Origin: Desmodesmus armatus
Lineage: Eukaryota > Chlorophyta > Chlorophyceae > Sphaeropleales > Scenedesmaceae
Direction: 5' to 3'
DNA: 64,000 bases
Assembly: GCA_007449985.2 (NCBI GenBank)
Contig: VIIQ02000070.1
Coordinates: 314,501-378,500, forward strand
The notes beneath the pieces are model-generated. The model had not been told where the DNA came from. It saw only the letters and a list, made by a program, of their open reading frames with translations, and searched no databases. Shown piece after piece: positions 1 through 64,000 of the stretch (position 1 is the first letter of the stretch; every line of letters begins with the position of its first letter). A program made the position numbers and the translations under genes.

Positions 1-69
1 TGGTCGCGGTGGAGGGGTTGGGACAGTGGGGTGGTGTTGTCGATCCCTGCCATGTCTGCCGCCCTGAGT

Positions 70-100
70 GTCTGTCTGTCTGCCTGCCTGCCTGTCTGCC

Positions 101-139
<39 letters not shown>
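70..139. repeat. CTGT/CCTG tetranucleotide microsatellite
   Basis: Uninterrupted CTGT units with a few CCTG variants run directly into the sequence tgtgcag, which reads as the 3' splice site of the first gene. The microsatellite therefore supplies the polypyrimidine tract of that intron. Similar use of a simple repeat inside an intron is seen at 15834-15936. Confidence 0.85.
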
Positions 140-143
140 GCAG

Positions 144-2410
144 TTGGCGCTATGCAAACGTGATCACGAGCAGCAGCAGGCAGCACTCCAGCAGCAGGTT
201 TCTGCGCTGCAGCAGGAGCTGGCAGCAGCCAGCAACGCTCAGCAGCAGCAGCACACAGCAGCAGAGGCAGCGGCGGCTGCAGCAGCAGAGCAGATACTGC
301 AGCTGCAGGCCGTTGCTGCTGATGCAATGCAGCTCTTGCAGGCACAGCTGCTGCAGCAGCGGCATCAGGAGCAGCAGCAGCTGGATGCAGGTGTGTGTCA
401 GCTGCAGCAGGCGGCCCAGCAGCTGCAGGCATTTGTGCGGCAACGTCAGCAGCATGACCAAGAGCAGCAGCAGCAGCAGGCGCAGCAGCAAGCTGTGGGC
501 GGGTTACTGGCGTGCGGATCTCCTGCTAATGCCAGCATGCCTGTGCAGCTGTCTGCCGCAGTTGCTGCAGCAGTAGCGGTGCTACCTGCTGAAACGGCTA
601 CTGCTGCTGCTGCTGCTGAAGCCCAGCAGCAGCATGATGGGGAGCTCAATGAGCAAGCCTTGCAGCAGCAGCAGCAGCAGTCGCGACAAGGCATGCTTTG
701 CCAGCCAGGCAGGCAGGGCCGCTGCGGCAGCAGACGAGCGACAATGGCACCTGCTGCTACAGCAGCCGGGCGTGCTGCTGGTGGCGCCAGACAGCGCAGG
801 CGAGCCACACTGGCTACTTCAGCAAGGGCGCCTGACTCAAAGCCCACAGCAGCAGCAGCAGCAGCAGCAGCAGGCGGCAGCCCTGTAGAACGGGCTGTCA
901 GCTGTATTGCCGCATCAGGAGGTCAGGATGCAGAAGCAGCAGCAGTAACGGCGGCAGCAGCAGGAGAGCACGCAGCAGCTGCTCCTGCTGCCGATGCTGC
1001 TGCAGTTGCTGCAGATGCTGGTGCTGCTGAGATTGAGGCAGCTATCAGAAGCTGCGGCAGCAAGCCCAGCAGAAAGCGCAGGGCTGAACAGCAGGAAGTG
1101 AGCTGTGCAGCGGTAGAGGCACCAAGGGTGATCCCACACCAGCAGCAGCAGCAGCAGCAGACAGAGCATTACCCCAACAGCAGCAGCAGCAGTGTTCGAG
1201 TGGAGGCCGCCGCAAGCGTGTGCGCAGGGAGTCTGTTGCTGTTGTCATTGGTGAAGGCACGCAGCAGCCGCCCCAGCAGCAGCAGCAGCACTGTGGCAAC
1301 GAAGCCCTGTTGCATGTGGAGCAGCCAGCAGTAGCAGCAGCGACTGAGGCGCCAATCCACAGCAGTGGCCGCCTGGGTGCTGCTGCTGCCGCTGCTGCTG
1401 CTGCTGCTGCTGCAGAAGGTGCATCAGGTGTACAGGAAGCAGTTGCAGCACCAAAGCGTCAGCGACGCAGGACACTGGCTTCCCAGTGTGGCAGAAGCGT
1501 CCAAGCACAACAGGTACAGCACCAGCAGGTACAGCAGCAGGGGGAGCAGGTGTCGGCGCAGCAGCGGTCTGTGGCTGCAGCTGCAGCGGCACTCAGGCGG
1601 CAGGGTGGCAGCAGCAGGCACAGGGGAGGGCCAGCCCTGGAAACACTGCAGGAGGAGGATCCTGCCGGGCAGCATGCAGGTGGCAGCAGCGAGCCTGTGG
1701 AGCAGCTCGTGCACAAGGGCAGCAGCTGGAGCAAGGGTGCTGCTGCAGGAACTGCCGGCGCTGCTGCTGCTGCTGCCTCTGCAGGGGCGGAGGGTGGCAG
1801 CAGCCCCCATCAGCAGAAACACAGGCAGGGTCACAAGCGTAGAGGAGCTGCTGCAGCAGCAGCGCCGGCCCTTCCAATGCTGCGAGAAGAGGAAGAGGGA
1901 GTCGAGGAGGAGGTACAGCTGCAGCAGCAGGGCGCTGAGCTGGGAAGCACTGGCAGAGGTGGCACCAGCCAGCAGGAGCAGCAGCAGCAGGGGGAGGAAA
2001 TGGAGATCAAAGCAGGCCGCGGCAGCAAGCAGCAGGGGGTGCGTCCACACAAGGGAGGGCTGACGCTGCATGAGGAGCAGTGGCGGTCTGCTGAGCTGGT
2101 ATTGAAGGACGTGACAACGCAGCAGCAGCTGGGGCCTGTGGTCCGGGGCAGGAGGGCCACTATAGCTACCATGACGGGGGAGGGAGCGGAGGGGAGCGAT
2201 GGTGGCAGCATGGAAGGCATGCAAGCAGCAGCAGCAGCAGCAGGAGGAGGATCTGGTGATGGGGGTGTTGGGAGGGTGCAGAGGCGGTTGGCGGGGGTTG
2301 GGGCTGCTGGTGGGAAGGGTGTCGGGGGGATCAAGAAGCAGCTGCAGCAGTTGGGTGGGGGCGTGACGCCCGTTGCGTTCAGGACGAGGCACAGGGGACC
2401 TAAACCCTAA
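144..2410 (+). CDS. Q/A-rich coiled-coil protein, 3' part
   Basis: I do not recognise the family. The 5' end lies outside the window. A first exon starts at 144 after the acceptor tgtgcag. An intron at 1098-1180 (gtgagc...caacag, phase 0) joins two frames and gives 727 residues ending PKP-stop at 2408-2410; the alternative to this short 83-base intron is an indel. Residues 1-130 are Gln/Ala/Leu heptad-like (HEQQQ, LQQQVSALQQEL) and predict a coiled coil. The rest is low complexity with basic islands (GGRRKRVRRE). Four copies of an R-R-x-T-[MLI]-A motif occur: RRATMAP at 732-752, RRATLAT at 798-818, RRRTLAS at 1466-1483 and RRATIAT at 2150-2170. They resemble basophilic kinase sites. The C-terminus is Gly/Lys-rich and then basic (RTRHRGPKP). 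A nuclear or cytoskeletal role is only a guess. Confidence 0.6.
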
Positions 2411-5046
2411 ACTAGAGTGGAGGGGGTGGGGGCCTGCAGTGTTCTTGGGTTGTGTGTTGTTATGCCCCATGGGCCCTGACCTCAAGCACTGCAAACTGTT
2501 GGATCCTGCATAAACAACGCTGTTGGCCAAGTGGCGGGTGTAGCTGAGTGTTCAGGCGACACGTGCACCTTGCTCGCAATTGACTTGCTCACATTTTCAG
2601 GCGTCACAGTGTGCCCTGGCTACATCACAATCCTATTGTACTGTGCAACGGCATTGTACTGTAACCAACAGTACAGTATGCTTGGAATGTGAAGCAAGCA
2701 CTGTTTACCAATCTGCCCCTTGAGCAAGCTGCCTACATTGACCTTGTTGGTGACGGTGGACTTGATTCGAACACAGCACACGGGTTGTGAGCATATTGCT
2801 TGATTGCAAAACCAGAAGTTTCAAGGCCGTTGAACCCCTTGCGATTGGTAATTGGTATTTGTCAAACAAACTGAACAGAAGAAAACACCAAATTGTGCTA
2901 CAGCAACTGGCCAGTCACCTTCATGTCACAGTGAGCCAAGGTTGGGGGGCCCCGAAGCTCGTCTAGCTTCAGCTGCACATGCATATGCATCACTAGTGCA
3001 TTACTACTTCTTTCCGTTGGCAGACACGGCAGCTTCAGCCTCTGCGATCTTACTACAACACAGTACCCTGTCAGCAGCAAGTTCACACTGGTCAATGTTA
3101 CAACCATGTTCTGAGTGTGTTGAAAAATGACACAGTGTCAGCGGCAAACACTACTATCTCTTGTCCACTGCAATGATGGGCCTCACCAAGGGATAAGGCA
3201 GTATATCAAACCTGCAAAAACAAATTTCAAAACCAGACAAACCCGCCACAATCACGCAGACACAACAGGGCCCTTCACCGGCAACAGGCGTGCAAAAACA
3301 ATATGCCAGCGCCCTGTGGTCCCCTGCCCGTCAATACCCAACAACTGAACAAGCTTCCCTGCACCGGCACAGAACGTGTATCCGCATTCACAGAGGGATA
3401 GACACTGATGTACAACAACACATACGGAGTCAGGGACCCTCCGAGGACCGGAGGCGTTGCTGCGCCTGCAGCCCAGCCACAGTTACGAATGGGGTTGTGC
3501 TGTACTGACCTGCTAAGCTATCAGCTTGGTTGGGTAAGCTACACCTACTCCCTCCAGGGTCTCTGCATTCCTGTCAAAAGCTGCAAGTGCTGCAAATGTG
3601 TCGAGTAAGCACGCACAAACACACACACGTGCGCGTGCAAAAGCTGCTGCCAAACACAAAACCCTACTGCTGCTGCTGCTGCCGAGAACACAAGCAACCT
3701 GCTAAACCTGCTGTGACTGCTGCATGTATGTTGACATCCACCACCCTCGCTGCAAGTGTTGCGGGAGCACACACCTCTACTGACAATATAGGGAGGCACC
3801 ACCAAGAAGTCCTGCCAAGTCAGCACCCTCAAAGGCTCAACAACCCCACCACAAACCCACCGACAGATCGCATCCCTCCCAACCTTCCCCGCCCCAAACA
3901 AACACACACGAAATGGCTTTTAACACTCCCTACGTCAAAACACACATACGCACACAACAACATTGCAACAGGCTCACCAACAGTAGCCAAGCATACTGCG
4001 CATATGTGGCACAGTGCCCCAACCTGTGGCCAAAGCAGCAGCCCCCATAGACTCTACTCCTGAAGTGGAGAGCGGTGCTTGCGGTCGCCTTTCGGCCCAC
4101 GCCTGACGCTTCAAGAGGCCCAAACCGTAAATTGAGGAAAAAACTGCACCCACCACGCCTGCTCAAGCTACCATATGCCCGTCGCCGCTGCCAACGACAG
4201 AACCCCACCACCGATGGGCCTCAAACACAGCAGCTTCCCAGAAGGTGCCGAAGTGAGTGGGCTTCCATGTGACACAGTACCGCATGTGCCCGCCTTGCAC
4301 CCCCCCCCCCCCCCCGCTGTCGTAAGGAACTGACCGCATATATTGATGCATACAGGCAGCCACGCCCACCATCACCACAAACACCCCTTGACTCCTTCAC
4401 CACACTGAACCCACCCTGTGTCCGTCAGTCAGTCACTCAGTCACTTGGACAACTCCTTGAGTAACCAATTGTGTCAATGGATGAGTAATCGGTATATCAG
4501 CCTAGGCTGGGCCAAAGACAGCATGCCCCTGCCCCTGGCACAGCGCAGCACACACTGCGCGCCGCTCCCCCCCCCCCACACACACACAAACCGACCCTAC
4601 CCTTGTCACAAAACCAACTAACCAGTCAATCCCACTACCAGCCCCACAGTCAAGCAGACAACTCACGGGCTACCCATCCATGCCCAAGCACTGCCAGGCT
4701 CACAAACTCCAATGTGCTCCCTGTCGTGATGTCTGTGACAGGGCGCCTCCTGCCCACAGGGCCCAACCGTGACTGACTGCCGATTATGAACCACCAACAC
4801 CCCTGCCACACACAGCCCCCCACCCATCCCCATAGACTCATCAGGTCTGCGCAAAACATACTTAGTGCGCCCCCTGTCATACGTGACGAGGACCAAACGT
4901 CAGCCTCAGGATTTGAAATTTGGTGCTGAAGTGTTGTATGGAGGGGACCCTCTGATGGGAGATGCAGCTCACAACCCAGCACACTGTGATGAAGTGCTCT
5001 GTATCACACCGTCACACGATGGTACCGTGGCATGGCACACTGATAT

Positions 5047-5168
5047 GACAGCACATTAACTGCACTGACACACTGACACAGCACAATAACTGCACTGACA
5101 CACTGACACAGCACAATAACTGCACTGACACACTGACACAGCACAATAACTGCACTGACACACTGACA
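5047..5168. repeat. 30-bp tandem repeat, about 4 copies
   Basis: The unit tgcactgacacactgacaca followed by gcacaataac repeats perfectly at 5061, 5091 and 5121. A partial unit follows at 5151, and a partial unit with one mismatch precedes the array. The near identity implies recent expansion. It is open in all frames on the minus strand, but nothing supports coding. Confidence 0.9.
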
Positions 5169-5384
5169 GGTGAAATGTGTAACCATTTTCTGCAGGCCCT
5201 GTGTCGATACACTGTGAGTGGGCCACGGTGAACCTGGAAGACCATTGGCAGGGCAGCCACAAGCCACAAACCATCTCTTCCAAAGCTCGAAACCCTGGCA
5301 ACCAACCACCACTGCCTGCAAAATGACCCCAGCTGAAGAGGGCAAGCGCCATCCAACCAATCAATGTCCACAACGCCCTCGTCC

Positions 5385-5647
5385 ACGACGATTGCCATTG
5401 CCAGCCCGGCCAAAGCAGCACCTCCAGGGCGTCCAGGAAAGCATACGCCTGTGCCATGACGCCATGACGGTTGTGTGTTGTCTGCCAAAAGCACGTCCCA
5501 ACTCAACCAGCCCCTTCACATTGGGTGCTTGGCGCTTTTCATCCACTACAATGGCCGTCGCGAGCCCAGCCAGGCAGCACAACGCATCCAGGAAGCATAT
5601 GCCTGTGCCATGACGCCATGAAGGTTGTGTATTGTCTGCCAAAAGCC
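5385..5647. repeat. Direct duplication of about 105 bp
   Basis: 5385-5494 and 5545-5647 are diverged copies sharing long identical stretches, for example cctgtgccatgacgccatga, and the same order of words throughout. They are separated by about 50 bases. No terminal inverted repeats or target-site duplications were seen. Function unknown. Confidence 0.75.
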
Positions 5648-6160
5648 CACCAAAACACCCCTCTGTTGAGGCTGCCATCCTCAAAGCCCCAGGCCAAACA
5701 CAACAGCCAGCACTTCCCAATGCATGTCTCTGCCCCATTGGGAGTCCTGAACGAGGAGCAAACATTCCAGGGCTGCAACTTAGATGCTGTGACGTGTGTC
5801 CAACTGTCATGCAGACCTATGGCAGGCGCCCCCATTCCTCCCCTCTGCTGGAACCCGGGACCTTATCATGACTCGTCCACGGGCTTGCCGGTGTTAACAA
5901 CCACACCACGCCCCCTGTGCACCGTCACCAAGGTGCAGACTAGCGTATGGGATGGCAGCTGTTGGTCTAGGGACATATTGATGTGCACCCCAGTACACAC
6001 ATTTTTCATGTCAAAAAGCACCCCCCCCCCCCCCCTTCCCTAGCACCTCACCAAACCCTGCCCACCACCCTAGCCCTCTCGCACCACTGCACAGCAAGCA
6101 ACAGGAACAGGAACGTAGCGATCAGGGCTTGGCAGGGCTCACGGATATACCACACAACAG

Positions 6161-6194
6161 GCCCTAAACCCTAGCCCCTAAACCAAAAACCCTA
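6161..6194. repeat. Telomere-like CCCTAAA motif cluster
   Basis: The string cctaaaccctagcccctaaa, followed by ccaaaaaccctac, holds three or four degenerate copies of the plant-type telomere unit. It is far too short for a telomere. It may be an interstitial remnant or a telobox-like element. A similar motif at 47381-47400 is inside an intron, and one overlaps the stop codon at 2398-2410. Confidence 0.5.
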
Positions 6195-6349
6195 CCCCAC
6201 AACAGACCAGACAGACGCCCTTTAAGAACCCAACAATCATCCCACCACAGCACAGTCCACATCACAGCTGCCAACCCACGCTTTGGGCAATCCAGCCATC
6301 CAGCCAGCACTGTTCCAAGCCACAGATACCACCACTCACAACCACGCAG

Positions 6350-9300
6350 CTAGTCCAGGACCCCGGCCGTCATCTCATCTGCCAGCCTGGCAGCATGAGC
6401 ATCCGCATCAGCAGCCGTCATGCCGCCAGCAGCCGCCGCAGGACAGCCGCCGCCGACATTGCTGCTGGCAGCAGCAGCGGGTCGGTAAAACATCTCCTCC
6501 ATGCCTGGCAGGCTGGCAACCCTCCTGTCCACGGGAGGACTCGAACCCAGGACCAACTCAGCCACGTTGGTGGACGTTGCCGCCGCCGCCGCAACCATGT
6601 CCATGTTCATGGCATGGTCCAAGTCCATGCACTGCACGCCATGGTGGCCATACCCTTGCATGCCGAGAGGGTCGCTCGTTGCCGCCTCGGAGACAATCAG
6701 CAGCGGTGTCGCAGGCTTCCCTTGCGCAGGGACGAAGCTCCAAGGGTTGCTGACACCAGCTAGCATGGGGGTGCTGCTGCCGGGTAACCCCACCCCGCTG
6801 GCAGGAGATGCCAGGGGGTGGTTGTGCCCCTGTGGGGTCCCCACTGCCGTCCCCATCGGTGAGAATGCACCCCCCGCTGCTGTGGTGCTACTGTGGGTGC
6901 TGTAGGGCCCAGTGATGGCGGTACCGCTGCCTGGGGTTGTAACCGCGTTGAAGGTCTCTGAGGAGAACCCTGGAGGCAGCTGGGAGTCCAAGTCATGAGG
7001 GAGGGCCAGCCGGCCAGGCTTCTGCACCCCAGGCAGGAGCTGCTGCTGCTGCTGCTGCCAAGACAGCGCTCCAGACAGCCCAGCAGATCCAACCCTGGGC
7101 CCTCCAAGGGGAGGGCGGCCCAGGCTCAACCTGTCACCACCACCACTCATCCAGCCTAGGCCCTGAGAGGCAGCAGCAGCAGCGGCAGCATCCAGCAGCT
7201 GACCCCGGTAGTCGCCGCTGCTGCCAGTGCTGCTGCTGTCGACGCGGGTGACGCCGCTGCCGGTGACGCCGCTGCTGCCGCTGCTGCCGGCGGTGCCGAG
7301 CGGCTGGGGGGCGGAGCCGCCGCCTCGGAGGCCCATTGCTGCCGCTGCTGCTGAAGCCTCTTCAGGACTGAGTGCTGACAGCATTGCCATCAGCTGCTGC
7401 TCGTGCTGAAGCTCCTGCAGCTGCTGCTGCTGCCACGCAGCCGCCGCCTGCTGCTGCTGCACGTACGACAGCTGCTGCTGCTGTTGTTGCTGCTGCTGGA
7501 GCAGCAGCAGGTGCTGCACATTGGTCGCCGACATGCCGCCCATGAGTTGACCAGGAGGCGGGGCAAGCCCCCCCAAGCTACCACTCGCCCCAGACGATTC
7601 CAGGAGACCACTCGCACTCAACCTCCTGCCCACAGGCCCTGCCCCCTCCTGGTGCTGCAGCATACTAGCCACCCCAGCAACAGCCCCCGCCAGACCCCCA
7701 CCCGTGCTGACCGCACCCCTCGCCGCAAGCATACCCTGCTGCTGCTGCTGCCAGCTGCCGCTGCCGGCGGCTGCATTCACTGCTGCTGCGCCCTGAGGGG
7801 AAGGCGTGTGGATAAGTCCAGGCGCCGATGGACCCGGACTGTGCCAGCTCGATCCCGCCGCTGCTGCTGCTGCTGCGGAGCCAGGCTTGCCGCATACCCC
7901 CTGGGGTTGTACGGGGCGGCCTTAGGGTTCAGCTTGGCTTTGGTGGGTGTGCTGTGCGCCGAGGCAGCAGTACAGCCGCCGGCGGCTGCCGCATTGCTGC
8001 CGTCGCCGGCGGCTGCGGCGGCTGGGGAGTTGAGGCAGCTGCTGTTGTTGCTGGTGGTGCCGTCGTCTGACACGGCGGCCGTTCGCTGCTTGGACGGGCA
8101 AGCAGCTTCCAGCCACGACATGGATGTGCGCACAGACCGCTGCTGCTGTTGCTGCTGCTGCCAGGGTGGCGGCAGGTGGTGCTGCTGCTGCTGCTGCTGC
8201 TGGAGGCGGTCAGACCGGAGAGGGGAGGCTGCCACTGCACCTGCAGCGATGAAGGATGCGACACAAAGCCTGCTGGTCAGCACAGCACTGCAGTGGTCCG
8301 CACAGCAATAAAGGCCACAGCACAGCACTAAAGGCCCTTTGCTTGGCGAAGCCAGGTGCTGGTCAGCACAGCACTATACGCCCTTTGCTGTCGCTTTCAC
8401 GCATCCCAAATGATGGTACTGTGCCATCAACACACCCACACATGCATGCAGGCTCAGCTACTAAAGGAAAGCCCACTTCCTCAGACTCAAGACACTTCCA
8501 CACTGCACACTGCACCCAGGCCAGAGGCATGCCGCCTGCAATCCATGTCACGTGTGAACACAGCGCGTGTGTGCTCCCTCAAACATGGGGGTAAACAGGT
8601 TAATTATGATGGGTGTGTTCCTCTCAAACGCACCTGCAGGTGTCGCTGGCGGCTCCACAAAGGCTATGCCGACATGCAGCACAATCCTGGAAGTCACGCC
8701 CAAACCCCGGACTCAACAGCTTTCTTAGTGCACACAGACGCGCTTGGAACAAGAGACTGTACAGAGCAGGGCAGCCTCCCTATTTCCCCAACCTAGTCCA
8801 GTAAGCATGGCGAGCACCTCCCAGCAGAAACACACTGGCAACCACCCTCCATGCTGCAACACCACCCATTCACCTGCAGGTGTCGCTGGCGGCTCCACAT
8901 AGGCTCCTACAGGGATGCCGCCGCCCCCGTCAGCAGCCACAGCCCGGCCTGCAGCACTGCCGCTGCTGTCCGATGTGATGACTGCAGAGGGCGCTTGCTG
9001 CCCAAAGTCAGACCCGCACCCGAGAGCTGCTGCTGCGACCGATACAGACCAGGCATGCTCACTTTTGCCGTCCTTAGCTGCTGCTGCTGCTGCTGCTGCG
9101 CGGCTGCCTGCTGACCTTACAGTGCCGCTGCTGCCGCTGCTGGTGCGCCTGGGTGGGCTGTATATCGGCAAACCTCCTGTTGCTGCCCCAGCAGCAGCAG
9201 TAGGTGACGCAACATCTAGCGAAGGTACCACGTCTACATACCCACCCTGCTGCTGCTGCTGCTGCTGCTGCTGCTTCTTAGAGCCCTTGGCTGCACGCCC

Positions 9301-12300
9301 TGCACCCTTGTTGCTTGATGCTGCTGTTGCTGCTGCTGCACCGACCGTGCTCTTCTGCGGGCCGGCGCTGCTGTTGCTACCCCTGCTGCTTGCGTTGCTT
9401 GGCTGCAGGACCGCTGTGTACCCAGCTACTATCAAACCATCCTCCCCTGAGTACGCAGAGGCTTCAGCGCTCCCCTCCCGGCCGCTCTGTTGCTGCTGCT
9501 GCTGCTGCTGCTTGGCAAGTGTGCTGCTGCCCCTCGGCGCCACAGCCACAGTGACTGACGAACCCCTGCTACCAGAGCGCTTGCCTGCAGCAGCAGCCAC
9601 CCTGTCCCTGCCATCCCTCTGTACCGCAGTAGCTGCATCGACTTCGATACCGCCCGATGGTTCCTGACCTAGTGAAGTTTGCGGGCTGCAAGAGCTGGAG
9701 GTAGTGGGGCTGCTGCCCCTGCTGCTGCCGCTGCTGCTGGCGTTGCTGTCCGCAAGCATCTGCAGCTGAGCTGCTGCTGCTGCACCTGTCGAGGGGCTGG
9801 ATGAGATCATGCTGCTGCTGGCAGACCTGCTGCTGCTGAGGCTGCAGCTGCGAGAGAAGCTGCCGCCAGCTGCAGCAGCAGCAGCTGATGCAGACTCGGA
9901 CACCCTGTCCAGGCCGTCGGAGGTGCTGTTAGCAGCATTACGGGCTGCACGCTTGTCATCCTTGCCAGGAGCAAACACACGCTTGAACCAGGCAGAGAGC
10001 CGTGACGGCGCTTTCCTCGGCTTGCTGTGCGCCACCTGCTGCTGCTGCTGCTGCTGGTCGCTGCCTTCGACGCCCTTGTCTTGCTGCTGCTGTGGCGCAG
10101 ATGCCGCTGTCCCCTGCGGCTGCTCCTGCGTGCCCTTTCGGCTCTTCTCTTTCTTGCCGCGGCGTGCTTGCTCCTGCTGCCGCAGCAGCTCCTGCCTCTT
10201 CGCCTGCTGGGCCTGTTTCCGCCGCTTCGTGTACAGCTCACGCAGGCGCACGCTGTTCGAGGTGTTGCCCATACCCGCGGCCCCCGCCTGTCGCAGCGCT
10301 GCCTCCATGCCCTCCACGTCAGCGCTGCTCAGAGCCGCCTTTACTGCTGCCGCTGCTGCCCGCTGCATGCGGCTGCTGTCTGCAGCAATGCTGCCATTGC
10401 TGCCGCTGCTGCCAAGGCCACCGGTGGCCGCACCCACACCACCAACCGCAGCAGCAGGCACTGCAGGATACGCTCCAGCAACGCCAGCAGGGCCTGCGGT
10501 TGGTACGCTGCCACCACTGCTGACTGGGAAGGCGGTTGGCGCGGTCACGCCCCCACCCCCAGCGGCTGCTGCTGCCGCAGCAGCGACAGCAGCAGGGCTG
10601 CGACCCGTCGCTGCTGCTGCTTTCCGTGCACGCCACGGGGACAGCGCGCCCAACAGGCCCTGGGGTGGCTGCTGCTGCTGGGGCTGGCGGCTCCTTGCTC
10701 GAAACCTACTGGCAATAAAGGGCAAGCACACGATCAGCACCAGCATCCCCAGAGTGAGGGGTATCAGAGGCCCATCGTGCTGCTGCTGCTGTTTGTCCCG
10801 CTGGATCTTATTCAACTGCTCTAGCAGCTGTCGGTCTGCAATCTCCCTGTCCACACGCGCAAACGAGTTGTACATGTGCGGGTAGGGAGGCGAGTCGAGG
10901 TAGGGGTCGGCCGCCTGTTTACTGCGGCGCCGCTTGCTGCCGTTGCTGTTGCGCCGGCTGCTGCTGCTGCTGCCGTCGCTTTCGTCGTCTTCAGTACTAT
11001 AGCTGTCTGTGGCTTTATGGCGTCGGCCGCGCTTGCTGACGGCCCCCTCCCCGCCGCCGTTGCTGTTACTGTCCGACCCGCCGCTGCCCTGCCGCGCCCC
11101 GACAGCAGCAGCCCTGCCGTTCCTGCCATCCCCACCACACGTGGCGGCTTTGCGGGAGCCCGCAGCGGGCGCAGCACATGACGCAGGTGCGGCAGCAGCG
11201 GCCGTCGCTGCAGCCGCCACAGCCGCCGAGAGCCGTGCACGCGACTTGGGGGTGTAGCTGCCGGCCGCAGGCGGCGGGGTGAGGTTGCTAGGCAGTTGGG
11301 ACAGGGGCTGGGGGATCTAGGGACCTGCACCTGCTGTGCTGAGCAATCCCCTATGCTGGGGACCAATGCACTGCATCCTGGAGGGGCCCGGCCTTCTAGG
11401 AGGCTGGCTTCAGTGCAGCCTGAGCCCTTGTTGCGTTTCTGCAGCAGCCGTCGCAGGCTGTGGGTCTGTGTCAAGCTGTCGAGCTGCAATAGTAGGTACA
11501 TGGAGTCCTCCTGGTCCTGCAGCAGCAGCAGCAGCAACACACACAACGAAGGAGTCAGCACAGCCACCTTGCCACGTGGGTGGATGCATAAAACTGCAGC
11601 AGACAGCACATACTTGCTACCGCTCTGAGTGGTCGCCACTTAACTTTGTTGCACCACCACAACCAGCAGCACAGATAGCACCCCCACCATCACCCCACAG
11701 CTTGCGGCACACCTCAAACCCTACAACCCCACAACCAGCACTGACCTGTGTCAGTATGACATGGTCCAAGACTGCAGGTATGTCAGGAAAAAAATAGTAG
11801 TACACTCCAGGATTGGCCCCACAGTTTGCTTGGGATCCCGCAGGACACGAGGGGGGCACCTGCTGCACCGGTTGATCATGGTGGACTGCTGCTGCCCCTG
11901 CTGCGCGCCTGAACACTTCCTGCTGCTCAGGAGATAACTCCCCATCCACCATCGGAAGCTGCACGCCAGGCGCGAGCGCACGGATATGCAGGAAACCGCA
12001 CAACTCAAGGCCAGCTTGCTGTTGTTGCTGTTGCTGGGTGTGGCCCGCCCCTGCTGCAGTGCAGCTACCACCGGTCCCCTGCTGCTGAGAGGACTGATCA
12101 GCAGCAGCAGCAGCCGCACATGCTGAGGGATCCCCCGGGCTGCCGCTGCTGCTGACAGCACAGGAGCTTGGGCCGGTGACGTGTGCGCGCCCGGTGCGCT
12201 TGTCGATCGTGACCGCTTGCGCAGTGACCCAGGCGGGGAGGTAGCTCATGCAGCGGCTGCGTGCGTCTGTCCGCTGGCAGGGGACGTGCAAGTCCCGCAT

Positions 12301-13800
12301 GTACTCCACAGGAACAACAGACAGCAACCGGAAAAACATGCGCTGTAGGTAGTGGGCAACGACCTCGCACGGCTTCTGTAGTAAAGCCGTGCCATAGCTG
12401 CCGAACGGGTCGCTGACAGGCTCGACTTTCGGCACCTGGTCCTTTGCCAGCTTATGCTGGGGCGGTTGCTGCTGCTGCTGCCGTAGCTGTTGCTGCGTGC
12501 CCTTATGCTGCTGCTCCTGCAAGTTGCTGGTGCAACCCAAGGAAGAGGACAGCATGCGGCCCCGAGGGCCTACAAGACACACAGGCAACCGCAGCAACGG
12601 CACCAGGTGCATGAGCAGCTCGCCAGGGCTGCTGCACCACTCCGGCGGCTGCGAGCCACTGCTGCCACTGGTAGCATTGCTGCCAGTGCCGCCGCCGCTA
12701 CAGCTGATGCCGTACTGCTCCAGCAGGTCCTGCAGCCTGCCGACAGACAGCCGAGGCAGCAGCTCCGCAGCAAGGGCAGCTATGCTGCTCATGCGGCTGC
12801 TTATGGCTGCCATGCTGTCTGTTGTAAGGTACTGCCCAGCCTGCAGCTCTGCTGCTGCGAGCTGCAAGAGCTCCGTGGCCTCTGTAAGCTCTGCCACATC
12901 CTGGTTGACCTGCAGGAAAAAGGGCGGGAAAGAAAAAGAGCCATGCCAGCACATGTAAGCACCCGGTAGCAGCGGCAGCAACTGCAAGGATAAAGAAGCG
13001 TGTCAGCTGCGAAGCCACTACAGCCAACCTGCACATTGAAATCAGCGTAAGCCTACTGCAACGCAGGCAGCCGCAGCAGCAGCAGCAGCAAGCCACCAGA
13101 CTGTGTCAGCCGCTCTCTGCCAGCCTCTGATGACTGATGTTTGTCATCATGCTGTCAATCCTCACTCGTGACTCACCCGGGCTAGCTGCACCAGGCAATC
13201 TGAGCGCAGCACCAAGCTGTCAGCAATCGCCTTCTTGTCGTGCCTGTACTGCGCCCCAGGCATGACTAAACCCTGCTGCCAGCGGTCCAAGGTTTTCTGG
13301 TCCGTGTACGCAAACAGGCGCAGCGCTAGCGACTCTTCCAGTGCGATAATAGCTTCGTCGTACTCAGCTGTCCTGAAAGCTTGGTGAGCTATGGCGACCA
13401 CAGACTCAGCACGCACCAAGCGCTCCCTGCACAGCACAGCACAGCACAGCACACCAAAGTGTTATACAGCAGAGCGTGCAGGCAGGTGCGCAACTACTGG
13501 GCATACTGAGGGTAAACGCTGGTATACACCACACGCAGCCGTGACTGTCGCTCAACAGATACCCATGGGGCATTTGCCTTTTAGCCGCTGTCACTTCGCC
13601 AGCAGTGCTGAATACAGTGCGGCGGAGGAGGTGATATGCTGCCATGAATGCAGCAAGGAAACTCGAATCACTGCTTGAGATGGTTGGAGCTGCACGACCC
13701 AGGCTGCATTGACACAGGGACCAGGCAGGGTGTTCAACAACTGCTGTGCAAAGCTGGCTTCTGCCACACCCACCATCCTGGGTCTTTTGAAGACCACTTG
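6350..13800 (-). CDS. Large low-complexity protein with one TM segment, multi-exon
   Basis: Family not recognised. Exons I can phase, in transcript order: about 13790-13595, 13426-13177, 12909-11746, 11516-about 11331, about 11300-8874 and 8240-6350. The joins 13595/13426, 13177/12909, 11746/11516 and 8874/8240 keep frame. The join near 11.3 kb is unresolved, and the last exon changes frame near 7870-7925, which suggests a lost base or a tiny intron. Exon 13426-13177 is helical and TPR-like (AEYDEAIIALEESLALR). Exon 12909-11746 holds a conserved-looking domain with YLQRMFFRLLSVVPVEYMRD and ANPGVYYYFFPDIPAVLDHV. The long exon carries an acidic/basic Ser-rich part, then DPYLDSPPYPHMYNSFARVD, a hydrophobic helix (PLIPLTLGMLVLIVCLPFIA) followed by RFRARSR, then poly-A/Q/S. 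The tail is Gln/Gly/Ser-rich. A single-pass membrane protein is likely; whether this is one gene or two is uncertain. Confidence 0.5.
8626..8660 (-). repeat. Extra copy of an exon 3' end (VEPPATPAG junction)
   Basis: Exon about 11300-8874 ends with codons for VEPPATPA plus G, followed by donor gtgaat. About 220 bases downstream in the intron the same coding string recurs, followed by another donor-like gtgcgt. The copy spans the exon-intron edge. It is one of many such copies in the window. Confidence 0.75.
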
Positions 13801-15639
13801 CAAACATCGGCCGCAAGGCCGGGATAGTTACAGTGCGCTGCATCACTCTGTTGTGCAGCACAGCAGCAGCACGGCACAGCACAGCAAAACAACACAGCAA
13901 GTGCGCCGAAGCCGTGAGCAGGCAGGAAAGCAGGGTCCTTTCCCCTCAACAGCAGCGCAACGTACGGAATTCGATCCGCCAGACGCCAGCAGCAGCTGAG
14001 CTTGCTGCAACGCAATTGCGCTGACCTCCCCAGGTGCATCCTGTGGCAACGCCTCACGTAGTGCACGTGGCCTAAAAGGTATGTGGGCCATGCTGCTGTG
14101 TAATGACGCTGCCTGCTGGCAAGGGCTGGCTGTTGCAGGATGTCGCTGACCGCTGCAGAAGCAAGCTGCGTCATATGGTCAGCACAAGACTGCCCTGCAT
14201 GCGCAGGACCACTGCGGCAGCGACATGCCTCCCCAGTGCCATATGCTGGGTGACAGACCCACCGTTTGGTAATCTCTGACCATCATATACGCAGCATAAG
14301 ACGTCGCCTGCATGCGAAAATCGACTGCAAACTGCTTCGCTGGGTCCACAGCTGGCAGCTGCACCTGCACAGCACAGTGAAGGCAGCACATCACAACCTC
14401 GCAGCTGGAGTTACTGAGCTGCACCCGGTGTTCAGGCACCAGCAAGCATGCCAGCAGCAGCGGCCCAGCCGTGTGAGGCTGTTCTAAAGCAAAATAGACT
14501 GTCAATACACCCCTGTCGGGCAGCTGCTGCAGCCAGATCATAGCCAATGCAACAGCAGATGGTGCTGCCTCTTGTGGCCTGTTTCACCTGCTTGGGCGCG
14601 GTGCTTTGCGCTCGGCATGAGTGCAAAAGCGACCGCACAATCAGGAGGTGCAGCAGCCACCACTTGAATCCTGCGGGTTAAGACAGCAGAGAACGGGCAG
14701 TCCCAGCAAGACTTGATGGTGAGGTGCGGCCCTACCGAGGAGCCGACGCGCTGCAGGGCCCATATGATGAGATGTTGCTGGTGGCAAAGACAACACCCAG
14801 CATGCTTGCTCAACCTCTGTGCTGCTGCTGCTGCCAACAAGGCTGAATGCGACCAGACCAGCTGCCCCAGACGCACCGTCCATCATGTCCTGGACGTATT
14901 AGCTCATAAACTGAACGTTTGAACCATCAGAGCCTTTTCACGAGTCCAAAGGCAGCAAGTGTTTCAATCAGGCACTTAAAAGCCTTCTTCTAACGATGAT
15001 CACAACGAAAAACTTCCAATCCACCAAACACCTTGCTGTGGCGGGGTGCTGCTGCTGCAGGGAGCGACGTGGTTTATGACCTAGGTTCCTGCCTCTGGAC
15101 TGATTCAGAGGCTTAGACTGTACAAAGTCGATATTCATAACGTTTTGTTAATGATGCGCCGGCCGCCTCCGTGTCCTTTCCTCCTTGGGGAGCGGTGTGT
15201 GATCTCAAAGGTCGCGCCGGGATGACATAGATATCAATAGACCCCCACACACGTGTGCTCTGACGACACAAGAATTGCCAACATACATAGTCAATACATT
15301 CCGCTCCCAGTCTCAGCTGACGGCCCTTGGGGCCTAGGTTTGTGCTGCTTCGGCCCAGGACAGGCTGTCCTTGGCAGCTTTCCGGAGTAATTGGAGCCAA
15401 GCACTGATAGAGCCACCGTCCATGCGTTGAAGGAAAGCATGCACTACATGCCAGTCTAATCAAGGCAGCTGCCAGCCAGGCAGGCAAGACATGTCATGTC
15501 ATGTACAGCAGCCAACCAGCCAGCCTGGCAGCTAATGCCTCGCAGCTAGGGTAACGCTTCAGCTGCACTGCTTGTGCAGCAGCCGACCCAGCCACAGCTC
15601 ACAGCACCAGTCTCTACCCTCACTCCTCGAGGTCACTCC
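13801..15639. other. Probable 5' exons of the large minus gene, unresolved, plus spacer
   Basis: Minus-strand fragments look coding but do not chain in phase: IQVVAAAPPDCAVAFALMPS (about 14590-14690), VDPAKQFAVDFRMQATSYAA (about 14290-14360) and RPRALREALPQDAP (about 14020-14070). An ATG at 14886 opens a plausible N-terminus (MMDGASGAAGLVAFSLV), but its frame closes after 81 codons. From about 14900 to 15639 I see nothing coding. Confidence 0.4.
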
Positions 15640-18600
15640 TCACTCCAGCTGTGCACCAGACTTGACCCTGTACTGCTTTGGGACATTTGCTACACCCAGC
15701 TTGGCCCCCCGCTTGATGGATTTGCTTGTGGGGCCCTCCACCTTGCTCAGCACCTGCATATTCACACCAGCACACACCCATCACCAGCATTACACGTGTT
15801 TCCAGGCAGGTTCATTGCGCATGCAGCAGCACTGATTGACTGACTGACTGACTGACTGACTGACTGACTGACTGACCGACCGACCGACCGACCGACCGAC
15901 CGATTGACTGACTGACTGACTGACTGACTGACTGACAGCAGCAAATCGGCCTTGGTGCAAGACAAGCAAGACACCACCAGGCGACCAGTGACCTAGCACA
16001 CACCCATCCATGAATTTTCGTAGATGCTACAGGAAAGCTGACTAGCACCGCACGCATGCTGCATGTATACCCTGTGCTTTTACACACACCACAGCACACA
16101 TGGTCCACAAGCAGCTGAGGTCACGTGGGTGACAGGCCTTCCCAGAGGATGCTGTGCCCAGCAGATCAACCTCTCGTTCAGTAACGTGCTGCTCAGCACC
16201 CCCCCCCCCAACACACACACACACACTACTGCTGCTACTCAAGTAATCCCTGTGCTAACACACACACACACACACCATGGGTACCCACCTTCTCATCATG
16301 TAGTACAGGGCATCTGTCATTACCAGCAGTCTGTCAAACACGCCAGAGCTGCTCACCTTGTCCTACCTCCAATGTCAAGCAAGGGTTTCTCCCTTGTGCC
16401 TGTGCCTTCCCACATCTCAATTACTGCTCAGCACCCCCCCCCCCCCGCCAACCCATGGGTACCCACCTTCTCATACAGCGCGTCATTCGTCGCCAGCAGT
16501 GACCTGTCAAACACGCTGTACGCAGACCCGTCTGCTGTTGTGACACGCCCCCCTGCCTCCTCCAGAATGACAATGCCAGCGGCAACATCATACGGCTTCA
16601 ACATGTACTGGTAGTACGCATCAATCTGGCCTGCACATACACGGTCCACATCAGGCGATATGACTGGTAAGGTGATGTGCCTGCACATGTTGTTGTGAAC
16701 ACAATGTGTACTGGCAGCAGGCATCAAGCCAGCCTGCACACACGCCACACACATAACCCACGTCCCACATGTGTGAGTGGACACTTGATTGGGGAAGCAC
16801 TAGGAGTTGCACCATGCTGACAGGGGACCTGCAGTTCAAGGCAAGTAACGCCCAGTTGACATTACTCCACAGTGACTTCACCCGCCTCGACTGCACGCAA
16901 CACATCACCACTGACTGAACTGACCCCTTGGGCCCCAGGATAAAATTGCACGCCCCGTCAGGGACTTGACCCCCCTACCTGCAGCCAAATGGCACAGGTT
17001 GACTGCTGCTGCACCACTCGCACGCACGCCCTGCAAACAGCAAAAGGCAAGCATTAGCAGCAGCAGCAGCAGCAGCAGTGTGCAGGCCCATCGCAAACAC
17101 ACCCAAACCGGTGCCCGCTCTGTACCCCCAGCACCAAGAGCAGAGCGGTGTGAAAGGTGCAAAGGAGGTGCAAAGGAGCAACATCAACAGTCACACAATT
17201 CCAAATGAATTCACCCACCATGGCCTGCGTTGAGAAGACCTTGTACAGCTCCTGCTGTGCGGCCTCCAACACAGCGGCAAGACCCTCTAGCAACCTGACA
17301 TTCGGTTGGCAGCATACGCTATGTGTTTGCTTGAAACGCAGTTTCAAGACAGACCCTGTTGGTCTCACCCACTCACTGACGCGCCATACATCCCATGGCA
17401 CCCCACCTCAAAACACAGAACAGCCTGTGTGCCACCCACCATTGCCTGCGTTGAGAAGACCTTGTACAGCTCCTATTGTGCGTCCTCGAGCTCCTCAAAG
17501 CAGCAAGACACTCTAGCAACATGCCATTGCATGCTCTGTGGCTGCCACCCACATGCAGCAGAACTTAGGTGTTTGCTTGACACAAACTGCAACGGACCCT
17601 GTTGCAGCCTTGCTGGCTCACCACACACTCACGCGCCATATACCCCACCCCACCCCACCCCCAACCCCCACTCCCCAACAACAAGTGGGCCACCCACCAT
17701 TGCTTGCGTTGAGAAGACCTTGTACAGCTCCTGCTGTGCGTCCTCAAGCTCTTCAAAGTGGTTGAACTCAGTCGCCTGCAGGGGAGCGGGTGGGGGGGGG
17801 GGGTGGAGGAGAGTCAATGTGAGGAGGCGACCATCAGATGGTGGCAAAGTGGTGGTGGTGGTGACTTGAACGTGATGGCCCTCCTTTGTGACATGCCATG
17901 CTGTGACTTGCTTTGCTATGTCATGTGTTGTGCTGTTTGAAAAAGCACCCGACCACTTTGAAGCTTGGGAACTCAGGGCAGTTGGTTTGATGCCCTCCGG
18001 GCCAGAAAGTGGTGCGGAGATCCCCCCTGTGCTGCATTCCTGGCTACTGAAAAGCTGCGAAGTCACGTCAGTACTCACGATGAGTGCATCTTCAAGTTTC
18101 TTCACATTGCTGACAAGCAGGGGCTTGCCATCAACTGCGCACAGCAGCAGCAGCAGCAGCAGCAGCAGCGCTTATTTGGAGGACAGGAAAGAACATTACA
18201 CCTTGATGTGGTAATGTGTACACATACAAATCACGCGCTGGAGAACCAGTCCTATGTGCTTGCATGCACTGCATCCTCAGGCAGCAGCACGCTGATTCAG
18301 CGTGGCTCTCCTGATATATGGGGAGTGTGTTACATGGACATGTTCCCCAAACAACAATGGCATTGTCCACCAGGATTGAGCCAGGTGAACCTCATAAGTT
18401 GTCTCCCCTGCGGCGGTTTGCACAGCCTACACCGGGTTATATATGCAGGGCGAGGTGCTGTCTGACAAATGCAGTGATGCAGCGAGCTCGTTGATAAGGT
18501 GACCACATGGGACTTATTTCGTCTGCTGTGGCAGGGAACACAGTGGCAAGGGCATACCAACCAATTGAGACTTCCTGGCATGTTGCGGGCCACAAAATGT

Positions 18601-20415
18601 AAGATGCATTGTTTGTACACTCGATACACTTGAGCTTGTGCAAGTACTTGTCCAATCAACAGCACCCACCCGTGGACCCCAAGTTTCTCCCGCCACTGTA
18701 GATGCGGGTGTTCCAACCACCAGGGCCCCCAGTAAACTCAATGACACACCCGGCAACCTGCACAGCACAGCATAGCACAGCATGACACAGCGAGGACAGC
18801 AGAGCGCAGCATGGTGTGGCACGGAACCCCAGAGAACATCACGATGATATGCAACATTATGCAGGGCAGGTGATATTTGCCACATAGCGCCGCTGACCTG
18901 CATTGCTCTCATGCAGTACCAAGTGCTGAGCACAGACGGAAGCTGCACAACACAGCACAGCACGTGACATGCTGTGCTGTGCTATGCCAATGTGTACGTC
19001 GTGTAAGGACTCACCGGCAGTGCATGTCTCAGCACTCCCACACTGACACAGAACCCAGGGTAGTTGTGTGCAAAGTTGCAAGTACCATCCACTGGATCGA
19101 TGCACCTGACAGACACATTGCAACAGCAGTGCAGCAGCAGCAACGTGAGCGGTACACTCTCAGCAGCAGCACCAGCTCAAGCATGTTGTGATTACAGTAT
19201 AGGAAAGGGGTGCTGCCAGCACACAGTGTGTGCTGCACGGCAGGAAGGAGGTGTGTGGGCAAGAAAGTAACAGCCAGATTGCCTGACACCTGCCTTTGCT
19301 GGAGTGTATGTATTTAAGTTGTAATATAACATAAGCATATCATAATGGTTGTGCTAAGTCAACTTCTTCCCAAGACAGCATGACAAGAAGCTGTTTGGCT
19401 GCAGAAAAAAGAGGCAGCAGGAACATCAAACAAAATGACTCACCATAAGTAGTCACTCTCTCCGCTGCCAATAATGCCTCCCTCCTCTCCTAGTATGAGG
19501 TGGTCAGGAAAAGCCTCCTGTACTGCTGCAATGCACACCTTCTCACTCGCCTTGTCTGCAGGTCACACATACAGACAGCAATTACTCGAAGTTGGCTTCA
19601 TTGCTCTGCAGCTTGAGGTTGGGCTGAGGGGGATGAGGGGGACCACAGCCCGTGAAGGGGGTTGGAGGCTAGCCTTCCTCACCCCCCTCACCCCTGACCC
19701 TGGCATTGCTGCACCTCATATGGAGCACCGCATGGGTGGTTCCCAACAAAGTTTCACAGCACAATGCACTGCATGCTTCTCACATTGAGGGACAATGCTT
19801 CCACAGTAAGGGACCGACGACTTGAAGCTCTAGGACGCCCTTGCACACAACTGGCCACCCCGGGGGCTCATCTTTACAAGCACACTGCTGTGTTGCCTAC
19901 GTGCCTGTGTCAGTGACGATGTCTCCTATCAAACCCTTGGACTGGATGTTGCGAGGCTTGTCCAACGCTGCCATTACCACCTGCAGCAACAACAGCCTGA
20001 GATTGAGAGAGGTGACTGACGCCCTGCCAATTGCTGGTTGCACCCCCTAAAGCATCCCTGAACAGCCCCCCGTTTGCTGGAAAACACACGCAAACGCCGG
20101 TAGCAGACATCTTGATCATCATAACAGACTGATTGGGCACCTGAACATGTTTGTGCTGAAGTGGGCACCCCAAGTGACAACAGCACTGTGAAGTCTGCAG
20201 GTGGCAGCTGCAGCGTACAAGATGGCAGCTGCGACACCCACCTCAGCTCCTGCTTTTGCTGCCTTTTCTGCGACTGCTCTGAGCTCCTTGTACGCGACAT
20301 GGCTAGCATACACCCTGACAGATCGCCTACTGCTGCTCGTTCCGAAAGGCCTGCCTTGAGCCACGAAGGGCTTGGGAGCTGTTGGATCTCCCACACGGGT
20401 ATGCAGGCACTGCAT
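15640..20415 (-). CDS. IMPL1: Inositol monophosphatase-like protein, plastid IMPL1 type
   Basis: Mg-dependent phosphatase of the inositol monophosphatase family, closest to plant IMPL1, which removes phosphate from myo-inositol phosphates in the chloroplast. Ten exons phase exactly: 20415-20242, 19980-19905, 19555-19444, 19105-19015, 18757-18670, 18134-18079, 17775-17698, 17030-16979, 16630-16467 and 15753-15640, giving 334 residues. ATG 20415 is first after an in-frame TGA. Residues 1-40 look like a transit peptide (FGTSSSRRSVRVYAS). Metal and catalytic motifs are intact: GEEGG (E107), DPVDGT (D124, D127, T129) and KPYDVAAG (D257), with Tyr where many relatives have Trp. DKPRNIQSKG and the C-terminus match the IMPL1 group. 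Intron 2 uses a GC donor (cag|gcacgt). Exon 7 has two further copies downstream and exon 9 one decayed copy. It shares a short divergent promoter with the deacetylase gene. Confidence 0.95.
15834..15936. repeat. GACT/GACC tetranucleotide microsatellite in last IMPL1 intron
   Basis: About nine GACT units, then six GACC units, then about eight GACT units. It lies in the last IMPL1 intron, about 80 bases upstream of the last exon in transcript order. On the minus strand it reads (AGTC)n/(GGTC)n. Confidence 0.9.
16190..16530 (-). repeat. Tandem duplication covering the 3' end of IMPL1 exon 9
   Basis: 16420-16530 holds the real 3' part of exon 9 (VFDRSLLATNDALYEK) and donor gtgggtacccat. 16190-16352 holds a decayed copy (GVFDRLLVMTDALY) with the same donor string and the same flank gctgctcagcacccccc. 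The copy lies in the following intron, has lost the upstream catalytic part, and has altered residues before the junction. Confidence 0.85.
17216..17775 (-). repeat. IMPL1 exon 7 present three times (one with a stop)
   Basis: Three copies encode ELYKVFSTQAM directly before donor gtgggt: C at 17698-17775 (TEFNHFEELEDAQQELYK), B at 17440-about 17505 (FEELEDAQ-stop-ELYK; TAG at 17473-17475) and A at 17219-about 17284 (GLAAVLEAAQQELYK). Flanking intron text is also shared: A and B share gttgctagag before the exon, and B and C share gaccctgttg after it. All three end in phase 0, so each could join exon 8 alone. A and C are open; B cannot be translated. Confidence 0.9.
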
Positions 20416-20674
20416 TACTGAAACCGATGCACAGACCCCCCTCTTTGCTGTTCGCTGCTGTCAGTGCGGTAGATCTCCGGTGATCACTGTCGTGATTTGG
20501 CTTGACTGGACAGAAGCAAAAGCCACCGATAAGTGCAGTTCGTGTATGCCTATCAGGTGCCTAATTGTCAATGATCCACTTCTGACACTTCTGAAGAGTG
20601 ACAGTAACAAGAGGTTTATGTCTTGAGCAAGAAGGTGCGAGAGTACTGAGAAGCCGGTGACAGCAACTGCTGCG
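20416..20674. promoter_or_regulatory. Divergent IMPL1 / HDAC promoter interval
   Basis: The start codons of IMPL1 (20415, minus) and the deacetylase (20675, plus) are about 260 bases apart, pointing away from each other, so both promoters and 5' UTRs must fit here unless upstream exons exist. I see no TATA box or repeated operator-like word. Basis is spacing only. Confidence 0.55.
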
Positions 20675-23600
20675 ATGTGCAAAAACCCATTGACTCACCA
20701 CCACTCCAGTGTGGTCTCATCAGGTCTCGCTTTCAGCATGGTGCTAGCTCTGGGCCCCAGTCGTTTGAGCCACACAGCGCTGCAGCACAGCAACAGGGCC
20801 TGCAGGAAATGGCTGGCAGCAGCAGCAGCAAGCACAAACCCAACCGCAACAACAACAGCTTTGCTTCACCCGGTGGTGTACCACCCAGACATGCAGATAT
20901 CACCCATACCAGATGATCACAGGTGATGACGATGTCGCCGTGTGGCACTACCCCACCTCTACTAGTAGTATTCCACAGCAGTGGCAGCAGCAGCAGCAGG
21001 GGCCAACATGCAGGCAGTAAGGCAACCACTCGCCATTGGTTACTTGCTGTGAAGCCACTGCTCACCTTGAAACACAGACATGGAACTCATGGCACGTTTA
21101 GTCATGCAGGATCTTGCTATCCAGTACCACCCCACACACCATCGAGCCTCAGCAAAACCGCCAGCACAACACAGCAAGCAGCAGTAGTTGAGAATGTAGG
21201 AGTTCTCAACGAGCAGCTGTGGCTGTGTCTGAATACAACGGATGGTGCTTGCTCCCCCCTCCCCCACATCTCTTTCCTACAAGAACACTGATTGACCATG
21301 CTGCACCTGCTGAAGGTTCCCAATGCCCCATCTTGTCTTACGTAAGCTTTCAAAGTACCCCCCCCCCAAAAAAGCGCCACCCACAGCTTGTGTGCTGTGC
21401 TGTGCTGTGCTGCAGGTTCCCCATGCCCAAGGACCACCTCCTGTACCTTGCCCTGCAGCAGGAGGGCCTAGCAGTGCCACCGCAGCAGCAGCAACCATCA
21501 CATCACTCTTCACATCAGTCATCACCACAGCAGCTTCCAGCAGCAGCAGCAGCAGCAGCCAGGCCCCGTAGCAATGTGTTTACACCAACCTACGGTGACA
21601 CCGACACCCTGTGTCTTGTGCATGATCCAGCCTATGTAGACGCATTCCTCACAGGTAGGTTTTAACCGCATCAGTGATGCAACCACATTCCCCCTACACC
21701 CCCCCCCCTTTCTCCAACACAGGTGCATCACAGCTGGGGTCACAGCCACCCTGTCATCATACGTATGTTCATGTTACATTCTACTATTATGTTACTAGAT
21801 GATTATACATATTATGATTATGTTATCATACTACGTATGGCATGGTTCTCCCAGCCTTTGGGTCTGACTGTACCGGGTGTGCTTGGCTGCCGCAGAGAGT
21901 CTTTGGCCGCACATCAAAGCCCAGGAGTGCTTCTGCGTAAATGTGTCTGCTCGGCCAAAACATGCAATCATGTTTTCAAAACCTCGTCTGCTAGAACTAT
22001 CTCTGCTATTGCCTGACAGGCAGCATATCAGCAGCAGACATGGGCTGCCGACTGTGCATACATGCGTCCAAATCTTGTCTGCTGGAACTGCCGCTGCTGC
22101 ATCTTCACAGGCAGCATATCAGCAGCAGACATGCGGCGCATAGGCTTGCCGTGGTCGCAGCAGCTCGTGCAGCGGACCCTTGTGGGTACTGGCAGTGCGG
22201 TGCTGGCAGCACGCCTTGCACTGTCTTTTGGTGTTGCGATCATGTGCAACGGCGGGACGCACCATGCACACCGGGCGCACGGGTCAGGTCGGTGGTGCAC
22301 CAGTGTTAAAGTGGAAGGCATTGAGCTTGCGTCATGTGTGTGTGAACACATGAATTTGGGGATACAGGACCGAAGGGTGTGTGTTAGACACATGAGTGTG
22401 TGTGGGGGGGGGGGGGGGGGGAGTTGCTTCGGATCGTTGTGGGGACAGGCAGTGCGGTACTGGCAGCCCGCCTGGCGCTGTTGTTTGGTGTTGCGATCAT
22501 GTGCAATGGCGGGACGCACCATGCACACCGGGAAAATGGGTCAGGTGGGGTAAGTGAGTAGGAATGGAATCAGGACTGATCCCAGATGCTTCCGATCAAG
22601 CTTCCTCTTAGGCCATTAGTCATGTGATGTTCAACCAAACATATTTCAGTGTCGAAGGCATCAGTGTATTTGCAATGGATGCGCACGTCTCTACCAAGTC
22701 TCCTCAAGCCGCCCTGGGTCCGTGCACCAGCTGTGCGCTTGCCTGTCACACTTTAGGACCCCTTTGTGGGAGTGTGCTGTTGGCCAGCTGCATTGGACTG
22801 CCTTTTGAAGTTTCCTCTGCGTTCTTACGCATGCAACAGGGACAGCTCTGTATGCACGCTATTTTCTCCAGCGCTCTGCTGCCTACTGGTACAACCCAGG
22901 GTGATAGTACGTGATAGTGTCTTCTCTGCTCTGCTGCATTCTGTGCACAGGTTGGTGCATTTTCAACGACCTGGCTGTTGCAGCAAAGGCGGCCCAGCGA
23001 GATGCAGGTGAGGCTGAACACCTCGGGCGTTCAGCCCACAACAACGTGATTTACTGTCACAGTACGGTGCGCGAGCCTGAAAACTTGTGATGCAGTATTG
23101 GTGCATCATCTGTACCACTAGCATGTGTGCCTCATTGTGATGCACGGCCTTATCCCCAATGAGCCTCTGGCTCCCTTGTGGGTTGCTCAGCTCTGCTGAG
23201 CCATTTACTGAACTGTAACTGTTATCGTTGTGCAGTGTGTTGTGCCCTATGGTGCCACCATAGGGCTCAACTGGCCAACACCAGTCTTTTCTGTGTAATT
23301 GTTGATTGCTGAACGCAGGAGTGGGCCAGGTGCTGATGTTGGACCTAGACGTGCATCAAGGGGACGGCAGTGCAACAATCTTCGCAGGTAGGGAGCAGCA
23401 GTGCCATGCTACATCAGTCGTGTGCAGTGCAGCTGTGGAAACACTGTGTGCTGGTCTTGGTGCAGCAGGAGGGTGCATATGACATGAGGTCAAGTACTGA
23501 GTAGTACCAGTATGACTAACCTCAAACAACCTCAAACACAGCCACCTTGCGACTAGGGTCCTGCACAGGATTGACCGTGACTGGTGGCGTGCGCTTGTGA

Positions 23601-24755
23601 CCCATCTGTCTTCAAGCTGAATTGGAGGTGCATGTGATTCAAAGTCCACTTCCCAGACGAGTAGAACCACCCTCATCCCTAAACCCCACTGCCCAGCCGC
23701 TGCGCGACTAGGGTTCTGCATAGGACTAACCACATTTGTCGGCATGCGCAGGTGACCCGTCTGTCTTCACCTTCAGCATGCACTGCGGCAACCAAACCTT
23801 CCCTACGGTAGTGCAGCAGTCTGATTGGGACATCGCGCTACCGGCAGGCACACAGGATGATGCATACCTGAAGGTGGGGTGATGCTCCCAGAGCAACGGC
23901 AAAAGCAACAGTTGGGCTGTTGTGCATTCATTTCTGAGCAGCCCTTTGCCTTTTGCGTACCATTGCAGCTACAAAACGGCTTGATTGGACATGAAAAACC
24001 TGTGCTTTTGTGCACCCGGTGTCTGGAATGCATGGCCTGATCCAATAGTGCAGTTCCCGCAGCAGGCAATGTCTTGGTCGTCAACGACCTAGGCCTTTTG
24101 TTGCTTGAGAGCGCAGTTTGCGGCCTATCGGTCAGTCGGCACCATGCTTTCCAGATCTATCGTATTCAGACATTGTTTTGATCAGTTGTTGTCTGGACTG
24201 ACTCAGCGGCTGTGCAATGTACTGCACTGCACTGCGCAGCATGTACATACACCATGCCATGGCTCTTGACCAGAGGCTCTTGACCAGACTAGTGATTGTT
24301 TGGCCTGAGCTGCGCAAGGCCACAGTGTTGCGCTCATGTACACCCAAGCATTGCTGGCAGAAGACGACGAACTGAGTCCCGCACTGTTCTGCCTGCCTCA
24401 TGTCCCGCCACCCCAGGTGCTCCAAGAGACCCTCCCAATCCTGTTCAGCAGAACAAAGCCAGACCTGTGCCTCTACAACGCGGGTGTTGATGTGCACAAG
24501 GATGACCACCTAGGGTTGCTGGCCCTGACAAATGAGGGCATCGCAGCGAGAGACCGGATGGTTTTGGATGCCTGTCTAGATGCGGGTGTGCCCTTGGCTG
24601 CTGCAATTGGCGGTGGATACCAGAAGGACCATCTACATATTGTTGACCGGCACATGCACCTTCACCGAGCAGCAGCTGAGCGCATGCCGCGCTTTGCGCA
24701 GATGGTGGAGCAGAAGTGGCGCGCACGCTCTGAACAGCGCCAGCATGCTGTGTGA
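20675..24755 (+). CDS. Histone deacetylase superfamily protein (bacterial-like group)
   Basis: Zn-dependent lysine deacetylase fold, closest by motif to bacterial/cyanobacterial HDAC-like enzymes (RFPM...VHDPAYV...RRIGLPWS). Exons 20675-20922, 21416-21654, 22111-22287, 22951-23007, 23319-23387, 23752-23873 and 24417-24755 keep phase and give 416 residues. The first ATG in the exon is used; the preceding in-frame GTG at 20657 was rejected as a start. Residues 1-65 are Ser/Ala/Arg-rich and could be an organelle presequence. Catalytic features are complete: tandem His in GGTHHAH (213-214), Zn ligands in LDLDVHQGDG (D251, H253) and NAGVDVH (D329), and Tyr372 in GGGY. The substrate is unknown: histone, tubulin-like or small-molecule amide are all possible. 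Four exon edges have extra copies: the 5' edge and 3' half of exon 3, the 5' edge of exon 6, and the 3' end of exon 7. Confidence 0.95.
21977..22135 (+). repeat. HDAC exon 3 acceptor duplicated
   Basis: The acceptor and first 23 bases of exon 3 (acag|gcagcatatcagcagcag) occur at 22107-22133 and again at 22017-22042, with shared upstream text (gtctgctagaactatc against gtctgctggaactgcc). After atg the upstream copy diverges (ggctgcc instead of cggcgc). It could act as a competing splice acceptor about 90 bases upstream. Confidence 0.85.
22437..22550 (+). repeat. Second copy of the 3' half of HDAC exon 3
   Basis: The copy encodes GTGSAVLAARLALLFGVAIM then CNGGTHHAHRENGSG, and ends at donor gtgggg in the same phase as the main exon. 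Main exon 3 reads HRAHGSG at the corresponding place. The copy is preceded by a 19-base poly-G run and lacks the RRIGLPWS segment. Codon differences between copies are mostly silent (7 silent, 3 changing, counted by eye). Confidence 0.85.
23547..23622 (+). repeat. Decayed copy of HDAC exon 6 acceptor region
   Basis: This aligns with 23703-23775 over both the intron end and the exon start (gcgactagggt..., then gtgaccc/tgtctgtcttca). In the copy the acceptor gcgcag is gcgctt, so the AG is destroyed and it should not splice. It is a fossil stage of the same duplication process. Confidence 0.8.
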
Positions 24756-24780
24756 ATGGCTGACTGCTTCCATTTTGTCG

Positions 24781-24889
24781 AAGGCACATGCACCTTCATA
24801 GAGCAGCAGCGGAGCGCATGCCGCGCTTCGCGCAGATGGTGGAGCAAAAGTGGCGCGCACGCTCTGAACGGCGCCAGCGTGCCTCCTGA
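24781..24889 (+). repeat. Copy of the last 36 codons of HDAC after its stop
   Basis: 24648-24755 encodes RHMHLHRAAAERMPRF through to the stop. 24781-24889 repeats it, ending RSERRQRAS-stop. The copy is open throughout. Differences are seven silent and three changing codons, the changing ones all in the last seven codons. It lies in the 3' UTR and would be translated only if spliced in or read through. Confidence 0.9.
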
Positions 24890-27253
24890 ACGGCAGGCTC
24901 CTTGAGACATGTGGCATGCGATGTGCATTCAGCATGGATTGTTTTGGTCTGGAGCAAGTGCAGTACTGGTCACAAATTGCTTTTATCAGGTGCTGTACAG
25001 TCAGCCCAACAGATTTTGTGAAAAGCAGCGCTGCTGTTCAGCATGTGCATCCTTTTGGTGTCAGACAAAAAAATGTTGGTCGTTCTTTGCAGACCCTTTT
25101 TGACAGGCACTCATGCAGCTCTGTTCTGCTGGCGTCCGTGGATGTCCTGTGAATGCCCACAATATGAATGGTGGTTGATGTGCAGGCCAGGCGTTACACA
25201 CTATAAGAGATGAGTCACGGCACAAGTGCTGTGCAGTGAGCAGCAGTGACAACACTTCACACAATGCCCCGACAGATGCCCGAAGAGAAACAGATCCTGA
25301 CGCATGCACTCACACTTCGACTGGTGAGCGGGTGTGAGCACACTTCTTGGGCATTGCCAGGCAATCACACAGCATATATAAAAAAGCAGCTGCTGTGCAC
25401 GAGCAACAGCAACATTACACTCGATGAGTAAGAAGAGAACCCCTTGTCAAGTGGACAAGACCCGGCAAGGAAAGTGGATATATTAATGTGTTCAAGATTT
25501 ACACACATGCCAAGGCCGTGCTGCCAGCCACACACCCTTGCATGCAGTCTGCAGCCGCAACAGGGCTACCCACAGGCTTGCTGAACAAGCTTGAGAGGAT
25601 AGACCCCGCACAGAAGCACACACGAACAAACACACACCCTGCGATCATAGGGCCCATGAGCACCACAGCTTGCAAAGTGTAACACGGACCGATACAAGCA
25701 GCAACACGTAGATCCCAAAATCGTGACGGGTGACGGAGGGTGCACCATCACGTCTTGCATCCTGTATCATTCACACTCACACACCCCACGGAAATATACA
25801 GCCGCCCTGGCACTGACGGGACAAAGGAGGCAAAAGAGAGACTTGCAGTCATGAGTGCATGACATGCACACAGCAAATCCTACCATGAAAGCATGGGGGG
25901 CCAAACCAGAGCACAAGTTCAACACCCACTGCCGTAACAATGCCTGGGCCAGCGCATTACGCGCAGAGGTACAATTGCCTGTCTGCAGCCGCACAAAGTG
26001 CACAAGGTGCTCCTCCCCCACACACTACTGTCACCCGATTGTCACACAACCGTTCACCATGTCCAAATATACTATGCTGTAGTACAGCCAAGAAACACGC
26101 AAGTAGAAAATACATGTCTACATGTCACACGCGCATGGGCGGAAGGTGAACGATCTGCCAACACCAACACTAGCAACCTGCACTGTCTGTGGACGCGGCA
26201 GGCTCAACATGATGCTGGAGCAGCCTGCCATTGTGTGGGCGAGCACCCCATAGCAGCATGCTCTGGTGACACCCAAAGGGAGCAAATACTGCAGTCTGCT
26301 TGCCCTGCGGTGATCCCACCAAAGCACCTCCTGCAAACCACACGATGCTGATTGAGTTCAACTGTGTGCAGCACAGACGCTGCTTTGCAACATTCCCCCA
26401 ATCCACAGGCGGGATGATGCTGGGCCAGCATCCGCCCGCCAACACAAACAACAAACACAGGATTGGAGGTTGGTTGCAATACACTGCTGATGCTCACCAG
26501 CTCCTCATCAGCTGCACACAGGTATCCTAGGGCTCTGCATGCACCACCTCGTACCAGCAGCAGCAAGGCACACACAAACAGCTGCAAACAGTTGCTCAAG
26601 CTAACAAAACCACTACACAAACCACCAGGTGCACCAGCGTGCCTGATCATGCACAGCACAGAAGGGTACCTGCATACAGCACACACCACCTGCCATGCAA
26701 GCATGCTGCACAGCTGGGACAGCACCTACGGGAATGACAACAACCACCAAACGCCCCGCCAGCACTAGCGCAGTGCAGAGGCACAGATGGCACTTCCACC
26801 AAACAACAGACATGGCGCATAACAACAGACGGGTACAGGGAGCATGTGTGCTGACATAGACTGCCTGTCACCAGCAACCAAACATTGCAGGGCTACAGTG
26901 CACCAATGACAGGTGCCTATGTTCGCTGCAGCAGAAGTGGCGGCGCGGCGACGGCTGCAATGCATGCATGTCCACAAGTCACTGCATGTTTCAGCATGAC
27001 AACAGAGGGGAGCGTGACAAGCAGTGTCCAGCATGAGAAAAACCAGGTCTGTGATCACCACAGTGACACCAACCACGCGCCCCCTTGACTTGCCCCTACA
27101 TCCCATCGACACGCAAGTAAAGATACAGGCCTGCAGGCACCCTTCACGCAACACATACCAAACAGCAGCAGCCCAGGCGCAGATTGGTGACAGCATGTGG
27201 CTTCACCTGCTGCTGCCTCCGCTGCTGCTGCATGCTGCATGCAGTCCTGCGCT
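24890..27253. other. Intergenic, convergent gene ends
   Basis: Holds the 3' UTRs of the deacetylase gene (plus) and the Cys-rich gene (minus). Short ORFs here show no family resemblance and no usable splice chain. No repeat stands out. Confidence 0.55.
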
Positions 27254-28324
27254 TCACTGCTGCGGCCCCTTGCCGTTGCTGTGTCCAGCCGCACTGCTGC
27301 CATTGCTGCTGCCAGGGGGGTTGCTGCCAGGGTTGCTGCTGCCGTGTCCATTGCTGCTGGGTGGGCGCGAGATGCGCGCTGCGAACTTGCCATTCCAGAG
27401 CAGGGGCCGCGCGATGGTCATGTGCTTGTCTGGGTCGTCTGGGCAGAAGCGCGATGTAGTGCGTCGCACATACCCTGAGCAGCGCAACACGGCAGCATGT
27501 GACACAGACACCGCACCTCAGACCCAGCCCAGCGCAACAAGGGCTACTCAAGCGGGTGGGGCAGTAGTGAGTAACCTCTGAGGCCAGACATGTTCTCAGT
27601 ACTACTGCTGCAAGCCCTAGGTGTCTCCATGTGAGCAGTGGTTCGCCAGCCTAGCAGAGGATGCTGACTGCACCTGCTGTTGTGCTGCTGGGCGGCATGC
27701 ATGCCGGTGTCAGAATCCACACACGGCAAGGCCTCACCTAGCCCATGGCAGACCATGCAGGTGCCCAAATGGCCACGCCTGCCGTTGGTGGGTGCCCGGG
27801 ACCAGCCAGTACCACTGCACACCGTGCAGCGCGCCTCATACACATGCATCAGGGTCTGCATGCGCGAAGGCAAACAAGGTACGAAGACGTCAGCGTCACA
27901 TGGGCAATGAGTGAGCGCCAACAGTCAACGCAACCAGGGAGAACGTGACGCCCTGCAGAGCCCTTACTTTCAGCTGCTACTACTGCTGCACCTCCTGCCT
28001 GCCAGCCCAGGCAAGCTGCTTGCCCACCCACACACCTTGCAATTTGATTCTTCTGGGTCACAGGTCTCCTCATCCACAGGCAGGGTCTGCAGAGGCAGCA
28101 AGCACCCAGTCAGAAACCACATCTTTGGCGGGCAGCTGGATCATGAGCCCGCTGCAACACCAGGAACCCAAAAGCATGCTCACCGTGCCATCAGGCGGAA
28201 GCCCCTTGAAGCGGTGAAACAAAGACAGAGGCAGCCCTTCGTCCCTGGAACCACGACAGATGCCGACACGGGCAGGGGGACAGCACGTGAGATGCTGTGT
28301 GCGCCAGCTGTTTGATCCAAGCAC
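27254..28324 (-). CDS. Cys-rich (DnaJ-type CxxCxGxG) zinc-finger protein
   Basis: Small protein with two CxxC zinc-binding knuckles of the DnaJ/BSD2-like type. Supported exons in transcript order: up to 28184 (SLFHRFKGLPPDGT), 28086-28036 (TLPVDEETCDPEESNCK), 27855-27738 (VYEARCTVCSGTGW...LGTCMVCHGLG) and 27474-27254 (YVRRTTSRFCPDDPDK, then a Gly/Ser/Asn-rich tail). All four join in phase. The CTVCSGTG and CMVCHGLG knuckles lie 21 residues apart, tighter than full DnaJ, which has four repeats; plant plastid assembly chaperones carry short versions. No J-domain is visible. The start is unresolved: no ATG is in frame upstream of the first exon piece, though an ATG about 25 bases further upstream opens another frame with a transit-like sequence. 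A role in plastid protein assembly is inference. Confidence 0.72.
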
Positions 28325-28730
28325 CGATCATAGCGCTTGAGCCAGGTGATGGCAGCTGGCGAGCTGATAGAGGCTGTGCTGTCCGCACTCACAATGGGAA
28401 GCGCTGCTTGCCACAGTCGTCATGGTGGTGCACGTATCGGGCCACCGTCAGCACACGAGGCCGTTGGCGCTGAGCATATGATGTTGCGGGCAAGACATGC
28501 TGACCAGCAGCATGCTGCATGCCCAACAGAGCCATTTCTGTCCACTACTGCTTCGGAGGATGTGCTTAGGCTTGTGTGGTTGTTGGATGGACTTCTTGGA
28601 TGTGTTCGCTGCTGCTGATCAACAACGTGCAAGGGCCGTCCTTCCCTGTTGCCTCTCTTGGCACCCTTACGTGATCGCTGCTTAGTAATATTAGGTGTAG
28701 AGCGATCAGCAACGATTTCACTTACTGAGC
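28325..28730. other. Divergent promoter region, Cys-rich / FAM210-like genes
   Basis: Roughly 400 bases between two genes read outward. It probably includes the missing first exon of the Cys-rich gene. I saw no clear promoter element. Confidence 0.4.
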
Positions 28731-30418
28731 ATGTCCTCTGGCTTAACTGATGTATCAAATCCATGCGCAGCTCTATCAGCCTGTCTCTGCTGCACGCAAC
28801 ACAAAATGAGCTACTGCCTGCCCTCCCACGTCCGCACCCCAGCTGTAGCACAGCAATCATCCCTTCACCCCGCACCCTGTGTATTGCCCCACACCATCCG
28901 CCAGCAACCTCAATGTCTCTGGCCCTCACAGCTCCACCACAGGCACGTCCACTGCACCCATACAAGGGCATCGTCCAGCACTCCTGGTGACGCTGGCGCC
29001 AGCAGTAGCAATGGCAGTAGCCCCTTGGGCTTTCTGGGCAAGTGGCAGCAGGACAGCAAGCGAATGCAGGAGCAGCTGAAGGCGTTGGGGGCTGCTGGAG
29101 TCATTGCGTATGGTGAGAGCACAACGGCAGTGAACCAACAGCTCAGCCAGCCAGCAAGCTATTCGCTGCTGCCAGCCTGTCCGTCCCTTTCAGCCTCTGT
29201 GACCTCGTGCATACCTTTGTTGATGGATAGGGCTTCGGCAAATAAAGATTCTTATGCCGTTTTTTCACCCCTTCCACTTGCCCCCTCCCACTGGGCCAGT
29301 CTATCTGAGCACTGCACAATGTGTCATCCCTGCGTCACGCGAATGTGGCTTGCAGGCCTGTTCAACACACTGCACTACACGGTGGCATTTGTGTTTGTGT
29401 GGTTTGCCGTCGCAAATGTGCCATCAGGTGCGAATTTAGCAGCTTTGGGGTACAGCATGCTCGTGTACCACACAGTACCTGAGCAATTGCTGGGCCGCAT
29501 GCAAACTGCTGCACTGCCAGCCCTGCAAGCAGGCTGAAGGGTTGCAAATAGCACAGCCCACCTCAAACTGCATGCACCCGATTGGGCAAAAGCTTTGTGT
29601 TTAGCAGCCTCACTGACCCTCAGGCAGCAGAAAGGTGGGATGAGAGAATGATTGAGCATGGTGGCCTTGTGCGCTAGCTCAAATCATGCAGCAGCTATGT
29701 TTTGTCCTCGGGTTTGATGATAGCCGACTGCCGCAAAGGGTGATAGCAACGGGGTGGCACTTCACTTGCCTTCGTCATTTGTGCTGACGTGACTTGCAGG
29801 ATTGGGGTTCAGTGCTGCTGCTCGGAAAGCAGCAGAGGTGTTTGCATTGGTCTGGGCAGGGAGTCAGGTGTGTGAAACAGCAGAGGGTTTAGGGATTCCA
29901 GCGCGTCAATCCAGCCCATTATCAACAGGCAGCACAGAGCAATGCAGATCTCTCTCACGCAGGGACCTTCTCCCCCACCCGCGGCATCACAGTTGTCAGC
30001 TGTGAATGGTAGAGCACAGCACTGGTGCGACCCCCCTTCAAACCAGAAGGGGGGCAAGGGTTGCTAGCACCAGTGACATCTGCAATGCCGAGAAGCTGTT
30101 GGCAGGGGGCGCCTGTGGCCCTGATTGGTCACAAATGTTTTAGTCAATGTCATCATCCGGTGATGCAGCAAATGCTGATGACTTAGCCGATTGTTATGGC
30201 TTACTATGTGTGCTGCATGTGCTGTTGCTTCTGATCTGCTGTCTCAGGTCACTAAGCTGCTGCGTGCCGGTGCGGCACTGGCCTGTGCGCCTTTGATAGA
30301 TGCTGGGCTGGAGAAGGTGGGAGCTCGTGACAAGCGGCAAGCTTACCTGCTGATTGTGCTGGGGTGTGTGGTGCTGGCAAGTGCTGTCATGGGCTGTGTG
30401 GTTGCGCTGCATGCGTAG
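28731..30418 (+). CDS. DUF1279 / FAM210-like membrane protein
   Basis: Four exons in phase: 28731-29112, 29356-29427, 29800-29867 and 30248-30418, giving 230 residues. The first ~90 residues are Ser/His/Pro-rich with few acidic residues, consistent with an organelle transit peptide. A short amphipathic stretch (FLGKWQQDSKRMQEQLKALG) follows. The conserved domain runs from residue ~120: AAGVIAYGLFNTLHYTVAFV (first membrane segment), LGFSAAARKAAEVFALVWAG, SQVTKLLRAGAALACAPLID, and a last membrane helix LLIVLGCVVLASAVMGCVVA. This order matches plant DUF1279 proteins, and SQVTKL..AGAALA is the signature I relied on. Biochemical role unknown; membership of an organelle membrane is family knowledge. 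It is head to head with the Cys-rich gene. Confidence 0.85.
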
Positions 30419-32185
30419 TGGTGCTGGGGACAGGTCTGGTATGCTCTTAGGAGAAATGTCTCGCCGTATGACGGCGTGTGCATGGCATGGCGGGTTGATG
30501 TGGTGTGTGCATGTTTGTGTGGTGTTTTCTGGCGCTGCAGCTTCAGTTGCTGTTGCTGTCAGTTGGTCAAGGACCTAAACCCTGGTTGGTGGTTTGCTGC
30601 TGGCTGGGTGAAGTCTGCTGCACGTGTGGTGTGCAGGTATTGGGCTGTGTGGCTAGGCTACAGGCTTGATACTCAGCACACTGCGCTTAATCAGCAGTCC
30701 AGGTTTTTGGTCAAGACGTTTGTTCCAGCTGCTGAGTCAAATGCAAGCCTTGCACGGTGCTTGGCGTGACGGGCCATTGGCACCGTTGGCAACACTCGCA
30801 CTGTGTCTGTGTGGTGTCTCCTGCTGCAGCCTGCCAGGACTGCGTGGGGTTTAGTAGTCAAATTCAGAGGGGGGATGACGCTGCCGCTGTGTACAGCTGC
30901 ATGATACTGTCCTGTGTGGTCGTTTCTTCAGTACTGTCACCTGACCATCAACTGCGATGTTCACCCAGCACGGCATGCTGCCCGCTGCCCTCTTTACTGC
31001 CTTATGGCATGCTTGTGTTGTCCTGTCTATCCTAAACAGTGTCAAAGCTGCTAGGTGCTACCAGCTTCAGTCACGTGCCACTACTGCATGGTTGTGGACA
31101 GTTGGGGTATTTGGCAAGCATGGCATGTTTCTGTGTGCATTCCAGCAAACTCCGCCTGGTCCTTGGAGCAAATTTGCCTCAAGAACCTTTGAATGCCCTT
31201 GGTGGCGCTGAAAGGTCGCAGGTTGGAATTTTGTGCCATCAGTCAGGCTGCTGTCTGCAAAGCCCTGCAGGAGGTGTCGTTTCTGCAAAGCCTGCACACG
31301 TGTGGGCATGTGAAGTGGCACTGATGGATTTGTTGTCAGTGGTGTAGCCTGTGCACTGGTGAATGCTGCATAAGACCTGTCTGGCGTGAAGATAATTTCT
31401 TCGCAAGACTAGTGGTGTATTCTGTGCACTGGCAATAGCTGCATAAGACCTGTCTGGCGTGAGAATGATAGGTCAATGACAGGGAAACCGTCACCGATCA
31501 GTCAACGGTGTGAACGCAAGCTCAAGGCCCCAGCACAAACGTTTATTCCCACACGGTGGTATATTGAGCTGTGCTTGACCTCGGTTGGAAGACTCAGGTG
31601 GTGGGTTATGCTTTTTGTGACAGTCCCCTCGCAAAGCCGGGGCACTGGCAGCACCCCTGTTTCCTCGAGGAAAATGATTTTGTACACATATCTACACAAA
31701 TAGCTGAGCGATACTTCTTCAAGTGACAGCGCGCACTTTGGCCATAGATGCATAAGTCCGTGCTACGGTCAGCTGGGCAAGAAGGGAGCAGCACCGACAT
31801 ATGAATGATGAAATGAGTTGCTGGACACATATTCTGCTGTATCTGCTAGTGATCAGTTTGCTCGTGCAAAGCTCAGGTGAGCCGGTCTGTGGACTCTAGA
31901 AGCACCTGATTGCTGATCAGAGTTCATGAAAACGTATGATAATGGCATTATATAGTTATGACGAGCCAACATATCAGTGTCTTTCACTGTGCTCGTGCTT
32001 GAGCGTTTCCCGCCCTGCTGCTCACGCGGGCAGTGTCGCGATCACAACATAAGAAGACACTAGCATGATTTCCAGAGTCTGTAAAAACATTCTATGCAGG
32101 TGCAGAGGCTCAGCATGGGCTGCTACCATCTTGGCCAGAAGCCAGCAGCAACCCAAAAGCAGCAGCAACGCCAAGGGCCATATAT
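30419..32185. other. Intergenic with a short direct repeat
   Basis: No supported gene. 31350-31392 and 31419-31462 are two copies of a ~43-base word containing gcataagacctgtctggcgt. AATAAA-like or TGTAA signals for the upstream gene were not found with confidence. Confidence 0.5.
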
Positions 32186-32188
32186 GTG

Positions 32189-32432
32189 CATGATCATGCC
32201 CTACACACAGCAGGGGATCCAGATCAATGGAATGGGGCACCACAGTCCCATTCGGCTGCTGCAGCGGCAGTGACACCCCTTGCTGCTACTGATCTCCCAG
32301 CCTCACCAGCAACAAACCTCACAGCAGCACCAGCTGCTGCTCCTGCTGCTGCTGCAGCACAGACAGCAGCAGAAGCAGCAGCAGCACCACCAGGAGATTC
32401 ACATGCCGACCCAGCCTCAGGTGTGGAAGCTC

Positions 32433-32464
<32 letters not shown>

Positions 32465-32655
32465 CACCTCACAGTCAGCACAACAGCCTTGGGCACCTCT
32501 GCTGCCCCACTTGTGCCCCCAAGGCGCAAGCATGCACCTCAGTTTCAGCGACCCCCTGTCAACACACACCCACAGCAGCAGCAGCAGCAGCAGCACCAGC
32601 AGCAGACATACTCACAGCAACAGGGCCATGGTGACTTTGCCATCATGCCTGACCC

Positions 32656-32695
<40 letters not shown>

Positions 32696-32870
32696 GTGTA
32701 CCACACAGCTCGACGGCCACACCTACAGCAGCAGTACCCACCATTGCAAGGACAGGCCAGCAGCACAGCACCTGCCTCCCAACAGCCTGCGCCACAGACA
32801 ACCCACCAGGTGCACCTGCTACAGCAGCAGTCACAACCGCAGGGTCCAGTGAACAACGCATCATCCAAAC

Positions 32871-32930
<60 letters not shown>

Positions 32931-33209
32931 GCAGCAGCAGCAGCCCGTGCCACACACAACCAACGGCCGCTGCTGCAGAAGCCCAACCAGCAGGGTCAGA
33001 ATGAGGCAACCCCTGCCTGGTGCAGCAAAGCAGAGGGCAAGGCGTCCCGTGTAGACTGCTGGGTGAATGAGCAAGGCATTGTTACTGGGATCCAGTTGAC
33101 AGATGATGTGGGCTTGAAGCAGGCGGCCATATGCCAGGCGCAAGGGCTGCCCACTGAAAGCGTTGACTTGGATGAATATGAGTCGATTGTGGAGGTCAGG
33201 GCTTGCAAG
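32189..33209 (+). CDS. Poly-A/poly-Q protein, start and frame uncertain
   Basis: The Ala-rich then Gln/His/Ser-rich reading frame from about 32190 has no clear ATG and may begin after an acceptor near 32210. A CAG array at 32873-32930 is read as Q or S depending on frame. The frame that continues (QNEATPAWCSKAEGKASRVD, then CWVNEQGIVTGIQLTDDVGL) differs from that of the upstream poly-A part, so a base has been lost or gained in the repeats near 32950. The globular end encodes KQAAICQAQGLPTESVDLDE then YESIVEVRAC, and stops at donor gcttgcaa|gtgagt. Family not recognised. This last exon is repeated downstream. Confidence 0.4.
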
Positions 33210-33671
33210 TGAGTGGTGGAAGCGGGGGGGTAGGGGGGGGGGGGGGGGGAAGTGGGGGGGGGGGGGGGGGCAAGGGGGAGGGGGGGGGGGGAAAGGATGT
33301 GGCAGTGGGGGTCCACTTGCTGGCGCGCAAAGGACATTGTTACAGGGATCCAATTGACAGATGATGTGGGCGTGAAGCAGGCGGCCATATGCCAGGCCCA
33401 AGGGACGCACACTGAAAGCGTCGATCTGGATGAGTATGAGTCGATTGTGGAGGTCAGGGCTTGCAAGTGAGTGGTAGAAGTGGGGGGGGGGGGGGGTATA
33501 AGTGGGGGGGAGAGAGGGGGGGGGGAGTGCAAGTGAGTAGTGGAAGCGGGAGGTGAGGGGGGGGGGAGGCTTGCAAGGTGAGTATGGAAGGGGGGAGGGG
33601 GGGTGGGGGGGGGGGCTTTGCAAGTGAGTAGTGGAAGCGGGGAGAGGGGGTGGGGGGGGGGGGGGGGTGGG

Positions 33672-33704
<33 letters not shown>

Positions 33705-34290
33705 CTTGCAAGTGAGTAGTGCAAGCGGGGGGGGGGGGGCAAGTGATTAGTGGAAGCGAGGGTGGGGGGGTGGGGCGGGGGCAGAATAGGCTGTGGCAGT
33801 GGGTCCACTACGACAAGAGCGTAGCTGTGGGCTGCCCAATGACAGTGTCGACCTGGATGAGTATGATGAGTCGATCGTGGAGGTCAGGGCTTGCAAGTGA
33901 GTAGTGGAAGCGGGGGGGGGGGGGGGGGGGGGGGGGAGTGGTGGGGGGGGGGGGGGGTGATGGTGGGTGGGGGAGGGGGGGAGTGGAGGGGGGAGGGGCG
34001 GAAGGGGTAAAGGGGGCACACCTGGGTGTAGCAGTGGGGTAAAGAGCGGGGATGTGCGTGCCCTGCAGCTTGCTGAGCTTGCAAGTGAGTAGTGGAAGCG
34101 GGGAGAGGGGGTGGGGGGGGGGGTGCAATTGAGTAGTGGCAAGCAGGGGGGGGGCTCGCAAGTGAGTAGTGGAGCGGGGGGGGGGGGGGGAGGAGAACAG
34201 CCTGTGCGGAGTGGAGTCCACTTGCCAACTTGTCCTTGAAGGAGCGTAGCTGTGCGTGCACTGCAGCTTGCTGAGCTTGCAAGCACCAGT
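33200..34290 (+). repeat. Poly-G minisatellite built on an exon donor junction
   Basis: The junction word gcttgcaagtgagtagtgga recurs, with small changes, near 33203, 33461, 33525, 33569, 33615, 33704, 33739, 33889, 34076, 34122 and 34155. Each is followed by a G-run of 8-40 bases. Full or partial copies of the exon itself are present at 33330-33470 (open, DIVTGIQLTDDVGVKQAAIC) and 33825-33897 (LPNDSVDLDEYDESIVEVRA). The array therefore has exon-sized units collapsing into junction-plus-G units. Confidence 0.9.
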
Positions 34291-35242
34291 ATGTGATTTT
34301 TGGTGATCTTACTTGGGTTTGAAGGTTATGATCAGCAGATCTTGGGTACCAACTTTCCAGTTGGCAGGCCTGGCATGATTGCCACTTTCCAGCTGGCAGC
34401 CGCTGCAGGCTGCAGGCTAAGGCCAGGTAAGGCCGCTGCTATAGAGTTACTATACAATACATCACAGGTATTGGAGACAAAGCCCAACCTCGGCACTAGC
34501 CAGCGAGCCAAGGGCTCATGAGGGTGCCCACAGGCCCTATAACTAGTCGTTACACTTACAGTCACAGCTGTAGCCGGCACGGCTGTAGCAGGTGCTGCAG
34601 CCGCTGCAGTCGCTACCATCCGAGGCAACTACTACAGGTTGCCATGTGATGGGGGCTGAGTAGATGGAGGTCTGGTCAAGTGGTCAGGTGTTTAGGCGTC
34701 TCTCATCGGTGTGAGGCTAGACCTCGGGCTCCCGGCAGCTTCGGCTGTCGTGTGTGTGGCCAGCGGTGGGGGGCGCCTTATCCTTACGAAACATATTGTC
34801 AGACGCAGCCCCTGTGGACGGACACCTTGACGCGTGCATGTACAGCTGCCGCAGCTCACATGCAGCAGTATGGCTCACGAGCAAAAACATCCTGGCGGTT
34901 GCTCATGTCATGTGAGCAGCTCAGCTGCTGCAGTGCACTTGGCAAAATAGCCACAATGCAGCAGCAGCTGCAGCACTGTTGTCGGCCCAGCTTGTAGAGT
35001 GGATACATGGCTATTCATCAGTGCAATGCATGCACATTCTCCTGTGTCGGTTGACAGCTACACTGCTTGCTGGGCTTCAAACACCTAGCTCATTCAACCC
35101 ATCACCGACTTCATGCTGTTGCAGCAGGGTGCATTGCATACCAAGACATGGCTGCTGCCACCTGCTAACACCACATTTCCTCTTAGTCCTGTGCTGTTGA
35201 CTGCCCATGCCGTTGCCCCTTCTGCTGCTGCCTATATGCTGA
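34291..35242. other. Spacer with a dispersed repeat, possible unrecognised exons
   Basis: A plus-strand fragment near 34326 (YDQQILGTNFPVGRPGMIAT) could be an exon but has no phased neighbours. The rest shows no convincing coding. It contains the SINE-like repeat listed at 34680. Confidence 0.35.
34680..34766 (+). repeat. Dispersed repeat, tRNA-SINE-like, copy 1
   Basis: Shares about 75 bases with the minus strand at 63795-63885, including ggtgtgaggct and cctcgggctcccggcagc. A sequence upstream, tggtcaagtgg, fits an A-box, and cctcgggctcccgg could be a degenerate B-box. No cloverleaf can be drawn with confidence, so this is not called a tRNA. Confidence 0.5.
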
Positions 35243-38200
35243 GGGCCCAGGGCGCTGAACCCCCTCAGCTCGCCAGAAGGCTACAACTACATCGAGTTCT
35301 GGACGGACAGCGGTCGCCCGGCACCCATTCATGGGGAAAAATGCCTTTGGCGGGACATGCGAGGTCATCAACTCCGGCAAAGTCCCCGAATGGCACAAAA
35401 GCTACGCGGGCCTCAAATGGTTCAAAGAACCATCTACAGCAACAACAGCTACTCCATCGACGGGGCGACGTATGCCAAGGCTGCGGCGTACAAGCTCGAC
35501 GGCGAGTCTGCGGAACCGCAGGTTGCGCTGGCGGGCTTTTCGAACACGGGCTTCGCACCTTATCCGCCTTACTATCAGAGGTTTTGCCGCTATCGGGTCT
35601 GAACGGTACATGCAACGCCGACGGTATCCTCACGCGCATCGGGTCCGCGTGCTGGAACAAGCAGTACAAGCCGACTCGCAGGGACATGTTCCTCTCGGTG
35701 CAGCTTATCATGGACGACTACTACGTATGCCCCACAAAACCCGACGACATCACTCCGCTCGTATGTTACGTTCGGGAGTCGTTGGAGAAGGTTTTGCTGC
35801 TCCATGGTATAGAGGCACAAGTCAAGGTTGCGCCTGTCGATTGCAAGGTGAGGTGGGCGTGCTGAATTAGTCTGGCCATCTGCATAAGCAGATAAGATGC
35901 ATGGTGGGGCTGTCACAGGCTTGCGCTAGCCAGCGCGGCAGCAGCTCAGGGTGTGCTTATGTGTTGCTGGTTGGAACCTGCGCACCGATGCGCAGAGATA
36001 CCTTGTGTGTATGCCACAGCAGTGTGCAGTAAGCTTGTTGTTGTGCCAAAGAAAGCCCAAATCACATGGCTGCCAACCATTCTGCTGCTGCAGGCTGACA
36101 AATTCATGAACACTACCATGAGCTTTGTGGTCAAGCTGCATGCCAAGCACTGCATGCAGAGCACCCTGCCCCTTGCTACCCGTGTCCTCAGCTTCCTGGG
36201 CCGTGAAGACCTCTGTGATGTGTACCAGTGCCTGGAGTGCGAACAGAACGGAGTGTACATGTGGCTGGTGCGTAGCAGGGCGATCAATGCAACACAACAT
36301 CTTACATGCCATGTATGGAGTCCCAGTGATACACACTGTACAGACTGTCAAACCAGACCCCCTGCCAGCTTTGGACGGCTGTGGCTGGTTGCGGCGCATA
36401 GCGCTATGCGCGCTGACAGTAATGCCAGCAAGTGCATTCATTTGCCAACAATTCTGGCACTCGTAACGACCTGTGCTGCACGTTTGTACCCCTGTACTGC
36501 AGGTGGAACAGATCTTCAGCCTCCCAAGGGAGCCAAGTGGGAGCTTGGCGACTACAATGACTCAGACTCACCCCCTCCTGACGGCTACATGCCAGCCAAC
36601 CCTCATCCTGGAGGGTACCTGCCAGGCACCCAACCCGAACAACCGATCCTACCGCCGCCGCAGTACTACGGGCCCACACAGCCTCCGCACCACGACCTGA
36701 CAGGTGCCTCATCCCCCGACGACTATGATTTCCCCGACACCCTGGGAGGCAGAGGCGCCTGGCCGCCTGTCAACAAGACACCCCGCAGCTCAACAAAGCA
36801 CCATCGCGTCACCCCTCCAGCCGGCTACGCGCCTGTCGAGTACTTCACACCACCTGACTTGGCTCCGCCGGCCAGCAATTCCGAGGCACAGGCTCCCCCT
36901 GCCCTCCTGCCAGCCGACCCCTTGCCTCACTTCCCAGAGCATCCGCCATACCAGTTCTCGCCATTCCAAGGGAGCCCGCCGGATCCACAGTCGCAGCCGC
37001 AAGATGTACAGGCAGGGCAAGCGCCAAGTGCGGGGTCAGAGGAATCGACATCAAAAGACGATCGACACGAACCTGCGGAGCTGCATTTCCCCCCAGCTGT
37101 CAGCACAGGGTTCGACCCGCAGTTTATACTCACACAAGAGCCAAACGCCGAGCAGCGGTACATCCCGGGCAGGGAGAGCACGGCATCCGGCCCGGAAGCC
37201 CGGCATGGTGCCGAAGGAGACTCGTCCACAGCGTATGACGTCGTTGTCGAGCCTGTCGAGCGCCCGCACAGCGTCTTTTCCGAGGAGCATGCAGCGCTAA
37301 ACGATAACACACTCGACGCTATCCAGCAGTATCCCTCGTCACAGACGCCAAGCATCATCGCGATCCCCGACGTCCCTGCTGATGCGCCTGACGGGACCCT
37401 TGCGGACGTCCCGTACGTGGAAGAAGCTGGACAGGGCTTACTGCCTAATCTGCCGCCTCTTCAGGAGCATGTCTTGGACTCTTACGGCCAACAGGGTGAC
37501 CCTGAGCATCCGAATGCAGGTGGGGCATGTTGGCTTCAATCTTCTTTTTGTTGCACTTGTAGCAATCAAGCTCGCGAGCTCATGGAAGCCGCTTAAAGAT
37601 ATCATGAAGATGGCAGTTGTCGCCCCTTGTCCATCATCTGCACCCAACTACAAAGCTTGGTGCCTACATCCGCGCTGCCTGTGACACTGCCTTATTCTGC
37701 TTTCACGCATCGTTGTTGTGCAGGTGGCTTGGTCACTCCTGCGGAAGGCGCTTACAGTCAAGGCAGCTGGGACAGCGGCCCAGCCCACAACACAGATTAT
37801 GCCTCACAGGGAGCTGCTGTCCTACTGCCAGAGCAGGGGGCCTACCCTGGAAGTGTTGTTACTGAGCAGCAGCTAGACCTGCTGTCAGGGCAGTATGGGG
37901 CCGACCCAGGGCTGCTTGACGCCATGTCTGGTGGGGACTCTGGGGAGGACCTTGCAGCTGGCCAGCAGCAGCAGCAGCAGCAGGAAGAGGAGGGCCAGCA
38001 GCAGCAGCAAGTAGGAGATGCTGACTGGCAGTTCCCCGTGCGCGGCTCAGGGGTACACCCCAGACCCAGGCAGCAGCAGCAGCAGCAGCAGCAGCAGCTT
38101 GACCAGCAGCAGTGGCAGGTGGGGTGGGGCTCTGCACAGGGTAGCATGCCCTTTGCGCTGCATGCCTCTTTCCTTGGGAGCAGCATGCCTGTGTCTCCTG

Positions 38201-38380
38201 GCACTTCCAGGATAGCTGCCAGACCACAGCCTGTCCTAAGGCCAACAGCTGCTACTACAGAGCGACTGTTTGGACAGCAGCAACAGTACCAGCAGCAGCA
38301 GCAGCAGCACCAGCAGCAGCCATTCCTGCAGCAGCAGGGAGAGGGGGCTGCCCGAACAACAATACAGCAGCAAACCTCGC

Positions 38381-38428
<48 letters not shown>

Positions 38429-38583
38429 CTGCCAAAGCCTTGTCTCGCTATCAGCAGCTGTTGCTGCAGCAGCAACGTGTGCACAACCACCAGCAGCAGT
38501 CGCGGTTGTTGATGGAGCAACAGCAAGGGGAGCAGCAAGAGCAGCAGAGACAGGAGCAGCCGCTGGTGATGACACATGCTCCA

Positions 38584-38641
<58 letters not shown>

Positions 38642-38707
38642 TGGTGCTGACACAGGCTGCACAGCAACAGCAGCAGCAGCAGTTGGTACTATTGCCGGGT
38701 CTCCGGA

Positions 38708-38738
<31 letters not shown>

Positions 38739-39009
38739 AGATGGGCAGCAACAGGTTGTATACCTGGGGCAGCAAGACAACCAGCAGCAGCAGCAGTATG
38801 CTAGTCAGCTTTCTGGACAGCAGGAGCAGCAGCAGCAGCAGCAGCCGCTGCACCAAAACCACACCCAACGTCATCACCAGCGCCTGATGATGCGGCATGA
38901 GGAACAGCAGCAACAACAGCAGGAGCACGATGCCCTCCTGCTGCAGCAGCAGCGGCCCTACTCCCACTGCCATCATCACCAGCAGCAGCAGGGGTCCGCA
39001 CTACACAGC

Positions 39010-39040
<31 letters not shown>

Positions 39041-39282
39041 GGAGGCGACGCAACAAGCCGCACAAGCAGATCGGCACGGTCCGTGCCATCCCTCCTGCAA
39101 AGCATTCAGCGCAAGCGGCAGCTGCCCAACAGTCACGCCAGCTACGGCAGAAGCAGCAGCAGGGTTGGGCAGGTGGACTGATTCCCAAGCTGGGGAAGGT
39201 TGGCGCCATCGCTACCAAAGCTGCAACTGTTGTCATGTGTGTAGCAAGTATTGGGTTTGCAGCATGGCTGCTGTCTGGTTGA
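35243..39282 (+). CDS. Cys/aromatic domain, Pro-rich, poly-Q protein with C-terminal TM; frames broken
   Basis: Family not recognised. The first part (35243-35851) reads as one protein only with three frame changes: NPLSSPEGYNYIEFWTDSGR (frame 2), AFGGTCEVINSGKVPEWHKS (frame 3), TIYSNNSYSIDGATYAKAAA (frame 2), then LNGTCNADGILTRIGSACWN and DMFLSVQLIMDDYYVCPTKP (frame 1). It then splices in phase 0 (35851/36094) to ADKFMNTTMSFVVKLHAKHC. A Pro-rich exon about 36504-37511 (DSPPPDGYMPANPHPGGYLP) needs one more base at its start. It joins 37724-39282 in phase: long Q-runs, a basic patch (RRRRNKPHKQ) and a terminal hydrophobic helix (AATVVMCVASIGFAAWLLSG). The first part has higher third-position GC than its neighbours. 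A wall or surface protein is possible. Either a decaying gene or homopolymer assembly errors. Confidence 0.5.
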
Positions 39283-39377
39283 ACTGTTTGGCGCCTGAGC
39301 CTCAGGTCAGCACGGTGCTGATGACGTAGTTAGAGAGATGCTATCTTTCTAGAATGAGAGTGTCGGGTCACAGCGGT

Positions 39378-39545
39378 GTCGCTAGTAGCTGCCGACAAGT
39401 CCGCCATCTACGGCAGCAGCAGCAGCAGCAGGGTTGGCCAGGCGGACTGATCCGCCAGCTAGGGAAGGTTGGCGCTAGTGTCATGAAAGCGGCGGCTGTT
39501 GTCAAGGGAGGAGCAAGTGACTGGCTGCTGCCTGTTTGAAGCGGT
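39378..39545 (+). repeat. Copy of the 3' end of the poly-Q gene
   Basis: Encodes LRQQQQQQGWPGGLIRQLGK then VGASVMKAAAVVKGGASDWL before a stop, matching LRQKQQQGWAGGLIPKLGKV at the real end (39150-39282) and continuing into the 3' UTR (tttgg(c/t)gcctgag). The hydrophobic helix is degraded in the copy. Same type of event as at 24781. Confidence 0.85.
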
Positions 39546-41161
39546 TTGGTGCCTGAGGGTGCTGCCCAACAGCATTCTTTGGAAGGATGTGAGAGAGATG
39601 CGAGACTTGCAGCGCTGTTGGGCCAGCGCCATAGCTGCATGGTTTAGCTGCAACAGTGTGACCCTGTCATTTCTGATCACCACCGAGTATTACTGATGAT
39701 GTATCAGACGAATACGTGCTGGCGCAGGTTGGAGCATTGCAAAAAGGGGCATTGCAAAAAGGGGGAATACAGTCCTGTCCAGTAACCATGTGTTACTGCC
39801 TTTGGCGCTGGAAAGCGCTGCTACTGCCTAGTGTAGGACGCATTTGGTGAAGTTTGAGGGTGATTGAATGCTGGAAGTGAGCCCTCAAAACCACTGTCCC
39901 TGCCTTTTCTGGCGCTTATAGAACTTAGGACTTGCCAAGTTGGGGTGTACATGGGGCCAGCTGTGCCAGTTGTATGGCACTAGTGTGTGTGCACTACAGT
40001 ACTGTTGATGACAAGTTGTCGGTTGCTATCAAAGTTCAGCACCTGAGATTGTGCAGCATGCCGCTATCTGCGACATGCTCACGATGTACCTGGTGCTTTC
40101 TATCCAGCACCTTCAAGCTCCCACCACCGTGGAACTGTGCTGAACCTGTTTGTCTGCAAGTGTCGGATCACAGCAGTGTTGCTGGTTGCGTTCTGCATGA
40201 TTGTGATGCTGTCACAACCACGGTGGTTCAATCAATATACAGACATAGAGGTGGGGGTCCCCTCGGCACATGCCATGATGGTAATGCTGCCAGCAATGAA
40301 TTCACATGGCCATTCAACGGTTTGATGTGCTGAATGCACAAGGGTGGGAGCTGCAACTACCTTTGAATCACATCATCCTCGTTCGGTGGCAAATTGGTGA
40401 CTGCAGCTTGCGTGTGTAAGTCACGGGTATGCTTTTTGCACATCAGAGGTTGAGGGAGTATTGCAGAAGTGGTGGTGGGTGCGCAGACTGCTGCAAACTG
40501 CTAATTGTGAGTGTCTTTGTGGAGCTTGAAGTCACATTGGAAGGCCAGTGCCGCAGGCCTCGATCTACCAAGATCTGCGGGAAGCAGCTGTATCATAAAG
40601 GCATAGATTGTAGCAAGTTGATAAGGCTTTGAAGGTGTCGAACTCCCACGATTCCAACATGCCCGACATCGACCGCGTGTTGCCCCAAGTTGGATTCTGA
40701 ACCTTGCACCGCAACCGTTGGTGTTGAACACCTGAACACCGCCACATTCATGACGATGTCTGTACAGTACAGCTTACACAAACCGTCGCAACCGCCACAC
40801 CTGGCTTGGCCACAAGGAACACTACTGGCAGCAGTGCTGTCTCAGCAAGATGCTGCTAGTCAGCATCCACAATGCTGCTATCCAACGATCGTTCTGCCGA
40901 GGCGCCACATGTCCCAACCTGCGCCGATCCCTTGAAACTACTGCCACTACTACTACATTACTGGACCAGGGCCTCGCCTGATCGCCCTTTCAGGGCCAAA
41001 CAAGGCTCGAACAAAACAGACAGAAAGGCACCACTGCCAGTATGTAGCTGTGCAGACTGCATTGTGCTGCTGCTGTGCAGGGCTGCCGGAGCTGCTGTAC
41101 CAAGTCGTTGACTAATCAAAGCATGCGAATGCTGCTGCTTGAACCCTGTGCATGCCGCTGC
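39546..41161. other. Intergenic
   Basis: No supported gene. TTACA at 40774-40778 (TGTAA on the minus strand) is a possible poly(A) signal for the acetolactate synthase gene, about 385 bases beyond its stop. A short repeat gcattgcaaaaagggg occurs twice at 39735-39766. Confidence 0.5.
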
Positions 41162-44100
41162 TCAGAAGATGCGTGTGCTGCTGCGCATAGTCTCCAGGAA
41201 CTTCGTGTCCACGCCAGACTCGCGTGTGAGAGCGATGCGGCCTGTGCGAGCAATCTCAAGCACACCTGCGACACCGCCAGCAACACGGCAAGCAGGTGGC
41301 AAACTCTGTGCGTCACAAGGCCGGATCGATTTCAAGCCAGGGGTCAACAAGAGCAGGGCTGAGAAGGACCGGGCCCAAGGCATTCACCACAGCAAACACA
41401 AGGTGTGACATGGGGCACAACACAACGTATCCAATACACTAGTAGTGATCCTGCAGCCTGCAGTGCAGGACATGAAAGCCCTGGGTTTGCTAGTGTTGTG
41501 GCGTCATTCTTCGAAACAACGACGCCTCCACTGAAACTTGTATCAACATAAGCAACCACCATCTACAGGTCTAATCTCACCGTATGGCTCCAGCAGGTCC
41601 ACAATGGCCCCCATCTTGTCCTCCGGCCTTGAACCTCCAGGGTCACAGTGGAGTGGCCCACGTCGATGATGTGAAGGCGGAAGATCTCCACGAGGTCGCG
41701 CAGCTCACCACGCTGCGAGGCAGAACAGCGGACCTGCACAGAAGGCAAATGAAAAACAGCGGAGCAAGTAGCACTTTTTGAATTGAGACTGCTGGAGTCA
41801 TCCTGGGCGCAAGTGTTACAGCCGAAGGAAACCCGATAGACTAGCAAGCAGGCCCGACTGACTGCAAGGACCTGCGGCAACAGGCAACCGACATCACGTG
41901 TCTCCGACATTGTCTGAAGTAGGCTGCAACCTACTTCCACTTGGCAGCATTGTGCAGCGGCAGTTCCATCTCCTCATCTCCTCACCCAGCCTTTTGTAAA
42001 CAGTTTACAAGCAGCTTTGCTAGCCCCCTCACCTTGACCAACATCAGCTCTCGTGCCACGTAGGGCATTGCTGTGATGTCACTGACATCCTTCACATAGA
42101 TCAGCTTCTTCACTTGCTTGATGATCTGCATGCACACACAATCAATGTCGTCATGATACTGTGTGTACATGCTTGATGCAACTCATCTGTTTAACACACG
42201 CACACACAACAACCATAACAGCCGACTCAGCCACCACCAACATGCAAGCAAGCGGGCAACCAATCCACCCTCACACCCTCATGGCCGCCCAATCTGGTGG
42301 CTGCGGCAGCCACTCAATCCGCCAACGAACCTTGTCGATGCTGTCCACCGTGCCTGGCACCACCATGGTGATCCTGCTGTCTCCAACGGCCTCTGCAGGC
42401 CCCACTGCAAGGCTCTGGACGTTGTAGCCACGGCGCGCAAACACCTGGGTGACCTGCAGGCAGGAACGACGACAGTTACAGACAGTTGTGAACATTTATA
42501 AACCAGTTGTGACTGTGATGTTGCAAGAGTTTCACAGTGAGGCTCGACCAAGCTGAGCACCCAACGGGCAAGCCAAGGCTTGTTCAGGAATAAGAAATTG
42601 CCCGTTGAATCTTAAGAAGAGGTACACATGGCATCAATTAGGTGCAGACTAAAACAGCAGGACAGTGGTGAGAAGAGGATTGAGAGCAGGGTGCTCAGAC
42701 AGTATTGCACATGCAAAACTTCGTTGGTTTTTGTGATGCCTGGACTCAGTAAATGACACCACTCAGGCCAGAACAGAGAGGTGTGGAAGGCAAACCGCAT
42801 GATCACTTTGCCTTCCTCACCTCCTCGCCCTGCCCTGGGTGCTGTCAACCACTGAGTATAAGCATCACAACAGTCCAGCATCACAATTTCTTAGTCGCCG
42901 GCAGGGCTTGAATATTGTGTCACTGCTGGTTCTTATGCATGCCTAAACCCTTGATCACAAACAGCCTTACCTGCTGCAGCACACCAGGCACATCAGCCAC
43001 CAGGATTTGCAAGGTGTGTGCTTGGTACTCCCCAAGAGCAGCAGCACCTGGAGGCAGAAACAGCAGCAGTGAGGCGAGTACCACGCAGCAACAGAGGCGC
43101 GTGTGTTTGCTGATGAGCACCTTGCATGACAACCAGCAAACCCTGCTTGATACAGTACAGCTCAGTGCAATACAGTGCGGTACAGTGCGGCACAGTAATC
43201 CTGCGCATGATGAAGAAACGCCCATGGCCGTCCACAGTACCATCTTCAAGTGCGGTGCACCACCTACTGTGGCAAAACTCATGACATGCCAACTTGTCAT
43301 GCAGTGTCTGGAGGGGTTCAAACTGCAATGTACTGCAAGGAGGCAGTGCTGTTGTATCCCCTACTTACCCTTGTCGTTTCATACACAGTCCGCTGCAGCA
43401 CGTTAGTCACCTCCCATGACCCAAAGAGAACCTCCCGCTCCACACAGTGCGTGCTGCAATGCCCTAAAATGCAGTCTGCTGTTCCACTACCATTACTGAT
43501 GTTTCATTGGCTTTGGAAAAAACGACAACTTACCCTTATCATTCTCATACACGGTCGGTTGCAGCACGTTAGTCACCTCCCAAGGCCCTGAGAGGTCCTC
43601 CTGCTCCACTCTGTACACATCACCCTCACGGCCCTCTTGACTAATCGGCATCTGGGAGCTGAGAGCAGCAGACACACAACACAGTAGCAACAGTTACAGT
43701 TACAGTAATTGTCTCAGCAAAAGCTGAGCAACCCACAAGGAGCCAGAGGCTCATGGGAGCAACACAAGTCATTGCGCAAACATGTTGAAATGGTAATGAG
43801 CCAAGCGCGGTGCAACACACAACAGCCACACCTAACCCATATGCTGTGAAGGCGCTGAAACATGTGCGTCACCCTGCAAAAGACGCGCGACATAAGAAAC
43901 ACACACGGCTGCATGCGGAGGACCAAATTAAACACCTTTCAGAATGCTGATGGGCCGGCGCGGACAGGTTGCCAACCACTGCACATGTGGCACGCATGCT
44001 CGAACCATGTGTGGGGGGAGGGGTTGCCATAACTATGACAACCTCTTCCCAACACACATGACTCGTACGTGCGTGCCACATGTGCAATGGTCAGCCCTAC

Positions 44101-47100
44101 GGGATTCCTTAATGGGGGGGGTGTTACAAATGGATACTAAGAGTAATACTCACACGCAAAATAAGACACACTGTTGCATGCTGAGGGCTCAAGTGAACTC
44201 CCTTCAGAATGCTGTTGCGGTTTGCTGCAGGGCACCACCCCTCCCTTGACACCCCCCCTACACCCCCCCCACCCACCCTTCAAACACACCCACACTCACA
44301 ATGCAGTACGGATGATCAGGCTGCAGGCTGCAAATTCCTGTGGCAGCAGCAGTTGTGAGGGCAGCCGGCACTGCCGACCACTGCCCCTCCCCCCTGGCGC
44401 CAAACCCACCACACCTCAAATCCCGCTTACTCTGACTTGCGCTGTGACGGGCCGCGGCGCTCTGGCACATTTGTCTGTTCCAAAAGCTCCTCCCCACCCT
44501 TCAGGCTGATGCGGCCGGTGTGGACATGTTGCTCATAGCAACCCCTTCCCCACACACATGACGCGCACACGCGTGCCACACATGCAACAGTCAACCTACA
44601 GAAATTCAACCACGCTCTCACTCACATGAACCAGAGACCCCCCCCCACCCCACCTTAAAACCCGCTTACTCTGATTTGCGCTGTGAAGGGCCGCGGCGCT
44701 CTGGCATGTTCGTCTGTTCCAACAGCTCCTCCCCCCTCTTCAGCCTGATGCGATTGGTGCACACAGGTTGCTCATATTGACCCCTTCCCCACAGACATGA
44801 CGCGCACCACACGTGCCACACGTGCAACAGTCAACCTACCGGACTTCAACCACGCTTTCACTCACATGCACAATAAGAGAGCCCCCCACCCCACCTCGAA
44901 CCCCGCTTACTCTGACTTGCGCTGTGAAGGGCCGCGGCGCTCTGGCATGTTTGTCTGCTCCAGCAGCTCCTCCCCCCGCTTCAGGCTGATGCGGCCGGTA
45001 CGGCACACCTCCATCACACCAAACTTGCTCAACACACGCTGCATTGCAACCGTCTGCGTGTGTCAACACAGGAACGCGCGCGGGAGTGAGCACAGGAGCA
45101 AAAGCAGGGGCGGAGGGGGGTATAGCAGGCAAGAGCAGGTGGAAAAGTAGGGGTGAATGCAAGACCACTAGCAGTATCAGTATTACAGGCAGTTGAGGCA
45201 GGCTCCTGTGACTGTTTATGTTGATAAGGCAGGGCAGCAAAAAAAAGTGTGCAGCAATATAGCAAGCCTGAGCAAGCAAGAGCGTTGTGCTGTATCTTGG
45301 ACAGTCTCAGATCTTAGACAGATCTTGGACGGATCTTAGACACAACTCAGACAGTAGGCGCACCTTGCCAGGATCTCCAGACACGCAGAGCGTGAGGCCA
45401 CGTTCGCTGACGTCCACAACGCGCGCACGGAAGATCTCTGCCAGCTGCAGCACCTCTGTGCGGGCAGGACCAGCTGGGGCACGCAGCTTTATCAGCATCA
45501 GCTCACGCTCTGCATGGGGGGACAGCACAGCACAATACCGTACAACACCGTACATTACATTACATTGCATGGCAGCGCAGTATACAGTACAGCTTTATGA
45601 GCATCAGCTCACGCTCTGCATTGTGGAAGACAGCACAGTACAGTACATCACAGAACAGATAGTACCGCCCAGCGGTGGAAGTATCCACTTGTAACAACCT
45701 CCCCCCCCCAAGAACAGTATACAGTACAGCTTGATGGGCATCAGCTCACGCTCTGCATGGCGGGGAAGCAGCGGTGTGACAAGAGTGAGGCAGAGAGTGG
45801 CGGATACAAGTGAGGAAGTGTGTGAGTGAATGAGCCTTGCAGTACGGCTTGGCTTGCTGGCTCATTCAGTACTACAATACAAGGGCCCGAAAAACAGGGA
45901 CGTAGCTCAGACTGATGATGCATTTGTTGGATAGCGTGAACCAGGCGATGGCTACCGAGGCAACAGAGGGGGTTGTGGGGTCCTGGTGCCGCTGCTGTGC
46001 CACTCACCCACTCGCTTTGCTGATGTGATGTCCTCCACATACCGCACCTTCACCAGCTTGCCCAACTGCTTCACAAGGTTGGCCTACACAGCACCAACAC
46101 ACAACACCAAACACCTTAGCCCCTGACGCTTGACATACTTGCAACGTGCTTGTGTACTGCCTAGTACCCAGCACACGGCCGGCCTGTACAGCACTTCCAC
46201 ACACGGCGTGCGCGTAAGCACCAGACTTGCCTTGCCGAAGGGCGGAGCACTTGCCCTAGGTAAGGCATGGCGTGGGCCCGACCCCCACCACCACCCCCAA
46301 CCCCCACCCCCATGCGGCGTGAGCAAAGCCATAAGGTGTACACACTGGCAGTTTTCAACATGTACGTACTTCCAGTAACACCAAGCACAGACCAGGGCGG
46401 ATGCATGAGACATGTCAAGCACTAAAACCGGCACAGTGCCAGACATATTCAGCGTGCAGGAGTAGCAGCATTGTTCACTCACTGCTGTTTTTTTTGTGCC
46501 TGTGACCACAATGGTGAACAGTGCCTTGTCGATATTGAGCCCGACAGCCAAGCTGTCAATGTTGGCGCCTGCATGGGGGGGGGGGGGTCACACAGGGAAC
46601 ACACATGGGATACGCACAGTCAGATCGCTCCACTCCACCCCGACCCCAAAACCAACTCTCCCGACACTCCCCACAGTGCCCCTGGCAGCCCCGTAGCCTC
46701 ACACACATATCTGCCACTGGCAGTCACTAGTCTTTTTTTCTCGACCCTGTCCAGCCTACCGTATCGCCCACCCTCCCCCCAGACTGCGCGCCTGATGCAC
46801 ACTGTAAATGCCCCGATTCAGAACCAAGCCACTGCACGCACGCACCCCCCCCCCCCGCCCCACACACACAACACACTTACAGACACTTTACGATCGTGCA
46901 GAGATGCCCTCTTCAACAGGGTACGTGATAGCTTGCATTCTCAAAGTACATTCCTCGACCGGCCTGCTAATGAAATGGCTGGATGCAGCCAATGTGTCAC
47001 CACACCAGCCCTCCGGCTAACAGCCTTCCACTCACCTCGCCTGGCAAACACTCCTGCCACGCGGTTGATCAGACCCGACAAGCAACTTTCTGATGCAAGG

Positions 47101-48460
47101 GTCCCCCCCATACACACCCCTCTGCTGACACACACCCGCCCACTGCCCCCCCCCCACACACACACACACACCGCCCCCACGCACTCAAGCTAGCGGCGTA
47201 CGCACACACATCCCTGCCCTCTGGCCCACAGCCTTCAACTTACCTCGCCTGGCAAACACTCCTGCCACGCGGTTGATCAGACCTGACTCATCTGCCACAA
47301 ACACGCTGATGATGTGCTTCTCCTCGCCCTCCTGCAGCGGCTGCTGCTCTGCAAGGTACACGTCATAGTCCTCCTGCGCATGGGGTTTAGGGTTAGGGTA
47401 CAGAACAGCAGCATGGAGGGCAGCAGCAATCAGGACAGCAGCATAACCACTGACGCGTGGTGGCTGCATGTGCTTGCATTTCCATAATGTCTCCTCCAAA
47501 AAGCAACAGAGCAGGATACACACAGGAAGAACTTGGATGCAACATGTACAGAGGCTGCTGATGTTGCCCAGTGAAGAGAGCATCACCACCCCTTTCTGTT
47601 ATCAAGAAAGCCTCTGCAGCAGCTACAGGGGGATACGCTCCCCCGACATTCAGCCTGCTGCTTGATGAAGCAGGCCGATGAAACCATGAATGCTCCAGCT
47701 TGCCCAAGACGATCCATTCGATGCCAAGGGCAGGACATGTTCTGGTGACAACATATCAAGGCTAGTAGAGTACAGAGTCTGGCCGCTGCTATGCTTTTGT
47801 AGCTGCAGATGCAGCTGTGGCTGAATGAAACATGTCCATCCTGTTGAAGTGAGCGGCGAGCCTTGCGGAGTGAGGCGTTTGCCATTGCTACGACTACCCT
47901 CCAACCCTGCAGGTGCTGCGGGCTATTGCTGTTGATCTCAAGCTGGTACTGCTGCAACTGTTTGTTGAGGAAGTGCAGATTTGATCGTACAGTAGGCTTG
48001 GATGGACCACAAAATCAACTGCTGGTGCAGCATGAATGGGGCTTGGCCCCTATGCCACTGTCTGGGGACCTGCAATGCTGGGCAACAAGGCTGGATAGCC
48101 TTGTCTGATCGCGTGTCTGACGATTCACACCATCAACAGAAACACAACGACAACGCCCACAGCCCCCACCCACCTTTTTGGCTCCTGGCTGGACCGCTGC
48201 TGCTGAGACCTACAGCAGCAGCAGGACAGACGTGATCACCTGATCATATGTGCAGCAGCTGGGTCGTGCCTAACAGGATCCCATATGGGAGTGTTGACAC
48301 CAACCTGGATACTCCGTTGCGAACGGCTGCTGCTGCTGGGTGCCAGCACCGGACTGACTGCTGCTGAGCGGCTGCGATGGTGGGTGCCCACCGGCACGTG
48401 CTGAGCTGTCCTGGTCGCGTTCAACTGCCCATGCGCACAAACGTTCCTGTTGAGAAGCAT
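41162..48460 (-). CDS. ilvH: Acetolactate synthase regulatory (small) subunit, two-repeat plastid form
   Basis: Regulates acetolactate synthase at the first shared step of valine/leucine/isoleucine synthesis in the plastid; plant forms bind feedback amino acids through ACT domains. Thirteen exons: 48460-48305, 48209-48174, 47373-47244, 46568-46483, 46083-46008, 45509-45364, 45053-44911, 43658-43534, 43047-42971, 42453-42331, 42125-42033, 41733-41581 and 41265-41162, about 482 residues. ATG 48460 opens a Ser/Arg-rich transit-like exon. Repeat 1 (residues ~84-245): [62 protein letters not shown]. Repeat 2 (~310-480): [57 protein letters not shown]. All junctions phase except exon 12, where one base is missing near 41634 (ggccgg for an expected GGCCCGG) before [15 protein letters not shown]. 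Four exons have extra edge copies. Confidence 0.95.
43363..43460 (-). repeat. ALS-SU exon 8 3' edge copy
   Basis: Encodes [17 protein letters not shown] before a gtaag donor. The real exon (43534-43658) has [18 protein letters not shown] before gtaagt. The copy sits in the next intron and differs at several residues, so it is older or less constrained than the copies at 44.4-44.8 kb. Confidence 0.85.
44020..45053 (-). repeat. ALS-SU exon 7 tandem array, period about 238 bp
   Basis: Exon 7's 3' part ([20 protein letters not shown] then RGPSQRKS, donor gtaagc) occurs at 44911-45000, 44674-44760 and 44431-44520, with the intervening intron text also repeated (gcgtgccaca, gcaacagtcaacctac). A fourth, intron-only degenerate unit lies near 44020-44110. 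Copies 2 and 3 are open, keep the donor, and differ from copy 1 by 5 silent/1 changing and 5 silent/2 changing codons (by eye). Copies 2 and 3 lack the FGVMEVC part of the exon. Confidence 0.92.
45480..45757 (-). repeat. ALS-SU exon 6 acceptor present three times
   Basis: The string atgcag|agcgtgagctgatg, reading into the ELMLIKL codons, occurs at 45493-45515 (used, full exon), 45600-45625 and 45733-45757. The third copy reads ELMPIKL. Each retains a usable AG. The extra copies are followed by non-coding cagcacagtacagtac text and have no downstream exon body. Confidence 0.88.
47009..47287 (-). repeat. ALS-SU exon 3 3' edge copy
   Basis: 47217-47287 (real: [13 protein letters not shown], donor gtaagt) and 47009-47079 (copy) match over about 70 bases, including intron text, with only a few differences. 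The coding part is identical except one silent change, and the copy's donor gtgagt is intact. Spacing 208 bases. Confidence 0.9.
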
Positions 48461-50489
48461 TGTTCAAGTGGTGATTGATCGACGATGGATGATGTTCACA
48501 GGTGATCAGATGTTCTCCGACACTAGTCTGAGGCTTGCACCCAATCCCAGCGGCTCCACAGCAGTGGAGACAGTGTAAGTCACGATCACGAATCAAACTG
48601 GTCTCGCCCATCGGCCTGAGACACCTGACCCATGGTCCCGGCAGTCAAACATGGTGACCAGCTGTGATGTGGTGATGAGAAGCAAAAGCCGTCCGGAACA
48701 TGTGCCCAGAGACGTTGACACACTCTGACCTTCATTCAGTTCTTGTAAACGGCGCTGCTAAACTATGTACACAACCAGCCAGTTGGGTGCCTGATGACCA
48801 GACACTGGACCACGCAGAGGAAGATATGCCCTGCTGCATCAACACGTGCCTCACATTCATTCTTATCAATGTGTCTCATGTAAGGCGTAGAGCTGTGCAT
48901 CAAATGCTATCAAACACATGCACGGGCGTGTGTTGGTTTGTGTGCGTCAGCAGGTGCACGCTGGTAAGCCTGCAGGCTGCACTTGTAGTCACGACTTTGC
49001 GCAAGCAAGCAAACCCGGATGAAAAACATTCTTGCCTATGTCAGATCACCTCGGCTATGCAGTGGGCGTCTAAACTAATCTTCAATATCTGCCAGCCTGT
49101 CATGTAGGGCACCTACCAGCAAGACGGCAGTGGCATTGGGGTGTGATCACCAGTGGCACCACGACGACACGGAGCATGTCGTCAGCCAAAACACCTTCAT
49201 GCTGTGCCAGGCTAGCTACAGCAGCCTCTATTGCATTGGTGTACGAACAAGTGAAGCTCTAAGGGCAGGTGCTTGCAACGAGCTGAGATCTCTAGAGCCA
49301 ATGCATGCCGCACCCAAACGCCAATGCATGCCACACCCAAACAAGTGACCATGCCGTGGCTTGTTGTCACCATGCACACAGCAGAGCCGACCACCCCGTC
49401 GCAGCCGCAATTGCGACACTAGTTATACCTTCTGTACTCTGTAGTTTACCTTCTGTACCTACATGTAGCACCCGTTGATACCCTTCCAAGCTATGCAAAC
49501 ATACCATATGGTCCATGATGGACCAGCACGTAAGAAGTAAAGTAAGTCAAAGGGGATGCAGGGGAGAGGGTGAGCGTGGTCACACATATGGGCAGCACCT
49601 CACAAGACTGCACAGCAGCTATCGTCACATACAGCCAGGGTGCGACATGCGCACCACGCTCAACCACCAGCATGTGAGTGTGGCAACCCAAACTCACAAG
49701 CACTGCATGTGTTGTGCCAATGTAAAGGGATATGTAAGGGCCTATGTATGCCGGCACCCAGTTTGTGCAGCTATCCCTCCGTCGTCACCTACAGTGTTTG
49801 TATGGCGCAGCGCAAGCCCAACAGCTGCCCATGACCCGCACATCCCCCGTGCAGCACAAACAGTATGCGCATCCACTGCTGTCATGTGACAGCATGGACA
49901 CATGTATAAAACCATAGGGTATGCGGTAAGGCACTTGCTTGAGAGACAAGTTCAATCTGTGAGGGTAAGAGAGTAAGGCACACTGTACAGTCAACATCAT
50001 AAAACACGACAGAGGACGTACCTCTGCCGCTAAGACGCAAGGGATCGTCCTGCTCACGGCAATCCTGCAGGACCCCAGCGCTTCACTGAACCTTGGTACC
50101 GTACCAAGGGCCCCCAAGAACACACATCTATCTCCAGGAAACCTGGCTGCATGCAGGCCACAGCCTCGCACACCCCCCCACCAGCGCAAACACAGACCGG
50201 ACCGCGACTCATGGCGGCGCCCGCCTGCCAGACAGAGTGTGCCAGCAAGCAGGGGAGAGAGGCACGCAACCAGCCCACCACTAAACAGTGTGGATTAGCG
50301 TTGGCCATGACCCTCGTCTGCGATGGCCTACTGACAACAGTTTCTTGCCGACACCACACGACAGCCGCAACATACCCTTGCAGCAGCCCCAGCAGGATGC
50401 TGCGCACAGCATCTGCACGGGGCATAAGCTGTACATCACCTCACCCTGAGGCAAGTCAAGCCCCCTCACATGCTGACACCGATGCTGCC
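48461..50489. other. Intergenic, nothing supported
   Basis: Short ORFs only, without recognisable domains. ccaatgcatgcc(g/a)cacccaaac repeats twice at 49298-49341. It separates the 5' end of the ALS-SU gene from the 3' end of the next minus-strand gene. Confidence 0.5.
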
Positions 50490-53400
50490 TTAGCCCGGGC
50501 AGCTTCCGCGTGTTGTGGACACAATGTTTGCCCAGGACTTGGGGGTCGGGCTGCCACCATATGTGCCCCTTACAGCACCTGTAGGCTCCTCGTCTGCAGC
50601 AGGCACTGCTGCTGGTTCTGCCACCGGTGCTCCAGTCCCAGCCGCTGCTGCATGGGAGTCTGCTGCAGTTTCATCAGAACTGCCCTGTGCTGCTGCTGCT
50701 CCAGACGATGCTTCTGCGGTGACAGCCGGCGACGCAGGAGGTGTCGCTCGCACTGCATCTGTGGAACCCTGGCCCTGCTGCTGCTGCTGTGAGGGTTGAG
50801 GGGTCGTGCTGGCTGTTGTCATCAGCAGCCCGCCCTTGGACACGCGCTCCAGCAGCTGCTGCATGTTGTCTGCATCCGACATGTCAGACATGTCCAAGCC
50901 GGACAGACCTGCCACTACCGATTCATCTGCTGCCATCGCTGGTGCTGGCGCTGCTGCACTCGTTGCCGCCCCTGGAGATGAAGGGGTGTGCTCAGGTGAT
51001 GCTGTTGGTGAGCCGTCATTGCTGCTGCTGCTGCTGCTGGCTGCTGGCAGTGGCCCGGGGGTGGCGGTGCTGAGTGTGGCGATTGTCTGCTGCAGCACAT
51101 CGCTTGACCTGCACCATCCAAAACCGCACGTGGTAGAGCAGCAACAAGGGTCGTGACAGGGTGCCACCATCATCTACACAGCTGGTGTGTCAGCGGTTCT
51201 TATCATTTTGGTGCTGCCCCTCAAACTCCGTGCACACCTGCTTCTTCACCTGGCGCTAGCTGCTGCATCAAGAAGGCACCATGGCTACTCCAGAGAAGCA
51301 GAACCTCTTTCACTTTCCTACACGACGTGCCCATCAATCACAGCCACTCACATGTTGAGGCGGCTGATGGTCTTGGCAAAGGTGCGGGCCACCCTGTCCG
51401 CCTTCTCTTCGGGCGACATGCTGCCCGCAGACTGCAGCAGCATCACCAGCTCCGCTGCAAGATCAACAGCCTCATCTGACTGCTGCTGCTGCTGCTGCTG
51501 CTGCGAAGCATTGGCATCATTTGCAGCGCCTGCAGCAATGGCCGCTGTGTCTGTGGCCACAGCTGCTGCTGCTGGACCACTGGGGCTGCTGCTGGCCGCG
51601 CAGGTAGAGGTGCCATCGCCTGCGTTGCTGCTGTTTGGTGTGCTGGCAAGCTGCTGTTGCTGCTGCTGCTGAGGCGCGGACAGACCCACATGGCTGCTGC
51701 TGGGGGTGCCCCAGACTGGCGTGCCGGCGTTGCTCCTGAGCAGGTGGGGGCTGGCAGCGCAGGGCCGCAGAAGCTGCATCACCAACCGCTCATTGGTCCC
51801 AGGCTGCATATTGGGAGCACTGCCTGAGGCTGCACCAGCTGCGTCTGCTCCTGTGGCTGTAGCAGTAGTCTGTACATGTGAGGGTGATGCACTTGTGCTG
51901 CTGCCGTTGCTGCTTGCGGTGGCGCTGCCATTGGGGCTGCTGTCCCCATCAGCAGAAGCTGACAGGAGCTGAGCAACAGCATCAACAGCAGGGCTGCTGC
52001 CACTGAGCATGGGTACTCCTACAGCAGGCCCTGGCGCCGCTGCTGGTGCAGCCACTTGCTGCCGCTGCTCGTGCTGCTGCTGAAGCTGCTGCCACTGGGC
52101 GACAGACAGAGTCACAGCCAGGGGCCCCTTGCCTGCCGCACCACCCTCCCCATCAGACACGCGCCCCGATGACAGCAGCTGCATCAGGTGCTGGCCCAGC
52201 GGTGTTGCGATGTCTACACAGGTAGGACCAGGGGAGCCCCCAGAGGTGCTGCGGCCGCGGCCGTACGTTAGGGCCAGCAGGCCTTTGCTGCGTGGGGACA
52301 GCACCAGCTCAAACGGGACCGACCGCGTGCCCTCGAGCAACACCTCCACCTTCTGTGTCACGACAGCCCTCGGGCAGCCATTGCAGCTCTCGGCCGCCAC
52401 CGCTGCGGCAGCACCCGAGGCTGCTTCTGGGACGCTGAGGACGCTGGAGCAGGCTGCGAGAGCCCCTGTGCCGTTGACGCTGGCGCTGCTGTGTGAGTCG
52501 ACCTGGATACAACCGGCCGCTGCCTCGCTGGTCAGCAGAACCACCACCTGGCTGTCTGCATGTCCTGTCAAGGTTGCCACCGCACTGGGGCCTGCATACT
52601 CACAGCCGCCCACCTGCTGCTGTTGCTGCAGCACAGGCGGCCCTGCGGTTGCTGGGTACGCACCCCCGCCGCTGCTGTGCCGCGCACGTGCGTTCAGCAG
52701 CTGCGCAGCACTGTACTGCTTGAAAGTCCCCGCCGGGGCAGTGAAGGGGCTCTGCTGATGCTGGCCGTGCATTGGTGTCTCAGGGCCCGCCACAAGGCTG
52801 CTGCCAAGTGCGGCCAGTGCGGCATCTGGACCCGCAAAACCTTCTGCAGATGCCCCTGGCAGGGCGCCAGCAGCCGATGTCTTGGTAGGGCTGCTGCAGC
52901 CTGAACGTGAGGCCCCAGCCCCCGAGCTGTCCCTGGAAGCGCTCTCCTTTGCCAGCCACCTCGCCTTCAGTTGCGCAAAGGTGGGAGAACCAGGCGGGCT
53001 CCCGCCGTGGCCGCCGCCGCTGCTGCCACGGTTGTGACGGCTGCTGTAGCCGCCGCCGCCGCCGCTGCTGCTGCTGCCACGGACTGCTGCCATGCCGCCG
53101 GCAGCTGCCAGGCTGTTGATCATGTCCTGCAGCTCTGGCGGCATTGCTGGGTTGCTTGTGGTGTCGTGCCCTGATGGCTCAGGCCCTGCAGAACAGAACA
53201 TACAATTACGACTGTTACGACAACATTGGTGCGCATATGTACTCCCGCAGTCTTCACAACTGGGGTGATTTGTGGCTGTGTGGGCGATGGGAATATTATT
53301 TGAAAAAGACTCGCAGCCACAACATGCACGCTACTGTGCATGATCTCTCTCAGCAGAGGCACAACACTTTGAAACATCCCAAGCCTACTCCGACCCGGCC

Positions 53401-56400
53401 CTACTCTGCATCATCATACCCGCATGGTACATGCCAGCATGCGAGGGGTCGCAAGCCTGCAGGCATGCCCCATTACATGCATTTCCCACCCCAAACACAC
53501 CTGCTTGCTTCGCTCACTGCCAGCGCTGTTGCTCAGCCTCTGCTGGTACTTCTGGCTGTAGCTGCTGGGCCGCTTCACCGTCTCGATAGCGGGAGGAGGG
53601 CTCCTGGCATCTGCAGCAGTGTAGAAGTAGGCAGGGACGGTCTGCAGGCCAGCCGCCCGCAGCTGCTGCGCCACTTTGTCCCCAGCACAGCCCCAGTGCT
53701 GTGCAAGGTCCTGCAGCGTGGCATCTGGGCTACTGCTGCTGTTGCTGCAATCCTTGCCGGCAGCACCCCCTGGGCTGACATACCCCTTGGGGCTAGGGTT
53801 GTGTGGGTCATGCGTACCCTGCTGCTGCTGCTGGCTGCGGGACAAGGGGGAGCTGGCCACCGGCTTGTGTGCAAGGGGGCTGCCGCCGACTGAGGGCTTT
53901 GCGCCATGAGCATGGATACCAGCTGCTGAGTCATCACGCATGGGGCTCAGCCCCGGCTTCGCAAAGGGAGAAATTTTGCCGTCACCGCTGCCGCCCAAGC
54001 TGCCCATCATCGGCGTCCCAGGCGCCATGCCGCCGCTGCTGCTGCCGCGCACGGCTGCTACCGCCGCTGACTGGGGAGCTGTGCCGTTGGCGCTGACGCG
54101 GGACCTGCCCTCCTCCAGCCCTTGCTGGGCCTGTACTGGGGTTAGCTTCAGTGCTGCCAGCAGCAGCTGAGGCTCTAGGACCTCCTTCAGACTGCTGTGT
54201 GCTGCCTGGGCTTTCCCTGACACCTCGGCAGCTGCAGGCGCTCCTGTGGTGGGGCTTGCTGACACAGCTGCCTCATGCGCAGAAGCCTTCTCCAGCTGCT
54301 GGCCAGCCGTCAGGCGGATCACAATCGAGCCATCGCCAGCACCCACACCTACACTGTCACCATTGCAGGGCTCCTCTGCTTCCTCTGTTTCACTGCTGTT
54401 GCGGCAACTGGCTGCCGCCGAGCTCACTGGCAGGCCTAGTGCAGGCATGTCGGCAGGCATGCCCAGCACTATGTCAGACGCCAGCGCTGACACGCCTGCT
54501 GACGCCTGCTTGCTGCCGCCCTTGCTGTCTGCATTGCTGCGGCGGTAGTCATCCCTGGAAGCTCCCTCCCACTCCTCCCCTGCCTTTTCCTGCTGCTGTT
54601 CGATTGAGTCTGCATACACTGTCACAGACTCGAGCCCAAGGTGTGGCGAGTGGCGGCCCCTAGGGCTGTCGACACCAGTCGGGATGGATGCTGTGCTGCT
54701 GTGGCCGTAGTGCCGGGTGGAGGCTGGTGGTGCTGCTGCCACCCCGCCCAGCAGGTCCATCACTGACTCCACCTTCTGCTGTGCTGTGGGTCCCGCCATC
54801 ATGATGACATTGGCCGGGGGCAGCGCGTCCTGCAGCATGCGCATGGCGTCAGGGCTGGGGCTGTTGCGGCGAGGGCTGTTGCGGCGCGGGCTGCAGGGAC
54901 ACAGACACAACACAATCAATTGGCGTGAGTGTTGTTGTGATGCTGACAGGTCAGAGACCGCGGTTGCACAGCGCACGGCACACGCATGCAAATGTTCCTG
55001 ACAGGCTGTGTCTGCCGTCAGCACAGTGTACGATTGCACAACTGTGTGCCTGTCTGCACATTCACGAAGGGTTCAAAGGTTGGCTGCGGTTGTATCCATC
55101 CAATGATATGCACAAGCTTCCACAAACCCTACAACCAAGGTATGCAGCAATCACATGGGCAGGGGTGGGTGGGGGAGCCAATGCCTCACCACTGAATCAC
55201 GCCAAACACCACTGTCCCAGGAGGTGCCCAGTCACTGGCCCTGGGCACCTCCTGCTGGTAGTGGTCTGGGCACTGAGTGCCCATCTTTAATGCATGCAGG
55301 CCTCTGGGTTGTGGTCAAGGCACTGAGTGCCCAGCATTGATGGATGCACACCTGCTGGGTGGTGGTCTGGGCATATATTGCCCAGCTTTGATGGATACAC
55401 ACCTGCTGGGTGGTGGTCTGGGCATTTATTGCCCTGACAACCCGCCAGCAGCTGTGCATCCATCAATGCTGGGCACTCAGTGCCCTGGCCACTACTCAGC
55501 AGGTCTGCATCCATCAAAGCTTGCAGTCACAACCAACACCAATACGGCCGCCACCACCACCACCACCACCGCCACGACCAGCCATCAACCTGCCCGTTGC
55601 ACCGCCCTACCCACCAGCCATCATCTGACGACAGTACCGTCCACTGGCCACCATGCCCCCCCCCCCCCCCAGCAATGCCATCACCACCCATTCAGTGCAA
55701 CTTGGGCTGGTCGCTGCTGAGCCCAGCAGGCAGCTCACCTAGTGGCAGCCGCATCAGGCTTGGTCGTCCAGGGCCGGGATGGGTCAGGTGCCACAGCGTA
55801 GTTGGCCAGAGCAAGCTGCCTGCTGAGGGGGTTGATCGTGGGCATGAAAGAGTAACCCTCGCCCTCGTGCTCACACTTGTCCAGAGCCTTGGCAAACACC
55901 TGCAGTGGCAGACACGTGCATGGGCATGCATCAGCGCGCGTACGTGCAGGACACGGGCTATGCCGTCGTTATGCCTCCTGTGCCATGCCTTCCCTACATC
56001 TGCTTGAAACCTGTGAAGTTGGTGCGGCGAGCGCCAGTGTGGTAAACAAGTCTGCAGCCGTGTTTGCCAAGCAAGGCCAGTATGTGACATTGCAGTGATG
56101 GAGTCCACACAGCGCATTACGCAGAGCTGGTTCATACAGATGCTGCCCCTGTTGGTGTGCTGGTAGTGTGCTGTGCTGTGCTGAGTGGACCAAGCCATAC
56201 ACAAGTGAATATGCTGTGCTGGTCAGGCAATTCCAGTTGTGAGGTGCTCACCGTCAACTTCCTGCGCGCATCCCATGCATGCAGCTGCTGCACCGAGCGC
56301 TGCAAATTGCGGCTGGAGGGGTTGATCTGCGGGTGGACTGCGGAAGACACAAAGACCATGGCGAACGACAGAAGAGTCAGCACGCTGTTGCCCATAAATC

Positions 56401-59141
56401 TACGAGCAAGCTGTGCAGGGCAAACATATGCCATCAGCTACTACGCAAAGGGGCTGCAGCACATGCTGCCGTCATGCTTGCCTGGCACAAGGGGCTTCCT
56501 GCAGACTGCATCGATACGCCTTGCGCAACAGACACACTCTCACACATGCTGATGCCCATGACACGAAGCCACTCACAGGTGCACTCAGTGAGGTCGTCCT
56601 CATCAGACCGCCTCTTGCTGGCTGCCAGCTCAGCACGCTTTGCGAGCAGCCTGTCCTGCCGCCTGTAGAAGTCTGGGTTGAGCGGGGCCGCAGCCGCCAG
56701 CCTGTCTGCAGGGCCAGGACTTGTGCTGGCGCTGCGGGGGCCTGCTGTGAGGCTGCTGCGCTCGGCGCCGCCTGCGTGCCTGACCTTGCCGGCCGTGTAC
56801 TGATGCAGCCGTGTGGTGACCCTGCGAGGCAGCAGCAGTGGCACCATGCAGCATGCAGCACAACGCCTGGGTCCCCACACATGCATGCATCACCTCCTGG
56901 TGGTGTCAAACGTGCTGACCTCATTAGGGTCAGCTGGCTGATACCTGCTGGAAAAAGTACCTTCATCTTTGACGGGAGAAATGGGCAGCAATGCATTGCC
57001 GATGGCTGCAGTGTCATTGTGAATCAGCAGAACGGCTGCTGAAGCTCACCTGTCCCACTCGTCATCTGTCAGGCGCATGGGCAGCTGTGCATCAGGAGAC
57101 CTTGCAGATGACTAGGCGCAGCAAGAAAGGTGCAGCAAGCAACAGCAGGAGGGGTACACAAAGTTGGAGAATAAATTATACACACACCACAGCTTGTGGT
57201 GTTGCAGCCAGCACATGGCATCACTGCTGAGCAAGCAACAGGGCAAAGGGCGACTAGTGCAGATAGGGCACAGGACGACACTGTCACAAGTCCTGCGCTG
57301 CCAAAGCTGTTCAGTATGCCGCCAACTGCCTGTGCGGTAGCCACAGCATGTCATGCCGCACATACATACCTTCCTGGCACTGGGGCTGCTGAAGGCAGCA
57401 CTTGACCTGCTGGATCCAGCACTGATGTGCCGGCTGCGCTCCCGCTGCCAGGACGACACTGCTGCCTGCTGCTGCTGCTGGCTGCCAAGGATGGACTCGC
57501 GTCCTGCGGCTGCAGCTACTGCTGCACGTGTCGGTGATCCATGCATGCGCTCAATGTGCCGGCGGGCTGCTGCCTCCTCCCTGGGAGCACTCCTGCTGCG
57601 GTACAGTGCCTGCTGAGCACAACGAAGCACATCACAGCACAGCATGTTGAGGAGTGGGTCAGCACAGACAGCTTTGCTGTCCCAGAAGGGGTGCGCACCA
57701 GCACGAACTTTGAGGATACTAGCATCTGCAGATGTATGCAGCGGTTTCTGCATGGATGTAGAAGTTCAAAAGCCTCAGTGCAATTGCTAGTACCACCACA
57801 AGGGTGCTTGCTGATTTGAAAAGTGGAATCCAGCACCAACAGGCATCACGAACCACGGGCCCTAGCCGTGCTGAGGCAGCATGCCCTGTGTGCTGAGCCT
57901 AACTTGTCCCACTGAAGCAGCTATGTCCTCTGTACCTTTGATCGTGAGGAGCTCCTGTCCTGCAGGCCGCCCATCCTGCCGCGTGGCCCCTGCATGCCTG
58001 CCTCCCCAACAGTTGCCATCTCCCTGAACATCCTGCTGCCGGCTGCTGCAGAGCACCAAGGGTGAGCAGCGCCATGCTGCTCTGCTGACAAGCTGAAGTG
58101 GCTGCTGTGCTGCTCAGATGCAGGAAACTTGGACCTGCTGTGCTGCGGCGGGCTGCGCTGTGCTGAGCTCTGCTGCAGGTAGTGAAGCTTGGATCTGTAG
58201 TCAGGTGGTGAGGGCACCCCAAAGCCTGACGTGCGTGCAGCACTCTGCATGCGGCCTGTGCTGGAGGGGCGCTGACGCCTGGCAGTGGTGCTGCTGCTTG
58301 TTGCGCTGACCGTGCTGACACGCCTGGATGACGCATCCATGCTCGTCCGCATGCTGCTGCCTTCAGTACCGCCAGCACTGCTGGGGTAAGATGCTGCGCC
58401 CTTGACCCTGGGGTTCCATGCAAGGGCCCTGTCCAACAGCTCCTTGTAGCTGAGCTGCCTGCTGCTGCCTGCAGGGTACCCTGCTCCTCCATCACTGCTT
58501 TCCAAACTGGTTGAGCCACCACTGGCACCTGACAGCACAGCAGGCGCTGTCCGCAGCATACCAGCCCTTTCCACCTCTTCTTGCAGCTGGCGCAGCTCCT
58601 GCTGCAGCTCTGGTATTGGGGTGCGCTCTCCTGCAGCCGCTTGAGGCTGCCTTGGAGAGCTCAGCTGTGCTGGCATGCCCTGGGCTGCATGGGCGGGGCT
58701 CCCGCCCACCGCTGCTGCTGTGCTGGACCGCGCGGGACTGCTGTGTCCTGCAGCAGCTGCTACTGGTGCTGGGATCTGCAGCTGGCTGTGTGGTGCTGTG
58801 CTGGCCTCGTCCTCATCCAGGACCTCTGGCAGCTTGCCGATGGGGTTAAGCAGCTGGTAGTCATCGTAACCTGGTGCCTCGGACTCTGTACGCCTGTGGC
58901 TGAGCCGCAGGATGGGCAGCCCTGGCTCTGCCTCGCCCGCCTGTGCTGCTGCTTCTGCCCTAAGGTTTAGCTGCTGCTCCAGCGGCCCTCCTGCTGCTGT
59001 GGGGGAATCAGAACTCAACTCTGCGCTGTTCACTATGTTGTCCATGTCACGCTTGAGGTCAGAAAAGATCCTGGTCACTGCATGGGTGATGCTGTCCTGC
59101 TGGCTTGGTGGTGGTGCAGGTGTGGTGACTGGGGTACTCAT
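50490..59141 (-). CDS. Large Ser/Ala/Gln-rich protein with FxPxINPxSR motifs
   Basis: Family not recognised. ATG 59141 opens a 402-codon exon (59141-57936) with a helical start (SITHAVTRIFSDLKRDMDNI). Exons 57609-57370, about 57100-57050, 56944-56894, 56821-56577, 56337-56252, 55899-55739, 54890-53501, about 53190-51352 and 51108-50490 follow. Most junctions phase; those at 57370/57100 and 53501/53190 are off by one base and remain open. Spliced parts read ECTFHPQINPSSRNL and GYSFMPTINPLSRQL, two copies of an F-x-P-x-I-N-P-x-S-R motif of the kind found in protist cilia and coiled-coil proteins. The long exons are disordered, rich in Ser-Pro sites (SPRRNSPRRNSPSPDAMRM), with islands such as DATLQDLAQHWGCAGDKVAQ and, at the C-terminus, PKSWANIVSTTRGSCPG. 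A phospho-regulated cytoskeletal or RNA-related scaffold is a guess. Confidence 0.72.
55218..55520. repeat. Palindromic minisatellite in an intron
   Basis: Units of about 50 bases read tggtctgggcactgagtgcc then cagcattgatggatgcacacctgctgggtg, with a perfect palindrome gggcactgagtgccc at the centre. Three direct units (from about 55253, 55310 and 55360) are followed by two units in inverted orientation (55447-55515). A 35-base palindrome with 13-base arms (aggaggtgcccag / ctgggcacctcct) starts at 55218. It lies in the long intron 54891-55738. Confidence 0.85.
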
Positions 59142-60008
59142 GGCACGCTGCTGCGCCCATCAGCGATGGGTTTGATGTCTCACAAAGCTACTGCAGCGTA
59201 CAACGGATATGGATGCTGCTATACACTGCATGGAGGACTCCTGTGCAGTCACAAGAGGGCAGCAGCAGCACAATGGATCTCACGGTCCTTGCCTGAACGT
59301 GTACAGATGATTCAAATACTTCAGACCTTCAACAAGTTTCTATGAAGGGCCTGGAAAGCATTACTCGGCATGCGACAAAGAAAAGGGTAGGCCCGGCAGT
59401 ACATGGTTTTGGCTGAATAGCGAGGCTGCATATTCAATACTCTAGAGTTTCACCTTGATGGCCTTTGTTTCTTCATGCCTGCCTTTCCCCTGCTCACGCC
59501 ATCCAGACAGGCGAAATGCTGCAGTGTTGCGAACTCTCGCGATGTGCGAGGATAAGAACAGTTAGGGTTACTTTGGTATGAAGGTTGTATTGTTCTGGAC
59601 AGGGTAAGGCGCCTGGGAGGTTTGTGGATGGCAGTGTGGTCCGGCAGAAGGCTGACAGTGTCGAAGCAGTCGCCACAGGGCTCCTATCGAACATGCCCGA
59701 TGGATGATGACGTGATGATAAAGCACAGCTTCCTCAAGAGGCGCATTGGGGATGAACTTCATCCATGGGCAGTACCATGAACATCCGCATGCACTCGCCC
59801 GAAACGTCAATGGGGTCTTGGGTACCTTCTTTGTCCCTCAACAAGCCGTAAAAATACAGTAGGACAGCACAATGTGGAGCCACATACACTTCCTGGAAAC
59901 CACACAAGTACTGTAGCCTGCAGCGCGCCTGTGAGGTGCTCCGCCCACTGGTGGCACCTACAACCCACGCGACGCCACACCAGGTCCGTACAGTCCCTCA
60001 CAGCTGCC
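59142..60008. other. Promoter / intergenic
   Basis: Contains the upstream region of the large minus gene starting at 59141 and the 3' flank of the Dus1 gene. No coding or repeat seen. Confidence 0.5.
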
Positions 60009-60476
60009 TCAACTGCACGCAGGGCTCTCAACAGCCAGCCGCTTCGCTGCCCGCCCTTCCTCCTCCAACTCTGCCCCCTGCTGCCGCTGCTGCTGCTGCT
60101 GTGCGAGCCTCGCTGCCATGGCTGTCACTGCTGCTGCTGGGGACTGCTGCTCCCCACTCGGCGCCTCCTGCTGCTGCCGTGCTGCAGAGGCTGCCTCTGC
60201 CCCATCACCACCAGCAGACCCACCAGCCGCACCAACAGCAGCAGCAGTTGCCCGTGCTGCCTCCACTTCTGCCAGTGCTGCAGCCTCTCGTTCCTGCTCT
60301 GCTATGGCTGCTGCCTTGGCTGCTTCTCTCTCCATGGCCTTCAGCTTGCGCTCAGGAATTTTGGGCACCGGGTAGTCCCGACCTGAGGCTGACACCAGCT
60401 CACGCAGCTCAGCAACCTGGGGGGCGGGGGGGGGGGGGGTGGGGGGGGTGGGGGGGGGGGGGGGTCAGTGGTTGGT

Positions 60477-60517
<41 letters not shown>

Positions 60518-63043
60518 GGGGGGGGGGGGGGGTAAAATGAGGGGTGAATTGAGGCAGAGACATCAACACGGAGTAGCCCCGGCCTGAAGCTGTCACCAAC
60601 TCACGCAGCTCACCAACCTGGGGGGCAGGGGGTGAGGTGGTGGTGGTGGGTGGGTGGGTGGGGTGGGGGGGGGGGGGTGGGGGGCGTCAGTGGTTGGGGG
60701 GGTGGGGGGGGGTGGGGGGGTGGGGGGGGGGGGGGGTAACATGAGGGGTGAATTGAGGCAGAGACATCAACACGGAGTAGTCCCGGCTTGAAGCTGCCAC
60801 CAACTCACGCAGCTCACCAACCTGGGGGCAGGGGGGTGAGGTGGTGGGGGGGGGGGGGGGCGTCATGGTGGGTGGGGGGGTGGGGGGTGGGGGGGTGGGG
60901 TGGGGTGGGGTGGGGTGGGGGTAACATGAGGGGTGAATGAGGCAGAGACATTAACACGGAGTAGTCCCGGCCTGAAGCTGCCACCAACTCACGCAGCTCA
61001 CAACCTGCCAAAAAAGCGAGGAAGGGTTCAACCGACGGCACTTGTAACCTGCAGATCATAAGGGGACAAGAAAACTGGGTTGCATCACCTCTCAGTCAGC
61101 TTGTTCCAGTCTGGTGCTTCATCGTCAGCTTAGACAGTTGTTGCATCACCTCTCAGTCAGTTTCTTCCAGTCTGGTGTTTTCATCATCAGCTTAGTGCAT
61201 TGGCTAAGCTGATGAAGAAACACCAGACGGGAACAAACTGACTGAGAGGTAAGGCAACCCACACTTCGCAGGTTGGCAACTTGCACCTACGAAACCTGAT
61301 CAGTGACTCTCGCAAGCAGCCAAGCCTGCCCCCCCCCCAGTCCTTTCGCCTCACCCCACGCCCTCACCCCCACCCCTGCCAAGCACCACACCAGTGTCTC
61401 TCTCCATCCACCCTTCCATGCACTTGTCCACCCCTCCATCCAACCCCAATACCCCAATGCCTACCTACTGCCGCCAGTACGGTCAGCACACTAGTAAACC
61501 CATTCTTTTGCCCTCAACCCCACACTATCCCCAGTTATCCTTACCAAGTGTGCCATTGATGACAATCGATCACAACAAACACTGCTATCTTGGTTATACT
61601 GACGCACTCACCAGCTGCCGCAGCTTCTGTATGGCCCTCTGTGCTGACATTGCACAAGAGACATCACTAGGTCTTGCTTATTGACGCTGTACAGCTGGCG
61701 TCATCTGCACCAGCACGGCCAAATTCCCATAGCTGAATCACTCACCAGCTGCCGCAGCTTCTGTATGGCCTCCTCTGTGCTGAGGCCGCCCAGTGTGTGC
61801 ATGCGGGCCCTGATGTCTGTGTACTCACCCAGGAAGCCCTGCAGAAAACAAAAGCAAGCAGCAGAAACAACGGCTGAGTGGCGGGAGTACCAGAAACAGA
61901 GGATACACACAAGCAAGTGACCAGCGTATACATGTGGGCCCGGATGTCTGTGAAATCACCCAGGAAGCCCTGCAGGCAAATGAAATCAAGCAAGCGAAAG
62001 CAAGCGCCAGCAACACCAACGGCTGATTGGCTGGAGGGCCAGACACAGCAACAGAGCATGCGCACGCACCAATGACCAGGGTTTTGATGCGAACCCTAAA
62101 GTCCGTGTGCCCTTCAGCAAGCAGTGGCCGACTGGTCTGCTAAGAGAGCAGTTGTCATCATGCTGCTGCAGGTGCACATGGCACCCTAGTTGAGCGTAGC
62201 CCACTTCACTACCCACTGACCACAGCAGCCCTGCCGCCTCCTCAAAACGCCACACACTCAGATGCATCTCTTGCACCACTTACTGTTATCAGCTTGTGCA
62301 CATGTCCGCGCACCATGCGCATGTGTGTGGGGTGCTTCTCACACCATTGCAGGTACTCCTCACACATCCGCAGGCCCTCTAGGGGGGCCAGGGTGGTGGC
62401 CTGCAGGATCAGCAGCAGTGGCGCAGCAGCAGTCACAACAGCATCCATAGTAACTAATATACCTCATAGTGTTGATTGGTGCAGACGCGCCACACATCCG
62501 CAGGCCCTCCGGGGGAGCCAAAGTGGTGGCCTGCATGTGCGCAAGCGGTAGCCACAGAAGGCACAGTCAGACGTGTTTCATGGTGCAGTCGATTTTGTGC
62601 CGACTGCTCCCCACTTACCTCAATCCACAAGTGCAATCCAAGGGGCTGCATTCTGCAACCTTACTGCCAGGCCAGGACAAATGCAAGTGTTGCATCAACC
62701 CATCTTCTCGCTTCCTTCCTGCCTTTCTGGCCACACCGGCTGTAGTTCCTCAACATTCAGAGCGTCCTGCCTCCCCCCCCCCACACACTCCCACCTGCTG
62801 CACACCCTTTGATATTTCCCGCACTAGCACTCAAGCCTTCACAAGAATGTAATTGAGTATGCCTAAACCCAAACTCTTCCTCACAAAACCCCCGCCAGCC
62901 CTGGTCCCCACCACTCACGTCATGCGGCTGCTGCACTGCATCAAACAGCATCGGGTTCATCAGCAGCGGCTCCGCTGACATCACCCCATCTGCTCCTGTC
63001 GCCGCCATCAGCGCACGCGCCTCCTCCAAGCAGCGCACATCGC
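60009..63043 (-). CDS. tRNA-dihydrouridine synthase, Dus1 type, C-terminal part (5' end off window)
   Basis: FMN enzyme reducing uridines in the tRNA D-loop. Visible exons: 63043-62919, 62400-62284, 61838-61746 and 60416-60009, all in phase, about 247 residues. Exon 1 has the end of the barrel: DVRCLEEARALMAATGADGV then MSAEPLLMNPMLF, the FMN-phosphate loop typical of Dus. Then come GLRMCEEYLQWCEKHPTHMR and MVRGHVHKLI (helical tRNA-binding domain), and DIRARMHTLGGLSTEEAIQK. The last exon reads ELRELVSASGRDYPVPKIPE then a Lys/Glu/Ala-rich coiled tail ending VESPACS. The N-terminal barrel with the catalytic Cys would lie right of the window. Every visible exon has at least one edge copy, and the last exon's acceptor has expanded into a G-rich array. 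Confidence 0.92.
60416..61008 (-). repeat. Dus1 last-exon acceptor expanded with poly-G/C spacers
   Basis: Besides the real acceptor at 60416, copies encoding ELRELV(T/A)AS(G/S)RDYS lie at about 60569-60620, 60771-60823 and 60955-61006. Spacers at 60420-60535, 60640-60740 and 60835-60925 are almost pure G on the plus strand, that is poly-C before each acceptor in the transcript. All copies share the following non-exon text (gtgttgatgtctctgcctca), which the real exon does not have. Confidence 0.9.
61080..61257. repeat. Direct copy plus long perfect-type foldback hairpin
   Basis: 61141-61195 and 61204-61257 are near-complementary 54-base arms around an 8-base loop (tgcattgg). A direct copy of the left arm lies at 61080-61132. 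The arms share ctctcagtcag and ccagtctggtg. It lies in a Dus1 intron, so it would form a long RNA hairpin in the primary transcript. Confidence 0.9.
61605..62115 (-). repeat. Edge copies of Dus1 exon 61838-61746
   Basis: Upstream copies of its 5' part: 61976-about 61927 (GFLGDFTDIRAHMYTL) and about 62115-62070 (EGHTDFRVRIKTL). A downstream copy of its 3' part and donor lies at 61603-61645, with two bases lost inside the coding text. The exon is thus flanked on both sides by fragments of itself. Confidence 0.82.
62497..62535 (-). repeat. Edge copy of Dus1 exon 62400-62284 acceptor
   Basis: Reads atgcag|gccaccactttggctc, encoding ATTLAPPEGLRMC. The real exon begins ATTLAPLEGLRMC. Three of the four codon differences are silent. 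Acceptor AG intact. Confidence 0.88.
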
Positions 63044-63180
63044 CTGCTCATAGCAGAACAACAGAGAGAAGAGTGAGTGTACACAACAACATGCCTTAGC
63101 ACAGAGACACGGCCCAGCAAGGCTCCTCCAAGTGATGGTGCTATGGTGGCTTGCGCCCTATCTGCTGATCTGCCGTGTTG

Positions 63181-63225
63181 CCGCCATCAGCGGCTGCGCT
63201 TCGTCTAGGCACCGCACATCGCCTG
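63181..63225 (-). repeat. Edge copy of Dus1 exon 63043-62919 acceptor
   Basis: Reads gtgcag|gcgatgtgcggtgcct, encoding GDVRCLDEAQPLMAAT, against GDVRCLEEARALMAAT in the real exon. About 180 bases upstream in transcript order. Acceptor AG intact. Confidence 0.85.
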
Positions 63226-63594
63226 CACACGGGAGAACATGGGAAGGGAAGAGTACAACGGAGTATGTAGTACATTGGAACCTTCACCGCACAGCAATGG
63301 CAATGCACAGAACGGAGCATCAGGGACACATTGCAGGACATCTCTGTGTTGGTGTTCACTCCCATAAAGAACAGAACAAGTGCGTGCGTTCTGTCTGACT
63401 GGCACGCCGTGCAGCACGGATAAGTCCCTAAGGGCGCCTGGATAACAACGCAGGTGCGAGAAGAGGGGGTGCACCAGTGTGTACACACTTTTTTGTTTAT
63501 GGGGGGGGGGGGTAAACTTTACCTGAGTGTGTTGAGACGGACATGTCTGGTAGAATATCGGGCGTCTCTCTTACTTTACTTCGCAACTCTAAAC

Positions 63595-63720
63595 TGAGGT
63601 GTACACCTCCTTCATGGCCTCTGTGCCCAAGCAGTTGTTAAAGAGGCCACCCGCGTTGGCGTGGGCTACTTCTTCAACATCTGCTTGGGCACAGAGACCA
63701 CGCAAGAGGTGTACGCCTTC
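63595..63720. repeat. Inverted repeat that reads similarly on both strands
   Basis: Perfect 16-base arms ctctgtgcccaagcag (63619-63634) and its complement (63681-63696) lie within longer similarity. The plus strand reads GYFFNICLGTETTQEVYAFM and the minus strand reads GGLFNNCLGTEAMKEVYTSV. Either a duplicated-inverted fragment of a coding sequence or a foldback element. Confidence 0.75.
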
Positions 63721-63794
63721 ATGCACCCACCCTTTTTGGGGCAAGGCACGGGGGGGGGGGGGGGGGGCAAACCCCCACGGGCTGACCACACACA

Positions 63795-63885
63795 AAATGG
63801 CCGAGTAAACCAGGCTGCCGGGAGCCCGAGGCAGAGCCTCACACCAATGAGGGACGCCTGCCTGACACCCCTTCTTCAGGAGGTG
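63795..63885 (-). repeat. Dispersed repeat, tRNA-SINE-like, copy 2
   Basis: Minus-strand counterpart of the repeat at 34680-34766, sharing gtgtgaggct and cctcgggctcccggcagcc. Immediately beside the inverted repeat at 63595. Confidence 0.5.
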
Positions 63886-64000
63886 CCCAGCGCCCGGACC
63901 AAAGTCGCATGGGAGCACCTACTCTGCGTGAGGACGTCCCAACCCAGCACTGCCTGCCGTTTGCGCAGGCGCAGCGGACGCGGCGAGGGTGAACTCAAAT

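What the first reader, a model, noticed from the sequence alone, without database searches (positions are those of the whole stretch)
8626..63225. Recurrent tandem duplication of exon-intron edges across at least seven genes
Extra copies of exon edges (acceptor + exon start, or exon end + donor), or of exon 3' ends, occur at about 8640, 16280, 17220-17700, 22020, 22440, 23550, 24780, 33330-34200, 39380, 43370, 44430-44760, 45600-45750, 47010, 60570-61000, 61605-62110, 62500 and 63181. They hit unrelated genes (IMPL1, HDAC, ALS-SU, Dus1 and three unknowns), mostly at 70-250 bp spacing. Most keep GT or AG. Where I aligned codons for five open copies (HDAC exons 3 and 7, ALS-SU exon 7 twice, the poly-Q gene exon), differences total about 31 silent against 13 changing, far from neutral expectation. 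One reading is a genome that constantly makes splice-edge duplicates, some used as alternative exons and some becoming new introns. The dull reading is haplotype mis-joining.
Basis: partly seen in the sequence, partly recalled or inferred. Interest (0 to 1): 0.92.

Follow-up and report, generated by a model that had tools for sequence, protein, structure and literature searches.

The report
Decaying local copies of exon edges
A green alga's genes are littered with old, partly decayed copies of the ends of their coding segments lying a few hundred bases away in the introns, which is real but looks more like tolerated debris than a new kind of gene part.

Summary
All 17 listed places have a nearby direct self-match, and the class recurs elsewhere in this 115.8-Mb Scenedesmaceae-like algal genome: 91 non-redundant pairs in 335 kb sampled. 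Controls: 92 direct matches within 1 kb against 5 at 1-2 kb, 3 inverted and none simulated.

Outside the window, too, pairs share splice donors and codon-periodic differences. With frames anchored by orthologue or Pfam, differences are 73 silent to 42 changing, too silent for a neutral copy (P 9e-5 to 5e-7).

But the copies do not look like exons. Upstream acceptors are no commoner than at random, spacing ignores frame, the 13 polarisable amino-acid changes in HDAC and ALS all fall on the copy, and 7 of 29 copies carry a stop or frameshift. I saw no new intron.

Haplotype mis-joining fits poorly: arrays hold three or four distinct copies, two tested genes are single-copy, and introns after the copies are unrelated in 8 of 16 comparisons.

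Best reading: real local duplications tolerated in introns. The silent bias remains unexplained.

The parts
22111..22287 (+). HDAC exon 3, main copy (start and end both duplicated nearby)
   Evidence: orthologue comparison and self-match; Pfam hit below cut-off
21976..22042 (+). copy of HDAC exon 3 acceptor and exon start, 91 bp upstream
22430..22549 (+). copy of HDAC exon 3 end plus inferred donor, 257 bp downstream; 10 silent, 5 changing
23549..23614 (+). copy of HDAC exon 6 acceptor region, AG lost
24771..24903 (+). copy of the end of the last HDAC exon, downstream of the stop codon
16275..16343 (-). copy of inositol monophosphatase exon end plus donor (main 16453-16516)
17212..17745 (-). 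three-copy array of exon end plus GTGGGT donor; main 17691-17745, copies from 17433 (in-frame TAG) and 17212; frame from open reading only
33330..33525 (+). copy of poly-Q gene exon end plus donor (main 33073-33263); donor motif recurs to about 34190 in poly-G; frame from open reading only
43363..43443 (-). copy of ALS small-subunit exon end plus donor (main 43528-43609), 1-nt deletion, five amino-acid changes
44405..44999 (-). three copies of ALS small-subunit exon end plus donor, 239-bp period; main 44885-44999
45484..45770 (-). ALS small-subunit exon start with acceptor; main 45484-45527, copies 45590-45646 and 45715-45770
47005..47079 (-). copy of ALS small-subunit exon end plus donor (main 47213-47287)
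60366..61007 (-). four copies of acceptor plus exon start beside poly-G; main 60366-60419; no Pfam match, frame from open reading only
61599..62048 (-). probable Dus-gene edges: exon-end copy 61599-61647 (2-nt deletion; main 61733-61783) and exon-start copy 61921-62048 (main 61790-61899); frames from open reading only
62491..62535 (-). copy of probable Dus-gene exon start with acceptor (main 62361-62405); frame from open reading only
63168..63254 (-). copy of Dus-domain exon start with acceptor (main 62988-63074), frameshift
39387..39557 (+). copy of 39120-39299, 74% identical, frame uncertain (9 silent, 16 changing in the long ORF)
8871..8905 (.). 35-bp copy of 8631-8665, gene and frame unknown

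Best explanation
This alga's genome has gained many short local direct duplications (67 of 91 are 60-300 bp apart), by tandem duplication or by copying a nearby stretch into the neighbouring intron. A duplication that crosses an exon edge on its intron side is nearly harmless: the original splice site is still used and the intron only grows longer. Duplications inside an exon, or of a whole exon, are removed by selection. Duplications wholly inside introns soon become unrecognisable. So what survives to be seen is mostly exon edges. The copies are decaying relics, not exons. Shown: the copies, their recurrence across the sampled genome, no excess of upstream acceptors, lesions in copies, and amino-acid changes falling on the copies in two genes. 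Inferred: the mutational mechanism, the tolerance argument and the detection argument. Not explained: why the copies differ from the main exon so largely at silent sites (omega about 0.2 per pair), with pooled silent divergence 0.24 in the window and 0.22 outside it.
For: Local, direct and recurrent. In two genes with exons placed by me and the sequence, 36-37% of random units of the observed size would cross an edge, 48-52% would be intron-only and 8% would hold a whole exon. No excess of acceptors before 19 exon-end copies. Spacing modulo 3 is 31/27/33. Amino-acid changes in HDAC and ALS edges lie on the copy 13:0, with 4 unpolarised. Stops or frameshifts in 7 of 29 copies. The relatives' ALS proteins aligned carry each segment once. 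In 10 arrays examined the closest two copies differ by 0.086, and in 7 of 10 the copies are about equidistant. ALS small subunit found only in this contig (11 of 11 matches); the HDAC has 9 of 20 matches here, the other 11 at 33-53% identity.
Against: A simple neutral copy beside a main copy at omega 0-0.1 predicts 41-46% silent differences; observed is 93 of 148 (63%) over 24 comparisons at 23 edges: P = 7e-7 without context weights and 2e-5 with them, assuming a fully constrained main copy. With anchored frames only, 73 of 115 (P 6e-6 and 9e-5). Silent divergence is more uniform than continuous births allow (P 0.002-0.006 at the tighter of the detection limits tried). Only 4 of 91 pairs exceed 96% identity. 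Shared strong donors (score 6 or more) occur in 16 of 91 pairs against 3.7 at random placement, though slower decay of exons may explain that.
Confidence: 0.5

Rival explanations
1. The copies were already diverged when they were joined: recombination or templated repair between strongly diverged homologous chromosomes (a hybrid or hyper-polymorphic past) placed an edge from one functional allele beside the edge of another. The silent bias is then allelic divergence, and later decay added the lesions.
For: Silent bias, retained splice sites, similar silent divergence inside (0.24) and outside (0.22) the window with low spread, scarcity of young copies, and amino-acid changes and lesions on copies.
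Against: Arrays of three or four mutually distinct copies would need as many diverged homologues. No diverged second locus was found for two genes. One possible allelic overlap (C793/C794) is 99.6% identical over 3.1 kb.
Confidence: 0.2
2. The copies are kept by selection: used as alternative or backup exon edges, or as decoy splice sites.
For: Silent bias; similarity stops 6-14 nt into the intron in 12 of 22 donor-bearing pairs (three of the 22 are from one array, and in one the donor scored is on the wrong strand); GT or AG kept in 19 of 20 edges (by eye).
Against: No excess of acceptors before exon-end copies, frame-blind spacing, lesions in 7 of 29 copies, 13:0 polarity of amino-acid changes, and orthologues with a single segment.
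Confidence: 0.15
3. Assembly artefact: diverged haplotypes or strains mis-joined into one contig.
For: Would give silent-biased differences with intact splice sites and uniform divergence; no reads were available to exclude it.
Against: Three or four distinct copies per array. In 8 of 16 donor comparisons the sequence after the two donors shows no homology, although allelic introns should match. Tested genes are single-copy. 67 of 91 pairs are only 60-300 bp apart. Copies carry stops and frameshifts; main exons were chosen as open, so their lack of lesions is no independent test.
Confidence: 0.12

Closest known systems
[quoted passage not shown] potato RdRp case, PMC4974935, passages read)
   Same: Short direct duplications, some crossing an intron-exon boundary and carrying splice signals.
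   Different: There the duplicate becomes part of a working exon-intron structure with a new intron. Here no copy was seen joined to a following exon, and exon-end copies show no excess of acceptors. The paper also mentions an 83-bp duplication inside an intron with no effect on gene structure, which is closer to this case.
False (heterotype) duplications in assemblies (PMC9516828, start of abstract seen in a search listing only)
   Same: Neighbouring near-copies differing at allelic-like sites (general knowledge of such errors).
   Different: More than two distinct copies per array, unrelated introns after half of the copies compared, and no second locus for the two genes tested.
Minisatellite-like tandem repeats in introns (general knowledge)
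   Same: Several arrays are head to tail (239-bp period at 44.4k, 204-bp at 60.4k).
   Different: Only 12 of 91 pairs match over at least 80% of their spacing, and copies are diverged and few.

Membership tests
[quoted passage not shown]
   By inspection only, of the 16 window edges with a main exon: no second copy is joined to the next exon.
[quoted passage not shown]
   Only relatives' proteins were available, not their genes.
Duplicated alternative (mutually exclusive) exon | Copy carries both an acceptor and a donor | tested here: not met
   19 exon-end copies: 1 upstream acceptor of score 4.5 or more against 17.6% at random positions; means 2.2 and 3.4 (one search gave 2 of 19 with less exact start positions). 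The acceptor matrix is my own and rough. Donors after exon-start copies were not tested.
Duplicated alternative (mutually exclusive) exon | Copy spliced into mRNA | not testable with these tools
   No RNA reads; the relatives' ALS proteins aligned show the segment once.
Haplotype mis-joining | At most as many lineages as haplotypes, and homologous introns after both copies | tested here: not met
Haplotype mis-joining | Single reads carry one copy | not testable with these tools
   Reads not available.
Introner or transposon insertion with target duplication | Spacer between copies recurs elsewhere in the genome | tested here: inconclusive
   Whole-genome DNA searches of two 20-kb stretches returned mainly other dispersed repeats, but scored only 39 of 2137 and 39 of 1038 candidates.
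Tandem repeat array | Head-to-tail contiguous units | tested here: inconclusive
   12 of 91 pairs match over at least 80% of the spacing; others may have decayed.

The most novel reading that the evidence does not exclude
Intronic copies of exon edges that are not exons themselves are nevertheless held under coding-level selection, so that this alga carries, if the sampled density holds, some tens of thousands of conserved reserve exon ends, all of about one age.
Probability: 0.12. Interest if true: 0.85.

Novelty: new variant of a known kind. Interest (0 to 1): 0.45.

Why it matters
If the duplications are real, this genome is a dense record of how short duplications enter introns and survive there, and a natural test bed for models of splice-site redundancy and intron gain. 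The unexplained silent bias and low spread of silent divergence would say either that the copies were diverged before they met (a hybrid or hyper-diverse past) or that non-exonic copies can be under selection. Long reads and RNA reads could decide between these.

Tried and rejected
Ab initio gene finder: attempts failed; one search shows that coding signal against background is weak here. I used orthologues, Pfam and donor and acceptor matrices of my own, typed in from general knowledge.

Frames outside the window by longest ORF: 7 of 15 donor-bearing pairs passed my rule and gave 18 silent to 35 changing, no bias (P = 0.81). One pair (L033 at 4662, 3:24) drives this, and in another (L035 at 7035) the rule picked a frame other than the one a weak Pfam match supports. 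This result goes against the silent bias. With Pfam-supported frames 8 copies at 7 edges give 32:21 (P = 0.002 at main omega 0.1, 0.006 at 0). Two of these frames (UTP15_C, and the first GH9 piece with two copies) rest on matches below Pfam's cut-off; without them 5 copies give 19:15, not significant alone (P 0.05-0.15). The kinesin pair was dropped because my peptide was not found in the stretch given; one search had 4:0 for it.

Uniform age: the first test (P near 0; 0.0002 on the combined set) ignored detection limits. With a crude detection model P is 0.002-0.006 at limits of 18-21% difference and below 0.001 at 25%; the deficit of young copies alone is only P 0.06-0.20.

Context weighting has a flaw: A/T sites that changed to G/C were counted with the G/C class. 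I think this makes the test conservative, but I did not rerun it.

Acceptor test: some copy starts lay inside the copy; one search repeats it with corrected starts.

Comparisons are not all independent (several copies per array), and the random-placement donor test counts array members apart.

Considered and set aside by reasoning: array contraction that swaps copy and main in turn (one lineage is always neutral, so no silent bias). RIP-like hypermutation: transitions 558, transversions 512, no strong skew.

Literature: searches; I saw listings and starts of abstracts, and passages of one paper. No title or abstract start in those listings describes exon-edge copies across a green-algal genome. 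The species was not identified.
Full report
WHAT WAS CHECKED. The window lies in contig C66 of a 115.8-Mb, 831-contig assembly. Among the listed HDAC relatives the named best are Scenedesmus sp. PABB004 (66% identity) and Tetradesmus obliquus (69%), so it is probably a Scenedesmaceae-like green alga; the species was not identified.

BEYOND CHANCE AND BEYOND THE WINDOW. In 20 stretches of 10 kb taken at round coordinates from larger contigs, 12 of 20 held at least one such pair: 36 pairs within 1 kb, 3 further apart and 4 inverted. Over 334.6 kb (window, these stretches, and loci fetched by searches, so not a random sample) there are 91 non-redundant pairs after low-complexity filtering, 25 of them in the window. 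The control count was 92 direct within 1 kb, 5 at 1-2 kb, 0 at 2-3 kb, 3 inverted within 1 kb, and 0 in simulated sequence. Spacing is 60-300 bp in 67 of 91. Identity is 80-90% in 44 of 91, and 4 of 91 exceed 96%.

SILENT BIAS. Window frames come from orthologues or Pfam for 10 edges and from open reading alone for 6. All 21 comparisons (392 codons) give 79 silent and 44 changing differences; one copy per edge gives 61:34, of which the 10 anchored edges give 41:21. Eight copies outside the window with Pfam-supported frames, some below cut-off, give 32:21. Silent divergence is 0.24 and 0.22, changing-site divergence 0.05 in both, and pair omega is 0.21 and 0.24. A neutral copy beside a main exon at omega 0-0.1 predicts 41-46% silent. 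Observed are 93 of 148 over 24 comparisons at 23 edges (P = 7e-7, 2e-5 with context weights, both with a fully constrained main copy), or 73 of 115 with anchored frames only (6e-6 and 9e-5). Adding the unanchored 39.1k pair (9:16) leaves P = 3e-4. Against this, a longest-ORF choice of frame outside the window gave 18:35 over 7 pairs and no bias, and the 5 outside copies with Pfam matches over cut-off alone give 19:15 (P 0.05-0.15).

WHY THE COPIES DO NOT LOOK LIKE EXONS. Of 17 amino-acid differences found over six ALS and HDAC edges, 13 put the orthologous residue on the main exon, none on the copy, and 4 are unpolarised. So the copy is the changed one. Seven of 29 copies have a stop or frameshift. 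Upstream of 19 exon-end copies, good acceptors are no commoner than at random: 1 of 19 against 17.6%. Spacing is random modulo 3. The relatives' ALS proteins aligned have each segment once. By inspection no copy is joined to a following exon, so no new intron was found.

HAPLOTYPES OR REAL DUPLICATION. ALS small subunit matches only this contig (11 of 11), and the HDAC has no second close locus. Ten arrays with three or four copies were aligned. In 7 the copies are about equidistant: for example 0.136-0.169 among four in L003, 0.20-0.28 among four in L035, 0.19-0.25 in the ALS array. In 3 they are not (60.4k, L015, L033), and the closest pair of all is 0.086 at 60.4k. Two haplotypes alone would not give this. 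In 8 of 16 donor comparisons the sequence following the two donors has no detectable homology; in 3 it is strongly and collinearly homologous, and in 5 the score is raised but at shifted positions. So some cases are tandem and others resemble insertion of a nearby copy into the intron. Mis-joining predicts homologous introns throughout.

WHY EXON EDGES. In HDAC and ALS, with exons placed by me and the sequence, units of the observed size placed at random would cross an edge without holding a whole exon in 36-37% of cases, lie in introns only in 48-52%, and contain a whole exon in 8%. Edge duplications on the intron side are plausibly tolerated and decay slowly on the exon half; intron-only ones decay on both sides. 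This explains the pattern without any targeting of splice sites, but it is an argument, not a test.

WHAT REMAINS OPEN. Neutral relics should not differ so largely at silent sites. The low spread of silent divergence (P 0.002-0.006 at tighter detection limits) and few young copies (not significant on the coding set alone) hint that the copies were either born diverged (joined from diverged homologues) or arose in one past episode. Selection on copies cannot be excluded.

Noticed in passing
   Followed up: partly
   Followed up: partly
window 30457-30624: Dispersed element of about 170 bp with 7 listed matches at 93-96%.
   Followed up: partly
window 33220-34190 and 60419-60920: Stretches made largely of poly-G runs with repeated donor or acceptor motifs; such G tracts might form quadruplexes near splice sites (the quadruplex idea is a guess).
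   Followed up: no
G000 C793 and C794 (L028, L027): 3.1-kb stretches of two contigs 99.6% identical, with an apparent 25-bp tandem array; a subtelomeric duplication or a redundant contig.
   Followed up: no
window 32572-38740: Long CAG runs in large open frames, up to 24 repeats at 32872-32944.
   Followed up: no
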